The notes beneath the pieces were generated by a model that worked only from the letters and a program-made list of their open reading frames with translations, did no database searches and was not told where the DNA came from. A DNA stretch of 64,000 nt from Flavonifractor sp. An112 (GTDB taxonomy: Bacteria; Bacillota; Clostridia; Oscillospirales; Oscillospiraceae): the NCBI RefSeq assembly GCF_002161085.1, contig NZ_NFLU01000001.1, positions 1 to 64,000 of the forward strand, given 5' to 3'. Position numbers and translations under genes: made by a program. This document shows, piece by piece, positions 1 to 64,000 of the stretch (within the stretch, counting starts at the first letter, position 1; every line of letters begins with the position of its first letter).

Positions 1-616
1 CGGTGTCGGCGTACCGGGCCTCCATCCCCTCCAGGCCCCTCAATTCCGCGCCCCCCAGAGGGATGGCGGGGTCGCTCTCCCCGGCAATGGCCCCCGCCAC
101 CGCTGCGGCTGCCAGGCCGGTGTCGTCGCCGGGGGCCACCAGCACCACCCGCTCGCTGTTGAGCCCTTCCGCCCGCTGGACCAGGGCCTCCACATTCTCG
201 TTCTGGGCGCCGCCTACCACGGCAATGCGCTCCCGTCTGGCCTGGGACGCGTCGCAGACGCTCTGCCGCAGGGCTTGCTGGACGGTCAGCTGGGTGCTGT
301 CGCACACCACCACAGAGATATCCCCCTCTGCCGCCAGCAGGTCAAAGGCCCCCTGATAGTCCTCCTCTCCGCTCACCGGCACTGCCACCACCTTGGCCGC
401 GCCGTTGCGGAACAACACCTGCACCAGTTTGGTCAGGTTCTCCTCCTGACCAAACTGGGTGACCGCGTCCTCATAGCGGTTAAGGGTGTACAGCTTGCCG
501 CTCTCCCCCTCACTGACCAGGCCCACCAAGCCTACGGTGCTGCTGCCGCCGCTGCCGCTGATCACAGTGGATGCGTCGTAGCTGGAGTATACTCCAGGCC
601 GTTCATGGATCGTCAT
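1..616 (-). CDS. Phage tail sheath protein (N-terminal part)
   Basis: The reading frame is open from an ATG at 616 to the window edge, giving about 205 residues. The N-terminus contains the segment ERPGVYSSYDAS, followed by a Gly/Ser-rich stretch and VGLVGLVSEGESG, as in contractile-phage sheath proteins. Later there is an alternating alpha/beta region (VVAVPVSG, VVVCDST, IAVVGG, VVLVAPG) resembling the sheath subtilisin-like domain. The sheath polymerises around the tail tube and contracts to drive it through the envelope. It starts two bases after the stop of the preceding gene with a GGAGAG ribosome site. A sheath implies a myovirus-type tail. The identification rests on motif and position; the C-terminal half is not visible. 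Confidence 0.75.
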   Translation of the reverse strand, partial: MTIHERPGVYSSYDASTVISGSGGSSTVGLVGLVSEGESGKLYTLNRYEDAVTQFGQEENLTKLVQVLFRNGAAKVVAVPVSGEEDYQGAFDLLAAEGDISVVVCDSTQLTVQQALRQSVCDASQARRERIAVVGGAQNENVEALVQRAEGLNSERVVLVAPGDDTGLAAAAVAGAIAGESDPAIPLGGAELRGLEGMEARYADT

Positions 617-618
617 AC

Positions 619-1116
619 TCAAATCCGGCTCTCTCCTCTCACAATAAAGTCCAGGAAGGTGCCGCCCTCCTGGGCCACCGCGTACAGGTAGCCCCGGCAT
701 ACCGCCTCCACCGTCCGGTGGTAGAGGCCGGCCCTCTGGTCAAATTCCGTCTCTCCGCAGGAGAGCTCCTGTAGGGTGAGGCCGGGTGGTCCCTCCCGCT
801 GCAAGGCCTCAGCCATCCGGTCAAAGGTCTCCTGAATGCCCGCCGCGCCGCAGCCCTGGGGAGCGTACAGGTCCAGCCCGAAGGTGAGGACGATCTTCCT
901 CCCGTACAGCTCCTGCCACTGTCCGCTCTCCTGGTCGTACCGTTCTCCCAGGTAGTCCCGGAATCCCTCCGGTCCCCCCTGGCAGGCCCGGAGGGAGACA
1001 GCAGCCACCACCCCATCTCTCCGGGCCCGCCTCATCTCCGGGTAGGCGCATTGGGCATCAATGCCCTGCTCCTGCAAATAGTCCGCCATCCGCTCCCGGA
1101 TGGTTCCAAACTCCAT
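619..1116 (-). CDS. Phage tail/head-completion protein, XkdI/J position
   Basis: This is a protein of about 165 residues beginning MEFGTIRERMADYLQEQGI, chosen because a GGGGGAG ribosome site lies six bases upstream; a longer in-frame start at 1200 would overlap the previous gene. I see no catalytic motif. The sequence is mixed alpha/beta with a segment KIVLTFGLDLYAP. Its place between a small head-tail adaptor and the tail sheath is where contractile phages of the PBSX type encode neck or tail-terminator proteins, so a structural role is inferred from synteny alone. Confidence 0.55.
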   Translation of the reverse strand: MEFGTIRERMADYLQEQGIDAQCAYPEMRRARRDGVVAAVSLRACQGGPEGFRDYLGERYDQESGQWQELYGRKIVLTFGLDLYAPQGCGAAGIQETFDRMAEALQREGPPGLTLQELSCGETEFDQRAGLYHRTVEAVCRGYLYAVAQEGGTFLDFIVRGESRI

Positions 1117-1172
1117 TGCTCTCCCCCGCTTCCCACAGTCTTTCCGCTCGTCAAAAACACTCCAAGTTACGC

Positions 1173-1502
1173 TCAGTCCCTGACCGCCAGCAGTCCCCAC
1201 CAGTACACCAGTTCCTCCCCCAGGTATACCGGCTGGGCACTGCGTACCGTAAAGGTCTGGTCTCCCCAGGCAAGGTATCCATCGCCCAGCTCATCCAGAG
1301 CCATGTCCGGTCCGCCCAGGCAGATCCATCGGTCCTGCCGCACCAGCCCCAGAGGGGTAGGCTGCCGCTGGAAGAAATCTGCCCCCTTCTCCTGAACGGG
1401 CTGGAGGAAGGCCCGGCACACCGTGCCCTCCTCCTGTCCCTGCCGGTAGAGGGTGACGGTCTGACCATATCTGGATAAAATCTGTCTCCAGCGGTCAGTC
1501 AT
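1173..1502 (-). CDS. Phage head-tail joining protein, XkdH-like
   Basis: A 109-residue protein starts MTDRWRQILSRYGQTVTLYR. The short basic N-terminal helix and following beta-rich body (FLQPVQEKGADFFQRQPTPLG, then YLAWGDQTFTVRSAQPVYLG) resemble the small adaptor proteins that plug the head-tail interface. The start overlaps the stop of the upstream gene by four bases (ATGA, 1499-1502), implying translational coupling. A longer frame extends to 1784 but runs through the upstream gene and is not supported. Function is inferred from size, order and fold-like pattern. Confidence 0.6.
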   Translation of the reverse strand: MTDRWRQILSRYGQTVTLYRQGQEEGTVCRAFLQPVQEKGADFFQRQPTPLGLVRQDRWICLGGPDMALDELGDGYLAWGDQTFTVRSAQPVYLGEELVYWWGLLAVRD

Positions 1503-1861
1503 CCCTCCACCCCCTGAAACAGAAATCCCCGGTCCTTCAGATAGGGCCCCAGCACCGTCTCGCCCTGGAGCCGGAGGGCGGCGGAGCGCTCCCGATCCTG
1601 AACGCAGTCTGCCTCTCGGATGGTGACGCTTCCGGCGGTAAACTCGGTCCCGCCGCCGTACTGGCCTCCGGCCAGCCCTGCCAGCGCCACCCAGGCGCAC
1701 CCCAGCACGAAGGCCGGGCCGCAGTCTTCCGGCGTCACGCCCTCCCGCAGCCGCCCAGTCATCTCCTCCGCCGCAATGCGGCACAGAGCCTCCAGCGCCG
1801 GACCCTGGCTGTCCTCTACATGACCCAGGGTCTGGGCCATCGCCATGATCTCCTCAATCAT
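1499..1861 (-). CDS. Phage head-tail connector, small helical protein
   Basis: This is a 120-residue, largely helical protein (MIEEIMAMAQTLGH, then ALEALCRIAAEEMTGRL). It has a conserved-looking Gly-rich patch GLAGGQYGGGTEFTAGSVTI near the middle. It directly follows the major capsid gene with an ATGA overlap at 1858-1861 and precedes the head-tail adaptor, the usual site of the gp6/gp15-type connector. No enzymatic motif is present. The assignment is positional plus its small helical character. Confidence 0.6.
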   Translation of the reverse strand: MIEEIMAMAQTLGHVEDSQGPALEALCRIAAEEMTGRLREGVTPEDCGPAFVLGCAWVALAGLAGGQYGGGTEFTAGSVTIREADCVQDRERSAALRLQGETVLGPYLKDRGFLFQGVEG

Positions 1862-2892
1862 TTCAGCTTCAGCACCTTGGCGGCGTCGGTGAACAGCTTG
1901 GCAAAGCCGGAGATGCTGGTGATGGCAGCCCGCTCCAGCTGGCGGTCAATAAGCTTGTCATACTCCACCATCACGTCGGAGCCCTGCACCATCTCCAGAG
2001 CGTAGTTCTTGTCCAGGCCAATGAGCTTGCCGCTCTCCAGAGCGGAGGTGCGCAGCAGGGTAGCCCCCAGGGGGGTGGCCAGCTTGCCGGTGCCCTGGAA
2101 ATTAAGGCCGGTAAGAGGATTCTGGAACTCGTCCATCTTGAGCAGCTGGCGCATCATGTCGCCGGACACCAGCAGGGTGTTCATCTCGTAGGGGTCAAAC
2201 TGGGCCCAGAAGTCCACCAGATCGTCGTAGGTCAGGGTACCGGAGGAGCCACCGATGGGGTCGGAGCCCACGGTATACTCCTTGGCGGGGTTCTCGTTGC
2301 CGTCGCCGTGGAGCAGCACATCGATGGCGTCCTCCAGGTGCATCCGGTTGATGTGGGCGCCGATCTGCCGCAGGGTGACGGAGAACAGGTCCAGCTTCTG
2401 ATAGCGGATAGCCTCGTAGGAGGCCACCAGCATCCGGCCCCGCTTGTGGAGCTTGACCAGGTTCTCCTGGGTCTTGACCTGGGTCTGGGGGATGGTGGCG
2501 CCCTCCTCCACATGGCGCAGGGCCTTCTGGTCATCCTCGGGCACAGAGGCAATGGAGCGGTAGTCCATGCCATCGAAGCGGGTGACGGCTGCGGTGATGT
2601 GGGGCAGCAGGTCGGCCTCCTCCATACCCTGGCGCACCGACCGGGCGATGTACTCGGGGAAGAGGACGGCGGACTGGCTGGTGGAGAAGAACTTTTCCAC
2701 CACGTCACTGCCCGCGCCCTTCACCTTGATGTCAAAGCGCTTGAGCTGACGCTGATAGGCGTCCAGGCCTTCCAGAGGAGTGCCCTTGTACTGCTCCGAG
2801 GGATCCTCCCGCTCCAGCACCTGGGTAAAGGTGCGGCCCGCCTCGTTGTACATACCCTTTTCCAGTCTCAGATTGTCAAACCGATAGCTCAT
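1858..2892 (-). CDS. Major capsid protein, HK97/PBSX type
   Basis: A 344-residue protein without a signal peptide or enzymatic motif. The N-terminal about 75 residues are charged and helical, followed by FFSTSQSAVLFPEYIARSVRQGM, a pattern typical of HK97-fold capsid proteins after their N-terminal arm. Next comes a beta-rich shell domain with GDGNENPAKEY (an extended loop) and a C-terminal MVEYDKLIDRQLERAAITSISGFAKLF strand-helix module. It lies directly after the decoration protein and before the connectors, which is the canonical order. The upstream ribosome site is a GGAGG-type sequence in the 18-base gap. It is expected to form the icosahedral shell. Confidence 0.85.
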   Translation of the reverse strand: MSYRFDNLRLEKGMYNEAGRTFTQVLEREDPSEQYKGTPLEGLDAYQRQLKRFDIKVKGAGSDVVEKFFSTSQSAVLFPEYIARSVRQGMEEADLLPHITAAVTRFDGMDYRSIASVPEDDQKALRHVEEGATIPQTQVKTQENLVKLHKRGRMLVASYEAIRYQKLDLFSVTLRQIGAHINRMHLEDAIDVLLHGDGNENPAKEYTVGSDPIGGSSGTLTYDDLVDFWAQFDPYEMNTLLVSGDMMRQLLKMDEFQNPLTGLNFQGTGKLATPLGATLLRTSALESGKLIGLDKNYALEMVQGSDVMVEYDKLIDRQLERAAITSISGFAKLFTDAAKVLKLK

Positions 2893-2910
2893 ATTCCCAT
2901 CCTCCCTTTC

Positions 2911-3255
2911 TTACAGACAGATCACGGCCGCGTCAGTCTCTACCCGCACCACCAGATACTCGGTCCCGGTAGAGGTGTCCAGCTTCACGCCGCCGGAGCC
3001 GTCCGCGGACAGCTTGCACCAGCCGGCGGTAATGCTGCCGCCGCTGGTAGGCACCTTTACCAGTCCGCCCAGCTGGACGGCGGCATAGCCGTCCTCCGCG
3101 GACAGGGCCACGCCGCAGAACTTCTCGCTTGCGGAGCAGGCACCCACCGTGCCGTCCTCCGTTACCTTGACCACCTGACCGGCGGCCACACCCTCGCCGC
3201 AGGCAAAGGTAGCCACCACTTCGCCAATGCCTTCAAAGGAAATCTTGCTGCTCAT
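2911..3255 (-). CDS. Capsid decoration protein (DUF2190-like)
   Basis: A 114-residue, all-beta, Gly/Val-rich protein beginning MSSKISFEGIGEVVATFACG. The repeated short strands (AAGQVVKVTEDGTVGAC, FCGVALSAEDGYAAVQLGG) match phage decoration or DUF2190-type proteins that stud the capsid surface. The start at 3255 has an AAAGGAG ribosome site seven bases upstream; the frame extends further but only through the intergenic hairpin. It sits 18 bases before the capsid gene, as decoration genes usually do. The family call is by composition and position. Confidence 0.65.
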   Translation of the reverse strand: MSSKISFEGIGEVVATFACGEGVAAGQVVKVTEDGTVGACSASEKFCGVALSAEDGYAAVQLGGLVKVPTSGGSITAGWCKLSADGSGGVKLDTSTGTEYLVVRVETDAAVICL

Positions 3256-3294
3256 GTTTCTACTCCTTTCTTTTTGTCGGGGCCAATCCCCGTC

Positions 3295-3327
3295 ATTGCG
3301 CGCCAGTGCGCACACTGGCGCGGCAAT
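3295..3327. repeat. Intergenic palindromic repeat (REP-like hairpin)
   Basis: Arms of ten bases (3299-3308 and 3313-3322) flank a four-base loop. The stem extends to about 14 pairs with one bulge (ATTG at 3295-3298 with CAAT at 3324-3327). It lies in the only sizeable gap of the prophage operon, between the protease and decoration genes. There is no T-run, so it is more like a dispersed palindromic repeat or an mRNA-stability element than a terminator. Confidence 0.6.
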
Positions 3328-3342
3328 CCGTTATCGTCGGTT

Positions 3343-4230
3343 TCAGATCAAAAATGCCCCGTCCCGTCCCTCCGCCGGGACCTGCCGCTCCCAGGCGGGC
3401 AGCTGGGTCTCCACGCCCCAGGCCTTGTCCACCTGGACCTCAAAGGCCTTCTTCAGCGCGTCCAGTTCCGGCTCCTCCAGCTTCCGGACAATGCCCTTCA
3501 GCGTCTCCTGCTCCAGGGCCAGCCCGGCCACGCCGCCCAGGCGCACCACCTCATCCTTGAGCTGCTGGAGGTACTTGCGCCCCAGGGCGGCCTCCCGCTC
3601 CAGCTGTTCCATATCCTGTCTCATGCTCTTCATCACCCCCGCGTTTTTCTGGGCCGGCACCGCCACAAAGGACCACTCGTAGGCGTCGGTGGCGTGGACC
3701 AGATCGGCCCAGCACAGCTTGCCGCCGTACTCCCTGCCCTTCTCATGGGCGCACCGGCTTCTGTCATGAATGTTCTCCCCGCAGATGGAGCATCTGGCCT
3801 CCTCCACCGCGCAGCCCACGCTCACTTCCTTCTTGATGCCGCCCTCGATCTCAGCAATCAGGTCCTTGTTGCTCTCGGTCCGCAGCATATAGGCGTAACC
3901 TTTCAGGTAACACAGAGCGTCCCCCGCCGCCGTGAGGACGCTCTCATCCCGCACCAGTTCGGTGCGGTAGATGCGGGCGGTCTGTCCGGCGGCGCTCCAC
4001 TGGTGGTCGAAAATACCGCTCTTACCCACAAAGAGGGGGGCCAGCTCCTCCAGAGTCTCCGCCGGGAACCGCTCCCCGTCCCGATCCACCTCATTGTCGC
4101 ACAGCCGCACGGCGAAGGTGTATACCTCCTCCTCTGTCAGCTTTTTGCGGCTCATGGCGTTGATGAGCCCCAGTTCAGTCTGATCCAGGGCGGTACCCTG
4201 ATCCACCCCCGCCTGCTTGTTGATGTTCAT
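3343..4230 (-). CDS. Phage prohead protease / scaffold (XkdF-like)
   Basis: A 295-residue protein starting MNINKQAGVDQG at an ATG that overlaps the portal stop (ATGA, 4227-4230). Residues about 35-130 have a mixed alpha/beta pattern with FAVRLCDNEVDRDGERFPAETLEELAPLFVGKSGIFDHQWS, which resembles phage prohead proteases, including a candidate catalytic His in DHQW. A Cys/His cluster (CSICGENIHDRSRCAHEKGR) around residues 145-170 could bind zinc, which is unusual for the family. The C-terminal third is a charged helical region likely to act as scaffold. It would assemble the procapsid and then be cleaved away. I cannot assign the catalytic Ser. Confidence 0.65.
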   Translation of the reverse strand: MNINKQAGVDQGTALDQTELGLINAMSRKKLTEEEVYTFAVRLCDNEVDRDGERFPAETLEELAPLFVGKSGIFDHQWSAAGQTARIYRTELVRDESVLTAAGDALCYLKGYAYMLRTESNKDLIAEIEGGIKKEVSVGCAVEEARCSICGENIHDRSRCAHEKGREYGGKLCWADLVHATDAYEWSFVAVPAQKNAGVMKSMRQDMEQLEREAALGRKYLQQLKDEVVRLGGVAGLALEQETLKGIVRKLEEPELDALKKAFEVQVDKAWGVETQLPAWERQVPAEGRDGAFLI

Positions 4231-5402
4231 ACCGTCTCTCCCTTCTCTCTGGCCTCGTTGTCCATCTCCACGGTCCTGGCCTGCTGGCGGTAAAGCTCTG
4301 CCCGAGCCTCCTCCACCAGGTCCTGGAGGTTCACATCCTCCCAGTCCACACTTACCTGAGGCCGGTAACCGTGGAGGGTGAGCCATAATTCACAGATCCG
4401 CTCCACCACCGGCTCCAGTCCCCGGCGGATGGCGGTGATCTCGCTGGTCATCATATCAGCCTGCTGGGTACTCATCCGCTCGGTGGAGGACCAGGACAAT
4501 CCCAGCAGGAAGGGCGGGATGCCGGTGCGGGATACCAGCTGTTCCAGGATCTGCCGTACCGGCACCTCGCTGTCCAGCACCTGGTTGTCCGCGCCGATCA
4601 CTTTGATGTCCACATCGCCTACCGCCACAAAGTCCCGGACATTGCCGTGCTTGCCCGCCTGCATGGCGGCGGACCACTCCCGGGCGATCTGGCGGCTGCG
4701 CTCCTGCACCATGCTCTGATCCAGGGGATTGTCCCCCGGCTTGTATACCACCGCAAAACGGACATTGCCCATCCGCTCCCAGTTCATGCCCATGGCCTGA
4801 TAAATTTTGAGCAAAATTTCAGTCAGGAAGGGCATGGACCGCAGCAGGCTCACCCCATAGGGGCTGTCCGTCTCAGGCTGAAAGGGGGTGAAGAGGAGCA
4901 GCTCCTGCCGGGGCAGTTCCCGCATGGTACCGTCGGTCCCCCGGCCCCAGATGGCAAACTCCATGGGGGTGGCCCCCTCCTTGATTTCAATGTCAGCCAC
5001 ATTGCCGCAGAGCAGAGCGGCAATGTCTCTCCGCCTGCGGTCGGGCACGATCTCCCCTACCGCCCGGCCGCAGGTGAGCATGGAGTCCAGATAGCAGTCC
5101 AGGAAGGACTGGATGCCCCGCTGGCCCCGGCCTGTGTTCACGTGCTGGAGAAACCAATCCAGCTCCTTCTGAGCCCGTTTGTCTCCGCACTCCACCTTTA
5201 CACCGCCCGCCAGCCGAATCAGCTTCCAGATGGCGGCATCCACAATGGGCACCGCCTCCCGAATACTGCGGTAGAGGGCAATCTCTCCCTGCTGCAGGGG
5301 CACATAGCCGTCCAATACGCCAAAGGGATGCCTGCCGCCCTCCCGGATCTGGACCGCCAGTCCACCGCCCTCCGGCCCACTTTTCTTATGGAACAGTCCC
5401 AT
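4227..5402 (-). CDS. Phage portal protein
   Basis: A 391-residue protein beginning MGLFHKKSG, with GGAG eight bases upstream of the ATG at 5402. The N-terminal half contains VPIVDAAIWKLIRLAGGVKVECG, and the middle has a loop-strand block CGNVADIEIKEGATPMEFAIWGRG. A C-terminal helical stem follows SRTGIPPFLLGLSWSSTERMSTQQ, a segment characteristic of portal proteins around the tunnel helices. The portal is the dodecameric vertex through which the terminase packages DNA. It follows the large terminase by 17 bases and is coupled to the protease gene. Confidence 0.82.
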   Translation of the reverse strand: MGLFHKKSGPEGGGLAVQIREGGRHPFGVLDGYVPLQQGEIALYRSIREAVPIVDAAIWKLIRLAGGVKVECGDKRAQKELDWFLQHVNTGRGQRGIQSFLDCYLDSMLTCGRAVGEIVPDRRRRDIAALLCGNVADIEIKEGATPMEFAIWGRGTDGTMRELPRQELLLFTPFQPETDSPYGVSLLRSMPFLTEILLKIYQAMGMNWERMGNVRFAVVYKPGDNPLDQSMVQERSRQIAREWSAAMQAGKHGNVRDFVAVGDVDIKVIGADNQVLDSEVPVRQILEQLVSRTGIPPFLLGLSWSSTERMSTQQADMMTSEITAIRRGLEPVVERICELWLTLHGYRPQVSVDWEDVNLQDLVEEARAELYRQQARTVEMDNEAREKGETV

Positions 5403-5419
5403 AACCACACTCCTTTTTC

Positions 5420-6673
5420 TCAAAACCGCTCCCGCTCCACGCACAGCCCTCCGAAAAATCCGCCCTCGCCTCCCGCCGTCACCGAGGCGGCGAAATACCG
5501 GATGTCGTCCATGGCGTGGTCGTGAACCTTTTGTACCCGGTCCCCCACAGCCTTCTCATCCCAGCAATAGAGGGAAAATTCCCGGATGGCGTCGGCGCAG
5601 GGCGTGCAGATCACCAACTTGCCCTGCCGTAACAGATCGGCGGTCACGCGGATACCGGCCAGCACGTCGTTATTGGCCTTTTCTACCCGCCAGCCCTGCC
5701 GCCGCAGCAGCTCGATAAAACTGGCGGCGGAGGGGTCGATCACCACCCGCCGGATGGTCCTTCCTCCTGCCAGCTGTTCCAGATCGTGGGCATACTCTCC
5801 GTCGGTTTTCTGCCTGCCCTCCCGCCGGGAGTCGTAGTAAAACTCCTTGACCCGGTACCACACGCCATCCCGCAGACCCCACAGGCCGAAGGAAGAGGGA
5901 TTCACCGTCCCGTAGTCGCAGGAGATGCACCACTGTTCCATCTCCCCCTGGGGCACAGGCTTCACATAGCTCTCATCAAAAAAGTCGTATACCCGCCCCT
6001 CTGCCGCCGCCCACTCTCCCAGCACGAACCGCCGGTAGAAGGTCCCGCTGAAGTTGCGGGTATACCGCCGGATGACTCTGGGGGAGAGGGCTGGGTTGTC
6101 CTGCATGGTAAAGTGGAGGTAGAGGGCATTGTGTTCCTCCTTCTTCTGGATCCACTCCTTGTAGAACCAGTGCTCCGGCCCCTCCGGGTTGCAGGAAAAC
6201 CACATCCGGCTCCCCTCTACCGAGCACCGGGCGCAGGCCTGCTCCACAAAGGACCGGGGCATCAGGGCCACCTCGTCCAGCAGCACCCCCGCCAGGGTGA
6301 TGCCCTGGATGAGGGCGGCACTTCCCTCGTCCTTTCCGCCGAAGAGGTAGAAGGTATTCTCCCGCCCGCCGAAGCGGACGATGATCAAATTTTTGGACAC
6401 CTTCTCCTCCCACTGAAAGCCCAGCTCCTTCAGTACCGGCAGCAGCCCGCCCAGCAGATTGCGCCGCAGACCGGTGACCGTCTTGCCGCACAGGCCGAAG
6501 GCCTGACCATGGAAGGTCCGCATGGCCCAACAGAAGAAAGACAGCCCCATACACATGGTCTTGCCGCTGCGTACCGCCCCGTCGCAAATCAATGCTTCCC
6601 TGTCCCGCACTTCCGGGTCGCACCACCAGGTGAGTACCTGCTTCTGCTTGGGGGAAAACGTCCGAAACTTCAT
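5420..6673 (-). CDS. Phage terminase large subunit
   Basis: A 417-residue packaging motor. The ATPase domain has a Walker A motif GAVRSGKTM near residues 33-41 and a Walker B motif GVLLDEVALM near residue 120, followed by the coupling segment MWFSCNPEGPEHWFYKEWI. The C-terminal RNase H-fold nuclease shows acidic strands ISCDYGTVNPSSFGLWG and RRVVIDPSAASF, supplying the metal-binding Asp residues. The start MKFRTFSPKQ at 6673 overlaps the small-subunit stop (ATGA). It cuts and threads phage DNA into the prohead together with the small subunit. Confidence 0.92.
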   Translation of the reverse strand: MKFRTFSPKQKQVLTWWCDPEVRDREALICDGAVRSGKTMCMGLSFFCWAMRTFHGQAFGLCGKTVTGLRRNLLGGLLPVLKELGFQWEEKVSKNLIIVRFGGRENTFYLFGGKDEGSAALIQGITLAGVLLDEVALMPRSFVEQACARCSVEGSRMWFSCNPEGPEHWFYKEWIQKKEEHNALYLHFTMQDNPALSPRVIRRYTRNFSGTFYRRFVLGEWAAAEGRVYDFFDESYVKPVPQGEMEQWCISCDYGTVNPSSFGLWGLRDGVWYRVKEFYYDSRREGRQKTDGEYAHDLEQLAGGRTIRRVVIDPSAASFIELLRRQGWRVEKANNDVLAGIRVTADLLRQGKLVICTPCADAIREFSLYCWDEKAVGDRVQKVHDHAMDDIRYFAASVTAGGEGGFFGGLCVERERF

Positions 6674-6972
6674 GTCTCCTCCTGTATCCCTTCTTCCGCC
6701 TTCCGCTCCCACGTCCGAAAGAACTCCACTGCCTGTTCCTCCTGCCCTCCAGCCAATTCCATCAACAATCTAAACACCGTCAACCGGTCCACCAACTGAA
6801 TTTCCACAGCTCCTTTGTCGGTACGTTTGAATCCGGTGAGCGCTGTCAAGTCCAGGCTATCGATCTCCTTCGCTTCTCCTTCTTTTAAAAAGGCCAGTTT
6901 GACCACGTCGTTTGCCTTGCATCTGGCCAATCTTTCTATTTGCTTTAACAGCCTGCCCCTCTCACTGTCCAC
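6670..6972 (-). CDS. Phage terminase small subunit
   Basis: A protein of about 100 residues, helical, with an N-terminal QIERLARCKANDVVKLAF segment plausible as the DNA-binding helix-turn-helix region and a C-terminal acidic/amphipathic helix (EEQAVEFFRTWERKAEEG). Two GTG starts exist, at 6981 and 6972. The downstream one is preferred because AGGAG lies eight bases before it, while it abuts the upstream one. It overlaps the large subunit by four bases. The role, recognising packaging sites and recruiting the large subunit, is inferred from position and size. Confidence 0.72.
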   Translation of the reverse strand: MDSERGRLLKQIERLARCKANDVVKLAFLKEGEAKEIDSLDLTALTGFKRTDKGAVEIQLVDRLTVFRLLMELAGGQEEQAVEFFRTWERKAEEGIQEET

Positions 6973-7047
6973 CGCACTCACTCCTCACCCTTGGCGTCCC
7001 AGGGCCAAAAGTTGGATGTTTGCGTACACCGAAGGAGAAAAAAAGTC

Positions 7048-7096
7048 AAAAAAAATTTGGAACCGCTCCGGTCATCCCGGAGCAGCCCCAAATTTT
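7048..7096 (-). terminator. Rho-independent terminator of the PepSY gene
   Basis: On the minus strand an AAATTTGG...CCAAATTT outer stem and a GCTCCGG...CCGGAGC inner stem are followed by a T-rich run, directly after the PepSY stop at 7125. Just downstream on the same strand a TTGACT hexamer lies close to the T-run, a possible weak −35 for the prophage genes. Confidence 0.75.
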
Positions 7097-7124
7097 GGTT
7101 TATTTACTTGTCTGTGTTACCGGA

Positions 7125-7901
7125 TCAGTCGTCCCGGTCGGCATCCCAGTCGATGATTACACCGGTAACCGCGTTGATGTCGCAGTCGTACTCCATGTTG
7201 CCGTTGCGCATCTCCACTTCGTACACATACCGGCCGTCGTCCCGGTCCAGTTCGCACTTGACCACGGTGGTGCCGGCAGGAGCCTTGGCCAGGGCGATCT
7301 CCTTGGCCTTGGCCTCAGTGATGAGGTCGTCCTGGGTGGCGGTGCTGCTGCCGCTGCCCTTCAGGGAAAAGTCATCCCACTCCCGGTCATAGGAGAGCAC
7401 CGCGCCGCTGGTGGCGTCGATATCGTAGTCGTACTCCGTGTTGCCGGCGTAGAACTCCACCTCATAGTGTACCCGACCGTCATCCCAATCCAGACCGGCC
7501 TTCACGAAGATGGCGTCGCTGGCCTTCACGCCCGCATGATTGAGGGCCGCATTCTTGGCCTGTTCCACGGTAATATAGTTGGAGGCGCCGGGAGTGGATG
7601 CAATATACTGGTCCTGCGTGGTAAGCACAGCAGTATAGGTGGCGGAATCGTAATCCACCTTCAGACCGGCGGCCTCGCAGATGGCCCGAACGGGGGCGTA
7701 GGTAGTACCGTTATAGGAGAAGAGGGGTACCTCATTTCCATCGGCGTCCTTGGGCTGGAACCGTGCGCCGTTCAGGGTCACCTGAATATCATCCTCAACC
7801 TTGATGGTTCTGGTAGCCGCCATGGCGGTAACTCCCAATCCCACTGCCAGAGACACAACCAACATACCGGACACAAAACCTTTTCCAAAACCTCTTTTCA
7901 T
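7125..7901 (-). CDS. Secreted copper-amine-oxidase-like/PepSY protein
   Basis: A 258-residue exported protein. Residues 1-28 form a signal peptide (MKRGFGKGFVSGMLVVSLAVGLGVTAMAA, written here only to show its charged start, hydrophobic core and AMA cleavage site). Residues 30-85 resemble the copper amine oxidase N-terminal domain used in cell-surface proteins (VEDDIQVTLNGARF, YAPVRAICEAAGL). Two PepSY domains follow, each with a DDGRVHYEVEFYAGNTEYDYDIDA-type hairpin. PepSY domains often restrain proteases or act as extracytoplasmic sensors. The ATG at 7901 has AAAGGAG eight bases upstream. It is monocistronic with its own terminator. Confidence 0.82.
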   Translation of the reverse strand: MKRGFGKGFVSGMLVVSLAVGLGVTAMAATRTIKVEDDIQVTLNGARFQPKDADGNEVPLFSYNGTTYAPVRAICEAAGLKVDYDSATYTAVLTTQDQYIASTPGASNYITVEQAKNAALNHAGVKASDAIFVKAGLDWDDGRVHYEVEFYAGNTEYDYDIDATSGAVLSYDREWDDFSLKGSGSSTATQDDLITEAKAKEIALAKAPAGTTVVKCELDRDDGRYVYEVEMRNGNMEYDCDINAVTGVIIDWDADRDD

Positions 7902-8041
7902 CTGAAAAACTCCTTTACAATGAAATTTATGATTTACTTCATGGGCCTCACCGGCCCTTCTGCCTATACAATGGTGCAGCCCGCCCAAATATTGCACAGA
8001 ATCTGAAAGTTTTTTATTTTTTATTTTCCCGCGAAAAAATC

Positions 8042-8069
8042 TTGACTTTTTCCAAATATCTTATATAAT
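8042..8069 (+). promoter_or_regulatory. Sigma-A promoter of rpsF-ssb-rpsR
   Basis: TTGACT at 8042-8047 and TATAAT at 8064-8069 are separated by 16 bases; transcription should start near 8076. Confidence 0.85.
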
Positions 8070-8074
8070 AATAG

Positions 8075-8140
8075 GGCTTGTTTGTGACAAGCCATCCTTG
8101 CTCCCGCAAAGGGCGGGGGCCATATGTCCATAAGGAGGTG
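8075..8140 (+). promoter_or_regulatory. Structured 5' leader of the rpsF operon, possible S6:S18 site
   Basis: The leader can form a GGCTTG/CAAGCC hairpin (about 8075-8093) and a CCCGC/GCGGG hairpin (about 8105-8118) ahead of the ribosome site. Bacterial rpsF operons often carry a leader bound by the S6:S18 heterodimer for feedback control, and this operon encodes both proteins. I see structure but did not match the consensus bulge with certainty, so the assignment is tentative. Confidence 0.35.
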
Positions 8141-8148
8141 CAAAGAAA

Positions 8149-8445
8149 ATGGCAAAACTCAGCGGTAACTACGAGGTGGTCTACATCCTCAATCCCAACC
8201 TGGGTGAGGAGGCCACTGCTGCCATGGTGGAGAAGTTCAAGACTCTGGTGGAGCAGAACGGCACCCTGGCTGAGGTCGACGAGTGGGGCAAGCGCCACCT
8301 GGCCTATCCCATCAATGACCTGACTGAGGGCTACTACGTGCTGATGACTTTCGAGTCCAAGCCCGAGTTCCCCCGCGAGCTGGATCGTATCCTGCGGATC
8401 ACTGACGGCGTGATGCGCTCCCTGATCGTCTGCAAGGACGAGTAA
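8149..8445 (+). CDS. rpsF: 30S ribosomal protein S6
   Basis: A 98-residue protein with the ferredoxin-like fold pattern of S6: MAKLSGNYEVVYILNPNL, the central EWGKRHLAYPINDLTEGYYVLMTFES and terminal RILRITDGVMRSLIVCKDE. It binds the central domain of 16S rRNA together with S18. AAGGAGG lies at the usual distance. It is first in the conserved rpsF-ssb-rpsR operon, which couples ribosome assembly and DNA replication genes. Confidence 0.97.
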   Translation: MAKLSGNYEVVYILNPNLGEEATAAMVEKFKTLVEQNGTLAEVDEWGKRHLAYPINDLTEGYYVLMTFESKPEFPRELDRILRITDGVMRSLIVCKDE

Positions 8446-8460
8446 GAGAGGAGAGGCTTC

Positions 8461-8943
8461 ATGCTGAACCGTATTATTCTCATGGGTCGTCTGACCCGTG
8501 ACCCTGAACTCCGGCACACTCAGACCGGGACGGCTGTGGCCTCCTTCTCTCTGGCTGTGGACCGGGACTTTAAGGACAAGACCACCGGCGAAAAGGCCAC
8601 CGATTTCATTGATATCGTGGCTTGGCGTCAGACGGCGGAATTTGTCTCCCGTTTTCTCACCAAGGGCCGTATGGCCGTGGTAGAGGGCCGGCTCCAGCTG
8701 CGTGACTGGACCGACCGGGACGGCAACAAGCGCCGCACTGCCGAGGTGGTGGCCGACAACGTGTATTTTGGCGACTCCAAGCGGGACGCCGAGGGCGGCG
8801 GATACAGCGCACCCTCCGGCGGCTACGGCACGCCCGGCGGCTATGCGCCCCCCGCGGCCCCTGTTGGCGGCGGCTATTCCGCCCCTGCCGGCGGCGACCA
8901 GTTTGCCGAACTCACTGAGGATGACGGCGAATTGCCCTTCTAA
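8461..8943 (+). CDS. ssb: Single-stranded DNA-binding protein
   Basis: A 160-residue SSB. Residues 1-105 form the OB fold (MLNRIILMGRLTRDPELR, FIDIVAWRQTAEFVSRFLTKG, ADNVYFGDSK). A Gly/Pro/Tyr-rich flexible linker follows, and the acidic tip DDGELPF binds replication and repair partners. It protects ssDNA in replication and recombination. It sits 15 bases after rpsF in the canonical operon. Confidence 0.97.
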   Translation: MLNRIILMGRLTRDPELRHTQTGTAVASFSLAVDRDFKDKTTGEKATDFIDIVAWRQTAEFVSRFLTKGRMAVVEGRLQLRDWTDRDGNKRRTAEVVADNVYFGDSKRDAEGGGYSAPSGGYGTPGGYAPPAAPVGGGYSAPAGGDQFAELTEDDGELPF

Positions 8944-9018
8944 ACCGAACACAGCGGCGGATGCCGCATCATAAAACAAGCCGGACTATAGGCCCGGAAC
9001 AAGGGAGGTTTTCCAGTT

Positions 9019-9258
9019 ATGGCTATGGATAGAGAGCGCCCCCGCGGCCGCAAGCGCCGCAAGGTCTGCACCTTCTGTGTGGACAAGGTGGAGCACATCG
9101 ACTATAAGGACGCCGTGAAGCTGCGTCGGTTCCTGTCCGAGCGGAGCAAGATCCTGCCCCGCCGCACCACCGGCACCTGCGCCATGCATCAGCGTCAGCT
9201 CACTGAGGCCATCAAGCGTGCTCGTCAGATCGCGCTGCTGCCCTTCGTGACCGACTAA
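9019..9258 (+). CDS. rpsR: 30S ribosomal protein S18, zinc-binding form
   Basis: A 79-residue protein with the S18 core ([49 protein letters not shown]). Cys17, Cys20, Cys54 and His57 give a CxxC...CxxH set, so this is the C+ (zinc-ribbon) version; many bacteria have a zinc-free version. AAGGGAGG lies upstream. It is the last gene of the operon before a strong terminator. Confidence 0.96.
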
Positions 9259-9269
9259 TAGCGTCATTG

Positions 9270-9302
9270 AACAGCCGGGCCAATGGCCCGGCTGTTTCTT
9301 TT
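9270..9302 (+). terminator. Terminator of the rpsF operon
   Basis: AACAGCCGGGCC and GGCCCGGCTGTT pair around a four-base loop and are followed by TTTCTTTTT. Confidence 0.9.
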
Positions 9303-9332
9303 TGCTCTGACCATCCTCCAGTACCTCTGTAG

Positions 9333-9354
9333 GGGCCGATGCCCACATCGGCCC
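9333..9354. repeat. Small intergenic palindrome
   Basis: GGGCCGATG (9333-9341) and CATCGGCCC (9346-9354) form a perfect nine-pair hairpin with a four-base loop, between the rpsR terminator and the metN promoter. It lacks a T-run and looks like a dispersed intergenic repeat unit. Confidence 0.55.
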
Positions 9355-9376
9355 GTCTCTTCCCTCCCGAAACACC

Positions 9377-9405
9377 TTGACAGCCCGTCCCGGTTGTCAT
9401 AGAAT
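9377..9405 (+). promoter_or_regulatory. Promoter of metNI
   Basis: A consensus TTGACA (9377-9382) and TAGAAT (9400-9405) are separated by 17 bases. Confidence 0.85.
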
Positions 9406-9482
9406 ATTCCCGATGCAAACATCCCGGTGTTTTGTCAAAACCGGAGGTATTACATACAAATCAGACGAAGGAGAACAGACCT

Positions 9483-10487
9483 GTGATCGAACTGAAACAC
9501 TTATCCAAGGTCTTTCCCACGGCGGACGGGGACTTTGAGGCCCTGTCAGATATCAACCTGACCATTGGGGATGGGGATATCTTTGGTATCGTCGGCATGA
9601 GCGGCGCGGGTAAATCCACCCTGGTGCGCTGCATCAACCTGCTGGAGCGGCCCACCCAGGGAGAGGTCCTCATCGACGGAGAGAACCTGATGGAACTCTC
9701 CCCTGCCCGTCTGCGCCAGACCCGCCGGTCCATCAGCATGATCTTCCAGCAGTTTAACCTGCTGATGCAGCGGACCTGCCTGAAGAACATCTGCTTCCCC
9801 ATGGAGATCGCCGGTGTTCCGGCGGCGGAGGCCAAAAAGCGGGCTCTGGAGTACCTGGATATCGTGGGCCTGCCTGACAAGGCCAATGCCTACCCCGCTC
9901 AGCTGTCCGGCGGCCAGAAGCAGCGCATTGCCATCGCCCGTGCTCTGGCTTCCAACCCCAAGATGCTGCTGTGTGATGAGGCCACCTCCGCTCTGGACCC
10001 CACCACCACCCGCTCCATCCTGAAGCTGATCCAGGACATCAATAAGCGCCTTGGCATCACTGTGGTGGTCATCACCCACGAAATGGCGGTGGTGGAGGAA
10101 ATCTGCACCCATGTAGCCATTCTGGACCACGGCCATATGGTGGAGACCGGCACGGTGGAGGAGGTTTTCTCCAACCCCAAGACCGAGGCCGGCCGCAAGC
10201 TGGTGTTCCCCGAGGGCGCCCATATTGACCAGTTCCCCGTGGCCAGCGTGGTGCGGGTGGTGTTCAACGGCGGCTCCTCCTATGAGCCTCTCATCGCCTC
10301 TCTGGCCATCGACTGTGGGGTCAAGGTCAACATTCTGGGTGCCGATACCCGCAACGTGAACGGCAAGGCCTTCGGCTCCATGCTGCTTGGCCTGCCTGAG
10401 GACAAGACCGAGGCCGCTAAGGCCATGAACTATCTGCGCGCCCAGAAGGACGTGACTGTGGAGGAGGTGCCTGATTACCATGGCTGA
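9483..10487 (+). CDS. metN: Methionine ABC transporter ATP-binding protein
   Basis: A 334-residue ATPase of the MetNIQ importer. Visible motifs are Walker A GMSGAGKST, the Q-loop in MIFQQFNLL, the signature LSGGQKQR, Walker B MLLCDEAT and the H-loop VVITHEM. The C-terminal about 90 residues form the NIL regulatory domain (VASVVRVVFNGGSSYEPLIASL), which lets intracellular methionine inhibit transport. The start is taken as GTG 9483 because AAGGAG lies eight bases before it; an upstream TTG at 9432 gives a longer form. It overlaps metI by eight bases. Confidence 0.95.
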   Translation: MIELKHLSKVFPTADGDFEALSDINLTIGDGDIFGIVGMSGAGKSTLVRCINLLERPTQGEVLIDGENLMELSPARLRQTRRSISMIFQQFNLLMQRTCLKNICFPMEIAGVPAAEAKKRALEYLDIVGLPDKANAYPAQLSGGQKQRIAIARALASNPKMLLCDEATSALDPTTTRSILKLIQDINKRLGITVVVITHEMAVVEEICTHVAILDHGHMVETGTVEEVFSNPKTEAGRKLVFPEGAHIDQFPVASVVRVVFNGGSSYEPLIASLAIDCGVKVNILGADTRNVNGKAFGSMLLGLPEDKTEAAKAMNYLRAQKDVTVEEVPDYHG

Positions 10488-11235
10488 TCTGCTGCAAAAT
10501 GAAGAGGTCCTCCGTCTGCTGGAGCTGAGCAAAAACGGCCTGCTCTTCGCCATCTGGGAGACCCTGTATGTAACGGTGATCTCCACCTTCTTTGCCTATG
10601 TCATCGGTCTGCCCCTGGGTGTCATTGCCGTGGTGGGTGAGCCCAATGGCGTGCTGCCCCTGCCCCGTCCGGTGATGGCGGTGCTGAATTTTGTGATCAA
10701 CATTCTGCGTTCGGTGCCCTTCCTCATCCTGATGGTGGTGGTTATCCCTCTGTCCCGGCTGATCCTGGGCACCTCTATCGGCACGGTGGCCACCATTGTG
10801 CCTCTGATCGTGGCTGCCTTCCCCTTTGTAGCACGTCTGGTGGAGGCCTCTCTCCGTGAGGTGGACAGCGGCGTGGTGGAGGCCGCCCAGTCCATGGGCT
10901 GCTCTCCCTTCCAGATCATCACCAAGGTGATCCTGCCTGAGAGCCGTCCCTCCCTGATCTCCGGCTTCACCACCGCCTTCATCACCATCCTCAGCTACGG
11001 CGCCATGGCGGGCGCCATCGGCGGCGGCGGCCTGGGCTCCATGGCCCTCAATCTGGGCTACCAGCGCCGGATGAATATCATCCTGTGGGTGTCTGTGGTG
11101 GTGCTGGTCATTCTGGTACAGATCTTCCAGTCCATTGGTACCCGGGCCTCGGTCCGTCTGGATAAGCGGATTCGCAGCACAGACCGGAAGAAGAAGCTCA
11201 AGACCAACCGGGCAGAAAAGTCCGGAATCCATTAA
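10480..11235 (+). CDS. metI: Methionine ABC transporter permease
   Basis: A 251-residue inner-membrane permease with about five transmembrane helices. It carries the EAA loop EAAQSMGCSPFQIITKVILPES, which docks onto MetN, and the MetI signature GGGGLGSMALNLGYQRR (spelled here with GAIGGGGLG in the sequence). The C-terminus carries about 30 extra basic residues (RKKKLKTNRAEKSG) beyond the usual length. It overlaps metN and ends just before a strong terminator. Confidence 0.95.
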   Translation: MADLLQNEEVLRLLELSKNGLLFAIWETLYVTVISTFFAYVIGLPLGVIAVVGEPNGVLPLPRPVMAVLNFVINILRSVPFLILMVVVIPLSRLILGTSIGTVATIVPLIVAAFPFVARLVEASLREVDSGVVEAAQSMGCSPFQIITKVILPESRPSLISGFTTAFITILSYGAMAGAIGGGGLGSMALNLGYQRRMNIILWVSVVVLVILVQIFQSIGTRASVRLDKRIRSTDRKKKLKTNRAEKSGIH

Positions 11236-11248
11236 TCATCTGTTTGGA

Positions 11249-11291
11249 CGGGGTGCGCAAACTTTTTGGTATGCGCACCCCGTTCTTTTGT
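11249..11291 (+). terminator. Terminator of metNI
   Basis: ACGGGGTGCGCA and TGCGCACCCCGT pair around a 12-base loop, followed by TCTTTT. Confidence 0.85.
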
Positions 11292-11304
11292 CGAAACTGT
11301 CTAC

Positions 11305-11333
11305 TTGACGAATGAGTGAGGGAGGCATATACT
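11305..11333 (+). promoter_or_regulatory. Promoter of the T-box leader and metQ
   Basis: TTGACG (11305-11310) and TATACT (11328-11333) are separated by 17 bases; the start falls at the beginning of the T-box leader. Confidence 0.85.
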
Positions 11334-11334
11334 A

Positions 11335-11632
11335 AATGCAACCCAAAGGGAACTGAATAACGCCCCTCAAACGCAATGAAGAGAAGAGTAACCAGAAAGA
11401 TACGGCACAGAGAGCCCGGTATGGTGGGAACGGGTACGGAAGGTTTTGGTGAAGATGGTCTTGGAGCGGCGCACCGACTACCGTTTGGTATAGGCTGCGA
11501 CGGGTGCGCCCGTCAGCGCGCAGGAGTATGACTGTACTCCATAAGGCCCCTGTCGTGAGGCAGAGGTGAAACAAGGTGGTACCACGAAGCGGAAAGCTCT
11601 CGTCCTTGAACATTCTTCAAGGGCGTTTTTTT
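11335..11632 (+). promoter_or_regulatory. T-box riboswitch, methionine specifier
   Basis: The leader of about 290 bases contains a long Stem I with an AGAGAG bulge (about 11408-11414) and a GGTG/GGAACGGGT apical region. Near 11452 a GAAG-ATG-G specifier segment appears, with ATG at 11455-11457, matching methionine. The T-box core AAGGTGGTACCACG is at 11573-11586, followed by a terminator stem (11601-11625, one G-U pair) with a run of seven T. Uncharged tRNA-Met is expected to stabilise the antiterminator and switch on metQ when methionine is scarce. The specifier was read by eye. Confidence 0.9.
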
Positions 11633-11681
11633 GTACTCTGATTTGGGTAACACCTGTCAAAATGAAAAGGAGAAATGTACC

Positions 11682-12575
11682 ATGAAGAAGCTTGTCTCTC
11701 TGCTCCTGACCGGCGCTCTGTCTTTCGGCCTGCTGGCCGGCTGCGGCGGCGGTAACTCCGGCTCCGCCAACACCCCCGCCGGTAATTCCGAGACCCCCTC
11801 CGGCAACTCCGAGACCCCCGCTGTGGAGAACACCGCCTCTCTGGAGGGCACCACCATCAAGGTCGGCGCCACTCCCGCCCCCCACGCTGAGATTCTGGAG
11901 GTAGCCAAGGGCATCCTGGCTGAGCAGGGCATCACCCTGGAGATCGTGGAGTTCAACGACTACATCCAGCCCAACCTGGCAGTGGAGAGCGGTGAGCTGG
12001 ACGCCAACTACTTCCAGCACATCACCTACATGAACGAGTTTAACGTCAGCGACGGTACCCACCTGGTCAGCGCCGCCGAGATCCACTACGAGCCCTTCGG
12101 CCTGTATGCCGGCAAGACCGCCAGCATCGACGAGCTGGCTGACGGCGCTCAGATCGCCGTGCCCAACGACACCACCAATGAGGCCCGCGCCCTGCTCCTG
12201 CTCCAGCAGGAGGGCCTGATCACCCTGAAGGAGGGTGCCGGCATCACCGCTACCAAGGCCGACATCGCTGAGAACCCCAAGAATCTGGACATCGTGGAGC
12301 TGGAAGCCAGCCAGCTGCCCGTCCGTCTGGGCGATGTGGATATGGCCGTCATCAACGGCAACTATGCCATCGACGCCGGCCTGAAGGTTTCCGACGCTCT
12401 GGCCGTTGAGTCCGCCGACGGCGAGGCCGCCCAGGCTTACGTCAACGTGCTGGCCGTCAAGGAGGGCCACGAGAACGATCCCGCCATCCAGGCCCTGGTG
12501 GAGGCCCTCAAGAGCGACGAGGTCAAGACCTTTATGGATGAGACCTACGAGGGCGCCGTTGTCCCCATGTTCTAA
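11682..12575 (+). CDS. metQ: Methionine-binding lipoprotein
   Basis: A 297-residue NlpA/MetQ-family solute-binding protein. A lipoprotein signal peptide ends in LLAGC with the lipidated Cys at about residue 21. A Gly/Ser/Thr/Asn-rich tether of some 40 residues follows, then the binding domain (TIKVGATPAPHAEILEVAKG, VEFNDYIQPNLAVESGELDANYFQHI, DMAVINGNYAIDAGL). It delivers methionine to MetNI, encoded just upstream but transcribed separately. The start is ATG 11682 with AAAGGAG upstream. It is controlled by the T-box. Confidence 0.95.
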   Translation: MKKLVSLLLTGALSFGLLAGCGGGNSGSANTPAGNSETPSGNSETPAVENTASLEGTTIKVGATPAPHAEILEVAKGILAEQGITLEIVEFNDYIQPNLAVESGELDANYFQHITYMNEFNVSDGTHLVSAAEIHYEPFGLYAGKTASIDELADGAQIAVPNDTTNEARALLLLQQEGLITLKEGAGITATKADIAENPKNLDIVELEASQLPVRLGDVDMAVINGNYAIDAGLKVSDALAVESADGEAAQAYVNVLAVKEGHENDPAIQALVEALKSDEVKTFMDETYEGAVVPMF

Positions 12576-12591
12576 TCTTTCCAGCATCTAA

Positions 12592-12625
12592 GCAAGGCCC
12601 GCCGGATGGCGGGCCTTGCTTATTG
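12592..12625 (+). terminator. Terminator of metQ
   Basis: GCAAGGCCCGCC and GGCGGGCCTTGC pair around a four-base loop; the following T-tract is short (TTATTG). Confidence 0.75.
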
Positions 12626-12638
12626 TCCAAAATTCCTA

Positions 12639-12667
12639 TTGAATTCGTGGGATTTATGTGGTATGCT
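12639..12667 (+). promoter_or_regulatory. Promoter of cysK
   Basis: TTGAAT (12639-12644) and TATGCT (12662-12667) are separated by 17 bases, with a TG extended −10 motif. Confidence 0.75.
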
Positions 12668-12705
12668 GATAGCAACCTGAGAAAAATGATGGGAGGCAAT
12701 CTACC

Positions 12706-13620
<915 letters not shown>

Positions 13621-13621
13621 G

Positions 13622-13658
13622 AAAAAAGGCGCTGCGTAAGCAGCGTCTTTTTCTTTTT
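13622..13658 (+). terminator. Terminator of cysK
   Basis: GGCGCTGC/GCAGCGTC stem around GTAA, followed by TTTTTCTTTTT; the A-run on the other side lets it serve the converging XRE gene too. Confidence 0.85.
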
Positions 13659-13659
13659 C

Positions 13660-14370
13660 TCAGCGTTTTGGAACCCCCAGCAGCCACAGGGCTGCGCCAG
13701 GGATGGCGCATATCTGAGGGCGGAGCACAAGGAATACCAACTGGCGATTCATGAGCCATATATACGCCGGGATCTGAGGAACTTCTACCAGCGCATCATA
13801 GGGCACGCCCAATGCGGTCTGGATCACCTGGATCAGTCCCACCACCAGCGGCGGAAGCAGCAGCACCACATATACCGCCATCAGAAGCAACACACCCCGC
13901 CGGGCCCAGGCCATCCACGTCCGCTCTTCCGGCGGCCGGATCACTCGTAGCAGCCACAGCCCCTGAAGGGCGCACCAGCCCAATATCAGCCATAAGGCGG
14001 GCCTCAGCAAACCGTTGGTAAGGGCGGTCACCAGCACCGCCCCTACATTGCCACGCTTTAGCATCTCATTCAGCAGCGGTGCAGGAAGCATCAGCAGCAG
14101 AAAAATCGCCGCCAGGGTCAGACAGCCCACTGCCAGCCGCTTGGCCTCCCGCTGCTTGTCCTGGTCCACAGGCAGGCCGTACAGCACCTGGTTTACATCG
14201 GCCTCCAGCGCCTGGGCGATCCTGGCCAGCATCTCAATATCCGGCCTGCTCCTGCCCGTCTCGTAGTTAGACACCGTCTGTCGGGTAACAAATAGAGCTT
14301 GCGCCAGTTCCTCCTGGGTCATGCCCTTTTTCTCCCGCAGCGTCCTGATGTTCTTTCCAATATCCCGCAT
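13660..14370 (-). CDS. XRE-family regulator with C-terminal membrane domain
   Basis: A 236-residue protein. Residues 1-65 form a Cro/CI-type HTH (NIRTLREKKGMTQEELAQALFVTRQTVSNYETGRSRPDIEMLARIAQALE). About four hydrophobic segments follow (LAVGCLTLAAIFLLLMLPAP, ALWLILGWCALQGLWLL, GVLLLMAVYVVLLLPPLVVGLI and one near the C-terminus). Membrane-anchored XRE proteins of this type are common in Firmicutes and are thought to sense envelope signals; the target is unknown. It converges on cysK and shares its terminator. Confidence 0.85.
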   Translation of the reverse strand: MRDIGKNIRTLREKKGMTQEELAQALFVTRQTVSNYETGRSRPDIEMLARIAQALEADVNQVLYGLPVDQDKQREAKRLAVGCLTLAAIFLLLMLPAPLLNEMLKRGNVGAVLVTALTNGLLRPALWLILGWCALQGLWLLRVIRPPEERTWMAWARRGVLLLMAVYVVLLLPPLVVGLIQVIQTALGVPYDALVEVPQIPAYIWLMNRQLVFLVLRPQICAIPGAALWLLGVPKR

Positions 14371-14442
14371 ATCCGCTCACCTCGTCTACAGGATAAGCCG
14401 GACCTTCGGATTTGTCACGCAAAGAACCTTTTACATAGGAAC

Positions 14443-14889
14443 TCAGTCGGCGTTTTCGCAACTCTCCGGACACTTCTCCTGATGCCGGCGGACCAGATCG
14501 GCCAGGGTCACATGATCCACCACCCCGGATACCGCGGCCTGGATCTCCCTCCAAATCTCCACGGTAACGCACCTGTCTGCCCGTCCGCACCGGCACACAT
14601 CGTCGGCGTCGGCACAACTCACCGGAGCCAGATTGCCCTCCAGCACCCGCAGGATCTCGCCTACCGTGTATTCCTCCGGCTCCCGGGTCAGCAGGTAGCC
14701 GCCGCCGGCGCCCCGCACCGAGCGCACCAGACCAGCCCGAGAAAGCTGGGTCACAATCTGCTCCAAATATTTGTCGGAAATATCCTGCCGCTGGGCCACA
14801 TCCCGCAGAGGCACCGCAGTACCGTGGCTATGGAGCGCCACGTCCAGCATCAGCCGCAGGGCATATCGTCCCTTGGTAGAAATTTTCAT
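14443..14889 (-). CDS. Rrf2-family transcriptional regulator
   Basis: A 148-residue regulator with the Rrf2 winged helix (MKISTKGRYALRLMLDVALH, DISDKYLEQIVTQLSRAGLVRSVRGAGGGYLL). Three cysteines (CADADDVCRC, residues about 92-101) match the position of the IscR-type Fe-S cysteines, and further cysteines occur nearby and at the C-terminus. It could be an iron-sulfur or cysteine (CymR-like) regulator; cysK lies one gene away. The promoter overlaps a dyad, suggesting autoregulation. Confidence 0.9.
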   Translation of the reverse strand: MKISTKGRYALRLMLDVALHSHGTAVPLRDVAQRQDISDKYLEQIVTQLSRAGLVRSVRGAGGGYLLTREPEEYTVGEILRVLEGNLAPVSCADADDVCRCGRADRCVTVEIWREIQAAVSGVVDHVTLADLVRRHQEKCPESCENAD

Positions 14890-14913
14890 ACGATCCCTCC
14901 TGACTTTTCAAAT

Positions 14914-14942
14914 ATAATACCATAATACTGGTAGGATTTCAA
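14914..14942 (-). promoter_or_regulatory. Promoter with dyad operator of the Rrf2 gene
   Basis: On the minus strand TTGAAA (14937-14942) and TATTAT (14914-14919) are 17 bases apart. A TACCA-N6-TGGTA inverted repeat at 14918-14933 covers the spacer and the edge of the −10. Its position is ideal for repression by the gene's own product. Confidence 0.7.
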
Positions 14943-14955
14943 GCAAAATTTCCCC

Positions 14956-14984
14956 TTGACTTTCGCACCAAAAAGTGCTAAAGT
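14956..14984 (+). promoter_or_regulatory. Promoter of the tyrosine attenuator operon
   Basis: TTGACT (14956-14961) and TAAAGT (14979-14984) are 17 bases apart. The spacer contains a GCAC-N6-GTGC inverted repeat that could bind a repressor. Confidence 0.75.
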
Positions 14985-15012
14985 CTCTTTCAAAGGAAGG
15001 AGCGTGCCCGTT

Positions 15013-15087
15013 ATGCTGAAGCGTACCGGTTATGGATACGGCTATTACCGCTGCTATTTTGCCAGCGGTGTTTCTGCCTGCCCATAA
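15013..15087 (+). CDS. Tyrosine-rich leader peptide
   Basis: A 24-codon open frame with a GGAAGGAG ribosome site ten bases upstream encodes a peptide with Tyr at positions 7, 9, 11, 12 and 15 and Phe at 16. It is too short for standard annotation. It is followed by a terminator hairpin and then DAHP synthase and prephenate dehydrogenase, the entry and Tyr-specific steps of aromatic biosynthesis. This is the layout of ribosome-mediated attenuation: stalling at Tyr codons when Tyr-tRNA is scarce would prevent termination. Sequences 15026-15035 and 15082-15091 can pair across the peptide gene, a candidate pause or alternative stem. Confidence 0.8.
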   Translation: MLKRTGYGYGYYRCYFASGVSACP

Positions 15088-15121
15088 CCGGCTGACCGGG
15101 TTTCGTTCTGATAACGGACGG

Positions 15122-15161
15122 AAAAGATCCGCAGCTGCCTTTGGGCGGCTGCGGATCTTTT
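15122..15161 (+). terminator. Attenuator terminator before aroF-tyrA
   Basis: AAAAGATCCGCAGC (15122-15135) pairs perfectly with GCTGCGGATCTTTT (15148-15161), ending in a T-run. It sits between the Tyr-rich leader peptide and the first structural gene, so it acts as the switchable terminator. I did not resolve a convincing antiterminator. Confidence 0.85.
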
Positions 15162-15183
15162 GTATTTGGAAAGGAGAACACAT

Positions 15184-16200
15184 ATGGTCGTTATTATGAA
15201 ACGGGGCTTTACCCCCGAGGAACTGGAAAAAGCCATCCATACCATGGAGGAGGGCGGCGTCAAGGTCATGGTGTCCAAGGGCGCTGAGACCACCATTTTG
15301 GGTGCCGAAGGCAATGCCGACGGCATTGACCAGGAGAAGCTGTCCCTGCTGCCCGGCGTGGACCGGGTGATGCGGGTCACCGAGCCCTATAAGAAGGCCA
15401 ACCGGAAGTACCACCCGGAGGATACGATCATTGACCTGGGGGGCGGCGCTCTGGTGGGCGGCGAGAAGCTGGCCGTCATTGCCGGTCCCTGTTCGGTGGA
15501 GAGCGAGGAGCAGATCGTGGGCGTGGCCCAGGCCGTCCAGGCCGCCGGAGCCGCCGCCCTGCGGGGAGGCGCCTTCAAGCCCCGCACCTCCCCCTATGCC
15601 TTCCAGGGCATGGGCAACGACGGCATCCGGCTGCTCCAGGAGGCCCGTGCAGTCACCGGCCTGCCCATCGTCACCGAGATCATGTCCACCGACAACGTGG
15701 AGATGTTCGAGATGTGCGTGGACGTGATTCAGGTAGGGGCCCGGAATATGCAGAACTTCGACCTTCTGAAGCAGCTGGGCAAGACCACCAAGCCCATCCT
15801 GCTCAAGCGGGGCCTCTCCTCCACCATTGAGGAGTGGCTCATGAGCGCCGAGTACATCATGGCCGGCGGCAACGAAAAGGTCATCCTGTGTGAGCGTGGC
15901 ATCCGCACCTTTGAGACCTTTACCCGCAACACTCTGGACCTGTCGGCGGTGCTGGCGGTAAAGCAGCTGTCCCACCTGCCGGTTGTGGTGGACCCCTCCC
16001 ACGCCTGCGGCAAGGCTTGGATGGTGGAGCGGATGAGCATGGCAGCCCTGGCTGCCGGGGCCGACGGCCTCATTGTGGAGGTCCATAACGATCCTCCCCA
16101 TGCCCTGTGCGATGGAGCTCAGTCCATCACCCCCGCCCAGTTTGACGCTCTGATGGACAAGCTGCGTATTCTGGCCCCCTGCGTGGGCCGCACCCTGTAA
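15184..16200 (+). CDS. aroF: 3-deoxy-7-phosphoheptulonate (DAHP) synthase
   Basis: A 338-residue type I-beta DAHP synthase, which condenses PEP and erythrose-4-phosphate, the first step of the shikimate pathway. Residues 1-70 form the small ferredoxin-like regulatory domain (MVVIMKRGFTPEELEKAI). The TIM barrel shows VIAGPCSVESEEQI, RGGAFKPRTSPYAFQG, QVGARNMQNF and the metal/substrate loop VVDPSHACGK. AAAGGAG lies upstream of ATG 15184. It is coupled to tyrA and controlled by the upstream Tyr attenuator, so it is probably the Tyr-responsive isozyme. Confidence 0.94.
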   Translation: MVVIMKRGFTPEELEKAIHTMEEGGVKVMVSKGAETTILGAEGNADGIDQEKLSLLPGVDRVMRVTEPYKKANRKYHPEDTIIDLGGGALVGGEKLAVIAGPCSVESEEQIVGVAQAVQAAGAAALRGGAFKPRTSPYAFQGMGNDGIRLLQEARAVTGLPIVTEIMSTDNVEMFEMCVDVIQVGARNMQNFDLLKQLGKTTKPILLKRGLSSTIEEWLMSAEYIMAGGNEKVILCERGIRTFETFTRNTLDLSAVLAVKQLSHLPVVVDPSHACGKAWMVERMSMAALAAGADGLIVEVHNDPPHALCDGAQSITPAQFDALMDKLRILAPCVGRTL

Positions 16201-16214
16201 AAGGAGGCCGCAAC

Positions 16215-17075
16215 ATGAAAAAAACACTTGTTATCGTAGGCCTCGGTTTAATCGGCGGCTCCATGGCTCTGGCCCTAAAGGGCTTTGAGGACTATGAGAT
16301 CGTAGGCGTGGACGTGTCCCAGCCCACCCTGCGCTACGCCAGCGAACACGGCGTGGGCGACCGGGTCACCGAGTACGCCGCCGATGTGATCCCCCAGGCC
16401 GACGTGGTGGCCCTGGCCCTCCACCCCCAGGGTATTCTGGACTTTCTGAACACCTACAAAGACCAGTTCAAGCCCGGCGCACTGGTGTGGGACGTGTGCG
16501 GCGTTAAGTCGGCCATTCTGGAGGGAGCAAACTGTCTGCCCGACACGGTGGACTTCATTGGCTGCCATCCTATGGCTGGTACTGAGTTCTCCGGCGTGGA
16601 ACACGCCTTTGCCGAGCTGTTTCAGGGCTCTCACTTCCTGCTGATCCCCCGGGAAACCAGCCAGCCGGAGCACCTGGCCCTGTTGGAACGTCTGGCCGCC
16701 TATATGGGCTGCAAGGACGTGCATCGCACCACCGCCCAGGCCCACGACGCCCTCATCGCCTATACCAGCCAGGTGATGCACATTATCGCCGTGGCGGTGT
16801 GTGATGACCCTACCCTCTTTGACTGCAAGGGCTACGAAGGCTCCTCCTTCCGTGGCTGTACCCGGGTGGCCGCTCTGGATGTGGGACTGTGGACCCAGCT
16901 TTTCTCCCTCAACCAGCCCGCTCTGCTGGAGGTGCTGGACCGGCTCATCGGCAACCTCCAGTCCTACCGGGAGGTGCTGGCCACCGGCGACCGGAAGGCC
17001 CTGGCAGAGAAGCTGGCCTTCTCCGCCGCCCGCAAGCGGCAGATGGACCTGCCCGGCCCCGATCTGCTGGAGTAA
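16215..17075 (+). CDS. tyrA: Prephenate dehydrogenase
   Basis: A 286-residue enzyme that converts prephenate to 4-hydroxyphenylpyruvate, the committed step to tyrosine. The N-terminus is a Rossmann NAD site (VIVGLGLIGGSMALALK). The catalytic region includes GCHPMAGTEFSGVEHA and the helical C-terminal domain SSFRGCTRVAALDVGLW. There is no ACT domain, so feedback probably acts through the operon's attenuator or on DAHP synthase. It starts 14 bases after aroF. Confidence 0.95.
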   Translation: MKKTLVIVGLGLIGGSMALALKGFEDYEIVGVDVSQPTLRYASEHGVGDRVTEYAADVIPQADVVALALHPQGILDFLNTYKDQFKPGALVWDVCGVKSAILEGANCLPDTVDFIGCHPMAGTEFSGVEHAFAELFQGSHFLLIPRETSQPEHLALLERLAAYMGCKDVHRTTAQAHDALIAYTSQVMHIIAVAVCDDPTLFDCKGYEGSSFRGCTRVAALDVGLWTQLFSLNQPALLEVLDRLIGNLQSYREVLATGDRKALAEKLAFSAARKRQMDLPGPDLLE

Positions 17076-17078
17076 ATC

Positions 17079-17109
17079 AAAAGGACGTGCCTTTGAAGCA
17101 CGTCCTTTT
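17079..17109 (+). terminator. Bidirectional terminator between tyrA and the LCP gene
   Basis: AAAAGGACGTGC and GCACGTCCTTTT pair around a seven-base loop; T-rich on both strands. Confidence 0.88.
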
Positions 17110-17112
17110 TGA

Positions 17113-18144
17113 TTATTGGTATTGGAAGATATTCATATCATCCAGAGTCAGATCCTGGTCGTAGGGATTGATGAGCTGGTTGACGGTCTCCAGGGTCTCC
17201 TCCGGGTAGAGCTGGTAGCAGTATTGGCCCCAGCCGGGATAGTAGGTGTTTCCGTCTCCGGTAAGGGTGGCGCTGGTCATGCCGTTTTCAAAGTCAAAGC
17301 CCAGGGCAGGCTCCGCAAACCACAGCATCTCACCGAACTCCAGGTTGGTGTTCACATACTCCAGGAAGATCTCGATATAGCGGTTGATCTTCTGAGGATT
17401 GGACAGCGCCTTTTTCAGAATGGTGCCGATCAGCTGCTGCTGGGTCCTGGTGCGTCCGATGTCGTTGTCCGGATAGGCGGAGTAGATATTGTTGGGATAG
17501 GTACCAGGTCCATCGGAGTTTTTCCGGCACCGGGCCACGTTGAGCACATCCTGTCCGTCCAGGTGCTGGAGCCCCGGCTCATAGTGGATGTGCAGATCCT
17601 GGGCGGGATCGTCGTAGGACATATGGACGGGCACATTGAACTCAATGCCACCCAACTCATCCACCAGCTCTTTGAAGCCATCCATGTTGATGCCCACATA
17701 GAAGTCAATGGGGATACCCAGCATATCGGAAATGGTATCCCGCAGAACCTCGATCCCCTGCTGGTAGACCGCGTTCAGCTTGCCGCTCTCCACCAGGGTA
17801 TCTCTGGGGATGGACACCATGCCCACCGTCTGCGCCACCGTATCATAGGTGCAGACAATCATGGTATCGGCATTGCTGCCCACCTGGTCCTTGGCCACCA
17901 GCAGAAAGGTATAAGTATAAAGTTTCCTCTGCCGGCCTGTGGTGGGCTCGGCACTGGTCCCCGGCTGAGCAGGTTCCGGCGTAGGCTCCGCCGCCATTTC
18001 CGGCTCCTTGGCCAGCAGCTTGTAGACGCAGAACAGCGTTACAATCAAAGCTGAGATGACCACAAGGATTCCATAAAAAATCTTCGCCGCCCGCCGTGCC
18101 GGGGAAGTCCGGCGGCGACGTTTCTTTCGGTGTGTCTGGGCCAC
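17113..18144 (-). CDS. LytR-CpsA-Psr family cell-wall glycopolymer transferase
   Basis: A 343-residue membrane-anchored protein. It has a very basic cytoplasmic start (HRKKRRRRTSPARRAAK), one transmembrane helix at about 25-45, a Pro/Thr/Glu-rich spacer and an extracellular LCP domain with NADTMIVCTYDTVAQTVGMVSIPRDT and an Arg-rich pocket (DIGRTRTQQQLI). LCP enzymes attach teichoic acids or capsule to peptidoglycan. The start is GTG 18144. It has its own promoter upstream of NlpC/P60's 3' end. Confidence 0.9.
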   Translation of the reverse strand: MAQTHRKKRRRRTSPARRAAKIFYGILVVISALIVTLFCVYKLLAKEPEMAAEPTPEPAQPGTSAEPTTGRQRKLYTYTFLLVAKDQVGSNADTMIVCTYDTVAQTVGMVSIPRDTLVESGKLNAVYQQGIEVLRDTISDMLGIPIDFYVGINMDGFKELVDELGGIEFNVPVHMSYDDPAQDLHIHYEPGLQHLDGQDVLNVARCRKNSDGPGTYPNNIYSAYPDNDIGRTRTQQQLIGTILKKALSNPQKINRYIEIFLEYVNTNLEFGEMLWFAEPALGFDFENGMTSATLTGDGNTYYPGWGQYCYQLYPEETLETVNQLINPYDQDLTLDDMNIFQYQ

Positions 18145-18191
18145 TGAGGCGCGCCCCTTTCTCCAATCGCATTATGTCAACAAACAGTATC

Positions 18192-18220
18192 AGTATAGAG
18201 GAGAATGGCCCATCTGGCAA
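18192..18220 (-). promoter_or_regulatory. Promoter of the LCP gene
   Basis: On the minus strand TTGCCA (18215-18220) and TATACT (18192-18197) are separated by exactly 17 bases. Confidence 0.8.
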
Positions 18221-18240
18221 GTGTTTGCCGCAAATTTTTA

Positions 18241-19074
18241 TCAAGTTGTCAGATTCTCCCCTCCCAGTGGAAAGACAGTGCCCGCCGTCAGCAGCTTTTC
18301 CCGCAGATCCGCCCGGTAGTCAGGCTGTGCCGGGTCCAGGCTGTTGACCACCACCCCGTCGCTGCCCGCTCGGGCAGTGGAGTGGATATACCTTCCCTCC
18401 CCCAGATAGAGGGCGATGTGCCCCGGAAAATAGAGCAGATCGGCAGGCCGGCAGGCCTCCAGAGGAATGGGCCGGACCGGGTACCCCGGCACAATGCGAG
18501 CATCCCGGTAGAGGAGCACTCCACTGAAAAACCAGGACATAAAAGTAAGCCCCGAACAGTCGATTCCCATGGGGGACTTTCCGCCCCAGCGGTACTGGGT
18601 GCCCAGATAGCTCCTGGCCCGCTCCACCACCCTGGCCCGGAGCTGTTCCTCCGGCAAATCACAGGGTTTAGCGCAATATTCCTCCAGGAAACTACCTTTT
18701 GTATAGCCTTTCCGTCTATCTGGCAGTTCGATCAGCCGCCAGCCCTCCGGAACAGCTTCCTCTATGGCAGCGGTCAGACTGCCCCGGGGCAGGGTAGTCA
18801 GCACCGGCCGCTCCACCTCCGGCCCAGCCAGTACATCGGCAAAGGGAGCGGTCACCACCATTTTCCCCTGAAGGGGCCATTCCCCCGCCGGGGCCAGCTG
18901 CTCCCGCCGCACCCAGCCGGAATAGCCGTAGTGGGTACGGACCCGCCACCAATCCCCCTGGGCTTCCTCCGGTCCATAGACCGGCCAACCCATCAGGATC
19001 TCGTCCACCCGTTCTTTCTCCCCACCCGGTCCCGCATGAAGGGGGCAGAGGGGAACTGCTGCAACATATATCAT
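18241..19074 (-). CDS. NlpC/P60 family peptidase with SH3-like domains
   Basis: A 277-residue gamma-D-glutamyl-L-diamino acid endopeptidase. The N-terminal 150 residues contain bacterial SH3-type segments (DWWRVRTHYGYSGWVRREQL, GWRLIELPDRRKGYTKGSFL). The C-terminal NlpC/P60 domain has the catalytic Cys in GIDCSGLTFMSWF and the His in PGHIALYLGEGRYIHST. Substrate should be cell-wall muropeptides. No signal peptide is visible from the chosen ATG at 19074, so it may be cytoplasmic, as in muropeptide recycling enzymes of the YkfC type, whose layout it resembles. Confidence 0.85.
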   Translation of the reverse strand: MIYVAAVPLCPLHAGPGGEKERVDEILMGWPVYGPEEAQGDWWRVRTHYGYSGWVRREQLAPAGEWPLQGKMVVTAPFADVLAGPEVERPVLTTLPRGSLTAAIEEAVPEGWRLIELPDRRKGYTKGSFLEEYCAKPCDLPEEQLRARVVERARSYLGTQYRWGGKSPMGIDCSGLTFMSWFFSGVLLYRDARIVPGYPVRPIPLEACRPADLLYFPGHIALYLGEGRYIHSTARAGSDGVVVNSLDPAQPDYRADLREKLLTAGTVFPLGGENLTT

Positions 19075-19180
19075 AGGCCCTCGCAATCTCCACCTATTTG
19101 TGGTATGCTGAATGTACGGTTTATGGGACAGTAAATGTGATAGTCTAACCGGTAACACGGTAATAAAGGGGGTCGCTTCC

Positions 19181-20164
19181 ATGCCGAAAAGCGCCAATCA
19201 AAAGTTGAAACTACTCTGTCTGTGCAAGCTGTTGTGGGAGAGCACCGACGAGGAGCACACCCTTACCGTCCCTGAAATCATCTCCCGTCTGGAGGAGTGG
19301 GACATCAAGGCCGAACGGAAGAGCATCTACTCCGATATGGAAGCCCTGCGTCAGTTTGGGCTGGATGTGCAGTGCCGGAAGGGCCGCTCGCCGGGCTGGT
19401 TTTTGGGGGAGCGCCCCTTCCAGCTGGCGGAGCTGAAGCTGCTGGTGGACGCGGTCCAATCCTCCCGCTTCATCACCCAGCGGAAGAGCAGCCAGCTGAT
19501 CCACAAGCTGGAGTCCCAGGCCAGCATCCACCAGGCCCGCCAGCTCCAGCGCCAGGTCTATGTGGACCGTCGGGTAAAGACCATGAACGAGAGCATCTAC
19601 TACACCATTGACAAGCTCCATACCGCCATTGCAAACCGGAAAACTGTGACTTTTCTCTACTTTGAGTATAACGTCCGCAAGGAAAAGGTGTTCCGCCATG
19701 ATGGCCGCCGGTATACCGTCTCCCCCGCCGGTCTGATCTGGGACAACGAGAATTACTATCTGGCCGGCTATGACCACCGCTCAAAGGAGCTGCGCCACTA
19801 CCGGGTAGACAAAATGGCCGATCTGGCCGTCACCTGCCTGCCCCTCACCGGGGTGCCGGAACACTTTGATATGGCAGCCTATGCGGGAAAACACTTCGGT
19901 ATGTTCTCCGGCCGGGAGGGACAGGTCACGCTCCGCTGCCGCTCCAGCCTGGTGGGCGTGGTGCTGGACCGGTTCGGCATGGAGGCCATGCTGGTGCCCG
20001 ACGGAGAGGATCATTTTACCGTTACCGTCTCTGCTGTGGTCAGCCCCCAGTTTTTAGGCTGGCTCTTCGGCCTGGGGGATGGGGTGCAGCTGCTCCGGCC
20101 CCAGTGGGCGGTGGAGGCCCTTCAGCAGCAGCTGTCTGCGGTAACCGGACTGTACCAGAGCTGA
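19181..20164 (+). CDS. WYL-domain transcriptional regulator
   Basis: A 327-residue regulator. Residues 1-80 form a winged HTH (LLWESTDEEHTLTVPEIISRL, RKSIYSDMEALRQFGLDVQC), and the WYL-type ligand domain spans about 130-250 (YTVSPAGLIWDNENYYLAGYDHRSKELRHYRVDKM). A C-terminal WCX extension ends the protein. WYL proteins sense nucleotides or nucleic acids. The architecture is the same as that of the truncated regulator at the right edge of the window. The start MPKSANQKL is chosen because upstream codons are not supported by a ribosome site. The target is unknown. Confidence 0.88.
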   Translation: MPKSANQKLKLLCLCKLLWESTDEEHTLTVPEIISRLEEWDIKAERKSIYSDMEALRQFGLDVQCRKGRSPGWFLGERPFQLAELKLLVDAVQSSRFITQRKSSQLIHKLESQASIHQARQLQRQVYVDRRVKTMNESIYYTIDKLHTAIANRKTVTFLYFEYNVRKEKVFRHDGRRYTVSPAGLIWDNENYYLAGYDHRSKELRHYRVDKMADLAVTCLPLTGVPEHFDMAAYAGKHFGMFSGREGQVTLRCRSSLVGVVLDRFGMEAMLVPDGEDHFTVTVSAVVSPQFLGWLFGLGDGVQLLRPQWAVEALQQQLSAVTGLYQS

Positions 20165-20165
20165 C

Positions 20166-20498
20166 TCAGCTCCAGCTCTCCCATACCTCCGGGCAGTAGC
20201 CCACGGTGGCCTGCCTGCCGTTGCGGACGATGGGGGTCTTGAGCAGCTTGGGATTGTCCAGCAGCTTCTCCAGCTTGTCAGAGTCATAGGCCAGGTAGTT
20301 GAGCAGGGCGGCGTCCGGATGCTTCTGATCAATGAGGTTATTCAGTCCCACCGCATTGACCACGCTTTTGAGCTCCCCGGCGCTCATACCGTACTTACCC
20401 AGATCCACCGCCTGGAACTTGATGCGTCGCTCCTTGAACCAGCGCTCCGCTTTTTTCGTGTCAAAGCATTTGTTCTTTCCAAAAATCTGAATGTTCAT
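20166..20498 (-). CDS. ArsC/Spx-like thioredoxin-fold protein
   Basis: A 110-residue protein of the arsenate-reductase-like family, with an N-terminal IFGKNKCFDTKKAERWF (single catalytic-type Cys near residue 11, not CxxC) and the conserved TPIVRNGRQATVGY near the C-terminus. Members of this family (YffB type) are mostly uncharacterised thiol proteins; no ars genes are nearby, so arsenate reduction is not supported. It follows a DUF1653 gene by three bases. Confidence 0.85.
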   Translation of the reverse strand: MNIQIFGKNKCFDTKKAERWFKERRIKFQAVDLGKYGMSAGELKSVVNAVGLNNLIDQKHPDAALLNYLAYDSDKLEKLLDNPKLLKTPIVRNGRQATVGYCPEVWESWS

Positions 20499-20501
20499 GG
20501 C

Positions 20502-20723
20502 TTACTCTCCTATATAGGTGAACCGGGGGCCCTGATAGCCGTCCCGCTCCACAATCTCATTCCACATGGCCGCCGGCCGCACCCAGATGCCCCGCTCCCC
20601 ATAGAGGGCCTGATAGACCACCATGGGCTCCAGAGTCTCCGAATGGCGGGCCACATAGAGCAGCTGATATTCGTTGCCCGTAAAGTGGCGGTAACGGCCA
20701 GGCCGCAGCTGCGCCTCTTCCAT
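20502..20723 (-). CDS. DUF1653 family protein
   Basis: A 73-residue protein with the DUF1653 pattern: PGRYRHFTGNEYQLLYVARHSETLEPMVVYQALYGERGIWVRP, ending FTYIGE. Family members are small, cytoplasmic and of unknown function. It is cotranscribed with the ArsC-like gene. Confidence 0.85.
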   Translation of the reverse strand: MEEAQLRPGRYRHFTGNEYQLLYVARHSETLEPMVVYQALYGERGIWVRPAAMWNEIVERDGYQGPRFTYIGE

Positions 20724-20835
20724 TCATTCCACGCTCCTTTCCATTTTCTTCGGTATTGTATCATATCCGCACCTCCAGAACAACCAAGGGGAACCCTGTC
20801 GCAAAATAATGGTATACTTTCCCCGGTTTGCGTGG

Positions 20836-21067
20836 TATAATACAGATGCTAATTATGGCTTTATGCGCAATATTGCGCTTTGAATAAGGCAAGGACACAG
20901 CATGGATAGAGGCGCCAAGCGGTGCATGGCCGTTCCCTTTTTCCGGCGAGGCAGGGCCGGAAAGAGCGGAATACCACCGCTTTTCTTTTTGTGCGCTCAG
21001 ATCCGGACCGTGCCCACTAATAAATACGGAAAACGGATTGATTGTAAAGGAGTGTAGTAAGACTTTT
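20836..21067 (+). promoter_or_regulatory. Extended −10 promoter and long structured leader of RNase J
   Basis: TGGTATAAT places a −10 at 20836-20841. The 220-base leader holds a 14-base perfect palindrome (20865-20878) and a large hairpin resembling a terminator (20917-20990). No gene is visible in it. The next start is the RNase J ATG at 21068. Control of an RNase gene through its leader is plausible (inference). Confidence 0.6.
20917..20990 (+). terminator. Terminator-like long hairpin in the RNase J leader
   Basis: The outer stem AAGCGGTG/CACCGCTT (20917-20924 with 20975-20982) and the inner stem CTTTTTCCGGC/GCCGGAAAGAG form one long irregular hairpin followed by TTCTTTTT. It may attenuate transcription or mark the 3' end of a small RNA starting near 20848. 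Confidence 0.55.
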
Positions 21068-22726
21068 ATGGCTGAAAAACTGAAAATCATTTCTCTGGGT
21101 GGTCTGAACGAGATCGGCAAGAACCTGACCGTCTATGAGTACGGCGGGGATATGATCATCGTGGACGTAGGTATGGGCTTCCCGGATGACGATATGTACG
21201 GCATTGACGTGGTCATCCCCGACTTTTCCTACCTGATCAAGAACAAGGACCGTATTCGGGGTATCTTCCTGACCCACGGTCACGAGGACCACATCGGCTC
21301 CATCCCCTACCTTCTGCGGGATGTGAACGTACCCATCTACGCCACCCGGATGACGGCCGGCCTGGTGAAGCTGAAGCTGGAGGAGCACCGTCTGGTGAAC
21401 AAGACCAAGCTCATCACCTGTGAGGCTGGAGAGACCGTGAAGGCGGGCAAGTTCACCGTGGAGTTCATCCATGTGAACCACTCCATTGCCGACGCCTGCG
21501 GTTTTGCCATCAAGTGCGCCGTGGGTACTGTCATCCATACCGGCGACTTCAAGATCGATCCCACCCCCATCCAGGGCGGTATGATCGACCTGGGCCGTCT
21601 GGGACAGTTGGGCAAGGAGGGCGTTCTGGCCCTGTTGGCCGACTCCACCAATGTGGAGCGTCCCGGCTTCACCAAGAGCGAGCGCAGCGTAGGCGACTCC
21701 TTCGACGCCCTGTTCCGGGGCTGTGAGCAGCGCATCATTATCACCACCTTCGCCTCCAATGTGGACCGCATCCAGCAAATCATCGATGTGGCCGCCCGGT
21801 ATGGCCGCAAGGTTGCCGTGACCGGCCGCTCCATGGAGAACGCCATGAAGGTGTCCACCGAGCTGGGCTATATGAAGATCCCCGACGGGGTTCTGGTGGA
21901 TCTGGCTCATATCAAGAGCCTGCCTAAGAACAAAATCTGCATCATCACCACCGGCAGCCAGGGCGAGACCATGTCGGCCCTCACCCGTATGGCCTTCAAC
22001 ACCCACCGCCAGGTGGATATCCAGGCCGGTGACCGGGTGATCCTCTCCGCCTCCGCCATTCCCGGCAATGAAAATGCCATTGGCAGCGTGATCAATGAGC
22101 TCTACCGCAAGGATGCCGAAGTGGTGAACGAGCGTGAGCGTGCCCTCCATGTTTCCGGCCACGCCTGTCAGGAGGAGCTGAAGATCATCCACGCTCTGGT
22201 GAAGCCCAAGTTCTTTATCCCCGTTCACGGCGAGCAGCGGATGCTGAAGATCCACGCCAAGCTGGCCCAGCAGATGGGCATGAACCCCAAGAATATCATC
22301 ATCAGCGACATCGGCAAGGTGATCGAGCTGACTCCCAACTCAGCCAAGATCAACGGCACTGTGCCCGCCGGCCGTGTATTTGTGGACGGCTACGGCGTAG
22401 GCGATGTGGGCAGCGTGGTGCTGCGGGACCGCAAGCATCTGGCCGAGGACGGCATGATCGTGGTGGTGGTGTCCATGTCCGGGGAGGACGGCACTGTGGT
22501 GTCCGGCCCCGATATCATTACCCGCGGCTTTGTCTATGTGAAGGAGTCCGAGGGTCTGATGGAGGAACTGCGGAAGGTGGCCGTCACCGCCCTGGAGAAT
22601 TGCCAGCGGGATAGCCTCACCGACTGGGCCGCCATCAAGTCGGAGATCAAAAACTCCATGTCCAACTTCCTGTACAAGAAAACCAAGCGCAACCCCATGA
22701 TCCTCCCGGTCATTATGGAGGTCTGA
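21068..22726 (+). CDS. rnj: Ribonuclease J
   Basis: A 552-residue metallo-beta-lactamase/beta-CASP RNase that degrades and matures RNA as a 5'-3' exo- and endonuclease. Motifs are HGHEDHIG (the HxHxDH zinc site), HTGDFKIDP, and the beta-CASP segments TTGSQGETMSALTRMA and SGHACQEELK. The C-terminal domain is complete. The start MAEKLKIISLGG matches family N-termini; the AAAGGAG lies about 15 bases upstream, longer than ideal. It is monocistronic with its own terminator. Confidence 0.95.
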   Translation: MAEKLKIISLGGLNEIGKNLTVYEYGGDMIIVDVGMGFPDDDMYGIDVVIPDFSYLIKNKDRIRGIFLTHGHEDHIGSIPYLLRDVNVPIYATRMTAGLVKLKLEEHRLVNKTKLITCEAGETVKAGKFTVEFIHVNHSIADACGFAIKCAVGTVIHTGDFKIDPTPIQGGMIDLGRLGQLGKEGVLALLADSTNVERPGFTKSERSVGDSFDALFRGCEQRIIITTFASNVDRIQQIIDVAARYGRKVAVTGRSMENAMKVSTELGYMKIPDGVLVDLAHIKSLPKNKICIITTGSQGETMSALTRMAFNTHRQVDIQAGDRVILSASAIPGNENAIGSVINELYRKDAEVVNERERALHVSGHACQEELKIIHALVKPKFFIPVHGEQRMLKIHAKLAQQMGMNPKNIIISDIGKVIELTPNSAKINGTVPAGRVFVDGYGVGDVGSVVLRDRKHLAEDGMIVVVVSMSGEDGTVVSGPDIITRGFVYVKESEGLMEELRKVAVTALENCQRDSLTDWAAIKSEIKNSMSNFLYKKTKRNPMILPVIMEV

Positions 22727-22739
22727 TGCAAACAATGAA

Positions 22740-22772
22740 AGCGGCTGCCGCAGATGCGGCAGCCGCTTTTTT
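22740..22772 (+). terminator. Terminator of rnj
   Basis: GCGGCTGCCGCA and TGCGGCAGCCGC pair around two bases and are followed by TTTTTT. Confidence 0.92.
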
Positions 22773-22776
22773 ATAT

Positions 22777-24523
<1,747 letters not shown>

Positions 24524-26044
24524 TTAGTTGAGGATCAGAGTTTCGCCATCCATCTCTGCGGGCTTTTCAAGGCCCATCAGATCCAGCATGGTGGGGGCGA
24601 TGTCGGCCAGACGGCCGTCCCGCAGCTTTACATCGGCGCCCACGATGTAGAAGGGCACCAGGTTGGTGGTGTGGGCGGTGTAGGGAGTGACCCCGTCGTC
24701 GTCCAGCATCCGGTCAGCGTTGCCGTGGTCAGCGGTGATGAGGGTCACGCCGCCCATCTTGGTGGTGGCCTCCACCACCTTGCCCACGCCCTCGTCCACA
24801 GCCTCCACGGCCTTCACAGCGGCGTCAAACACGCCGGTGTGACCCACCATGTCGCAGTTGGCGAAGTTGAGGATGATGACGTCGTACTTGCCGCTCTCGA
24901 TGCGCTTGACGGCCTCCTCAGTGACCTCGGGGGCGCTCATCTCGGGCTGCAGGTCGTAGGTAGCCACTTTGGGAGAGGGGATCAGGCACCGGTCCTCGCC
25001 GGGGAACACCTGCTCGGCGCCGCCGTTGAAGAAGAAGGTCACATGGGCATACTTCTCAGTCTCGGCGATGCGCAGCTGGGTGTAGCCCTGGCGGGCAATA
25101 TACTCACCGAAGATGTTGACCAGCTCACGGTGAGGGAAGGCAATCAGCACATTGGGCATGGTGGCGTCGTACTCGGTGGTGCAGACGTAGGTGACGGGGA
25201 AATAGCCCTTCTTCCGCTCCACGTCGGTAAAGGCGGGGTCCACAAAGCAGCGGGTGATCTCCCGGGCCCGGTCGGGGCGGAAGTTCATGAAGATGATGGA
25301 GTCGCCCTCCTTCACCTTGCCCTCCTTGGTGCACACCACAGGCTCCACAAACTCGTCGGTGACACCGGCGTCATAGGACTTCTGAACGGCGTCCACAGGA
25401 TCGGCGTTCTCGGTGCCCACGCCCAGCACGATGGCGTCATAGGCCCGCTGCAGGCGGTCCCAGCGCTTGTCACGGTCCATGGCATAGAAGCGGCCCATGA
25501 CGGTGGCCACCTGGCCCACGCCCAGCTCCTTGCACTTGTTCACCAGCTGCTGCACATACTCCTTGCCGGAGGCGGGGGGCACGTCGCGGCCGTCCAGGAA
25601 GCAGTGGACGAACACCTTGTGCAGGCCCCGCTTCTTGGCCATCTCCAGCAGGGCAAAGATGTGGGTGATGTGGCTGTGGACGCCGCCGTCGGACAGCAGG
25701 CCGAACACGTGCAGCGCGCCGTCCCGCTCCTTGCAGTCGTCCATGGCCTCGATATAGGCCTCATTCTCAAAGAAGCTGCCGTCCTGAATGGACTTGGTGA
25801 TCCGGGGCAGGTCCTGGAACACCACCCGGCCCGCGCCGATGTTGGTGTGACCCACCTCGGAGTTACCCATCTGTCCCTCAGGCAGGCCCACATCCATGCC
25901 GGAGGCCGCCAGCTTGCAGCCGGGGTTTTCGGCAAAGATCTTGTCCAGATTGGGGGTGTGGGCGGCGGCAATGGCGTTGCCGGTCTTGTCGCCCCGCAGG
26001 CCGAAGCCGTCCATGATAATGAGGGTAGTCGGTGTTTTACTCAT
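24524..26044 (-). CDS. gpmI: 2,3-bisphosphoglycerate-independent phosphoglycerate mutase
   Basis: A 506-residue alkaline-phosphatase-superfamily mutase (3-PG to 2-PG). The N-terminal metal site is IMDGFGL, and the phosphorylated Ser lies in GQMGNSEVGHTNIGAGR. HIFALLEMAKKRGLHKVFVHCFLDGRDVPP marks the inserted transferase domain, and NFANCDMVGHTG and ADHGNAD supply the remaining metal ligands. It is about 35 bases from tpiA in the same operon. Confidence 0.97.
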   Translation of the reverse strand: MSKTPTTLIIMDGFGLRGDKTGNAIAAAHTPNLDKIFAENPGCKLAASGMDVGLPEGQMGNSEVGHTNIGAGRVVFQDLPRITKSIQDGSFFENEAYIEAMDDCKERDGALHVFGLLSDGGVHSHITHIFALLEMAKKRGLHKVFVHCFLDGRDVPPASGKEYVQQLVNKCKELGVGQVATVMGRFYAMDRDKRWDRLQRAYDAIVLGVGTENADPVDAVQKSYDAGVTDEFVEPVVCTKEGKVKEGDSIIFMNFRPDRAREITRCFVDPAFTDVERKKGYFPVTYVCTTEYDATMPNVLIAFPHRELVNIFGEYIARQGYTQLRIAETEKYAHVTFFFNGGAEQVFPGEDRCLIPSPKVATYDLQPEMSAPEVTEEAVKRIESGKYDVIILNFANCDMVGHTGVFDAAVKAVEAVDEGVGKVVEATTKMGGVTLITADHGNADRMLDDDGVTPYTAHTTNLVPFYIVGADVKLRDGRLADIAPTMLDLMGLEKPAEMDGETLILN

Positions 26045-26078
26045 AGTTTACCTCTGTTCTCTGCACAAAAGCGAGGGC

Positions 26079-26852
26079 TTATTCCTGATTGGCAGCGTTG
26101 ATGATCTGCACGAAGTCGGGGGCCTTCAGGGAAGCGCCGCCGATGAGGCCGCCGTCCACGTCGGGCTGAGCCAGCAGCTCCTGGGCGTTCTTGGCATTCA
26201 TGGAGCCGCCGTACTGGATGGTGACGGAGCGGGCCACGCGGGCGCCGTACAGCTTGCGGATGACGGCACGAATGGCCTCGCACACCTCGTTGGCCTGCTC
26301 GGCGGTGGCAGTCTTGCCGGTGCCAATGGCCCAGATGGGCTCATAGGCGATGACCACATGACGCATCTTATCGGCGGGCACACCGGCCAGAGCGGCCTTC
26401 ACCTGATAGGAGATCAGGTCCATGGTGACACCCAGCTCACGCTGCTCCAGGCTCTCGCCCACGCACACGATGGGGTACAGGCCAGCCTCCAGGGCGGCGT
26501 GGACCTTCTTGTTGACGGTGAAGTCGGTCTCATTGTAGTACTGACGGCGCTCGGAGTGGCCGATGATGACGTACTTCACGCCGATCTCCTTGAGCATCTC
26601 AGGAGAAACCTCGCCGGTGAAGGCGCCGTGGGACTCATAGTGGCAGGTCTCGGCGCCGATGGCCACGCGGCTCTCCTTGAAGAGGCGCACAGCGGCCTGG
26701 AGGTTCACAGAGGGCACGCACAGCACAACCTCGCACCACTTGGGCTTGCCGATGAGGGGCTTGAGCTCCTCAGCAAAGGCGCGGGTCTCGGAGAGGGTCT
26801 TGTTCATCTTCCAGTTGCCGGCAATGATGGTCTTGCGATATCTTCTGTTCAT
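26079..26852 (-). CDS. tpiA: Triosephosphate isomerase
   Basis: A 257-residue TIM-barrel enzyme interconverting DHAP and glyceraldehyde-3-phosphate. Catalytic residues are visible: Lys in AGNWKMNK, His in IIGHSERR, Glu in [12 protein letters not shown], and the phosphate loops QYGGSM and GLIGGASL. The start [17 protein letters not shown] at 26852 is preferred over an upstream ATG at 26918. It lies between pgk and gpmI. Confidence 0.96.
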
Positions 26853-26939
26853 GGGTAAATGGGCCCCTTTCTTCAAATCTTCTCTCTTAGGTTTTGACCC
26901 GGTTGGGCCTGATGTCACGCTGTAGCAGCGCTTATCTAT

Positions 26940-28208
26940 TTAAGCGTCCAGCAGGCAAGCCACGCCGGGCAGCTCCTTGCCCTCCATAAACTCCAGGGAA
27001 GCGCCGCCGCCGGTGGAGATGTGGGTCATCTTATCGGCATAGCCCAGCTGCTGCACAGCGGCAGCGGAGTCGCCGCCGCCGATGATGGTGATGGCGTTGC
27101 TGTTGCTCAGGGCCTCGGCCACAGCCTGGGTGCCCTTGGCAAAGGCGGGGAACTCAAACACGCCCATGGGGCCGTTCCAGATCACAGTGCCCGCATCCTT
27201 CACAGCGTCCGCGTAGGCGGCAATGGCCTTGGGGCCGATGTCCATGCCCATGCAGTCGTCGGGGATATTCATGCTGTCCACCAGGATGGGCTCGGCGTCG
27301 GCAGAGAACTCCTTGGCGCAGATGGTATCCTCGGGCAGGAGCAGCTTCACGCCCTTCTCCTTGGCCTTCTTCATCATGTCGTTGCAGTAGTCCAGCCAGT
27401 CCTCTTCCAGCAGGGACTTGCCGACAGAGCCGCCCTGAGCCTTGAGGAAGGTATAGGTCATGCCGCCGCCGATGATGATGGTGTCGGCGATCTCCAGCAG
27501 GTTGTTGATGACGCCGATCTTGGAGGACACCTTGGAGCCGCCCAGAATAGCCACCAGGGGACGCTTGGGATTGGCCAGAGCGCCGCCGATGATCTCCAGC
27601 TCCTTCTGGATCAGGAAGCCGGACACAGCGGGCAGGTAGGCAGCCACACCGGCGGTGGAAGCGTGGGCGCGGTGAACGGCGCCGAAGGCGTCGGACACAT
27701 ACACCTCAGCCATATCAGCCATGGCCTTGGCCAAGGCGGGATCGTTCTTGGTCTCACCCTTCTCAAAGCGGGTGTTCTCCAGCAGCATGATCTGGCCGGG
27801 CTTCAGAGCGGCGGCCTTGGCCTGGGCATCGGGGCCCACCACATCGGCGGCCATGATGACCTCGCGGCCCAGCAGCTCGCTCAGGCGCTTGGCAACGGGA
27901 GCCAGAGACAGCTTGGCCAGAGACTTCTTCCACTCCTCCTCGGTAATGGAGGCGGGGTCCTTGCCTTTCTCGGCCTGCTTCTTCACATAGGAGTCAAAGG
28001 TAGCCACGGGCTTGCCCAGGTGAGAGCAGGCGATGACGGCGGCATTCTGATCCAGCAGGTACTGGATGGTGGGCAGGGCCGCGCGGATGCGCTTGTCATC
28101 GGTGATGGCGCCGGTAGCCTTGTCCTGGGGCACGTTGAAGTCGCAGCGAAGCAGTACCTTCTTGCCGGCTACGTCGATGTCTTTCACGGTCTTCTTGTTG
28201 TAGTTCAT
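26940..28208 (-). CDS. pgk: Phosphoglycerate kinase
   Basis: A 422-residue two-domain kinase producing ATP from 1,3-bisphosphoglycerate. The N-domain shows RCDFNVP and CSHLGKP; the C-domain shows [14 protein letters not shown], the nucleotide loop GGGDSAAAV and the C-terminal [19 protein letters not shown]. It is slightly long, with an insertion around [24 protein letters not shown]. The start overlaps the trmL stop by four bases. No gapA is in the cluster. Confidence 0.97.
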
Positions 28209-28699
28209 ACTATACTAGCTCCTTTCATCTCGCCTTCCCCGGTCAATCCGGGAAAATCCAGTTGTCGCAGGGCTTCGTACGCTAGGATCGCCGCTGAGTT
28301 GGAAAGATTGAGGCACCGGGCCTCCGCCCGGATTGGGATACGAATACAGCGCTGGCGGTATTTCTCCCGGAAGGCCTCCGGCAGCCCGGCGGTCTCCTTG
28401 CCGAAGATGAGATAGCACCCATCCCGGAACGTGGCCTCTGTATAGGGCCTCGGGGCTTTGGAGGTGGCCAGCCAGATATCCTCTGCGCCGGTTTTCTGAA
28501 AGAAGTCCTCCAGATTTTCATACACCCGCAGATCCACCAGATGCCAGTAGTCTAAGCCGGCCCTTTTTACGGCTTTATCACTGATATCAAAGCCTAACGG
28601 CTTAATCAGGTGGAGTCGAATCCCGGTAACAGCGCAGGTACGCGCAATGTTGCCGGTGTTTTGGGGTATTTCCGGTTCGTAGAGCACGATATTCAGCAT
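28205..28699 (-). CDS. trmL: tRNA (cytidine/uridine-34-2'-O)-methyltransferase
   Basis: A 164-residue SPOUT-class methyltransferase that modifies the wobble base of tRNA-Leu. Motifs are [18 protein letters not shown], the knot segment [14 protein letters not shown] and the C-terminal [19 protein letters not shown]. It heads the glycolytic operon and is translationally coupled to pgk. Confidence 0.93.
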
Positions 28700-28741
28700 T
28701 TTATTCCCTCTTTACACCTCTATCACTGTTCAGCGCAGGCT

Positions 28742-28770
28742 ATTGTACTCCAAAATTCCGTGGATTTCAA
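28742..28770 (-). promoter_or_regulatory. Promoter of the trmL-pgk-tpiA-gpmI-eno operon
   Basis: On the minus strand TTGAAA (28765-28770) and TACAAT (28742-28747) are 17 bases apart, about 40 bases before trmL. Confidence 0.82.
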
Positions 28771-28834
28771 CCGTAAAAGCATGAAAAAGTGGTAAAACGT
28801 ATAGTTTTCTTTGCGCAAACCATCACTTCTTTCC

Positions 28835-28863
28835 TTTACTGCATTGCGAAACTGTGGTATGAT
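28835..28863 (+). promoter_or_regulatory. Promoter of proBA
   Basis: TTTACT (28835-28840) and TATGAT (28858-28863) are 17 bases apart, with a TG extended −10. Confidence 0.7.
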
Positions 28864-28892
28864 GCTCTCAGACGCAAGATCAGGCAAGGAGG

Positions 28893-29705
28893 ATGAACGC
28901 TTTGCAGCGCAAGAAACAGGTACGCCGATTGGTGGTCAAGGTGGGTACTTCCACCCTCACCCGGGACACCGGGAGCCTCAATCTTCAAAATATGGAACGA
29001 CTGGCCCGGGTGCTCTCCGATCTGGAGGGGATGGGCTATCAGGTGGTGCTGGTCTCCTCCGGCGCCATCGGCATCGGCACCAAGAAGCTGCGGCTGGATG
29101 CCCGCCCCACCGAGCTGCGGATGAAGCAGGCCACCGCCGCCGTGGGCCAGTGCATAATGATGCACATCTACGACAAGCTTTTCGCAGAGTATAACCGCAC
29201 CGTGGCTCAGATCCTGCTCACCGGCGAGGATGTAGACGCCCCCGTCCGGTCGGAGCACCTGCACAACACCTTTGAGGCCCTGCTGGAGCTGGGGGTCATC
29301 CCGGTGGTCAACGAGAACGACTCGGTGTCCTCAGCGGAGATCGAGACCGGCCAGTGCAAGGTGCTGGGCGACAACGACACCCTGTCCGCCATTGTAGCCC
29401 GGCTGTGCGGGGCCGACCTGCTGGTGCTGCTCAGCGACATCGACGGACTGTACGACGCCGACCCCCGCACCCATCCGGAAGCCCAGCTGATCCACCATGT
29501 GGAGGCTGTCACCCCGGAGCTGCGGGCCATGGCCGGCGGCGCCGGCACCTGGCGGGGCACCGGCGGCATGGCCACCAAGCTCAACGCCGCCCAGATCGCT
29601 CTGGACGCCGGTATCGAGATGGTCATTGCCAATGGCAGCAATATCGAGTCTCTTTATGATATTGTAAACGGCGCCGACATCGGCACCCGCTTCGCCGCCC
29701 TCTGA
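28893..29705 (+). CDS. proB: Glutamate 5-kinase (no PUA domain)
   Basis: A 270-residue amino-acid-kinase-fold enzyme, the first step of proline synthesis. Motifs are VVKVGTSTLT, VSSGAIGIG, NENDSVS, FGDNDTLSA-type (GDNDTLSAIVARLCGADLLVLLSDIDGLY) and GTGGMATKLNAA. It is about 100 residues shorter than the E. coli enzyme because the C-terminal PUA domain is absent, a known short form. AAGGAGG precedes the ATG. It is followed by proA after 41 bases. Confidence 0.95.
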   Translation: MNALQRKKQVRRLVVKVGTSTLTRDTGSLNLQNMERLARVLSDLEGMGYQVVLVSSGAIGIGTKKLRLDARPTELRMKQATAAVGQCIMMHIYDKLFAEYNRTVAQILLTGEDVDAPVRSEHLHNTFEALLELGVIPVVNENDSVSSAEIETGQCKVLGDNDTLSAIVARLCGADLLVLLSDIDGLYDADPRTHPEAQLIHHVEAVTPELRAMAGGAGTWRGTGGMATKLNAAQIALDAGIEMVIANGSNIESLYDIVNGADIGTRFAAL

Positions 29706-29746
29706 ATTCCCTCGCCCAACCTTATACATAAAAGGAGTGACAAGTT

Positions 29747-30994
29747 ATGACGCAGCTGGAAATGCAGGGTCTGGCCGCCAAAAATGCCAGCCGGGTGCTC
29801 TCCATTTCGGGCACCGCCAAGAAGAACGCCGCTCTGGAGGCCATCGCCTCCGCTCTGGAGGCCCGCCAGGAGGAGATTCTGGCCGCCAACCAGGAAGATA
29901 TGACCGCCGCCAAAGCCGCCGGAATGCGCCCCTCCCTCCAGGACCGGCTGGCGCTGGACGGCTCCCGCATCGCAGGTATCGTGGACGGTGTGCGGCAGGT
30001 GGCCACCCTCCCCGACCCCATCGGTGAGACCACCAAGATGTCTACCCGGCCCAACGGCCTGGTCATCGGCAAGCGCCGGGTGCCTCTGGGCGTCATCGGC
30101 ATCATCTATGAGGCCCGGCCCAACGTCACCGTGGACGCCGCCGCTCTCTGCCTGAAGTCGGGCAACGCCGTCATTCTCCGGGGCGGCAAAGAGGCCTTCC
30201 ACTCCAACCAGGCCTTTGTCTCCATTATGCGGGACGCCCTGGAGTCCGCCGGCCTGCCCCGGGACTGCGTGGCCCTGGTCACCGACACCACCCGCCAGAG
30301 CGCCACCGAGCTGATGAACCTGACGGAGTACCTGGACGTGCTCATCCCCCGGGGCGGCGCCGGTCTCATTAAAAATGTGGTGGAGAACGCCAAGGTACCG
30401 GTGATCCAGACCGGCGTGGGCGTGTGCCATGTGTACGTCCACGGAGAGGCCGACCTGGACATGGCCGCCCGCATCATCCACAACGCCAAGACCTCCCGGC
30501 CCTCGGTGTGCAACGCCGCCGAGTGCCTGCTGGTGGACCGAGCGGTGGCCCGTGATTTCCTGCCCATGGCCTGGCAGCTGCTCCAGACCAAGAACGTGGA
30601 GCTGCGCGGCTGTCCCGAGACCCGGGCCATTCTGGGCGACTTCGTGGTCCCCGCCACCGAGGAGGATTGGGATACCGAGTTTGGCGACTATATTCTGGCT
30701 GTCAAGGTGGTGGGCGGCTTTGACGAGGCGGTGGAGTTCATCCACGCCCACGGCACCGGCCACTCCGAGGCCATCGTCACCAACAACTACTTTGCCGCCC
30801 AGCAGTTCCTGGACCAGGTGGACGCGGCGGCGGTGTACGTCAATGCCTCCACCCGCTTCACCGACGGCAACGAGTTCGGCCTGGGCGCCGAGATCGGCAT
30901 CTCTACCCAGAAAATGCACGCCCGGGGCCCCATGGGCCTGGAGGAACTGACCTCCAGCAAGTTTGTCATCTACGGTACCGGCCAGATTCGCTGA
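29747..30994 (+). CDS. proA: Gamma-glutamyl phosphate reductase
   Basis: A 415-residue aldehyde-dehydrogenase-superfamily enzyme reducing glutamyl-5-phosphate. Motifs are VPLGVIGIIYEARPNVT, ILRGGKEAF, VIQTGVGVCHVYV, the catalytic Cys in PSVCNAAECLLV and the C-terminal FTDGNEFGLGAEIGISTQKMHARGP. It works with proB in the pathway to proline, and the pair share an operon. Confidence 0.96.
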   Translation: MTQLEMQGLAAKNASRVLSISGTAKKNAALEAIASALEARQEEILAANQEDMTAAKAAGMRPSLQDRLALDGSRIAGIVDGVRQVATLPDPIGETTKMSTRPNGLVIGKRRVPLGVIGIIYEARPNVTVDAAALCLKSGNAVILRGGKEAFHSNQAFVSIMRDALESAGLPRDCVALVTDTTRQSATELMNLTEYLDVLIPRGGAGLIKNVVENAKVPVIQTGVGVCHVYVHGEADLDMAARIIHNAKTSRPSVCNAAECLLVDRAVARDFLPMAWQLLQTKNVELRGCPETRAILGDFVVPATEEDWDTEFGDYILAVKVVGGFDEAVEFIHAHGTGHSEAIVTNNYFAAQQFLDQVDAAAVYVNASTRFTDGNEFGLGAEIGISTQKMHARGPMGLEELTSSKFVIYGTGQIR

Positions 30995-31031
30995 GCATAG
31001 AATGGAGCGGCCCCATACTGAATTCTTGTTA

Positions 31032-31061
31032 CATACGGCGGGCAGCAATGCCCGCCGTATG
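31032..31061. repeat. Intergenic hairpin after proA
   Basis: CATACGGCGGGC (31032-31043) pairs perfectly with GCCCGCCGTATG (31050-31061). The downstream T-tract is poor, so it is either a weak terminator for proBA or an intergenic repeat unit. Confidence 0.6.
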
Positions 31062-31081
31062 AATTTGTAGGGGGTGCTTCC

Positions 31082-31408
31082 ATGCTGGAACGCCAGATCA
31101 AGCCGGAGGGCGGCATGGTATACTGCGACCTGGGCAAGCTGTGCCCGGAGGCCGGTCAGATCATCGACTGTGCCCTGACCCTGACCCAGGTGCTGCCGGA
31201 GCGGCGGGTGGCCCTGGCGGCGGAACTGATGGACGGGGATACCTGTCTGGGGGCCCGGCTGTTCACCATCCCGCCCCACCATGAACCGGCCGCCGCCGAT
31301 CTCAGGCTCACCGGCCTGCGCTTCTACCTGCCCGAAGGGATCGACCGGCCCCTCACTCTGCGGGCCGACGCCCACTATATGGACCGGAACGAGCGCTGTT
31401 TGCTTTAG
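31082..31408 (+). CDS. Conserved hypothetical protein
   Basis: A 108-residue protein that I do not recognise. It is beta-rich with IIDCALTLTQVLPERRVALAAELMDGDTC and a C-terminal LRFYLPEGIDRPLTLRADAHYMDRN. It has no signal peptide or membrane segment; the start has a GGGGG ribosome site. It is codirectional with proBA. The IS200 element begins at its stop codon, so its 3' surroundings were reshaped by insertion. Confidence 0.6.
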   Translation: MLERQIKPEGGMVYCDLGKLCPEAGQIIDCALTLTQVLPERRVALAAELMDGDTCLGARLFTIPPHHEPAAADLRLTGLRFYLPEGIDRPLTLRADAHYMDRNERCLL

Positions 31409-32150
31409 TCAAAACCTCCGGCTAAGCCGGAGGCTTGAGTAGGCCCTAAAAGGGCCTGATACGGACGAAGCCCCTTAAGGGGCCCCGAAAGGTTTGCCGA
31501 CTGCATTTCTTTCTCGGGCTTACCCCTTAAGGGGTTCTTTTTACGCCTTCTTGTTCTCGCGACCCGTAAACGGGTCAACAAACTCTTTCAGCCCTATCTG
31601 GTCTGCGATTTGATCTGATGCCAGTTGGTTTCGGATATACTCTGCTATCTGCTTTTTATTCCGCCCCACTGTATCCACATAATATCCTCTGGCCCAAAAG
31701 TGCCGATTTCCATACTTATATTTCAGATTTGCATGCCGATCAAATATCATCAGACTACTTTTTCCTTTCAAGTACCCCATAATCTGTGATACACTGTACT
31801 TGGGTGGGATACTTATCAGCATGTGTATATGGTCTGGGCACGCTCTGGCTTCTATGATTTCTACACCTTTTTGCTGACACAGTTTTCTCAATATCACTCC
31901 TATATCCTGTTTTATCTGTCCATATATCTCCATCCTTCGATATTTGGGAGCAAATACGATGTGATATTGACATCTCCAACTTGTATGCTCTAAACTACTT
32001 ATGTCTTTGTCTTTCACGATGAAGACCTCCCTGTTATCGTAGTTGTGTGGTCGGCAAACCACTTCTACCTTATCAGGGAGTTTTTTCTTTTTCTACTCTT
32101 CTCCTCGCTTTAAGCTATTTTTTACCCCCGGCTTAGCCGGGGGTTGTCTT
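31405..32150 (-). mobile_element. IS200/IS605-family element (tnpA only)
   Basis: A Y1 transposase gene is bracketed by two related subterminal hairpins, CCTCCGGCT-A-AGCCGGAGG (31415-31433) and CCCCCGGCT-T-AGCCGGGGG (32125-32143). This is the single-strand end structure recognised by TnpA. No tnpB is present, so it is IS200-like. A hairpin around 31519-31535 with a T-run on the minus strand probably terminates tnpA. The ends are approximate because this family makes no target duplication. Confidence 0.88.
31541..32017 (-). CDS. tnpA: IS200/IS605 transposase TnpA (Y1 family)
   Basis: A protein of about 158 residues from a GTG at 32017 (a longer frame begins at 32062). It has CQYHIVFAPKYRR at the N-terminus, the HUH metal motif CPDHIHMLISIP, and the catalytic Tyr in KKQIAEYIRNQ, complete for single-strand peel-and-paste transposition. 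The length is normal for the family, so it is probably active. Confidence 0.92.
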   Translation of the reverse strand: MKDKDISSLEHTSWRCQYHIVFAPKYRRMEIYGQIKQDIGVILRKLCQQKGVEIIEARACPDHIHMLISIPPKYSVSQIMGYLKGKSSLMIFDRHANLKYKYGNRHFWARGYYVDTVGRNKKQIAEYIRNQLASDQIADQIGLKEFVDPFTGRENKKA

Positions 32151-32248
32151 TGGTACCACCAAAACGCCTATTTTGGCAAGAAGCCAAAATAGCCCCAGAT
32201 TCTCTCTAAAAAAGATTGGAAGCGCTATGATTATCCGTATGGATTTAG

Positions 32249-32377
32249 GGTAAATATCGAAAAAAGTGGCTGCGTACCATTCTGCCAGTGTCCTTCCAGT
32301 TCCACCACACCCAGATGGATGGAATTCCGGCGGCAGAATTTTTAGAGCGCCTGCAACAGGAGATCCATCAAGTCTAA
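32249..32377 (+). pseudogene. Remnant of a CatA-like acetyltransferase (C-terminus only)
   Basis: Forty-two codons in frame end at TAA 32375 and encode a tail with LPVSFQFHHTQMDG, the His-containing active-site signature of type A chloramphenicol-acetyltransferase-like enzymes, then AAEFLERLQQEI. Upstream the frame is closed by TAG at 32246, and the next recognisable sequence is the IS200 end, so the 5' two thirds are gone. This is inferred from a short motif match only. Confidence 0.55.
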
Positions 32378-32386
32378 CATTTCCCC

Positions 32387-32417
32387 TTGACTCTGACGCT
32401 CCGTCAACTGATACAGT
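32387..32417 (+). promoter_or_regulatory. MerR-type promoter/operator
   Basis: TTGACT (32387-32392) and TACAGT (32412-32417) are 19 bases apart, the overlong spacer typical of MerR-controlled promoters. A TGACG-CTC-CGTCA dyad (32394-32406) lies inside the spacer. The next gene is a MerR regulator, so autoregulation is expected. Confidence 0.78.
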
Positions 32418-32436
32418 ATCCCCAGGAGGGATGTTT

Positions 32437-33195
32437 ATGGAGTATTCCATTCAGGAACTGTCACACCTGTCCGGGGTAACCACCCGCACTCTGCGCTGGT
32501 ACGACCAGATCGGGCTGCTGAAGCCCAGCCGGGTAGCGGAGAGCGGCTACCGCTATTACGGCAAGGCAGAGGTAGACCGGCTGCAGGACATTCTCTATTA
32601 CCGGGCCCTCGGGGTGGAGCTGGCCCGGATCAAGAAATGTCTGGACGATCCCTCCTTTGACCGTCTGGCCGCCCTGCGAAACCATCTTGCCGCTTTGGAG
32701 GCAGAGCAGGAAAGGCTGGGGAAACTGATCCGGTCGGTAAAAGAGACCATCGGAGCGGAAGAAAGGAAGGAATTTATGAGCGACGAGCAGAAATTTGAGG
32801 CGTTCAAGAGGCGCACGGTAGCCCATAACGAGAAAGTTTACGGAGCCGAGATCCGGGCCAAGTACGGCGACAAAGAAGTAGACGAGGCCAACGCCGCGGT
32901 GATTAATTTGACCCAGGAGCAATATCAGGCATGGACCGGCCTGGGTCAAGAGATTCAAGAACGGCTGGAAGCGGCTGTCCAGGCTGACCTCTCCCCGGAA
33001 AGCGAGGAGGGAAAAGAAATCTGCACCCTCCACCGCCGGTGGCTTACCATCACTGGGAACCGGTACGACCCGGCCAGGCACCGTGGGATTGCGGAGCTAT
33101 ATGTGATGGATGAGCGGTTTACCGCCTACTATGATAAGCGCATTCCCGGCTGCGTCCGTTTTTTGCGGGACGCCGTCGTCCACTGGGCGAAATAA
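32437..33195 (+). CDS. MerR-family regulator with TipAS domain
   Basis: A 252-residue regulator. Residues 1-70 form the MerR winged helix (MEYSIQELSHLSGVTTRTLRWYDQIGLLKPSR, YRYYGKAEVDRLQDILYYRALG). A dimerisation coiled coil follows, and residues 110-250 resemble the TipAS antibiotic-binding domain (EAFKRRTVAHNEKVYG, YGDKEVDEANAAV, FLRDAVVHWAK). TipAS proteins bind thiopeptide-like or multidrug ligands. The ATG at 32437 has AGGAGGG upstream. No efflux gene is adjacent. Confidence 0.92.
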   Translation: MEYSIQELSHLSGVTTRTLRWYDQIGLLKPSRVAESGYRYYGKAEVDRLQDILYYRALGVELARIKKCLDDPSFDRLAALRNHLAALEAEQERLGKLIRSVKETIGAEERKEFMSDEQKFEAFKRRTVAHNEKVYGAEIRAKYGDKEVDEANAAVINLTQEQYQAWTGLGQEIQERLEAAVQADLSPESEEGKEICTLHRRWLTITGNRYDPARHRGIAELYVMDERFTAYYDKRIPGCVRFLRDAVVHWAK

Positions 33196-33225
33196 GGCTC
33201 TTCCGGTGAGCAACTAACCAAAGCA

Positions 33226-33280
33226 AAATCCTCCTATGCTGTGTGGTTCTTCTGACAAAACACAGCATAGGAGGATTTAT
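33226..33280 (+). terminator. Long-stem terminator, bidirectional
   Basis: An 18-base perfect stem (33226-33243 with 33261-33278) encloses a 17-base loop between the converging MerR and membrane-protein genes. Confidence 0.75.
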
Positions 33281-33939
33281 ATTTGCTTTTGAACAAAGGA
33301 ACTGTTTGTCTGCTGCACGCCCTTCCACAGCATCCGCACAGTGATGGCCACGATCACCACATAGATCACGGCACTGGAGGCGGCGGACACCGGAAGCATG
33401 GCGTTTTTATCTGTCGCCGTCCGGTTCACCATGATCAATGTATTTTGCATCGTCAGAATGGCCACCAGCGCATCAATAAAATTGACTGTCCGCAGCTCCG
33501 CAACCAGAATATTACCTGCTGACCTGCGCCTCTGCCGGCCAATGTGAATAGAAGCCATGGTGATCTTCCAGGTTGTGTAGGCTGCCATGGCAATCGCCGG
33601 AATCAGTCCGATGGATACAGGCTTGTCCAGCACCGCCATCATGGAAATAGGCAGAATGAGCGACAGATCCAGCACCAGCAGCAGTATGGAACTGATCAGA
33701 AAGGTCCGACGACGACAGCCACTTCGTTCCGCCGCAAGCCGTGTCCGATTTCTCCGCTCTGTCAGAAGGACAATACCCCGAATCGCCATAAGCAGGAGAT
33801 AAAATATGCCGATACAAGGCCAAAAGCGAACGACACAATTGAGATTTCGTGCTGATTTCAGCCAGCCTTTTTCCGCGTCAGAAACACGCCCACCGGTGCC
33901 ACAATCAAGGCGAAGGGCGCCAGACGGACAAAGACCCAT
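33277..33939 (-). CDS. Membrane protein of unknown function
   Basis: Up to 220 residues with four clear hydrophobic segments (CVVRFWPCIGIFYLLLMAI, FLISSILLLVLDLSLILPISMM, IGLIPAIAMAAYTTWKI, SAVIYVVIVAITVRML). I do not recognise the family. The start is uncertain: the longest frame begins at ATG 33939, overlapping the upstream XRE gene by 82 bases; an internal ATG at 33789 would cut into the first membrane segment. It is cotranscribed with the XRE gene and may be its functional partner. Confidence 0.6.
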   Translation of the reverse strand: MGLCPSGALRLDCGTGGRVSDAEKGWLKSARNLNCVVRFWPCIGIFYLLLMAIRGIVLLTERRNRTRLAAERSGCRRRTFLISSILLLVLDLSLILPISMMAVLDKPVSIGLIPAIAMAAYTTWKITMASIHIGRQRRRSAGNILVAELRTVNFIDALVAILTMQNTLIMVNRTATDKNAMLPVSAASSAVIYVVIVAITVRMLWKGVQQTNSSFVQKQI

Positions 33940-34370
33940 TCAAAGGCGTGAATGGCCACGCCCATGACGGCAGTCTCCGGGGCACTGTAATCCCATCCCA
34001 GGTAAAAACTGTTCCCCACAAACAAGATCGCGGCAATGATCACAATGCCGGTACATAATGTGATGAGCAGCCAATGGAGGATTGCTCTTCGCATCACCTT
34101 TCTCCGCGCAAGCTGCAAATTAATGATCTCCAGCTTTTCGGAAAGCGCTTTGACCTCATCCACCTCCGCCTCCATCACCGTCTCTCCAAGCAACGTGCTC
34201 ACAGGTGTCTCGAGGGCTTCCGACAGGGAAATCAACAGATCAGAATCCGGGACGGACAGTCCCTGCTCCCACTTGGAGATGGTCTGCCGCACCACATTCA
34301 GCTTCATGGCAAGTTCTTGTTGGGAAAGTCCTCTGGATTTCCGGATTGCCTTTATGTTTTCGTTTAACAT
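33858..34370 (-). CDS. XRE-family regulator with two membrane segments
   Basis: A 170-residue protein. The Cro/CI HTH at 1-62 (NIKAIRKSRGLSQQELAMKLNVVRQTISKWEQGLSVPDSDLLISLSEAL) is followed by a short coiled segment and two hydrophobic stretches (LLITLCTGIVIIAAILFVG, FVRLAPFALIVAPVGVFL). It is a common Firmicutes architecture, cotranscribed with a membrane partner. The target is unknown. Confidence 0.88.
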   Translation of the reverse strand: MLNENIKAIRKSRGLSQQELAMKLNVVRQTISKWEQGLSVPDSDLLISLSEALETPVSTLLGETVMEAEVDEVKALSEKLEIINLQLARRKVMRRAILHWLLITLCTGIVIIAAILFVGNSFYLGWDYSAPETAVMGVAIHAFEWVFVRLAPFALIVAPVGVFLTRKKAG

Positions 34371-34442
34371 ATGGGCTCACTCCTTTCGTTCACATTGTAG
34401 AGAGAATGGCCCATTGCTGCAAGCAACGCAGATTAACATGGT

Positions 34443-34838
34443 CTATTTCAGCAATTCCTTCCGCAAATCGTCCAGATACCGCTTCTGCTGCCGCTTCAGA
34501 TAGCCGGGAACAAAGGGGCCCATCCACCAGCGTTTGGCGCGAACTGTCTCGGTACAAGTCAACCAGGTTCCGCCCTCTGCCGCCTGGAAGACCCCCTCCC
34601 AAGCGCCGGACATATTTCCGTTCTCCATGGTAAAAGCCAAAAAATGGAATGGCTCACAGGACGTGACGGTAAATTCTGTTGCATAGCCACTTTGGGTGTG
34701 CTCCACAAAGTGGGTTTCGTCCAGGACTTCCACCCGGGCCAAATCACTGCGCCAGGCGGTATGGGTAAGATCGGTCACTGTGTTCCACACCTGCTCCACA
34801 GGGCATGGGAAATGAACCTTTAACCTGGAAGTCGCCAT
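34443..34838 (-). CDS. SRPBCC (START-like) family protein
   Basis: A 131-residue protein of the AHSA1/polyketide-cyclase-like fold, with LKVHFPCPVEQVWNTVTDLTHTAWRSDL at the N-terminus, WLTCTETVRAKRWWMGPFV in the middle and a long C-terminal helix. These bind hydrophobic ligands. It is last in a five-gene operon, four bases after the DUF3795 gene. Confidence 0.8.
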   Translation of the reverse strand: MATSRLKVHFPCPVEQVWNTVTDLTHTAWRSDLARVEVLDETHFVEHTQSGYATEFTVTSCEPFHFLAFTMENGNMSGAWEGVFQAAEGGTWLTCTETVRAKRWWMGPFVPGYLKRQQKRYLDDLRKELLK

Positions 34839-34842
34839 AGGA

Positions 34843-35400
34843 TCACCCCTTCCTCGGTTTCTTGTTCAGTTTCAGACTGATGCTCCGGCGGTCAGCCGCC
34901 TCCTGAAGCAATTCCACAGCAACGCGGGCCCATTCCTTGATCTCCTGCTGCCACAGTTCCGGTCGGCTGTCCAGCGAAGTCATCACAGATTGCAAATCCT
35001 CCAAAGGCAGGAGATACACCGCCGTGTTGAAAAGGGTCTTACGGCGTCCATCGTTGTAATGGGCCAGAAGTTCATCCAGAATCGTCCGTTTTTTCTCCAA
35101 CTGAACAAGGTAAGCTTCCAGACCCAGCGCCTGGACCTGAGCAATATCCTGCTGCCGGTTCCGGTGCGGGACAAAGGAATCCCCATCGTCGAAGCCCTCA
35201 TAGTGGGGGCAGGGATACTCCGGGCACTCCCAACAGAACGGAACGCCGCCGTGCTCCAGGGAACAGCGGGCTTTCGCGCAGCTCTGGTTCCCCGCTCCCC
35301 CGCCGCAGCCTGGACAGTAGCCGCCCAGGTGCATGGAGCACAGAGCACAGTTGAGTCCGCACAGGGAGGCACGGGTTTCTGTACGAGTAAAACCTTTCAT
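34843..35400 (-). CDS. DUF3795 cysteine-rich protein
   Basis: A 185-residue protein. The first about 75 residues contain ten or more Cys (CGLNCALCSMHLGGYCPGC, CAKARC, CWECPEYPCPHYE), matching DUF3795, presumed zinc- or Fe-S-binding. The helical C-terminal part lacks recognised motifs. The start overlaps the upstream gene stop (ATGA, 35397-35400). Confidence 0.85.
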   Translation of the reverse strand: MKGFTRTETRASLCGLNCALCSMHLGGYCPGCGGGAGNQSCAKARCSLEHGGVPFCWECPEYPCPHYEGFDDGDSFVPHRNRQQDIAQVQALGLEAYLVQLEKKRTILDELLAHYNDGRRKTLFNTAVYLLPLEDLQSVMTSLDSRPELWQQEIKEWARVAVELLQEAADRRSISLKLNKKPRKG

Positions 35401-36032
35401 GGTACCCTCCTGATTGGATGCCGGATGACGGTTTTCAACCGCTCTGGTTTGCACCGCCGCACATCGCTTAAATAGATCTCATGATGGAACCGTCCTTCCT
35501 CAAAGTGCTCCTCGTAGCCCTGAGCCTTGGCGTATTCCTCCATGGCGGCCACGGTGGCAGGCTCTTCGTCATAGGGGCCGATGTGCATACACTGGACGCA
35601 CAGGCCCTCCTCCCAGGAGAAAAACTCCACCGGGGAGAAGTCTTGCTGCTTCTTTTCTGCGGCCTCCCGGATGGCCCAGTCAAACACCTCTTTCGTTACA
35701 AACTCCGGCAGGCGGATGAGGGAGATCCATTGGAAGTCTTTCTTATGGCTATAATCCATCCCGTGGATGCCCTCCTGCCACCACAGGCCCTCCAGGGGCG
35801 GCACCACATAGTCAAAGTAACCCTCCAGCTTGTGCTTGCCCAGCTTACTCATTTTGATGGCGAAGGCTACGGCGTAGAGCATCCCCAGGGCCTGCTTGTA
35901 GGCTCCATTCTCCTCGTTGGGATCACCATGGCCCCACACTGCCAGAAAGTTCATGGCGGGCACGGTAACGATGCCCGGCGTCCTGGGCGGCAGATAAAAT
36001 TCCTTGTATTCTTTCTTATAATCAAAGGCCAT
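35397..36032 (-). CDS. GyrI-like small-molecule-binding protein
   Basis: A 211-residue protein of the GyrI/SOUL-like superfamily: FYLPPRTPGIVTVPAMNFLAVWGHGDPN at the N-terminus, PPLEGLWW, and CVQCMHIGPYDEEPATVAAMEEYAKAQGY near the end. These bind hydrophobic drugs or act as partners of regulators. Of two in-frame ATGs, 36032 is better spaced (eight bases) from GGAGG than 36038. Confidence 0.85.
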   Translation of the reverse strand: MAFDYKKEYKEFYLPPRTPGIVTVPAMNFLAVWGHGDPNEENGAYKQALGMLYAVAFAIKMSKLGKHKLEGYFDYVVPPLEGLWWQEGIHGMDYSHKKDFQWISLIRLPEFVTKEVFDWAIREAAEKKQQDFSPVEFFSWEEGLCVQCMHIGPYDEEPATVAAMEEYAKAQGYEEHFEEGRFHHEIYLSDVRRCKPERLKTVIRHPIRRVP

Positions 36033-36034
36033 GG

Positions 36035-36355
36035 TCATTTCCTCCGTTTTTTAGGCTGGGCCTGGAGGGCCAGACAGGTGAGGCGGGTGAGGGCAGTCAT
36101 GGTGTCCCGGTCGTCCACATCCTCCACCCAGATGTAGTCCCTGGCTCCCTCGTAGGGCGGGGCCTTGGGCAGGTTGGGAAAGGCCGCTTCGCCCTGAGGG
36201 GTGATCTTGACAAAAAGCTGGTCGTCGCAGATGACGGCAAAAAACACATCATCGCAATAGAGGCCGTATTCACCGAACATCTTCCGGCTGCGGATAGTCC
36301 CCGCCTCCCGCAGCTGTTCGGCCACATAGTCCACAAAATCCTTATGAGAGGCCAT
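36035..36355 (-). CDS. TfoX N-terminal domain protein
   Basis: A 106-residue stand-alone TfoX_N domain, with DYVAEQLREAGTIRSRKMFGEYGLYCDDVFFAVICDDQLFVKIT. In Gram-negatives TfoX affects competence; stand-alone copies in Firmicutes have no established role. It overlaps the upstream WYL gene end by 14 bases. Confidence 0.88.
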   Translation of the reverse strand: MASHKDFVDYVAEQLREAGTIRSRKMFGEYGLYCDDVFFAVICDDQLFVKITPQGEAAFPNLPKAPPYEGARDYIWVEDVDDRDTMTALTRLTCLALQAQPKKRRK

Positions 36356-37268
36356 GCGAATCCCCCTTTCGGTAACGGCGGGCCAGTGTTTCGGTCAGTT
36401 TCCTCAACTGTTCCCGTAATTCTTCCGGTTCCAGTAGTTCCGCCTTGTCTCCGAAGGTCAAAATCCAGCTCAGGACGCTGTCCGCATCGGGGAAACCGCC
36501 GGTAAAGCACAGTTTGCCGTCCGGCTCTACGGTAAAGCGGTCCGCACCGTACTCCTCCACCAGCCGCCAGCGGCAGGTGGGATCAAAGAGAACGGTGACT
36601 TGATATTTTACCGGAAAGACCCGCTCTGGCTCCAAGTCAGGCAGCGGCGCAGAACGAGGGGCAAACGGCTCTCCGGTGGTGAACTCCGTCATGCGGTTGA
36701 GCTTAAAGAGGCGGAAATCCTTCCGCATCCGGCACCAGCCCCACACATACCAGGTGGACCAGTGAAACACCAGATAATAGGGCTCTACGGTGCGCACCGA
36801 TTCTCCTTTGGGGGAGTAATAGATAAAGTGGATGGTGCGGTGCTGCTCGATGGCTCCCTGAATGAGCTCAATCTTGGGCGGCAGGCTGGTTTTGTACCAG
36901 GAGGAGAGGTCAATGAGCATATGGGCACCGCCGGGTACCAGTCCGCCCGTTCCCGCGGACAGCTTTTCCATCAGCTGGGCATAGCGCCGGGTGCCGCTGA
37001 CACTGTCCAGGCTCCGCAGTCCTGCCAGGATTGCCTGCATCTCCGGATCGGTGAGCACAGTGCGGTCCACCCGGTAGCCCTCCATAATGGAAATGCCTCC
37101 CCCCGCACCCTGGACAGTGGAAATGGGAATTCCCGCCCGGCACAAGGACTCGATGTCCCGCTGAATGGTCCGGCGGGATACCTCAAACTGCTCCGCCAGC
37201 TCCGGAGCGGTGACCTTTTCCCGCTGGAGCAGGATGGACAGGATGCCGATGAGCCGCTCCATTTTCAT
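36342..37268 (-). CDS. WYL/YafY-type transcriptional regulator
   Basis: A 308-residue regulator with an HTH_11 domain (MERLIGILSILLQREKVTAPELAEQFEVSRRTIQRDIESLCRAGIPI), a WYL-like domain (RTIHFIYYSPKGESVRTVEPYYLVFHWSTWYVWGWCRMRKDFRLFKLNRM) and a C-terminal WCX region. It heads the WYL-TfoX-GyrI-DUF3795-SRPBCC operon, which it probably regulates. ATG 37268 has GGGGAG seven bases upstream. Confidence 0.9.
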   Translation of the reverse strand: MKMERLIGILSILLQREKVTAPELAEQFEVSRRTIQRDIESLCRAGIPISTVQGAGGGISIMEGYRVDRTVLTDPEMQAILAGLRSLDSVSGTRRYAQLMEKLSAGTGGLVPGGAHMLIDLSSWYKTSLPPKIELIQGAIEQHRTIHFIYYSPKGESVRTVEPYYLVFHWSTWYVWGWCRMRKDFRLFKLNRMTEFTTGEPFAPRSAPLPDLEPERVFPVKYQVTVLFDPTCRWRLVEEYGADRFTVEPDGKLCFTGGFPDADSVLSWILTFGDKAELLEPEELREQLRKLTETLARRYRKGDSHGLS

Positions 37269-37296
37269 ACAGGACTCCCCTTCCCTCTTTTCCTGC

Positions 37297-37373
37297 ATTA
37301 TATCATAGGAACGCGACAACTGTCTGTCATGTTTCTCAGCGCATTGCAGCGGTACACATAGTTGTGGTATCAT
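37297..37373. promoter_or_regulatory. Divergent promoters between the WYL and GNAT genes
   Basis: Minus strand: an extended −10 TGATATAAT with TATAAT at 37297-37302. Plus strand: TTGCAG (37344-37349) and TATCAT (37368-37373) with an 18-base spacer. The two regulatory regions abut, so the WYL protein could control both. Confidence 0.6.
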
Positions 37374-37412
37374 AAGTCCAATCAAGACTGCCAGGCAAAG
37401 GTGGACCATCCC

Positions 37413-37856
37413 ATGGAAATCAGAAAAGTGGAAACGGACAAAAAGAGATACCTGGATTTACTGCTGCTGGCAGACGAGCAGGAGGACATGATTGACCGCT
37501 ATCTGGAGCGTGGGACCATGTATGTGCTGGAAGACGGCGGGGTCAAGGCTGAATGCGTGGTGGCCGACGAGGGGGATGGGGTTCTGGAACTGAAAAACAT
37601 TGCCGTAAAACCGGACTGTCAGGGCAGGGGGTATGGGAAGGCCATAGTGGACTTCCTCATCCGAACCTACACAGGACAGTATACGGTGCTGCAGGTGGGT
37701 ACTGGGGACAGCCCCTCCACCGTTCCGTTTTACGAATCCTGCGGCTTTTACAGGCATCACCTGGTCAAGAACTTTTTCACCGACTATTACGACCACCCTA
37801 TCTATGAGTGCGGTGTTCAGTTGGTGGATATGGTGTACCTTCAAAGAGAGCTATAA
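37413..37856 (+). CDS. GNAT-family N-acetyltransferase
   Basis: A 147-residue acetyltransferase. The acetyl-CoA loop is LKNIAVKPDCQGRGYGKAIVDFL, followed by VGTGDSPSTVPFYESCGFYRHHLVKNFF, typical of GNAT enzymes of the YjcF-like small group. The substrate is unknown. It is monocistronic, ending at a strong bidirectional terminator. Confidence 0.9.
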   Translation: MEIRKVETDKKRYLDLLLLADEQEDMIDRYLERGTMYVLEDGGVKAECVVADEGDGVLELKNIAVKPDCQGRGYGKAIVDFLIRTYTGQYTVLQVGTGDSPSTVPFYESCGFYRHHLVKNFFTDYYDHPIYECGVQLVDMVYLQREL

Positions 37857-37890
37857 AAAGTGGAGTGTCCATTGGGACACTCCACTTTTT
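37855..37890. terminator. Bidirectional terminator
   Basis: AAAAAGTGGAGTGTCC (37855-37870) pairs with GGACACTCCACTTTTT (37875-37890), between converging GNAT and flavodoxin genes. Confidence 0.9.
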
Positions 37891-37906
37891 CAACATTTGG
37901 GATGTA

Positions 37907-38383
37907 TTACAGCTTCAGCCCGTCCACCCAGGTCTTCAGCTCCGCCTCGTTCAGGCGGCCATTGAGCATCCGGCCATCCATAATCTTGGCGCCGGGGGCG
38001 CTGACCTGAAGCCCAGCCGCCGACTTGCCCAAACCACTGCCGCCAGAGGTGGCGAAGAGAACAATGGTTTTTCCGGTGAAATCATAGGCCTCCAGGAAGG
38101 TGTTGAGAATGGTGGGAGCCACATACCACCACACGGGGAAGCCCAGGAAGATCACATCGTGTTCTGCCACCGGGGCGTTGGTGTCGGCCAGAGCAGGGCG
38201 CGAACGGGTGTCCTTCATCTCCACGCTGGAGCGGGAACCTTTGTCCATCCAGTTCAGATCGGCGCTGGTGTAGGGCACAGCAGGTTTGATCTCATAGAGT
38301 TCCCCTCCCACAGCGTTTGCCAGAGCCTTTGCCGCTTTGGCGGTAGTGCCGGTAGCGGAAAAATAAGCAACCAATGCGTTCAT
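37907..38383 (-). CDS. Flavodoxin
   Basis: A 158-residue flavodoxin-fold protein. The FMN phosphate loop is YFSATGTTAKAAKALA and the ring-binding region is FLGFPVWWYVAPTILNTFLEAYDFTGKTIVLFATSGGSGLGKS. It may be an electron carrier or a small reductase. GGAGG precedes ATG 38383. Confidence 0.92.
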   Translation of the reverse strand: MNALVAYFSATGTTAKAAKALANAVGGELYEIKPAVPYTSADLNWMDKGSRSSVEMKDTRSRPALADTNAPVAEHDVIFLGFPVWWYVAPTILNTFLEAYDFTGKTIVLFATSGGSGLGKSAAGLQVSAPGAKIMDGRMLNGRLNEAELKTWVDGLKL

Positions 38384-38525
38384 ACGAACAACCTCCTTAC
38401 GCATCTTCTGCCCTCATTGTAAATCCGACACGCAGGAATGTAAAATGCTCATTTTCTATTTACCGCTATTCCGACAAGGCATTTCTGCTTTTCTGCCGGG
38501 AAGCTCCCTGTATTTCCGCTCAAAA

Positions 38526-38744
38526 TCAATAGTGCGTAGAGATCTCACCCGCACCGATACCATAGAGGCGGCAAAATTCCTCCAGGTCGCCGGAGGTGCG
38601 GATCAGCATGACCTCGGTAAATTTCCCGGTGTGGATGTCCTGAAATCCTGCTACCTTTTCCCCAGTACAGATGCTGGAGCGGATCACCGGCTTCTGGTTT
38701 TCCTGGTCATAGGTACGCTTCTCCTGCTTTTTCTTGAAAAACAT
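38526..38744 (-). CDS. Hypothetical protein
   Basis: A 72-residue protein beginning MFFKKKQEKRTYDQENQKP. It has a basic N-terminus and a beta-rich middle (VIRSSICTGEKVAGFQDIHTGKFTEVMLI). I do not recognise the family. The start is placed at 38744 because AGGAGGGGG lies ten bases upstream. It follows the hydrolase gene closely and is probably cotranscribed with it. Confidence 0.6.
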   Translation of the reverse strand: MFFKKKQEKRTYDQENQKPVIRSSICTGEKVAGFQDIHTGKFTEVMLIRTSGDLEEFCRLYGIGAGEISTHY

Positions 38745-38758
38745 CCGGTGCCCCCTCC

Positions 38759-39487
38759 TCAATTCTGAGCATCAGCCGGCCACAGAAACGCTTTTATGGC
38801 AGCTACCGTCTGAGCCTGCTGCTCCTGGGCGGAAATAGTGGCCGGGGGATCGCCTTTCTGGGGTCCGTAGTTGCCGAACTGAGCGTGGTTGCCCCCTTCG
38901 ATCTCCACAATGTTCTCCGTGTAGTCGATATGGTCCTCCACACTCTGGTTGAGGGAGCCGTAGATGGTGAGCGTCTTTTCATCCGGATAATCACCGTAGA
39001 TATAGGCACCCATCAGGATAAGCCCTTCTACCTGGTCGGGATGGTCCGAGGCATACTTGGACGCCATGGCGCCGCCCATAGAGTGGCCGGCCATATACCA
39101 GTGCTGGACCTCAGGAAACTGGGCAATCACCACTTCTGCCGCATTGGCATCAAATATTGCCATATTAAAAGGCATATGTACCAAAATACAAGTAACCCCG
39201 GTCTGTCGGATCTGATCCAGCAGAGGCAGGTAAGCCTCTGCCTCCACTTTGGCGCCGGGATAGAAAATGATGGCGGTGTCCGTGGGATAAGTCGGGGATA
39301 AGATCGTCAGATTGTCCTGTACCGTGATGCCGCTGTCCTGGGACATCACCTCCAGGGCAGTTTCGTCCGCTGGATAATAGTCGGACACATACCAGAAAAA
39401 TAGCCCCGTCAGAATGGCCAGGATCAGAAGAACGATTCCTCCAGCGATGAGCCATTTTTTATGTCGGGGCATTCGCTTTGTTTGCAT
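38759..39487 (-). CDS. Membrane-anchored alpha/beta hydrolase
   Basis: A 242-residue protein with one N-terminal transmembrane helix (KKWLIAGGIVLLILAILTGLFFWYV) and an extracellular alpha/beta-hydrolase domain. The nucleophile elbow is AGHSMGGAMA, with acid and His candidates in IYGSLNQSVED and IEGGNHAQFGNYG. The family includes DUF/YdeN-like hydrolases; the substrate is unknown. Confidence 0.85.
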   Translation of the reverse strand: MQTKRMPRHKKWLIAGGIVLLILAILTGLFFWYVSDYYPADETALEVMSQDSGITVQDNLTILSPTYPTDTAIIFYPGAKVEAEAYLPLLDQIRQTGVTCILVHMPFNMAIFDANAAEVVIAQFPEVQHWYMAGHSMGGAMASKYASDHPDQVEGLILMGAYIYGDYPDEKTLTIYGSLNQSVEDHIDYTENIVEIEGGNHAQFGNYGPQKGDPPATISAQEQQAQTVAAIKAFLWPADAQN

Positions 39488-39643
39488 GGATGAATCACCT
39501 CATTGCTCATTCCGGGGCAGATGCGCCCGGATGGTGTAGCGACGTCGCCCAGTTGTGGACTGATCACCTGCTGGGGGCATTCGTTGATACAGCGCAGGCA
39601 CTGGTACCGGGAGCAAAACGGCCCCAGATCGAGAAAATTCGTT

Positions 39644-40176
39644 TCATCTGAGTACCTCCAAAAGGTTCGCTGCAAAGGCTCTGTGGCCCTGCTCTGTAAA
39701 ATGGACTCCATCATAAGCAAGGGAAATATTCCATTCCCCGGCATCGGCAAAGCGGATACCAAGCTGCTGGGCAAGTCTGCGGCAACACCCTGCAAAAGTG
39801 CGGGAATGGTCAATCAGCTGCTGACTGGGCACCCACTGCCCCGGAGCCATGGGCGGCGGTACGATCAACAAAATTTGATTCGGTTTCAGCGACAGTTGGG
39901 AGAGGACGTGCTTCAGTTTGCCGGCAGCCTGCTCAGGACTGCATCCTTGGAGCAGATCGTTGGTACCCAGCATGAAAATCAGCAGGTCGGTGTCCGCTGG
40001 AAGGTCAGGCGCTGACCTGGGAATCTCCCGACCATTCTCTCCCATGTTGCAGACTTCCCAACCGGTTTCTGAGGCCAGGATATCCACCCACCGGCTGTCC
40101 ACATCATACCGCCCGCCAACCAAGAGCGTGGATCATAGCCATAGGTGTTAGAATCGCCAAAACAGACAATCTTCAT
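39644..40176 (-). pseudogene. SGNH/GDSL hydrolase with frameshift
   Basis: The N-terminal block with the catalytic Ser (IVCFGDSNTYGYDPRS) starts at ATG 40176. The remaining family blocks (GENGREIP, MLGTNDLL and the catalytic Asp/His YDGVHFTEQGH) are in a different frame ending at 39644. The join near 40115-40125 needs a one-base shift to give PRS-x-L-VGGRYD, as in intact homologues. It is a single-base indel, either real inactivation or a sequencing error; GLGTND and DGxH blocks are otherwise intact. Confidence 0.8.
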
Positions 40177-40429
40177 CCAAGTTCTCCTCTTTGCATATTA
40201 CTGAGCGCTTGTAAATGTACACCATAAATGATAGTACGTTATGTTTCCTCGGTCAAATTGATATTCAAGCTTCTCTAAGCAACATGGCATAGCCTCCGTT
40301 CCGCATCCCTGTCGATCAGCTGTTTTACCGGGGCAAAGCAGCCTTTGGTACCAGCCAGCCGAGGGAAGTACAAAACATTATGATTTTAATATAGTAAATC
40401 TAACATATGACAAAAGCAATAGGTGAAAA

Positions 40430-40473
40430 AAATCCCACCTGCTGAAATCCATAGATCTCAGCAGGTGGGATTT
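40430..40473 (-). terminator. Terminator downstream of the tRNA-Pro remnant
   Basis: A perfect 16-base stem (40430-40445 with 40458-40473) is followed on the minus strand by a T-run (TTTTTTTC). It lies just after the 3' end of the tRNA fragment on the same strand, so it is probably the original tRNA terminator. The rest of 40,180-40,430 holds no gene that I can support. Confidence 0.75.
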
Positions 40474-40517
40474 CCATGATACAATGCGTCCCAATCTGAG
40501 CGCTAAACAAAGAAAAC

Positions 40518-40564
40518 TGGTCCGAGTGGGGCGACTCGAACGCCCGGTCTCTTGAACCCAAACG
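40518..40564 (-). tRNA. 3' fragment of tRNA-Pro(UGG), probable att site
   Basis: On the minus strand the last 47 bases of a tRNA are present. They cover an anticodon-loop piece TTTGGGT, the anticodon-stem 3' side TCAAG, a T-arm GGGCG-TTCGAGT-CGCCC, an acceptor 3' strand CACTCGG and encoded ACCA. The 5' half is missing: the bases where the complementary CCGAGTG should lie (about 40588-40594) are unrelated. A tRNA 3' remnant is the usual scar left opposite the intact tRNA when an element integrates, here placing the element to the right. Confidence 0.8.
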
Positions 40565-40695
40565 GTTGAACTAAATTTTTTGTAGTTATTTCTAATTGGT
40601 TTTAACCCTTTCCGCTACATTTCACTCACTCTTTGACGCTCTTAATTCCACTGTTTCCGAGTGCTCCGGCGCTGTCTGTGGTCAAACATGTGGTC

Positions 40696-40757
40696 AAAGA
40701 GCCCTTCTTGACCAAGCGCGGCATAGCTGCCGTAGCCTGTTCAGAAGGGCTCTTTTT
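40696..40757 (+). terminator. Terminator-like hairpin near the att site
   Basis: AAAGAGCCCTTCT (40696-40708) pairs with AGAAGGGCTCTTT (40743-40755), followed by T residues. Immediately before it TGTGGTCAAA occurs twice within 22 bases (from about 40677). No intact plus-strand gene ends here, so it may be all that is left of a recombination gene's 3' end. Confidence 0.55.
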
Positions 40758-40879
40758 CATGTTCAGGTTTGGGGTATTGTACCTCTGCAGAGGCCGAGAA
40801 GCAAGAGGTTTTTTCGAGTCAGGCGTATCAAATTTTAACACGCCTATACAAAGAATACGGCCTGGAGGAATCGCCCCAG

Positions 40880-41587
40880 TTATTCCTCGTCTGTCTCCAA
40901 CTCGATCTCGTCATGGGGGAATGGATTGCAGGCCAGAAGATCCAATAGCTTCTGTCGAAGGTCCCTTTCACCCATCTGAGAGCAGGACAGGAGAATGTCT
41001 TCCTGAGGGCTGCCCACATAGGCACTTTGAAAAAGTTGTCGAGCCAGACGATCATCTGTCTTAAGGTGATCCAGCAGCCTGGGGCGAATGTATCCGGACA
41101 GGCAGAGATCATACAGTTCGTTTCCCAGTAGAAAATATGCTGCCTCTGGATCCTGAAGATGACTCTCTGCTGTGTCCAGCAAGAGTTTCATCATCTGAAT
41201 CGCGGTTTCTGGATCGTGCTCACAAGTCTCCACCAAAAGATCCATGGCATCCATCTCGGACAGTTCCTCTGTTGACCAATGCCTAACCGCCTCCGGAAAG
41301 GCGGCAATGAGCAAATCCCGGCATGCCCACTCATTTTCGGAAAAATCCCATCGGCGCACCATATCCTCCAGCTCAGTCCGGGAAAAACTCCGTAGAGCCT
41401 CCTCGGCGGAGGTATCTGTCACCGTAACAGTGACCTGGATAGTAGGTGAGGCTGCCTGTATCAACTTGGCTTTCTCCGAGGGATGGAGCGAGGAGATGCT
41501 GCCAAAATCGCCGCACCAGCCGCACTCCCACCGGCTGCCCTGGATCATCACAGGACTGCCGCAGTACGGGCATCGAATGTTTGCCAT
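40880..41587 (-). CDS. Hypothetical zinc-ribbon protein
   Basis: A 235-residue protein with an N-terminal zinc ribbon (IRCPYCGSPVMIQGSRWECGWCG, two CxxC pairs). A helical, acidic body follows with HEAT/TPR-like character (EMDAMDLLVETCEHDPETAIQMMKLLLDTAESHLQDPEAAYFLLGNELYDL). I do not recognise the family. It is GC-rich, unlike the genes to its right. It lies between the tRNA scar and the defence operon. Confidence 0.65.
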   Translation of the reverse strand: MANIRCPYCGSPVMIQGSRWECGWCGDFGSISSLHPSEKAKLIQAASPTIQVTVTVTDTSAEEALRSFSRTELEDMVRRWDFSENEWACRDLLIAAFPEAVRHWSTEELSEMDAMDLLVETCEHDPETAIQMMKLLLDTAESHLQDPEAAYFLLGNELYDLCLSGYIRPRLLDHLKTDDRLARQLFQSAYVGSPQEDILLSCSQMGERDLRQKLLDLLACNPFPHDEIELETDEE

Positions 41588-41818
41588 CCATCACCCCCCC
41601 TTCCTGCCGCTATTATAACGAGAAATATCTAATCAGGCAAGTTTTATGTTTACACATTACTCATAGATGAGACTTTGCTTTGTAATATGCGGAAGTGGCT
41701 GAACAGTAAAGGTAAATATTTCAAATCAAAGATGCATTTTTAAAATGCTTTCCCACTATCTTATGAGCAAAAAAACGACACAAGCATTTGAAATTCGAGA
41801 TGAAGAACCTATAAATCG

Positions 41819-41847
41819 TTGAAATTCTACAGTACATGTGCTATGCT
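41819..41847 (+). promoter_or_regulatory. Promoter of the defence operon
   Basis: TTGAAA (41819-41824) and TATGCT (41842-41847) are exactly 17 bases apart, about 60 bases before the HTH gene. The spacer and flank contain short dyads (AGTACATGTGCT; CTATG near 41841) that could be the operator for the Cro-like protein. The rest of 41,588-41,907 is AT-rich and shows no gene. Confidence 0.75.
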
Positions 41848-41907
41848 ATGTAAGTATAGTTATATTCATTTGCAAGAGTGTTCGTTTGATCTAAGGGGGA
41901 CGGCTTT

Positions 41908-42117
41908 GTGGAAATTAGTTACAAAAAACTCTGGAAATTACTTGTGGATAACCAAATGAAAAAGAGTGATTTGTATAAAGCTGCAGATATAAGTGGATAT
42001 ACCGCCACAAAACTTAATAAAAATGAACCGGTTCCTTTGGAGGCGTTGATGAGAATTTGTAAGGTATTCCATTGTGATATTGGCGAAATAATGGAATTGA
42101 TTTGGGAAAATGAATAG
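41908..42117 (+). CDS. Small Cro/CI-type HTH regulator
   Basis: A 69-residue single-domain HTH_26-type protein: YKKLWKLLVDNQMKKSDLYKAADISGYTATKLNKNEPVPLEALMRICKVFHCDIGEIMEL. It starts at GTG 41908, six bases after AAGGGGG. It is the first gene of the defence operon and probably keeps it under negative autoregulation. It ends 30 bases before the PAPS-reductase-family gene. Confidence 0.88.
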   Translation: MEISYKKLWKLLVDNQMKKSDLYKAADISGYTATKLNKNEPVPLEALMRICKVFHCDIGEIMELIWENE

Positions 42118-42147
42118 TACTTCAACGCATCGACACGAGGAATACAT

Positions 42148-43911
42148 ATGATTAAATATTTTTGTAAAGAGTGTCAAAAAGAATACTCTCCGGATGATCT
42201 ACAAGGTAGAGACAGCAACTGCCCATATTGTGGGAAAAGAGCTGAAATGCACAGTGAATTATTTTGGTGCCCCACTTGTAATGTCCCTATATACGATTGT
42301 GTTTGCCCCAACTGTGGTACACATGGAAATACTTTTACCTCTGATGCAAGACCCGTATTTCCGGAAGAAAGACTGCTACTTGGTGTGCTTCTTAAGAAAC
42401 CGCTGGCGTATATGACGGAATCAGTTTGGAATGGAACCGGAAATCGTTACTATGTTAATGGAAAGAGACTTCCGTTTTCGCTTACGTCTATAAAAAAAGT
42501 GGATCCAGAAGCCGTGAAAGCAGAGATGGATAAGTATGACCCGAAAGATTACTATGGGGTCTTTAATGAAGAAATGTCTCGGTGGGTTTTGGCAAACGAA
42601 GGTCGGTATCATCACATTAACGATGAAGCACGAGAATACATACAGCACAAAGCTGCAAGATATGAGAATGATGATACTTGCGCAATGTTTGTTTCTTTTT
42701 CTGGTGGCAAGGACTCTACGGTTGTAAGTGATCTAGTGAGAAAGGCACTGTCGAAACCAGATATTATTCACATATTCGGAAATACCACATTAGAGTTTCC
42801 TGAAACATACAAATATATTGAGCGTTTCAAAAAAGACAATCGAAAAACTCCTATGCTTCGCGCCGAAAATAAAGAGCAAGACTTCTTTAATCTCTGCGAA
42901 ACATTTGGGCCGCCCAGTAGATCATTGAGATGGTGTTGTACTATTTTCAAAACAGGTTTTATCGGAGAAAAAATTAAGCGCACTTTTGGGGACAAGAAAA
43001 CAGTTTTAACTTTTTATGGTATTCGTAGAAGTGAATCAACCAGTCGAAATTCCTATGAAAGGTCTTCGGAAGGAAGAAAAATCAGCAAACAATTGGTGGC
43101 CTCTCCGATTATCGACTGGATTGATTATGATATTTGGCTTTATTTACTGACAACAGGGATTGATTTCAACTACGCATATCGTCTGGGTTATACGAGGGTT
43201 GGATGTTGGCTGTGTCCCAACAATACATACTGGGCGCAGTTTTTATCTGCAATATATATTCCTGAATTATCTAAACGTTTCAATGAGATTCTGCTGAATT
43301 TTGCAAAGAAAATGGGCAAACAAGATCCTGAAGAATATGTCAGGGACGGAGGCTGGAAAGCACGTCAAGGTGGTGCTGGTATGGAATTGAGCCAAAATGT
43401 TGCTATAGATTTCAAGCCTTGCGCCACAGATGCAAAGACATTTAACTATGTGCTCAACAAGCCTATTACTCCGGAGATGTATGAGTTCTTTAAGCCGTTT
43501 GGAATCCTCAACTTTGATATGGGAAAGGCGCGCTTAGGGGAGGTTTATATTTTAGATAGCAAAACGAATCAACCAATTATGAAATTACAGGGTCGCGTTG
43601 GGAATAAAGAATTACGAATTTCGATCCTCAACACACCAATTGCAGCTAGAACCAAAACGGTTGAAATTGAGTTAAAATTTAAGTGTCAAATCACAAAGTA
43701 TCAGTTGTGTGCTGGTTGCCATGCGTGTGAAAATGCTTGCAAGCATAATGCAATCAAACTCATAAAATCTGGACCATCAGATACCGATTATCGTTACGAA
43801 ATCGATGAGTCAAAATGCGTACATTGTTTTGAATGTATCAACCATTATACTGGTGGCTGCTATATGCGCAGAGTTCTACTGCCCAGAGGGAAAGGATATT
43901 CTGAAAAATGA
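42148..43911 (+). CDS. DndC/BrxP-like PAPS-reductase-family protein with zinc ribbons and ferredoxin domain
   Basis: A 587-residue protein. Residues 1-60 carry two or three Cys-rich zinc ribbons (CKECQKEYSPDDL, CPYCGKR, CPTC...CVCPNCG). The ATP-pyrophosphatase domain has the PP-loop SGGKDST at 185-191, then Cys pairs in RWCCTIFKT and GCWLCPNN, which in DndC-type proteins hold a 4Fe-4S cluster. Residues about 515-575 form a dicluster-like ferredoxin tail (CAGCHACENACKH, CVHCFECINHYTGGC). By family it should activate the DNA backbone phosphate and help insert sulfur. It overlaps the DUF4007 gene by four bases (ATGA). Canonical DndC lacks the ribbon and ferredoxin additions. The modification function is inferred. 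Confidence 0.85.
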   Translation: MIKYFCKECQKEYSPDDLQGRDSNCPYCGKRAEMHSELFWCPTCNVPIYDCVCPNCGTHGNTFTSDARPVFPEERLLLGVLLKKPLAYMTESVWNGTGNRYYVNGKRLPFSLTSIKKVDPEAVKAEMDKYDPKDYYGVFNEEMSRWVLANEGRYHHINDEAREYIQHKAARYENDDTCAMFVSFSGGKDSTVVSDLVRKALSKPDIIHIFGNTTLEFPETYKYIERFKKDNRKTPMLRAENKEQDFFNLCETFGPPSRSLRWCCTIFKTGFIGEKIKRTFGDKKTVLTFYGIRRSESTSRNSYERSSEGRKISKQLVASPIIDWIDYDIWLYLLTTGIDFNYAYRLGYTRVGCWLCPNNTYWAQFLSAIYIPELSKRFNEILLNFAKKMGKQDPEEYVRDGGWKARQGGAGMELSQNVAIDFKPCATDAKTFNYVLNKPITPEMYEFFKPFGILNFDMGKARLGEVYILDSKTNQPIMKLQGRVGNKELRISILNTPIAARTKTVEIELKFKCQITKYQLCAGCHACENACKHNAIKLIKSGPSDTDYRYEIDESKCVHCFECINHYTGGCYMRRVLLPRGKGYSEK

Positions 43912-44846
43912 ATGAGAAATTGAAAAAAGTCAAACTAAAAGGTAATGAGTCATTTAATTTCCGGGAAGGCTGGCTGCGCAAAGGTATGCGGTGTGTTGCA
44001 GAAAACGAGAACCTTTTCTCTCAAGATGATGTCATGGAGCGGTTAGGTGTAGGTAGTAAAATGGTGAAATCCATCCGATTTTGGCTTCAGGCAACACATC
44101 TTACCGAAGAACGATACACCAATTCTGGAAGAAGTCGCTCTCAATTTATTACAGAAGACTTCGGAGTCATTATCGCAAAATATGATCCATATTTTGATGA
44201 CCTATTTACATTGTTTCTCATACATTACCACATTGTTTCAAATGCATCATTGTGTATTGCGTGGAATATTTTCTTCAACGAGTACGACGGTCAGGACTTT
44301 ACCAAAGAGGACATGATTAATGCTTGTAAGGTGTTCCTAGATAAAAAAATGGATGAAGGATGTACCTATTCCGAAAGTTCCTTTATTGACGACTGTTCAA
44401 GCATCATAAAAATGTACATGAACTCTCGGGCTGGAGAACAGATTTCTAAAAACAGCATTGTTGATACACATCCTGAGGAAAGTCTTGACTGCCCTTTGGT
44501 CGAATTGGGTTTGATCCAAAAAAGCACAAAAACTAAAGGAGCATTCGTTAAGTCTATGCCTACACATGGCGCTTTGGATAAACTTGCAGTGTTATATGTG
44601 ATCGCTCAAAATATCAGCAAAGAAAAAAACTCAGTTAGCATTGATGATCTGTTAAATGCTCCCAACAATATTGGCAGAGTTTTTAACTTATCCAGAGTTG
44701 CTATTAATGAGTATTTGGATCAGTTGCGGATTGCTGGTTATCTCACTATCAACCGAACTGCAGGATTGGACATGGTGTATGTTGAGACCATGATGAAACC
44801 TGAAGACATTATAACGGAGTATTATAAGAAGGCACAGGTGCGATAA
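43908..44846 (+). CDS. DUF4007 family protein (copy 1)
   Basis: A 312-residue protein with the DUF4007 start: FNFREGWLRKGMRCVAENENLFSQDDVMERLGVGSKMVKSIRFWLQATHL. This resembles a winged helix-like DNA-binding region. It is followed by a helical body with FTLFLIHYHIVSNASLCIAWNIFFNEY and a C-terminal HTH-like RVAINEYLDQLRIAGYLTI. DUF4007 genes are known neighbours of PAPS-reductase-type genes in BREX-4/phosphorothioation loci; the biochemical role is unknown. A likely function is target-site recognition for the modification complex (inference). It is coupled to the genes on both sides. Confidence 0.8.
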   Translation: MNEKLKKVKLKGNESFNFREGWLRKGMRCVAENENLFSQDDVMERLGVGSKMVKSIRFWLQATHLTEERYTNSGRSRSQFITEDFGVIIAKYDPYFDDLFTLFLIHYHIVSNASLCIAWNIFFNEYDGQDFTKEDMINACKVFLDKKMDEGCTYSESSFIDDCSSIIKMYMNSRAGEQISKNSIVDTHPEESLDCPLVELGLIQKSTKTKGAFVKSMPTHGALDKLAVLYVIAQNISKEKNSVSIDDLLNAPNNIGRVFNLSRVAINEYLDQLRIAGYLTINRTAGLDMVYVETMMKPEDIITEYYKKAQVR

Positions 44847-44849
44847 ACT

Positions 44850-47800
44850 ATGAAATATGATGAATTAATTGAGGTCAAACAAGGTTTTCAAGCTTCAGTC
44901 AATCTTGAATATGACCTTAATAAAACCGGAAAAGTCCAGAGTTATATCCCTACAGAGCAGTCTGTAAAAGTTCTTGGAGCCTTCTTGCGTTCGTATTATT
45001 TTAATGCGGAAACTCAAGATAGAGCAACTGTTCTGATTGGCCCTTACGGTAGGGGAAAATCGCACCTTTTGTTAGTTCTATCTGCACTAACATCTTTGGA
45101 TCTTCGTGCCCGTACAGCTAAAGAAAGAAAAAAGGCACATGAAATTCAGATGGAACTCTGCGAAAAAATTGAGCGGGTGGATAAAGAAGTTGGCGCACTA
45201 TCAAAAGCAATTGTCGAATCTAAAATTAGAACTTTGCCCGTAATTATTAACAGTAATTCTACAGATATAAATCAGTCGTTCCTTGTGGCGATTAACGACG
45301 CTCTTGTCCAAGCGGACTTGCAGCAACTGCTGCCCACCACATATTTTGACTCAGCTATTACTATGATGGATAAATGGGCAACTAGTTTCCCTGACGCTTA
45401 CACAAAGCTCAAAAAAGAACTTAAGCGTAGAAAAACTACTGTGGAAGAACTTCGTATTGGACTTAAGCAATTTAATCAAAAGTCGTATCGTCTTTTTTGC
45501 AAATGCTATCCTGAGGTCGCTGCAGGAACAGAATTTAATCCATTAACGAACATGGATGTTGTAAAGCTCTATATGGCTGTAACAACGGCTCTTAATGAAC
45601 AAACTTCTTATTGTGGAATTACGATTATCTTTGACGAATTTAGTAAGTTTTTGGAAGCGAACCTTGAAAAAAGCAAAATGCTTAATTTCAAAATCATCCA
45701 AGATATGGCTGAAGCTGCATCACGTAGCAAAGAAGCGCAACTTCATTTTACATGTATTACACATAAAGATATCCTTGACTATTCTTCGAGTGACAGTTTC
45801 AAAACAGTTGAGGGTCGTTTTAAGAAGATTCGCTTTGTAGCTTCTTCTGAGCAAAGTTACGAACTTATTGCTAATGCTATCATTAAGAAAGAACCTTTTA
45901 CAGAGTTCAAAGCCGTTCACGCAGACGTCTTCAAGCATGTGGCAGACAGTTCTGCTATGACGAGCCTTTTTTCAGACTTGTCGTCTGAAACATATAACGA
46001 TAAATTAGTTTACGGATGCTTCCCATTGTCTCCGTTGAGTTCCTTTGCTTTATTGCATGTTAGCGAATTGGTCGGACAAAATGAACGAACTTTATTTACG
46101 TTTTTGGCGCAGCAGGACAAGTATACATTCAGAGATTTTATCGGAAGAGAGCACGAAAATCTTCAATGGATTACTGTTGACTATATTTATGACTATTTCG
46201 AGGAACTTTTTAAAAAAGAAGTCTTTAACGCTTCCGTGCATGGCGTATGGGCAAAAACGGATTCAGCCATTAGACAAGTATCCAATCAAACTCAACTTAG
46301 GATATTGAAAGCGATAGCTATAATCAACATAATTGGCGACGAAAGACTCAAGCCGGTTCCCGCCCACATTAAAGCTGCGCTCCTCATAAAGGACGAAGAC
46401 TTTGAAAAGGGTACTCGTGAATTGTTAAAGAAGCATATTCTGTCACAGCGTGATTCATCTGAATTTGTTCTTCTAACTGCCAATGGTGTAGACGTCCAGC
46501 GTAGTGTGGACAACTATGTGAAGACCTCTTTTTTATCCAAAATCAATGTTTGCGAAACCTTATCCAATGCCTGCGAACTTGGTTATGTTATGCCTCGTGA
46601 ATATAACGATAAGTACAGTATGCTTCGTTGCTTCAAGACAATTTACATGGACGCCAATGCATTTGCTCAATGTAAAAATGGGAATTCTTTGCTGAGTGAT
46701 AATCCGTATGACGGTTTAATCATTAATATTGTCAGCTCAGAATCTTCTGCAATGGAAAAAGCAATTAAACGAATCCAAAGTTTTGCTTCAACTCCTCAGA
46801 TTGTAATTTGCACTACAACTCACCCATTTATGTATGAGAGCCTTCTCAAGCAGTACGAAGCAGTTAAGAAACTGCTGGAAAACAGCGAAGATCCTCACTT
46901 TATTGAGGAATTGGAAATATTCGGAGAAGATATTCAAAAACGCATTCAGAATGCTGTTTATACGATGTATTCTCCGTCCAGCGAATACAGCACGTACTGG
47001 ACTTGTAATGGTAGTTTGGATATTAGTCGACAGGTAGAGTTAAACCACGCAATTTCCAATATTTGTAGCAAATGTTATAACATGACTCCGGTTGTAAACA
47101 ATGAAATGGTTAACAAACGGAAACTTAATACGCAAAACACCAAAGCAAGGGATCTGGTAATTGCATGGATTCTTCAACATGCAGACGATAATTTTATTCC
47201 TTGCATGGAAGGTTCAGGCCCTGAGGTTAGCATCTATAAGTCTGCCTTTAAGAAAACTGGATTAGATATTGCAGCGACTGTCGATGATCCCGGAATGAAT
47301 GAAGTCCTCAGAAAGATCGATGAGTTCATTAGAGGAAGCGAGAAAAAGAAATGTAATTTCCATATGTTGTATCAGATACTGATGTCTGCTCCCTATGGTA
47401 TGCGTAGAGGCATCATTCCCCTATATATTGCCTACACTATGCGCCAATACAAGGAAAGCATCGTTTTGTACTTCAAAGGGAAGGAAATTGAACTTTCTGC
47501 AAGTGCCCTTAGCGGGCTAAATGACAGTCCTGCAGATTATGAGATTCTTATAGAAACTGGTACGGAAGATCGAGACAACTATCTGAATAAGCTTCAGCAA
47601 CTTTTCGAAAAACACACTGATGCCAGAACTCCCAGCATCAATCGTGTTTATACGATTGTGAAGAGCATGCAAAATTGGGCACGTTCTCTTCCTGAATACA
47701 CCAAAAAGTTTAAGCACTATCTAGATAATGGTGAAGAGAAGACACTTGACACTGGTATTGAAACTGTTCGTAATGATCTGCTTCGCTTTGAGATCAATTC

Positions 47801-48434
47801 CCAAGAGTTGATATTCGGAACATGGCTTTCCAAACTAAGCACCAATGAAAACTTAGATGAGTGTTTTGCAGTGGTTAAAGGTGCAAAGGAGTTGCTCGAC
47901 GCACATCTACGCACGTATAGAATGGAACTCAACAAAAAGCTAACTGCAATGTTCATGCCTGGGTATCAAGGGGGGCTTTCTCGTGCAATGATTGCTTGGT
48001 ATAAAAAATTGCCAGAAGCCACCAAGACACATGTTTTTGATGCGGATGCAAACGCACTACTCACCACTGCTGGAACGATAGATTCTTATAATGATGATGA
48101 CTTGTTAGACACTCTCGTTTCCATTTTTGCAGCTATCGCCATTGAGGACTGGAATGATAATTCTGCAGAAGGTTTTATTAAAAATATCTCTGACGCCATC
48201 GGACGGATTAACGAGTATGTTGAATCCAAGTGCAATGGCCAGGACGACAGCCGACTACTTATTACTATAGATGGCGTTCAAGTCGAAAAAACATTCACAG
48301 CAGAGGCGATTTCCCCGCTTGGCAAAACAGCATTTAACAATTTGAAATCCATTTTCGAAGAGTATAATGATGCCCTTGAACCCGATGAGCAGCTTGCAAT
48401 TCTTGCGAAGTTAATCGGAGAAATAATCCACTAA
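44850..48434 (+). CDS. BrxC/PglY-like large P-loop ATPase (1)
   Basis: A 1194-residue AAA+-like ATPase. Walker A is GPYGRGKS at 64-71 and Walker B is IIFDEFSKF with Asp262-Glu263. The N-terminus (DELIEVKQGFQASVNLEYDL) and the layout of an N-terminal ATPase followed by a long helical C-terminal region match BREX BrxC/PglY and DUF6079-type proteins. I see no nuclease motif. It starts three bases after DUF4007. In the absence of DndD it may be the ATPase that powers or gates the modification complex (inference). Confidence 0.8.
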   Translation: MKYDELIEVKQGFQASVNLEYDLNKTGKVQSYIPTEQSVKVLGAFLRSYYFNAETQDRATVLIGPYGRGKSHLLLVLSALTSLDLRARTAKERKKAHEIQMELCEKIERVDKEVGALSKAIVESKIRTLPVIINSNSTDINQSFLVAINDALVQADLQQLLPTTYFDSAITMMDKWATSFPDAYTKLKKELKRRKTTVEELRIGLKQFNQKSYRLFCKCYPEVAAGTEFNPLTNMDVVKLYMAVTTALNEQTSYCGITIIFDEFSKFLEANLEKSKMLNFKIIQDMAEAASRSKEAQLHFTCITHKDILDYSSSDSFKTVEGRFKKIRFVASSEQSYELIANAIIKKEPFTEFKAVHADVFKHVADSSAMTSLFSDLSSETYNDKLVYGCFPLSPLSSFALLHVSELVGQNERTLFTFLAQQDKYTFRDFIGREHENLQWITVDYIYDYFEELFKKEVFNASVHGVWAKTDSAIRQVSNQTQLRILKAIAIINIIGDERLKPVPAHIKAALLIKDEDFEKGTRELLKKHILSQRDSSEFVLLTANGVDVQRSVDNYVKTSFLSKINVCETLSNACELGYVMPREYNDKYSMLRCFKTIYMDANAFAQCKNGNSLLSDNPYDGLIINIVSSESSAMEKAIKRIQSFASTPQIVICTTTHPFMYESLLKQYEAVKKLLENSEDPHFIEELEIFGEDIQKRIQNAVYTMYSPSSEYSTYWTCNGSLDISRQVELNHAISNICSKCYNMTPVVNNEMVNKRKLNTQNTKARDLVIAWILQHADDNFIPCMEGSGPEVSIYKSAFKKTGLDIAATVDDPGMNEVLRKIDEFIRGSEKKKCNFHMLYQILMSAPYGMRRGIIPLYIAYTMRQYKESIVLYFKGKEIELSASALSGLNDSPADYEILIETGTEDRDNYLNKLQQLFEKHTDARTPSINRVYTIVKSMQNWARSLPEYTKKFKHYLDNGEEKTLDTGIETVRNDLLRFEINSQELIFGTWLSKLSTNENLDECFAVVKGAKELLDAHLRTYRMELNKKLTAMFMPGYQGGLSRAMIAWYKKLPEATKTHVFDADANALLTTAGTIDSYNDDDLLDTLVSIFAAIAIEDWNDNSAEGFIKNISDAIGRINEYVESKCNGQDDSRLLITIDGVQVEKTFTAEAISPLGKTAFNNLKSIFEEYNDALEPDEQLAILAKLIGEIIH

Positions 48435-48446
48435 GGAGTACCCAAT

Positions 48447-49604
48447 ATGATTTATCTGGACAACGCTGCTACCACATTTCCAAAGCCAGAATGTGTGTAT
48501 GACAAAGTAAATACTATTCAACGCACTATTGCCGTCAATGTCGGACGTGGTGGGTATAGTGTCGCCTCTGAAGCAATGCACATCGTAGATGAAACCAGGG
48601 TACTTATGGCAACGTTTGTGGGAGCAGTGAGTCCGGAATGTGTTGTCTTCACCCCATCTGCTACTATTGCAGCAAACGAAATAATTTACGGTCTGGAATG
48701 GGATTCGTACAAAAATGTCTATATAACCCCTTTTGAACACAATGCCATTGCACGCCCTTTGAATACGATAAGTGAGCGGTACGGAGTAAAAGTTCGATTA
48801 TTGCCTTTTGATTCTCAAACACAGTCTATTGATATGGTCGCTCTTGAGCAGACTTTTGCTCTGAATCCTCCCGATTATGTTTTTATAAATCATGTTAGCA
48901 ATGTAACGGGGGCGATTATACCAATTAGAACTATCGCAGAAAAAGCGAAAGAATACTCATCTGTGGTTATTGTCGATGGTTCTCAATCTATTGGTATCCT
49001 TCCGCTCAATTTAAAAGAAACAGATATTGATTTTCTCATTTTTGCCGGGCATAAAAACTTATATTCATCTTGGGGAATTGGTGGTTTTATTGCAAATACA
49101 AACTATAAGATTCACCCTGTCCTTGCAGGAGGAACGGGATCGGATTCATTAAATCTCAAAATGTCCAACACTTATCCAAACGGATTTGAATTAGGCAGCC
49201 CTAATATTATTGCTATTGCAAGTTTGAATGAGTCACTAAAATGGCTAAACAAGGTGGGCATCAATTGCATCGAAGAAAAGAAAAACAGTCTTACCCAAAA
49301 GTTGAAATGTGGATTGCTTGAGGCAGGAGCAACAGTGTATTTACCATCTGGCGATGCAAAACATACCAGCGTTGTTTCGTTCAACATCCCCGGGTATGAG
49401 CCCAATGAGGTGGGGTCAATCCTGAACGAGGATTTTGACATTGCGGTACGTGCTGGTTTTCACTGTGCCCCTTATATTCATGAGTTGATAGGCACACTTA
49501 ATACTCACGGTACTGTAAGGGTAAGTGTAGGATACTTTAACACAGAGGCTGATATCGACGCCCTTATAGCCGCTGTAACAGATATTATGGGGGATCAAAT
49601 ATGA
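48447..49604 (+). CDS. Cysteine desulfurase (DndA role)
   Basis: A 385-residue class V aminotransferase fold enzyme. The N-terminal signature is MIYLDNAATTFPKPECVYDKV, the PLP Lys is Lys203 in AGHKNLYSSWG, and the persulfide-forming Cys is Cys340 in RAGFHCAPYIHELIGT. This matches the cysteine desulfurase family (group with SufS/Csd-like active sites). It should mobilise sulfur from cysteine for the PAPS-reductase-family protein, as DndA/IscS do for DndC. It overlaps DptF by four bases, placing sulfur supply inside the defence operon. Confidence 0.9.
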   Translation: MIYLDNAATTFPKPECVYDKVNTIQRTIAVNVGRGGYSVASEAMHIVDETRVLMATFVGAVSPECVVFTPSATIAANEIIYGLEWDSYKNVYITPFEHNAIARPLNTISERYGVKVRLLPFDSQTQSIDMVALEQTFALNPPDYVFINHVSNVTGAIIPIRTIAEKAKEYSSVVIVDGSQSIGILPLNLKETDIDFLIFAGHKNLYSSWGIGGFIANTNYKIHPVLAGGTGSDSLNLKMSNTYPNGFELGSPNIIAIASLNESLKWLNKVGINCIEEKKNSLTQKLKCGLLEAGATVYLPSGDAKHTSVVSFNIPGYEPNEVGSILNEDFDIAVRAGFHCAPYIHELIGTLNTHGTVRVSVGYFNTEADIDALIAAVTDIMGDQI

Positions 49605-51379
49605 ATGACTTTATAAATTATTTGAACTCGACAAACAATGTTGGCGGCAATTCCACCGGCTCCCTCGCCGAAACACAAGTCAAGAGTAGCTATTATGACG
49701 CTGTGAAGGTTGACCGGAAACTGGGTATCTATATTACTGATTGTGTGAAATCTGGGAATCACAAGGCGTTCATTCTTACCGGTCATGCAGGTGACGGAAA
49801 AACCAGTATTTTGGTCCAAGTTTTGAAAAGTCTTGGTCGGTTACAGGAATGTGAAGGTTTGTGTGTACAAAAAGAATATGATGATTTTCTGTACTACAAA
49901 GATATGAGCGAAATTGCTGCAGAAAAGCAAGTAGAAGCGCTCAAAGCGACAGTAACAGCACCTGAAAGAGGAATGACCAGCCTGTTAATTAGTAACACTG
50001 GACCGTTATTGAAAGCGTTTGAGGCCTTAATACGGGAAAAAAAGGAAACCAGTGGTCAGCAGTTCTCTGATGGCGACCGTATGGAATTACAGTCGAAACT
50101 TCTGACTCAATTAGATATTAACGAGGACCAAAGTCTCAAGATCGAGGGATATGAGTTTGTTCTTGTAAATATTGCTCGGGTAGATAATGTACCTTTTGCA
50201 GTCCGCATTCTTAAGAAGATACTTGCTCCTCAACTGTGGGTTCCCTGCACAATATGCTCGTGTGCTGATCATTGCCCAATCAAAAACAACTATGAACTTA
50301 TTACCGCCCAATTTGACCGTGTAGCTCAATTTATAGAAAATTATTATCGTTTTCTTTACGAAAATGACAAGCGAATGACGATTCGGCAGATGGTAGGGCA
50401 AATTAGTTATGCGTTGACTGGCAACCTCACTTGTGACTATATCGAAAGTAGACACTTGAAAGAACCTTTCTTTATCTATAACTTTGCAAATCTGTTCTTT
50501 GGGTATAACGGCTCCAAAAGAGCAAAGGATGCGGCTCAAATTAAAGGTGTTGAACAGATTCAAAACCTTGAATTGGATAGAATATCACTTGATATAGATT
50601 ATTCATTGTTTGTTCGCAATGACTATTCCTGTTTTATGCCTAAAATCCAAAAAGAGTTAACTGCTCTTACGCAAAGATATCGAAAGCACTATCAAATCAC
50701 TGACGAAGAGCAACTCCTTGATGAAAAGAAACACGAAGAAGAGCTCAGGCTTCGTGGAGCTGTTAGGCGATTTTACCTTCTTTTCAGTCTGTGCGAATCA
50801 GATGACGATGTAGATCATGTAATGAATCAAATTTTCGGCAAGTCTTATGCCGATTATAGAAAACTAATTTCAAGCAAACAATCTAATCTCACGCTTAGGA
50901 ACATGCAAGGAATTGTTTTTGAAGCCCTTTATATTAAAAATACAGGTTACTTACCTGAGAGTAAAACTAATTTGCCACTTACCCTACGTCGAGAAGGTGA
51001 TGTATTCCAAAATGTTATGATTGTCCTGGGAGAAGTCGGTAAAAGCGATCTAAAAGTAATTCAAGAACGGTCAACAAATCAATTTGAAGATGTAGATAAT
51101 AAGTTTGATCTGTACTTGAAACTTGGAGACAAGAAATTTAAGCTTTCGCTTCCGATGATTACATATTTTAATAATCTGATTGATGGTGCAATTTCTTCAA
51201 ATAACAATCCAGCGCTTACCCACGGAATAGCCCAGCTTGATGCACTTTTGCTTGAGCAATTTGGTGAAGAACCTCCAGAAACAGAAGAAGATTGCGAATT
51301 GACAGTAATTATTAATACAGCAAAGGGGCAAGAGATCGAGAGGTTTGCCTTTGAAAACAAAAAATTGAGCATTCAGTAA
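49601..51379 (+). CDS. dptF: DptF-like restriction ATPase
   Basis: A 592-residue P-loop protein. Walker A is GHAGDGKTS at 61-69, and a Cys/His set (CTICSCADHCPIKNNYELI) near residue 210 may bind zinc. Length, motif and order before DptG and DptH fit DptF/DndF, the first component of phosphorothioation-dependent restriction. DptFGH cuts or damages DNA lacking the sulfur mark. ATGA coupling to the desulfurase ties modification and restriction into one transcript. The identification rests on family architecture and synteny. Confidence 0.78.
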   Translation: MNDFINYLNSTNNVGGNSTGSLAETQVKSSYYDAVKVDRKLGIYITDCVKSGNHKAFILTGHAGDGKTSILVQVLKSLGRLQECEGLCVQKEYDDFLYYKDMSEIAAEKQVEALKATVTAPERGMTSLLISNTGPLLKAFEALIREKKETSGQQFSDGDRMELQSKLLTQLDINEDQSLKIEGYEFVLVNIARVDNVPFAVRILKKILAPQLWVPCTICSCADHCPIKNNYELITAQFDRVAQFIENYYRFLYENDKRMTIRQMVGQISYALTGNLTCDYIESRHLKEPFFIYNFANLFFGYNGSKRAKDAAQIKGVEQIQNLELDRISLDIDYSLFVRNDYSCFMPKIQKELTALTQRYRKHYQITDEEQLLDEKKHEEELRLRGAVRRFYLLFSLCESDDDVDHVMNQIFGKSYADYRKLISSKQSNLTLRNMQGIVFEALYIKNTGYLPESKTNLPLTLRREGDVFQNVMIVLGEVGKSDLKVIQERSTNQFEDVDNKFDLYLKLGDKKFKLSLPMITYFNNLIDGAISSNNNPALTHGIAQLDALLLEQFGEEPPETEEDCELTVIINTAKGQEIERFAFENKKLSIQ

Positions 51380-51392
51380 GGAGGGATTGGGT

Positions 51393-52916
51393 GTGAAAAT
51401 GTATCCGGATGTTAAAATTGGCAAAAAGGAATATCCTCTTCAAAGCATTCTCTTTGGACATCGCATCCAGCCCAGTCAGACAAAGTACGAGTATCTTATT
51501 GAATTTCTACAGGTTGCAATTGCTGAAAAGCGAGGAGCAAACAAACCATTAGAGGCTCCTACCTTCACCACAACAGAAATGTTTCCCATTTCGCAGGCTG
51601 CAGATGGACAGTTTCGATACCTACCAAAGTTAAGAATTGGTTTGAAACGCTTTATTTTCCTACCTAAGAGCAAACTTGATGGTAAAGCTGAGGTAGACAA
51701 AGACGCTTACAAAGAATGCGTAAAAGTTCTCGAATCTCAAATAACCGGTGGTAATGCTACGAAAAAGAAAAATAGCATTACTATTATTCAAAATTTGCTT
51801 ACTGGATTTAGTGCAGTCAACCAAAGCCGGTCATGGTTTGATCAGAATGTATTGCCAATTTGTCCCGAAGTAATTTTACCCGAAGGAATGGGAATCAAAA
51901 GTTGGCGTCAGAAACTGCAGTTTAATGTGAATGATCCAGAGGTCGACGAAAAATTTGATTATCACAAATATACCTATATGTGCCGTGGCGGAGAAGTGTA
52001 CTACTTGCATCTTCTCAATGCTATTGCAGAGCACCCTGAATACAAAACGGTAATTGAATTACGCTTAAACGAAATGATCACAAGTTTTCCTCAATTCTCT
52101 TATCTTTGTAATTTTGTGCAAGGGAATTGGGAAGAATACTATGTGGCTAGCAAAGAGGTAAAAACAGTTGAAAAAAGACTTGGCATTATCCCTACCTCGT
52201 TTGCCAAAAGAAATGAGCAGACACTTAGCGAACTCCAGAATTTCTTGAACAGCAAGTCCCACCCATTTGAAAAAATGGAGACCCTAGCAAATGGAATTAT
52301 TTTACAAATAATGAGAATGATGTACCTTGCTGCAGCCACTGATAACGAAAGTAACTGCTGGGTGATTGATGTCAACTGCGCTGGTCACGAAAACATCGAG
52401 GCAAAGAAACGGGCTATCGCTGCATTCAAGCATAATGAGGAAGTTATCAGCACTTATCTGTACCATGGGCTTGAGGAATATCGAGATCTCTTGGACGATA
52501 AAAAGGATGACCAGGCTATTATAAAGGATGCTGCAAACGATTCCTACCGACTGTTCCGGAAACTCGGCAAAATGATAGGAGTCATTATTCCCAATACCGG
52601 CAAAGGAATGCGATTCTCTTTGTCGGAAGACATCATTAAGTTCTTGGTTTTATCTATTATTCCACCGAAGCAGATGATTACATTAGATGAATTTGTTCAT
52701 CAACTATATATCCATTTCGGTATGGTTATAGGGCCTGAACAATATAAAGCCGAAATAACAATAGGTTCTGTTGCGGATGTGGGGGATTATTCATTCCTTA
52801 AAGCTAACCTTGATGCTTTTGGGCAAAAACTAAAAGACTGTGGCTTCTTACGCGATTTATCTGATGCTACAGCTATCGTAGAAAATCCTTATGAAAAGGA
52901 GGATTCAGCTAAATGA
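51393..52916 (+). CDS. dptG: DptG-like restriction component
   Basis: A protein of about 507 residues starting MKMYPDVKIGKKEYPLQ at GTG 51393, eight bases after AAGGAGG (the TTG at 51387 is too close to it). It has no nucleotide-binding motif. It contains FGHRIQPSQTKYEYLIEFLQ near the N-terminus and a CRGGEVYYLHLLNAI segment in the middle. Its place between DptF and DptH and its size fit DptG. It overlaps DptH by four bases. Confidence 0.7.
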   Translation: MKMYPDVKIGKKEYPLQSILFGHRIQPSQTKYEYLIEFLQVAIAEKRGANKPLEAPTFTTTEMFPISQAADGQFRYLPKLRIGLKRFIFLPKSKLDGKAEVDKDAYKECVKVLESQITGGNATKKKNSITIIQNLLTGFSAVNQSRSWFDQNVLPICPEVILPEGMGIKSWRQKLQFNVNDPEVDEKFDYHKYTYMCRGGEVYYLHLLNAIAEHPEYKTVIELRLNEMITSFPQFSYLCNFVQGNWEEYYVASKEVKTVEKRLGIIPTSFAKRNEQTLSELQNFLNSKSHPFEKMETLANGIILQIMRMMYLAAATDNESNCWVIDVNCAGHENIEAKKRAIAAFKHNEEVISTYLYHGLEEYRDLLDDKKDDQAIIKDAANDSYRLFRKLGKMIGVIIPNTGKGMRFSLSEDIIKFLVLSIIPPKQMITLDEFVHQLYIHFGMVIGPEQYKAEITIGSVADVGDYSFLKANLDAFGQKLKDCGFLRDLSDATAIVENPYEKEDSAK

Positions 52917-55900
52917 GACAGTTGATTACAGTAATAACAAATCAGATCCTCCATCAGATCAAAACAAACGAAATAAATATGGTTCGTTTGGAAAGCTTTG
53001 ATAATCCAATTATTTATAAATCAGTATGTGATACCCTTCGAGTAAGTGCCAAAGTCTCTAACTTTGTGGCAAAGCTTACACTTGAAAAATATAATCAATT
53101 TTTAGCTGCTGAAAATGCAAACTGGATGCAGGCGCTTATGTACCTCCACAAGGGCACAAACATGGTTTACGATGAAAATCATCCGGCCATCTACGCTCAA
53201 AATAGTTATGTGGATTTCGAGCAGGCAATTACAAAATGGAGAAATGAATCTCCCAACATGCCAGAAAATCAGACTTCTCTTATCCTATTGATGGGCACGG
53301 AGGCAGCACCTGACGATGCAGGTAGTTTGAAAGATACAACCTTTGTTATTTCCCCTCGAGAAATCATTGCACTGCTGAACGCAAATTATAGTGATTGGTT
53401 TGCAGACATTCTTGCTGAAAACTCGTTCGATAATGATGAATCTCGTAAGGCGATTCACACGCTATACCGCGCTCTTTTTAGCTGCATTAATATTAACATT
53501 TTTAAGCTCAGCGAATTTATTGATAGCTTGCATAACATGCGCTTTGCATCGTGCCAGGAGCTGATCGGCTATATTTGTGAAACGCTTAATGTAGTCTGGG
53601 GCGTACCAAGTATAGTTTCTACAAAATATGTTCCAAAGGCGAGTAACCTTAGCAAAGGAAACCTTACTTCTGCAAAAATAATTACAAGTGCTATTAAGTT
53701 TATTGAGAGAGCGGATGACATACCTTCAGCGTCTGCTTTGAAAAAAATTAAAGAGAAGTTTGAAAAGTATGCACTCGACAAGGATATTGATTATACCGCG
53801 CCTTTCCCAACAGATACAGCACTTTTTCCCGATTACAACGACTTTGAGGATTGCGTTATTAATTTTATGTGCGGAATGGATTTGAAGACAAACCGTACAA
53901 AGTTACTTGCTGTTGATTATGCAATTATTGAACAAATAATTGGAACAAAATTGCCAGCAAAAACTTCTGAAAAAGCTCCAGTAGTAACCGGAGCTCCAAT
54001 GGATGCGTATTCTCGAATTTTTTTGGATATTGCAAATCTATTTCATAATACCTACAGTTCATATCCTACACATTTCTGTGTTCGGGTAGATAGAATTTCG
54101 CTGTCTGACTGCATTGATGAGCAAAAAGAAGAAACATTTAGAAATGTATGCAATTTCCTTGGGGGTATCTTAGCTTTTTTTGACAGTTGCAATTTAGTAA
54201 ATGAAGGAAGCCAGGTGACCTTCTCATATGAAAATGATATGGATCCCTTTGATTTCACTAATCACAAGTATGTGATTGATAGGGTTCGTAGCACCGGAAA
54301 ATGGGGAGACCCTTGCAAAATTCATTTTACTGTAAAGGCATCAAATGACGATAAGGCTCACAGTTACGAATTTAAGTGGGCATTTTCTCCGTATGCTCCC
54401 TGGTTAAACGCTTTTTCTTATCTTGGAGATGTTTTGTTCCGACAGGGCGATATTTATACTCTGCCAACATTGGTCCACTGTAAGAACATTCAGGATTATT
54501 TGCGGTGTGAAAGCGAAGACGAGTTTTATGCGCAACTGAATCAAATAGATGATGAAGTGCGGCAGCAAGAACATGTCAGAGCGGTTCACAAGTATTTCTC
54601 TGGCGATAAGGCCGAAGCAATCTTTGACAAGCTGTGTAGTGATTTTAAGAATTTTGCTATCACACTTACAGACCATGGAATGTACTCGGCGCTGGATTCC
54701 TTGCGCATACTTGTAAAAACATATACTGATTTAATGCAGTATATCCATTCAAACTATAGCAACTTCACTGATGTCCAAAAGGAAAAAATCATTCTATTGC
54801 TTAATAGTTTTACAATTGCATCTAATTCAGATGTGATTGAAAAATGTGATATGGGTGAAGTCTTGTTCCCTGCATATCATCCCGTTATGCTTGAAAAGAT
54901 TGACGCACAGCAGCTGTTTCTTCGCGATGGTTTTGCTGAACTTGCAACGTCAAAAATAGAAAGCAATACTCGGCATGAGAAAGTTATTGGTAAACTCGCA
55001 AACCTTGTTCAGTTGTCCTCCATCACTCAGGGTGCAGATTTTGTAATTAAGCGTTCTTCTAAGAATCTCACATGTAAGAGCATGTGGGAGTATTTTGGTG
55101 TCTATTTTGGTTCGGATACATCCAGCGATCTGATTTCCGGAAATGCCTTCAGCAGCAACATTGTAACAGATGATGAGGATGCATCTGCAATGCTTCATGC
55201 AACACCAATTTCTGGAATTGTTGTGCGCAATGTGATGGACTATATTCGAACCTTCCCTGCAAGAGTAGACGGTCTTAATGTTGCATTCATTGCCCCATCT
55301 AATATGCAACATATTGTTGCGGCTATCCACTCTATTGCAAAGCAGTTAGAAAGTAATGACACATCAGCAACGATAAACCTTAGAATCGTTTGCTTAAATA
55401 GCAAGAAAAATTCTGCAACTTATCTCAAAAGATGGCTGGATAGTTATTTCGACGATGAGCGCAGTGTAACCGTAAACACATTTTTGCGCAATATTACAAT
55501 TACGGACAAATCTGATACAGAAGCACTTGAAAAGGTGTTGCAAGATTGTGATCTGTGTTTCAATTACGATATTCTCAAAGCTGCGGATATTTGGTTTGAC
55601 AGAACTGGCGACGAAATCATTGATAAGGAACAAGCTAAATTCCCTATGACCTTCACGCCAGATACGATATCTGCAACACATGGAATGTCTCGAAAAGTAA
55701 GTATTTCGCAGTTCCAATTCCTTGCAGCCAAGGAGCAGACGCAAGCAAACTTTATTGTTACGAATCCTTATAGCCAGGAAGGTATATATCGCACCTTCAG
55801 AACACTTGAACTTACGGATATTCAAAATCACATTATTGAGCTTTCTCACAATGCGTGCAAATGGGTTGTGTGTGTTGACCCGGCAATTGACCGGAAAATG

Positions 55901-58516
55901 CTCGAAAACTCAAAAAGTAGGATTATTGGTTTCACTACTGGTGAGGGAAACTATGGCGAACTGAATGTAACCGTTTCTGCAAGAAAGGATATTCTTGTTG
56001 ATATTAAGCATATGCTTCAGAAGCGCATAAAAGAGAAGTTTTCAAATTGGGATGAAGATCGTCTGGAAAAGGCGGCAGAATACTGTGTAGAAGAGTTGTC
56101 AAAGTATATGGACGGTAGCCGTATTCTCAAAGCGCTGAATCCCTATGACTACGAGATTCATAGTTTCCTTGCGTATATTCTCACCATGCAGATGCTTGGC
56201 CTTACAGAAGCCAATGATAATTATGCTGTCAGAGCACTTATAAGTCTAGATTCTTATAAACACTGGTTTGCCGAAGATGATGAACTTAGTAAGGACAATA
56301 AGCGTCCCGATTTTATGCTTATTGAAATTCCCAAAACCGCGCATAATCTTGACCCTGCACAAAATCTGAACATTCACATTAAGATCATTGAATGTAAGAT
56401 GGGATTCCAAAACGATAATCACATAGTAAAGGCACAAACCCAGTTGGAAAAGGGTCTCCGTACAATGAGCGCAAATTGGAACCCTAATAACCAAAGTATC
56501 ATGCACCGATATTGGTTGAATCAATTATACCGCGCAATTATTTTCTCTCCACTCAATCTGGAGAATACTTCTGATCAGTACGAGACCATCCGAAATAAAA
56601 TCTATGGCATCCTAAGCGGTAAATACCAGATCGAATGGAGTGGAGATATTTTCGCATTTTGGCTGGATTCCCATTCGGAGACGCCTGAAGAATGGGAAAT
56701 CGAATCACCACTTTCTGATGAACTATCTATGGCTGGAATTACTTTGAATGAAATGTTTTGCCATAATTGTGGCCAGATGTATATTCAGAAAATGCTCCTT
56801 CCACCTGAAGAGCGTACCTCCATTTTTACTCACAATGAGATTATTTATCCCGAAGTAGATATGGAGTCGGATGAAGAGGAATTAGATATCAACGATGAGA
56901 TAACGTCCCAAACCGTAATAGTTGCTACAGGGGAAACCATTCCGAGTACAGCGAAAGTATATCTTCCTTTCTTAAATTATCTGAGTGACAGGAAAGACCA
57001 TACGAGGCACGAATCGTTACAATGGTTTTCTTCTACTTTTGGTATTTCGCTGGATGACCAAAGGCTCACCTATGACAACGGACACCGCAAATGGGAAACT
57101 GTTCTCGATGCAACTATAACATTTTTCAGAAAACAGGGACTTTTAGCGAACAGTGAGAAGGGCTCTTTCCATTTAACTGAAGTAGGGTATAACTTTTCAG
57201 AAGTTGCTGAATCTCTTCTCAACGATCGGTCTTTTGAGACTGCAATTGTAGTATATAGGGAAAATCTCAAAAGCACTGAATCGGACAATCGCATTGATGA
57301 CAACGAGGTATGCGATTTCAATGACAATACCACAACTGAAGAGGAACCCATTATCGCAGAGGATACATCGGCTCAGTCGTCAAAGCCCTTGCTGTCTGAT
57401 GTAAGATTCCTTATCGGCGAGGATTTAAGAACCAAAGAAAAATACTATTGGGAGTTTGGCAATAAAAGCCTCAACAACCGCCATCTTCTTATTAACGGTA
57501 ATTCTGGCTGTGGTAAAACCTATTGTATCCAGACACTGCTTATGGAAATGGTTCGTGCTGGCGTATCCGGAGTCGTATTTGACTATACGAGTGGTTTCAC
57601 TCCGGATAAACTGGATCCATTGTTTATTCAGGAACTTGGTGAAAAAGTACAGCAACGGGTTGTTTATCTTGATAAGATTCCTGTTAATCCGTTTGCTCGT
57701 CAAATCGTAAAGGTTGGCGGATCAGAAGGTCTTGAAAAGGATGTTTCTATTGCAACAAGAATTGCAAATGTATTTACTACAGTATACGGATTCGGCGGGC
57801 AGCAGAAAAGTGCTCTCTACAAGGCAATCAAAAATGGTCTCCAGCATCATGGGGAAGCAATGTCTTTTTCTTATCTTGAGGACGAGTTGAATGATGTAAG
57901 CGCAAAGCAAGCTGAGACTGTTTTGAGTAAAATTCAGCCATTCCTTGATTTGGAGCCTTTTGCGGAGGATGAAACGTTTACCTGGGGATCGATTCGAGAT
58001 AGTAACGGAATGGTCTATATTATGCAGCTTGATGGTTTTGACCGCCCCACACAGTTGCTTTTGACAGAATTATTGTTGTGGGATATTTGGAATTACTGTG
58101 TACAAAACGGAAATGAGGAACATCCTTTTGTAATTGTGCTTGATGAGGCACAGAATCTTAGTCATGATGCTGAATCTCCAAGTGCTAAGTTCCTAACAGA
58201 GGGCCGAAAGTTTGGTATCTCTGCATGGTATGCAACGCAGTTTATGAAGCCGCAGCTTTCAGATGATGAAATCCAGAGACTTCAGCAAGCAGGACAAAAA
58301 CTCTATTTCTGCCCTCCTGATGACGGTGTAATGACAGTTGCCAAGAACATTGACATCGATGCTCAGGGAGCAAAAGAATGGGCGCCAAAACTTAAAACTC
58401 TGAAGAAGGGTGAATGTGTTACCTGTGGGAATATGGTTAGAAACGGTAAATGGGCTAAGTACGAACCCAAAATTGTGAAGGTTACAAGTTTTCAGGAGAG
58501 ATTAAACCATGACTAA
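52913..58516 (+). CDS. dptH: DptH-like restriction protein with C-terminal HerA-type ATPase
   Basis: An 1867-residue protein. The N-terminal 1100 residues are without known motifs. At about 1131-1161 a PD...ECK arrangement (RPDFMLIEI, then IKIIECKMG) resembles a PD-(D/E)xK nuclease core. The C-terminal 350 residues form a HerA/FtsK-like motor: Walker A INGNSGCGKT at about 1527, Walker B FVIVLDEAQN at about 1740, and an Arg-containing AWYATQFMKPQ sensor segment. This is the effector of DptFGH restriction. It overlaps the next DUF4007 gene by eight bases. Confidence 0.82.
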   Translation: MRQLITVITNQILHQIKTNEINMVRLESFDNPIIYKSVCDTLRVSAKVSNFVAKLTLEKYNQFLAAENANWMQALMYLHKGTNMVYDENHPAIYAQNSYVDFEQAITKWRNESPNMPENQTSLILLMGTEAAPDDAGSLKDTTFVISPREIIALLNANYSDWFADILAENSFDNDESRKAIHTLYRALFSCININIFKLSEFIDSLHNMRFASCQELIGYICETLNVVWGVPSIVSTKYVPKASNLSKGNLTSAKIITSAIKFIERADDIPSASALKKIKEKFEKYALDKDIDYTAPFPTDTALFPDYNDFEDCVINFMCGMDLKTNRTKLLAVDYAIIEQIIGTKLPAKTSEKAPVVTGAPMDAYSRIFLDIANLFHNTYSSYPTHFCVRVDRISLSDCIDEQKEETFRNVCNFLGGILAFFDSCNLVNEGSQVTFSYENDMDPFDFTNHKYVIDRVRSTGKWGDPCKIHFTVKASNDDKAHSYEFKWAFSPYAPWLNAFSYLGDVLFRQGDIYTLPTLVHCKNIQDYLRCESEDEFYAQLNQIDDEVRQQEHVRAVHKYFSGDKAEAIFDKLCSDFKNFAITLTDHGMYSALDSLRILVKTYTDLMQYIHSNYSNFTDVQKEKIILLLNSFTIASNSDVIEKCDMGEVLFPAYHPVMLEKIDAQQLFLRDGFAELATSKIESNTRHEKVIGKLANLVQLSSITQGADFVIKRSSKNLTCKSMWEYFGVYFGSDTSSDLISGNAFSSNIVTDDEDASAMLHATPISGIVVRNVMDYIRTFPARVDGLNVAFIAPSNMQHIVAAIHSIAKQLESNDTSATINLRIVCLNSKKNSATYLKRWLDSYFDDERSVTVNTFLRNITITDKSDTEALEKVLQDCDLCFNYDILKAADIWFDRTGDEIIDKEQAKFPMTFTPDTISATHGMSRKVSISQFQFLAAKEQTQANFIVTNPYSQEGIYRTFRTLELTDIQNHIIELSHNACKWVVCVDPAIDRKMLENSKSRIIGFTTGEGNYGELNVTVSARKDILVDIKHMLQKRIKEKFSNWDEDRLEKAAEYCVEELSKYMDGSRILKALNPYDYEIHSFLAYILTMQMLGLTEANDNYAVRALISLDSYKHWFAEDDELSKDNKRPDFMLIEIPKTAHNLDPAQNLNIHIKIIECKMGFQNDNHIVKAQTQLEKGLRTMSANWNPNNQSIMHRYWLNQLYRAIIFSPLNLENTSDQYETIRNKIYGILSGKYQIEWSGDIFAFWLDSHSETPEEWEIESPLSDELSMAGITLNEMFCHNCGQMYIQKMLLPPEERTSIFTHNEIIYPEVDMESDEEELDINDEITSQTVIVATGETIPSTAKVYLPFLNYLSDRKDHTRHESLQWFSSTFGISLDDQRLTYDNGHRKWETVLDATITFFRKQGLLANSEKGSFHLTEVGYNFSEVAESLLNDRSFETAIVVYRENLKSTESDNRIDDNEVCDFNDNTTTEEEPIIAEDTSAQSSKPLLSDVRFLIGEDLRTKEKYYWEFGNKSLNNRHLLINGNSGCGKTYCIQTLLMEMVRAGVSGVVFDYTSGFTPDKLDPLFIQELGEKVQQRVVYLDKIPVNPFARQIVKVGGSEGLEKDVSIATRIANVFTTVYGFGGQQKSALYKAIKNGLQHHGEAMSFSYLEDELNDVSAKQAETVLSKIQPFLDLEPFAEDETFTWGSIRDSNGMVYIMQLDGFDRPTQLLLTELLLWDIWNYCVQNGNEEHPFVIVLDEAQNLSHDAESPSAKFLTEGRKFGISAWYATQFMKPQLSDDEIQRLQQAGQKLYFCPPDDGVMTVAKNIDIDAQGAKEWAPKLKTLKKGECVTCGNMVRNGKWAKYEPKIVKVTSFQERLNHD

Positions 58517-59342
58517 CAAATCTTCCTTGGAGTTTCACGAGACCTTTAAGCCAGAAATACCTTATATCTCAAAAATACTCAAACTAGCATCAGAAAAGTA
58601 TTCTGGCACAAAGTATGAAATCAGCGATATTAGTGGAATCCCTACCGGTGAACAAAAAGGAAAAGTGGAACCGCACATTAAGTATGCTAGTTTTATGGGG
58701 TTAATTAACTTCTCATGTGACAAAGGTATTTACGCCTTATCACTAACGCCTTTGGGCGAAGAAGTCTTCGTGCAGGATCCGTACCTGCACGAAGACCTCA
58801 CGCTCTGGATTTGCCACTATTGTATGACAAGAAAAAATTTCGGTGCTCCACAATGGTCGTATTTAATACAGGAAGCACACCCAGGCATTGGAGAATCTCT
58901 TAGCCAGGATCGATTATTTAATTTGGCCAATAATTGGTGTGGAATTGCTGTATCAAGTTTGAACAAGAAAGTATTTTCTGTTGTTAGAGGCAGCTATACA
59001 GACGGGATTTTTTCTCGTTTAGGACTTATTGAATGGGGTAGTTTAATCTCCTTCATTGAGCAGACTGAAAAGATGGATTTAACATATGTATATTCTTTTG
59101 CACTGCTTGACAGTTGGGATCGCTTATATCCAGGCAAACGAGAAATTACCGACTTTGATCTGAAAGACGGTATTGGTTTTGGAAAAATATTTGGTTTCAA
59201 TGAGGATGAATGCAATTATGTTATCGACTCGCTAAGTGACGAAGGCTTACTCACAGTAAACCGACAGTTATATCCAGCAACAATTATTCGAACCGCTAAT
59301 GTGGAAAGTGTAATTCCCTTGTTGTATAGCCGTTTGTTGTGA
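58509..59342 (+). CDS. DUF4007 family protein (copy 2)
   Basis: A 277-residue protein with the DUF4007 N-terminal pattern LEFHETFKPEIPYISKILKLA and ISGIPTGEQKGKVEPHIKYASFMGLI (winged-helix-like). A central LTLWICHYCMTRKNFGAPQWSYLIQE and a C-terminal HTH-like DECNYVIDSLSDEGLLTVNRQ follow. It is clearly distant from copy 1 but shares the domain order. It lies between the restriction genes and the second large ATPase, mirroring the arrangement of copy 1. It probably gives site or mark recognition to the restriction arm (inference). Confidence 0.75.
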   Translation: MTNKSSLEFHETFKPEIPYISKILKLASEKYSGTKYEISDISGIPTGEQKGKVEPHIKYASFMGLINFSCDKGIYALSLTPLGEEVFVQDPYLHEDLTLWICHYCMTRKNFGAPQWSYLIQEAHPGIGESLSQDRLFNLANNWCGIAVSSLNKKVFSVVRGSYTDGIFSRLGLIEWGSLISFIEQTEKMDLTYVYSFALLDSWDRLYPGKREITDFDLKDGIGFGKIFGFNEDECNYVIDSLSDEGLLTVNRQLYPATIIRTANVESVIPLLYSRLL

Positions 59343-59357
59343 GATAGAGGAGGCAGT

Positions 59358-62300
59358 ATGAAGGTTAAAGATTTAGTCAGCTTTAGTAAGGAAACGTTCT
59401 TCAACGGTGCTGTTCAAACCGAATGGTTTTACGATGCACAAAAAGCAAAAACCGTTGCGGAAAGTTATGTTTTCCATGGACCTAAATACTATGGTGTATC
59501 TGCTTCAGATGTTAAGGCAGGAGAACATCGCCTGATGGATACTGCCTCCTTTGCTCAAACCATTGCGCACAAACTCTACTCCCCTACCCCTGGGAACAGT
59601 TTTGTGATGACTATTGCAGGATACGGTACCGGTAAATCACATCTTGCAGTGTGTCTTGGAACTTTATTTTCCAGTACAGGTGCACTCGCAGAATCTATAG
59701 TATCCAATATAGCATCTGCCGATGAAGAGATTGGTACTTATATCAGACAGAACAATGTGAAGAAAAACCTTGTTATCGTTCTTAATGGAATGAACAACTT
59801 TAACCTGGACGCTGAAATTTTGCGTTGTGCAAGGCTATCACTTTCACAAAACGGGATTAGCGATGAACTGTTAAAAAAATTAACAAAATCTTATGACGTT
59901 GCTCGCCATTTTGTCAATCGGACTTTTTCTATATATCAAAACCAATTTGAAGAATGGGCTCTTAAGGTCGGCATAAACATCAGTGGACAAGCACTGAAGG
60001 ACTATTTTGTATCCCGAGTGGAAAATGATAGCCAAGTACTTACCACAATCAATAATGTTTATAAAGAAGTGAACGGAGACAGCATTGCATGGGACCGTGG
60101 ATTATCTGCGGGAGATGTTTTGTTAACTCTTCAAAAGGAATTGTGTGGAGATGGAAAGCCATTCAATAAGGTGCTCTTGTTATTCGACGAGTTTGGACGA
60201 TACATTGAATACACTGCTGCAAATCCAGCAATTGCAGGTGAAGCAGCGCTTCAGCAGATATTTGAAGCAGTTCAGTCGGCAAATGGAAATATTGTATTCG
60301 TTGGATTTATTCAAAGTGAGTTAGAAGCGTATCTTGCAAGAATTGAAAAAACATCGAATATCACTCGCTATATTGCTCGATATCGGACAGCAAGCGAAAA
60401 TCTTTTTTTATCTTCAAACTTTGAAACGATACTTGCTAATGTTTTGAAAAAATCAAACCCGGAGTTTAACAGAGTGGTCGGCGGATCGGTAGGTAGGTAT
60501 GAAAACTATCACCTAAAGATCAAACATGCCCTTACAAGATGGGATCGTACATCGACTAAAAAGAGTGTATGGATAACTGACGAAGTCTACAAAAATGTTA
60601 TCTTAAACGGGTGTTATCCGCTACATCCTATTACTGTTTGGCTCTTATCCAGTTCGCATCAATGGATGCAGCAACGATCAACACTGGCATTTGCGTCAGA
60701 GATGTTTGATGCAGTAGCTGAAGCAGAAATAGATAGTGCATTTTTGCCATATGTTTATCCGTATCAAATCGTTGATTCGGGAATCTTTGGCGAAATGCTC
60801 AACTCTGAAGAGAAGGGTTTAGTATCAAGTCAATATTGTATGCTTTATCGAGACATCCTCGTAAAGGTTGGTGATAAGCTTTCAGAACTTGAAAAGATAG
60901 TTCTAAAATCTGTGCTTGTTGTCAATATAGGAAGGATGGCATTCTACGATAAAGTTGATGCTTTAAAAGCAATTCAACTGTGTTCCAATTGCAAAGAAGA
61001 TGAAGTACAGCATGCGCTGAAATCGCTTGAAGAAATGCACGGTGTTGTTGCATTTGATGACCATGCAAAAACATATGACTTGATTGCAGAGGCCAATGGA
61101 TTCAATGAATTCAAACGTATCTTTGCAAGATATCGTATTGGAGTAAAGACATCTATTGATGACATTGATGAGCCCGCGATAAAACTCATGGCATTAGATA
61201 CTCCTGTAGAAACATCATTTGCACAGGAACACCATATCTCATCAACAGAATGGATGTTTAACAAACAACTGCTTGACTGTCGTGAGATTAGTGAAAATTA
61301 TTTGCGAAATGCAATTCGGAACATCACTGAAAATTGCGATGGTGAAAAAGCAAGAGGCTTACTGATTTATGCCTATTGTTCAGAAAATATTACTTCAGAG
61401 ATTAACCGGTTAAGTCGGCTTTATCGGGAACTTGATTTGGCGAATTTTCCAATTATTATTTTGTTTTTGGATGACCATGATAAGGAAATGCTTATAGCCT
61501 TGACTATAAAAAAGTCGTTGCAGAAATTTTCTGCTACGGATAAAGAAAGATTCCGCAAACATATTTCCGATCAGTTGCGTACACAGAATACTAAACTTTG
61601 TCGAAAATTCACAAATTGTGTTTCACAGAGAAATATGATTGGCATAAACGGGCTGGAAAAGTATTCCATGCGCATTAATGCATTATGCTCGAAAAAGTTT
61701 GATATGCTCTACACAAAAGCAGTTCCGTTTGTTTTTGATGGATTTGAGAACAAATCGAAGACTCAGGCGAAAACTACACTTGCGCAAGTATGTTGTTACT
61801 TGTACAATCGACTTTTGATGAACCAACAAGGGTACAACGCACTGGCATCAAAAGATAAAAATCGTGTAAATTCAGTATTATCTGTATCAGCGCCGTTTGC
61901 CTGGAAAGTTTATGATAATCGATGCCAGCTTGTTGAGCCCGGCAATCCAGTCATTGTAGAGATTATTTCAGATGTTGTTAGCGTACTTGATGACGGAGAA
62001 CGTCATTCTGTATATCAACTATTTTATAAATTTGTACAGGCTCCCTATGGAATGAATGAAAACTCTATCTCATTGTTGGTATCGTATTTCATTGCATTCC
62101 AAGAAAATCGATACTTCTATTATTATGGCATGGAAAGATTAATGCCAAAACATTGGAGCACAGATAAAGGGAAATTAAAGGTTCCTGAATTCAAGAAGAT
62201 TATTATACAAAAGAATGCAAATGCAAACATAGACGTTGTAGCGGAATTATGTGATAAAATAATGAGTAATACGGATGTTTCTAATTGTGCTAATTTAAAA

Positions 62301-63554
62301 AATAATCTTACTATTCTTGTGGCCCAAGAAGGCGAAACGGAGTCTAATCAGTACAAAATTGGCCAAGCTATTACATATTTGGATGCGGGAATACGGCTTG
62401 AAAAGAATTTTACTGACCAGTTTGTAAAAGTTCAAAAACATATCGACATCCTGAAGAAACAATTTAGAATTATACCTCTTATCAAGATATTTGATTTGAT
62501 ACCGGAGATTTCTGATCCTATCGAGGAAGGATTGGGGTATGTCTATACTGAAAAACAAAAAAATGATGTGCTTAAATGTCAAGCCGTGATAGATCAGATG
62601 CTTACTAAATTTTATCTTCCTACGCTGAATGCTCTGGATTTTAAACTTGAGGAGCTCTCTGAGAATCAAAAGAGGTATAGACGTGCAGCAGAGATTCTAA
62701 GAGAGCATAATTATGGTGACTATGCAGATGCCACAGAAAAGCGTTTGATCGAAATTGAAGAGTCTCTTCGAGCAAAGCAAAAATATGAAAGTTCCTTTGT
62801 AGAATGTGAAAAAGATCTTACTCAGAGTAAGAATCTCTTCAAATTCGCAGATTGCGAAGAGATGGAAGCTAAATTGGATGGATGGGTTGAATTTTTTACT
62901 AAAACTAATGAATTGCCAAACGATATTATTGCCCCCCTCAACACACGCATAAAGAACGCAAAATACGAGCTACGCCATAAGAAAGAAGAACTGTTGAATG
63001 AATATGTAACTGTAATTGATAATGCTTCTACAGCCAAAACTGTTATACAGCTTCGCCAGAGCACCTTAAAAATTTCAATGTTAATGCAAATGCAGCTTGG
63101 CTCAGATTCTGAACAAATGCTCCTTAAAGTGCAATCTGACATAGATGATGCAATTCATCAAATTGAGACACTGCCACATAATCTTGATAATTTGAATCAG
63201 TACATCGATTCGTTAAATCACATACAGCATAGGTGCTTGAATGCAATAAAACACGGAGCAAACACATTACAGACAGATTTAATTCAAAAACAAACTATTT
63301 GGGTAAAGCGATATGTTGAGGAAGCAGAACGTAGTTATAAGGGTATGTCAGCCATAGAGTGTCAAAATTGGCTTGATAAAACCGCATCTCATCCAACATA
63401 CCTCCAAGCATCCATTGTCGAGAGATTGATTAAGATAAGAGAACTTGTTGAATCACAATTACATAGCTGTCGAATTGAAGGGTTATTGACAATGTATGAC
63501 AAGTTATCAGAAAGTGAAAAACAAACATTTAAAAAACTACTTTTAACTCGTTGA
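59358..63554 (+). CDS. BrxC-like giant P-loop ATPase (2)
   Basis: A 1398-residue ATPase. Walker A is GYGTGKS at 88-94 and Walker B is LLLFDEFGRY with Asp277-Glu278. The N-terminus (VKDLVSFSKETFFNGAVQTEWFYD) precedes the ATPase domain. The last 400 residues are strongly helical, probably coiled coil (LNALDFKLEELSENQKRYRRAAEIL and onward). It is paralogous in layout to ATPase 1, about 200 residues longer. The gene ends the operon, eight bases before the 32-bp palindrome. Confidence 0.8.
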   Translation: MKVKDLVSFSKETFFNGAVQTEWFYDAQKAKTVAESYVFHGPKYYGVSASDVKAGEHRLMDTASFAQTIAHKLYSPTPGNSFVMTIAGYGTGKSHLAVCLGTLFSSTGALAESIVSNIASADEEIGTYIRQNNVKKNLVIVLNGMNNFNLDAEILRCARLSLSQNGISDELLKKLTKSYDVARHFVNRTFSIYQNQFEEWALKVGINISGQALKDYFVSRVENDSQVLTTINNVYKEVNGDSIAWDRGLSAGDVLLTLQKELCGDGKPFNKVLLLFDEFGRYIEYTAANPAIAGEAALQQIFEAVQSANGNIVFVGFIQSELEAYLARIEKTSNITRYIARYRTASENLFLSSNFETILANVLKKSNPEFNRVVGGSVGRYENYHLKIKHALTRWDRTSTKKSVWITDEVYKNVILNGCYPLHPITVWLLSSSHQWMQQRSTLAFASEMFDAVAEAEIDSAFLPYVYPYQIVDSGIFGEMLNSEEKGLVSSQYCMLYRDILVKVGDKLSELEKIVLKSVLVVNIGRMAFYDKVDALKAIQLCSNCKEDEVQHALKSLEEMHGVVAFDDHAKTYDLIAEANGFNEFKRIFARYRIGVKTSIDDIDEPAIKLMALDTPVETSFAQEHHISSTEWMFNKQLLDCREISENYLRNAIRNITENCDGEKARGLLIYAYCSENITSEINRLSRLYRELDLANFPIIILFLDDHDKEMLIALTIKKSLQKFSATDKERFRKHISDQLRTQNTKLCRKFTNCVSQRNMIGINGLEKYSMRINALCSKKFDMLYTKAVPFVFDGFENKSKTQAKTTLAQVCCYLYNRLLMNQQGYNALASKDKNRVNSVLSVSAPFAWKVYDNRCQLVEPGNPVIVEIISDVVSVLDDGERHSVYQLFYKFVQAPYGMNENSISLLVSYFIAFQENRYFYYYGMERLMPKHWSTDKGKLKVPEFKKIIIQKNANANIDVVAELCDKIMSNTDVSNCANLKNNLTILVAQEGETESNQYKIGQAITYLDAGIRLEKNFTDQFVKVQKHIDILKKQFRIIPLIKIFDLIPEISDPIEEGLGYVYTEKQKNDVLKCQAVIDQMLTKFYLPTLNALDFKLEELSENQKRYRRAAEILREHNYGDYADATEKRLIEIEESLRAKQKYESSFVECEKDLTQSKNLFKFADCEEMEAKLDGWVEFFTKTNELPNDIIAPLNTRIKNAKYELRHKKEELLNEYVTVIDNASTAKTVIQLRQSTLKISMLMQMQLGSDSEQMLLKVQSDIDDAIHQIETLPHNLDNLNQYIDSLNHIQHRCLNAIKHGANTLQTDLIQKQTIWVKRYVEEAERSYKGMSAIECQNWLDKTASHPTYLQASIVERLIKIRELVESQLHSCRIEGLLTMYDKLSESEKQTFKKLLLTR

Positions 63555-63561
63555 TCGAAAA

Positions 63562-63593
63562 TTACCGGCCACAGCATATGCTGTGGCCGGTAA
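63562..63593. promoter_or_regulatory. Perfect 32-bp palindrome before the WYL gene
   Basis: Positions 63562-63577 and 63578-63593 are exact inverse complements with no loop (centre CATATG). It has no T-run, so it is not a standard terminator, and its right end overlaps the first bases of the AAGGAGG ribosome site of the WYL gene. It could be an operator for the WYL dimer or an mRNA hairpin hiding the ribosome site. Confidence 0.75.
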
Positions 63594-63603
63594 GGAGGAT
63601 GCT

Positions 63604-64000
63604 ATGGAGAACAGTGCAAAAATTAGAATATTATATCTGATGGAGATCCTCAATAGGTTTTCTGATGAGGATCATCCCTTGTCTACAAGTCAAATTATTC
63701 AAAAGCTTGAGGATCTATATGGAATAACAGTTCATCGTACTACTGTGCCGAAAGACATTTCTATTCTTCAATCATACGGTGTAGATATTATTATAATAAC
63801 ATCTACACAAACAAAGTATTATGTTGGAAAACGAAAATTTGAGGAGCCTGAGCTCAAGTTACTAATCGATGCTATTGAGGCATCAAAGTTTATTACAGCA
63901 GAAAAAAGTGAAGTCCTCATTTCTAAAATCAAGGAACTTACCAGCGAGTATAAAGCTCAGACACTTAAGCGGAATATGTATGTAACGAATCGTATCAAGC
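63604..64000 (+). CDS. WYL-type regulator (N-terminal part, truncated by window)
   Basis: The frame is open from ATG 63604, after AAGGAGG, to the window edge (132 residues). It begins with a winged HTH (ILYLMEILNRFSDEDHPLSTSQIIQKLEDLYGITVHRTTVPKDISILQSYG). It continues with the KKFEEPELKLLIDAIEASKFIT-type segment and MYVTNRIK seen in the WYL regulator at 19.2 kb, so the WYL domain is expected just outside. WYL regulators such as CapW and BrxR control defence islands; here it is placed after, not before, the operon. Confidence 0.82.
   Translation, partial: MENSAKIRILYLMEILNRFSDEDHPLSTSQIIQKLEDLYGITVHRTTVPKDISILQSYGVDIIIITSTQTKYYVGKRKFEEPELKLLIDAIEASKFITAEKSEVLISKIKELTSEYKAQTLKRNMYVTNRIK

Follow-up and report, generated by a model that had tools for sequence, protein, structure and literature searches.

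An SspABCD-SspFGH-kind operon of Flavonifractor sp. An112 carries a second DUF4007-ATPase pair behind its restriction genes

How restriction arms of the FGH type distinguish DNA with the mark from DNA without it, and how they get onto DNA, is a standing question, and that "more elements are involved" in self/nonself discrimination is one of two possibilities raised in the Discussion of PMC8092258 (this paper and PMC12839542 are cited here from partial text). The window analyzed here, a 64,000-nucleotide stretch of Flavonifractor sp. An112 (contig NZ_NFLU01000001.1, positions 1 to 64,000), holds such an arm, after which come a further DUF4007 gene and a further gene for a giant ATPase, together termed pair 2. 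What would a second DUF4007-ATPase pair do in this position? The best explanation, to which we assign a probability of about 0.55, is that the operon encodes a phosphorothioate restriction-modification system of the SspABCD-SspFGH kind in which pair 2 acts as a restriction-side scanning complex that loads or licenses SspFGH. The explanation is built on protein families, gene order, recurrence, the separate class formed by pair 2, and its co-inheritance with SspFGH; from these we infer all of the chemistry, how targets are recognized, and that pair 2 loads or licenses SspFGH. The features, with family matches in parentheses, are as follows:

41819..41847, plus strand, weak promoter-like site, TTGAAA-17-TATGCT
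41908..42117, plus strand, small gene with GTG start, 69 amino acids
42148..43911, plus strand, SspD, BrxP-like (PF01507 4e-32, PF12838 3e-7), with a CxxC-rich N-terminus, PAPS reductase at residues 180-358 (SGGKDS), and a 4Fe-4S domain at 521-565
43908..44846, plus strand, SspB, the first DUF4007 protein (PF13182 9e-78; SspB 5e-58)
44850..48434, plus strand, SspC, AAA+ ATPase (SspC 1e-122, BrxC 1e-30), Walker A at residue 64, Walker B at 259
48447..49604, plus strand, SspA/DndA-like cysteine desulfurase (PF00266 7e-80; SspA 2e-38, DndA 3e-38)
49601..51379, plus strand, SspF, P-loop NTPase (SspF 1e-23), Walker A at residue 61
51387..52916, plus strand, SspG, TTG start (SspG 2e-24; weak MAD7 4e-6)
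52913..58516, plus strand, SspH with a DptH-type HerA motor (DUF87, Mrr_N)
56309..56443, plus strand, predicted PD-(D/E)xK nuclease motif of SspH (D1133, E1160, K1162, Q1177)
57404..58504, plus strand, HerA/FtsK-clade motor domain of SspH, residues 1498-1864 (DUF87 1e-8)
58509..59342, plus strand, second DUF4007 protein of pair 2 (PF13182 8e-9)
59358..63554, plus strand, second giant AAA+ ATPase of pair 2, ATPase-2 (SspC 7e-13), Walker A at residue 87, Walker B at 273
63583..64000, plus strand, HTH-WYL regulator gene extending to contig position 64587 (PF13280 2e-12)

Open reading frames and profiles together place the order SspD-SspB-SspC-SspA-SspF-SspG-SspH, then the two genes of pair 2, at 42148-63554. 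The gene order and domains named in an earlier, sequence-only reading of this DNA hold: nine large open reading frames on one strand encode a PAPS reductase with a ferredoxin tail, a DUF4007 protein, an SspC/BrxC-like ATPase, a cysteine desulfurase, the F, G, and H proteins, another DUF4007 protein, and a giant ATPase. Overlaps of 4-8 bases, described for most junctions, are present at four of the eight, whereas the other four are gaps of 3, 7, 12, and 15 bases. The operon start had been set at 41908, which is instead the start of the separate 69-codon gene; the PAPS-reductase gene begins at 42148. A promoter reported at 41.82 kb does exist as a site at 41819-41847, but we rate it weak because similar sites barely exceed the shuffled-sequence level, with four found on both strands of 41500-42300 versus 3.1 expected. 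By its sequence, the 69-residue product resembles an XRE-type HTH protein; it has a partial match upstream of SspD in locus L086 (52.6% over 38 amino acids), and the 12 further loci tested, among them L087, gave no match. No match to the HTH-WYL regulator gene was found in L003 or L004.

The complete nine-gene order recurs in two genomes, G786 (L003 and L087) and G092 (L004 and L086), the last gene being broken in G092. The operon has two close relatives, one in a Clostridia MAG and the other in Anaeromassilibacillus senegalensis. Base composition sets off a low-G+C block at ≈41.5-64.5 kb (32-42% per 500 bases) from the DNA upstream of 40 kb (53-66% per 2 kb). When stretches of three same-genus genomes were searched for an empty site, left-flank matches stopped at 39604, plus a single piece at 40560-40868 in G289, and contig positions 63501-74000 had no match.

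Profiles bear out the union of a phosphorothioation-type writer with an FGH-type restriction arm, the SspF and SspG genes adjoining those of the writer. Kinship of the writer to BREX type 4 likewise stands: the SspD gene product fits BrxP best (3e-85), ahead of SspD (2e-15) and DndC (1e-11), and covers BrxP positions 20-509, with the SspB product covering 665-774 from a separate gene. The SspD product also matches PRK13795, which raised the idea of an archaeal host. We reject that idea: neither the archaeal nor the bacterial SSU rRNA model had a match in the assembly, both close relatives of the operon are those named above, and G092 belongs to the same order as the host. SspB matches the SspB crystal structure 6juf at 2e-19, and its gene is adjacent to that of the SspC ATPase, as in SspABCD-SspFGH; SspC has in addition a weak DUF6079 match (1e-7) whose best stretch is its N-terminal 118 residues.

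In the restriction arm, profiles identify the proteins previously read as DptF and DptG as SspF and SspG, and no DndF/DndG (DptF/DptG) model matched either at E 0.1. The third protein, called DptH-like, merits that name only for its C-terminal HerA motor and a nuclease motif common to both families. Its matches are SspH at 7e-22 (residues 970-1285) and DndH at 2e-76 (best stretch 1454-1779), and in trees residues 1-1440 cluster with SspH, apart from DptH, with 100/100 support. The motor clusters with DptH, unlike the canonical SspH motor; it matches the DptH structure 7es4 at E 0.0067 and is 43% identical to Priestia DptH over 417 columns. The four residues D1133, E1160, K1162, and Q1177 are kept in all 17 aligned SspH/DptH proteins, and we predict that they form a PD-(D/E)xK nuclease motif. 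An AlphaFold model of SspH residues 895-1292 (mean pLDDT 46) gave no structural match at E 0.001; this model and that of the second DUF4007 protein are too poor for folds because they were built from three sequences only.

Pair 2 is related to the SspB-SspC pair at a distance. The second DUF4007 protein matches SspB models at 4e-9 and the SspB family by hhalign at 99.1%, and forms a class apart from SspB in the tree. Searched against the PDB, its five-row profile gave SspB at a non-significant E of 0.46, and its poor AlphaFold model (mean pLDDT 51) had SspB 6lb9/6juf as top Foldseek matches (E 4e-5, TM 0.27). ATPase-2 matches the SspC family by hhalign at 99.9%; it had no Pfam match, and searched alone against the PDB it gave nothing significant. 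Its Walker residues are invariant in 8/8 aligned proteins. The gene is full-length in eight of the nine SspFGH loci whose contig spans it entirely, A. senegalensis (L004) being the broken ninth; G465, where a contig end cuts the gene, was left out of this count. The split between ATPase-2 and SspC has only 86/86 support, with the rows of Thermomicrobium roseum, Pseudanabaena galeata, and G432 long-branched. Judged from these trees, pair 2 forms a class of its own that parted from SspB and SspC long ago. It looks like a new part of the operon, in that no precedent was found, though BREX type 4 loci of gut bacteria may hold two pairs. A phage origin of pair 2 was considered and rejected: a search of 50,697 phage records gave no match to ATPase-2, and two viral-contig scans confirmed no pair 2.

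The distribution of pair 2 follows the restriction arm. It lies directly 3' of SspH in all ten SspFGH loci found with it (the window, L003, L004, and seven genomes from the phylum survey). Among 398 genomes sampled from the phylum, eight carry pair 2 and ten carry SspG (nine of them strongly), and all eight pair-2 genomes have SspG (hypergeometric 3e-15, ignoring kinship); strong SspG without pair 2 occurs in one genome only, G449, which has a canonical SspH. Both SspG genomes in an order-level sample of 384 also carry pair 2. Eight single-pair SspFGH stretches, namely G449 and seven plasmid loci, were read and lack pair 2, and the motor is canonical in all seven of these that could be placed in the tree, the Agrobacterium motor not being placed. 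These patterns suggest two SspFGH subtypes, one with pair 2 and a DptH-type motor and another with the canonical motor and no pair 2. The DptFGH systems of Priestia and L. brevis have the same motor type and lack pair 2; the motor alone therefore needs no loader. A profile search of four one-pair writer loci without FGH (L014, L024, L064, and L065) found no pair 2.

The writer genes behave differently from the arm, which is coupled to short-SspD writers in G759, G462, G665, G635, and G570. Between G527 and G462, identity is 54% for the second DUF4007 protein, 50% for ATPase-2, and 53% for SspG but only 26, 21, and 24% for SspB, SspC, and SspD, and the SspC of G527 clusters with that of the window. 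Across six systems, a small sample, the second DUF4007 protein correlates with ATPase-2 (r 0.82, 3/720 permutations) and SspG (r 0.78, 4/720), and less with SspB (r 0.56, 50/720), SspC (0.45, 102/720), and SspD (0.26, 215/720). With nine systems it also tracks the writer (SspB r 0.74, 1/5000; SspC 0.76), as we interpret it because the window, G786, and G092 form a close trio. As judged from these comparisons, pair 2 is inherited together with SspG, while the writer genes are exchanged.

In the mechanism that we propose, whose core follows PMC8092258, SspA would mobilize sulfur and SspD would transfer it, with the ferredoxin domain possibly supplying electrons; SspB would locate the site while an SspC ring scans or opens the DNA, yielding single-strand phosphorothioates in host DNA. 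SspFGH would damage DNA that lacks the mark, SspH combining a predicted PD-(D/E)xK nuclease with a HerA-type DNA pump. Pair 2 would repeat the SspB-SspC design on the restriction side, as an additional AAA+/winged-helix complex that scans DNA and may check sites and load or license SspFGH, in particular its HerA ring in SspH.

Homology to SspB-SspC and intact Walker motifs would suit a second writer specificity, in which pair 2 uses SspA and SspD to place phosphorothioates at a second motif and widens protection. We consider this unlikely, however, as pair 2 co-inherits with SspG and not SspD (r 0.78 versus 0.26 in the six systems), follows SspH at every one of its ten SspFGH loci, and was not found by profile in the four one-pair, FGH-less writer loci that were read. 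Pair 2 might instead be a brake or safety device that holds SspFGH inactive on host DNA or upon writer failure. SspFGH alone is toxic to unmodified cells (PMC8092258) and pair 2 tracks the FGH arm, yet the eight single-pair SspFGH stretches do without it and related pairs adjoin PglZ-BrxL, leaving a brake somewhat less likely than a second writer.

It is improbable that the operon is an ordinary SspABCD-SspFGH system whose second pair is a neutral duplication without a distinct role. The core is indeed the system already published (PMC8092258), some SspFGH loci have a single pair, and ATPase-2 is broken in A. senegalensis; an old, separate class whose ATPase is full-length in 8/9 loci nevertheless argues against such neutrality. 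Least probable is the proposal of the sequence-only reading, a new hybrid with a BREX-4-like writer in the place of DndBCDE ahead of a Dnd restriction arm. Although the BrxP match of the first gene and the DptH-like HerA part of the SspH gene speak for it, the trees weaken it, residues 1-1440 grouping with SspH and not DptH; the fifth and sixth genes are SspF and SspG with DptF/DptG models unmatched, and the arm is paired with short-SspD writers in the five genomes named above. No match to DndB, DndD, or DndE was found among the operon proteins. DndBCDE has not been replaced here, SspBCD with SspFGH being a published pairing (PMC8092258), and we reject the hybrid as stated, given an SspFGH arm and a pairing already in print.

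Returning to pair 2 as a loading or licensing complex, we put forward a broader proposal more tentatively, at somewhat below even odds: that phosphorothioate defense relies on two separate DUF4007-AAA+ machines, of which SspB-SspC writes the mark and the other, which is portable, reads DNA and loads or licenses the effector. The latter would be a distinct module, coupled in Clostridia and elsewhere in the phylum to SspFGH with a motor of the DptH type, and, as distant relatives, to PglZ-BrxL in other hosts. If true, the second machine would be an unrecognized component of sulfur-based restriction. Conserved, and traveling with the restriction genes while writers change, pair 2 is a direct candidate for the extra element in self/nonself discrimination.

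A close counterpart is SspABCD-SspFGH of Vibrio anguillarum FF-93, published in 2021, whose phosphorothioate lies at 5'-CCA (PMC8092258). Both have a DUF4007 SspB, an SspC ATPase, a PAPS-reductase SspD, a cysteine desulfurase, and, by profile for the window operon, an SspF-SspG-SspH arm. Set against the published description, the operon here differs in its long, BrxP-like SspD with a 4Fe-4S tail, in the DptH-type HerA motor of SspH, and in the added DUF4007-ATPase pair after SspH, no such pair being named for FF-93 in the partial text. Ferredoxin-type SspD occurs in some Ssp systems, where the role of the ferredoxin is called unclear, and homology of SspB, SspC, and SspD with BREX type 4 parts (SspC/BrxC, SspD/BrxP) has been published (PMC12839542). 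BREX type 4 (brxPCZL; PMC12839542) resembles the window operon in its BrxP/SspD, DUF4007/SspB, and BrxC/SspC homologies, ferredoxin-type PAPS reductase, and cysteine desulfurase. Its PAPS reductase is often fused to DUF4007, whereas here the two are separate genes and restriction would be by SspFGH. Profiles detected neither PglZ nor BrxL among the operon proteins or in contig positions 60001-80000 (window open reading frames before 37.8 kb lay outside the search), which also sets the operon apart from BREX-related capture (BRC: PglZ with DUF6079, DUF4007, and HerA). With DndFGH/DptFGH (PMC10853773) it has in common the D-ExK-Q residues of SspH and DptH and the type of HerA motor; the DptFGH loci L015 and L016 lack the DUF4007-ATPase pair. 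Distant relatives of both pair-2 proteins (only ≈19-27% identity) stand beside SspBCD on plasmids of T. roseum (NC_011961) and P. galeata (NZ_CP112879) (L012 and L013), where an extra short gene separates them and the effector is PglZ-BrxL, not SspFGH. Their second DUF4007 proteins match SspB models at 3e-17 and 2e-18, better than the 4e-9 of the window protein. Given these distant relatives beside PglZ-BrxL, the pair is therefore not tied to SspFGH alone.

The operon comprises nine large open reading frames on the + strand, separated in order by junctions of -4, +3, +12, -4, +7, -4, -8, and +15 bases. PADLOC models name the first seven products SspD/BrxP, SspB, SspC, SspA/DndA, SspF, SspG, and DndH/SspH, in gene order. 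Pfam is concordant for the PAPS reductase, both DUF4007 proteins, the desulfurase, and the HerA motor; it gives a DUF6079 match for SspC, sub-threshold AAA matches only for SspF (gene E), and no matching model for SspG (gene F) or the second giant AAA+ ATPase (ATPase-2). Two of the restriction genes had been assigned to DptF and DptG in the sequence-only reading; by profile they are SspF and SspG, and neither the DptF nor the DptG model matches. SspD (gene A) combines the SGGKDS motif of PAPS reductases with a 4Fe-4S tail, an arrangement that PMC12839542 describes for BrxP and a subset of SspD proteins, alongside the homology of SspB, SspC, and SspD to BREX-4 parts. An SspABCD-SspFGH system in which SspFGH damages DNA without the mark has been published (PMC8092258). 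Given this published pairing and the kinship to BREX-4, the core of the operon is of a known kind, SspABCD-SspFGH.

The surroundings of the operon include the following features (L002 is positions 60001-80000 of the same contig):
41819-41847, promoter-like site, one of four such sites found against 3.1 expected.
41908-42117, small upstream gene whose 69-aa product is, on inspection, a putative XRE-type HTH.
L002:13884-15464 (+), tyrosine integrase downstream of the operon.
L002:15705-17417 (-), reverse transcriptase downstream of the operon.

An HTH-WYL gene lies 28 bases downstream of the operon. From about 41.5 to 64.5 kb, G+C is 32-42% per 500 bases; before 40 kb it is 53-66%, measured per 2 kb, and this contrast suggests horizontal gain of the block. 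With the integrase and reverse transcriptase downstream, the region looks mobile. The low-G+C block lies between inverted copies that share 71% identity across 560 bases (window 39637-40191 and contig positions 64782-65337). Just outside the window, a 1025-aa protein (L002:7291-10368 (-), contig positions 67291-70368) matches PF05183 (RNA-dependent RNA polymerase) at 9e-13; bacterial proteins of this type are often two-barrel phage-type RNA polymerases.

The last two genes, encoding a second DUF4007 protein (DUF4007-2) and ATPase-2, together pair 2, draw weak PADLOC matches to SspB (4e-9) and SspC (7e-13), respectively. Profile comparison confirms this kinship, of DUF4007-2 to SspB (99.1%, 8e-19) and of ATPase-2 to SspC (99.9%, 3e-35). 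By blastp, window DUF4007-2 matches the second DUF4007 proteins of Thermomicrobium roseum (4e-18) and Pseudanabaena galeata (8e-16), and SspB proteins at best at 3e-6; ATPase-2 matches the second T. roseum ATPase at 7e-26 and SspC proteins at best at 8e-13. One branch splits second from first copies in both the DUF4007 tree (13 versus 22 rows, support 99/96) and the ATPase tree (11 versus 22 rows, 86/86); second copies from T. roseum, P. galeata, and genome G432 sit on long branches of unsure placement. Using pair-2 profiles made solely from SspFGH-linked proteins, the T. roseum and P. galeata second DUF4007 proteins narrowly prefer pair 2 over SspB (61 versus 56 and 74 versus 58 bits), and their second ATPases clearly prefer it over SspC (173 versus 97 and 155 versus 115 bits). 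PADLOC matches these DUF4007 proteins to SspB models (3e-17 and 2e-18) and places the two ATPases in no family at 0.01. By these sequence comparisons, pair 2 is a class of its own, though homologous to SspB and SspC.

The nine-gene order recurs in two relatives found in one scan of genome contigs, a Clostridia MAG (L003) and Anaeromassilibacillus senegalensis (L004), both of which have the full order once upstream stretches are included. SspB, SspC, SspD, SspG, and DUF4007-2 are 66-82% identical to those of the window, and L003 ATPase-2 is 58% identical. In L004 (10850-14845), the ATPase-2 frame is broken by frame changes into at least three pieces, through either decay or sequencing error. 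Of the 398 genomes in a phylum sample, 25 match the second-DUF4007 profile: 8 of them strongly, at E 1.4e-26 or lower and over almost the full length, and the remaining 17 weakly, with E between 6e-13 and 1e-3; gene contexts were examined for the seven strong genomes besides the window's own and for four weak ones. All seven strong genomes have DUF4007-2 within 38 bases of SspH, followed by ATPase-2, which in G465 runs past the contig end. In all four weak ones (G432, G449, G569, and G770), the best match is SspB adjoining SspC. The SspG profile matches 10 of the 398 genomes, 9 strongly, and eight of these nine are pair-2 genomes; the ninth, G449, has a canonical SspH, and pair 2 was not found in the next 14 kb. 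The tenth match is weak: in G604 (L078), a divergent set resembles SspF, SspG, and SspH only at low scores and is perhaps, at a guess, MADS-like. Among order samples, a three-row second-DUF4007 profile matches 6 of 394 genomes (2 strong), and SspG matches 2 of 394 (2 of 384 with a wider profile). The seven canonical SspFGH plasmid loci examined, comprising 6 of 17 plasmid records matching SspG plus Azospirillum from an SspC search, each have a single DUF4007 and a single SspC, and all seven lack pair 2. SspF spans 1331-1524 aa in five pair-2 systems versus 592 in the window, and that of G759 (L052:6242-10816) is fused to NERD nuclease and protein-kinase domains.

Pair 2 travels with the restriction arm. 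In the SspG tree, a single branch separates the 10 pair-2-linked rows from the other 8 (100/99). The SspC tree instead pairs G759 with T. roseum (100/100), groups G527 with the window, Treponema, G432, G449, G569, and G770 (100/99), and places G462, G665, G635, and G570 together beside cyanobacterial SspC (100/98). Between G527 and G462, identity is 54% for DUF4007-2, 50% for ATPase-2, and 53% for SspG, and 26%, 21%, and 24% for SspB, SspC, and SspD. Rank correlations with DUF4007-2 are 0.91 for SspG, 0.76 for SspC, 0.74 for SspB, and 0.57 for SspD across nine systems, and 0.88 for ATPase-2 across eight. From these trees, identities, and correlations, we conclude that pair 2 goes with the restriction arm, beneath which writers have been swapped.

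Residues D1133, E1160, K1162, and Q1177, which we read as a predicted PD-(D/E)xK nuclease motif, are present in 17 of 17 aligned SspH/DptH proteins, as are the motor Walker A lysine and Walker B D-E. DndH is described as having captured HerA motors and an active REase (PMC10853773). Over residues 1-1440, the window SspH falls among the SspH proteins of pair-2 systems (99/98), a group that lies with canonical SspH and is separate from DptH (100/100). Its motor instead clusters with those of pair-2 systems and of DptH, with canonical SspH on the other side (100/100); the motor shared by the window, L003, and L004 joins DptH at 90/93.

In the open-licence papers covered, preprints excluded, the portions consulted describe no second DUF4007-ATPase pair accompanying SspFGH. 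Writing and restriction would proceed as in PMC8092258. PMC10853773 terms the SspC class Orc/Cdc6-like and describes SspB as a triple winged helix; such a design beside a HerA motor suggests that pair 2 may scan DNA or load a ring for the restriction arm.

Related loci carry Ssp-type writers with other neighbors. In Treponema saccharophilum (L014) and Trichormus variabilis (L024), the place of SspFGH after the writers is taken by genes for a DEAD helicase, an ATP-binding protein, and a phospholipase-D-like protein. G432, of the same phylum (L063 and L081), has SspD-SspB-SspC and, preceding PglZ and BrxL, a further distant DUF4007-ATPase pair; it also has SspA. Compared by annotation tables alone, plasmids of P. 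galeata and Pseudanabaena ABRG5-3 share the same neighbors and writer genes, the former with a second pair and PglZ-BrxL and the latter with SspFGH, an apparent natural exchange. The T. roseum (L012) and P. galeata (L013) loci combine SspBCD with a second DUF4007-ATPase pair in a BREX-4-like layout of two pairs. Both also contain a short uncharacterized gene, PglZ (in P. galeata annotated hypothetical and assigned by position), BrxL, and a cysteine desulfurase.
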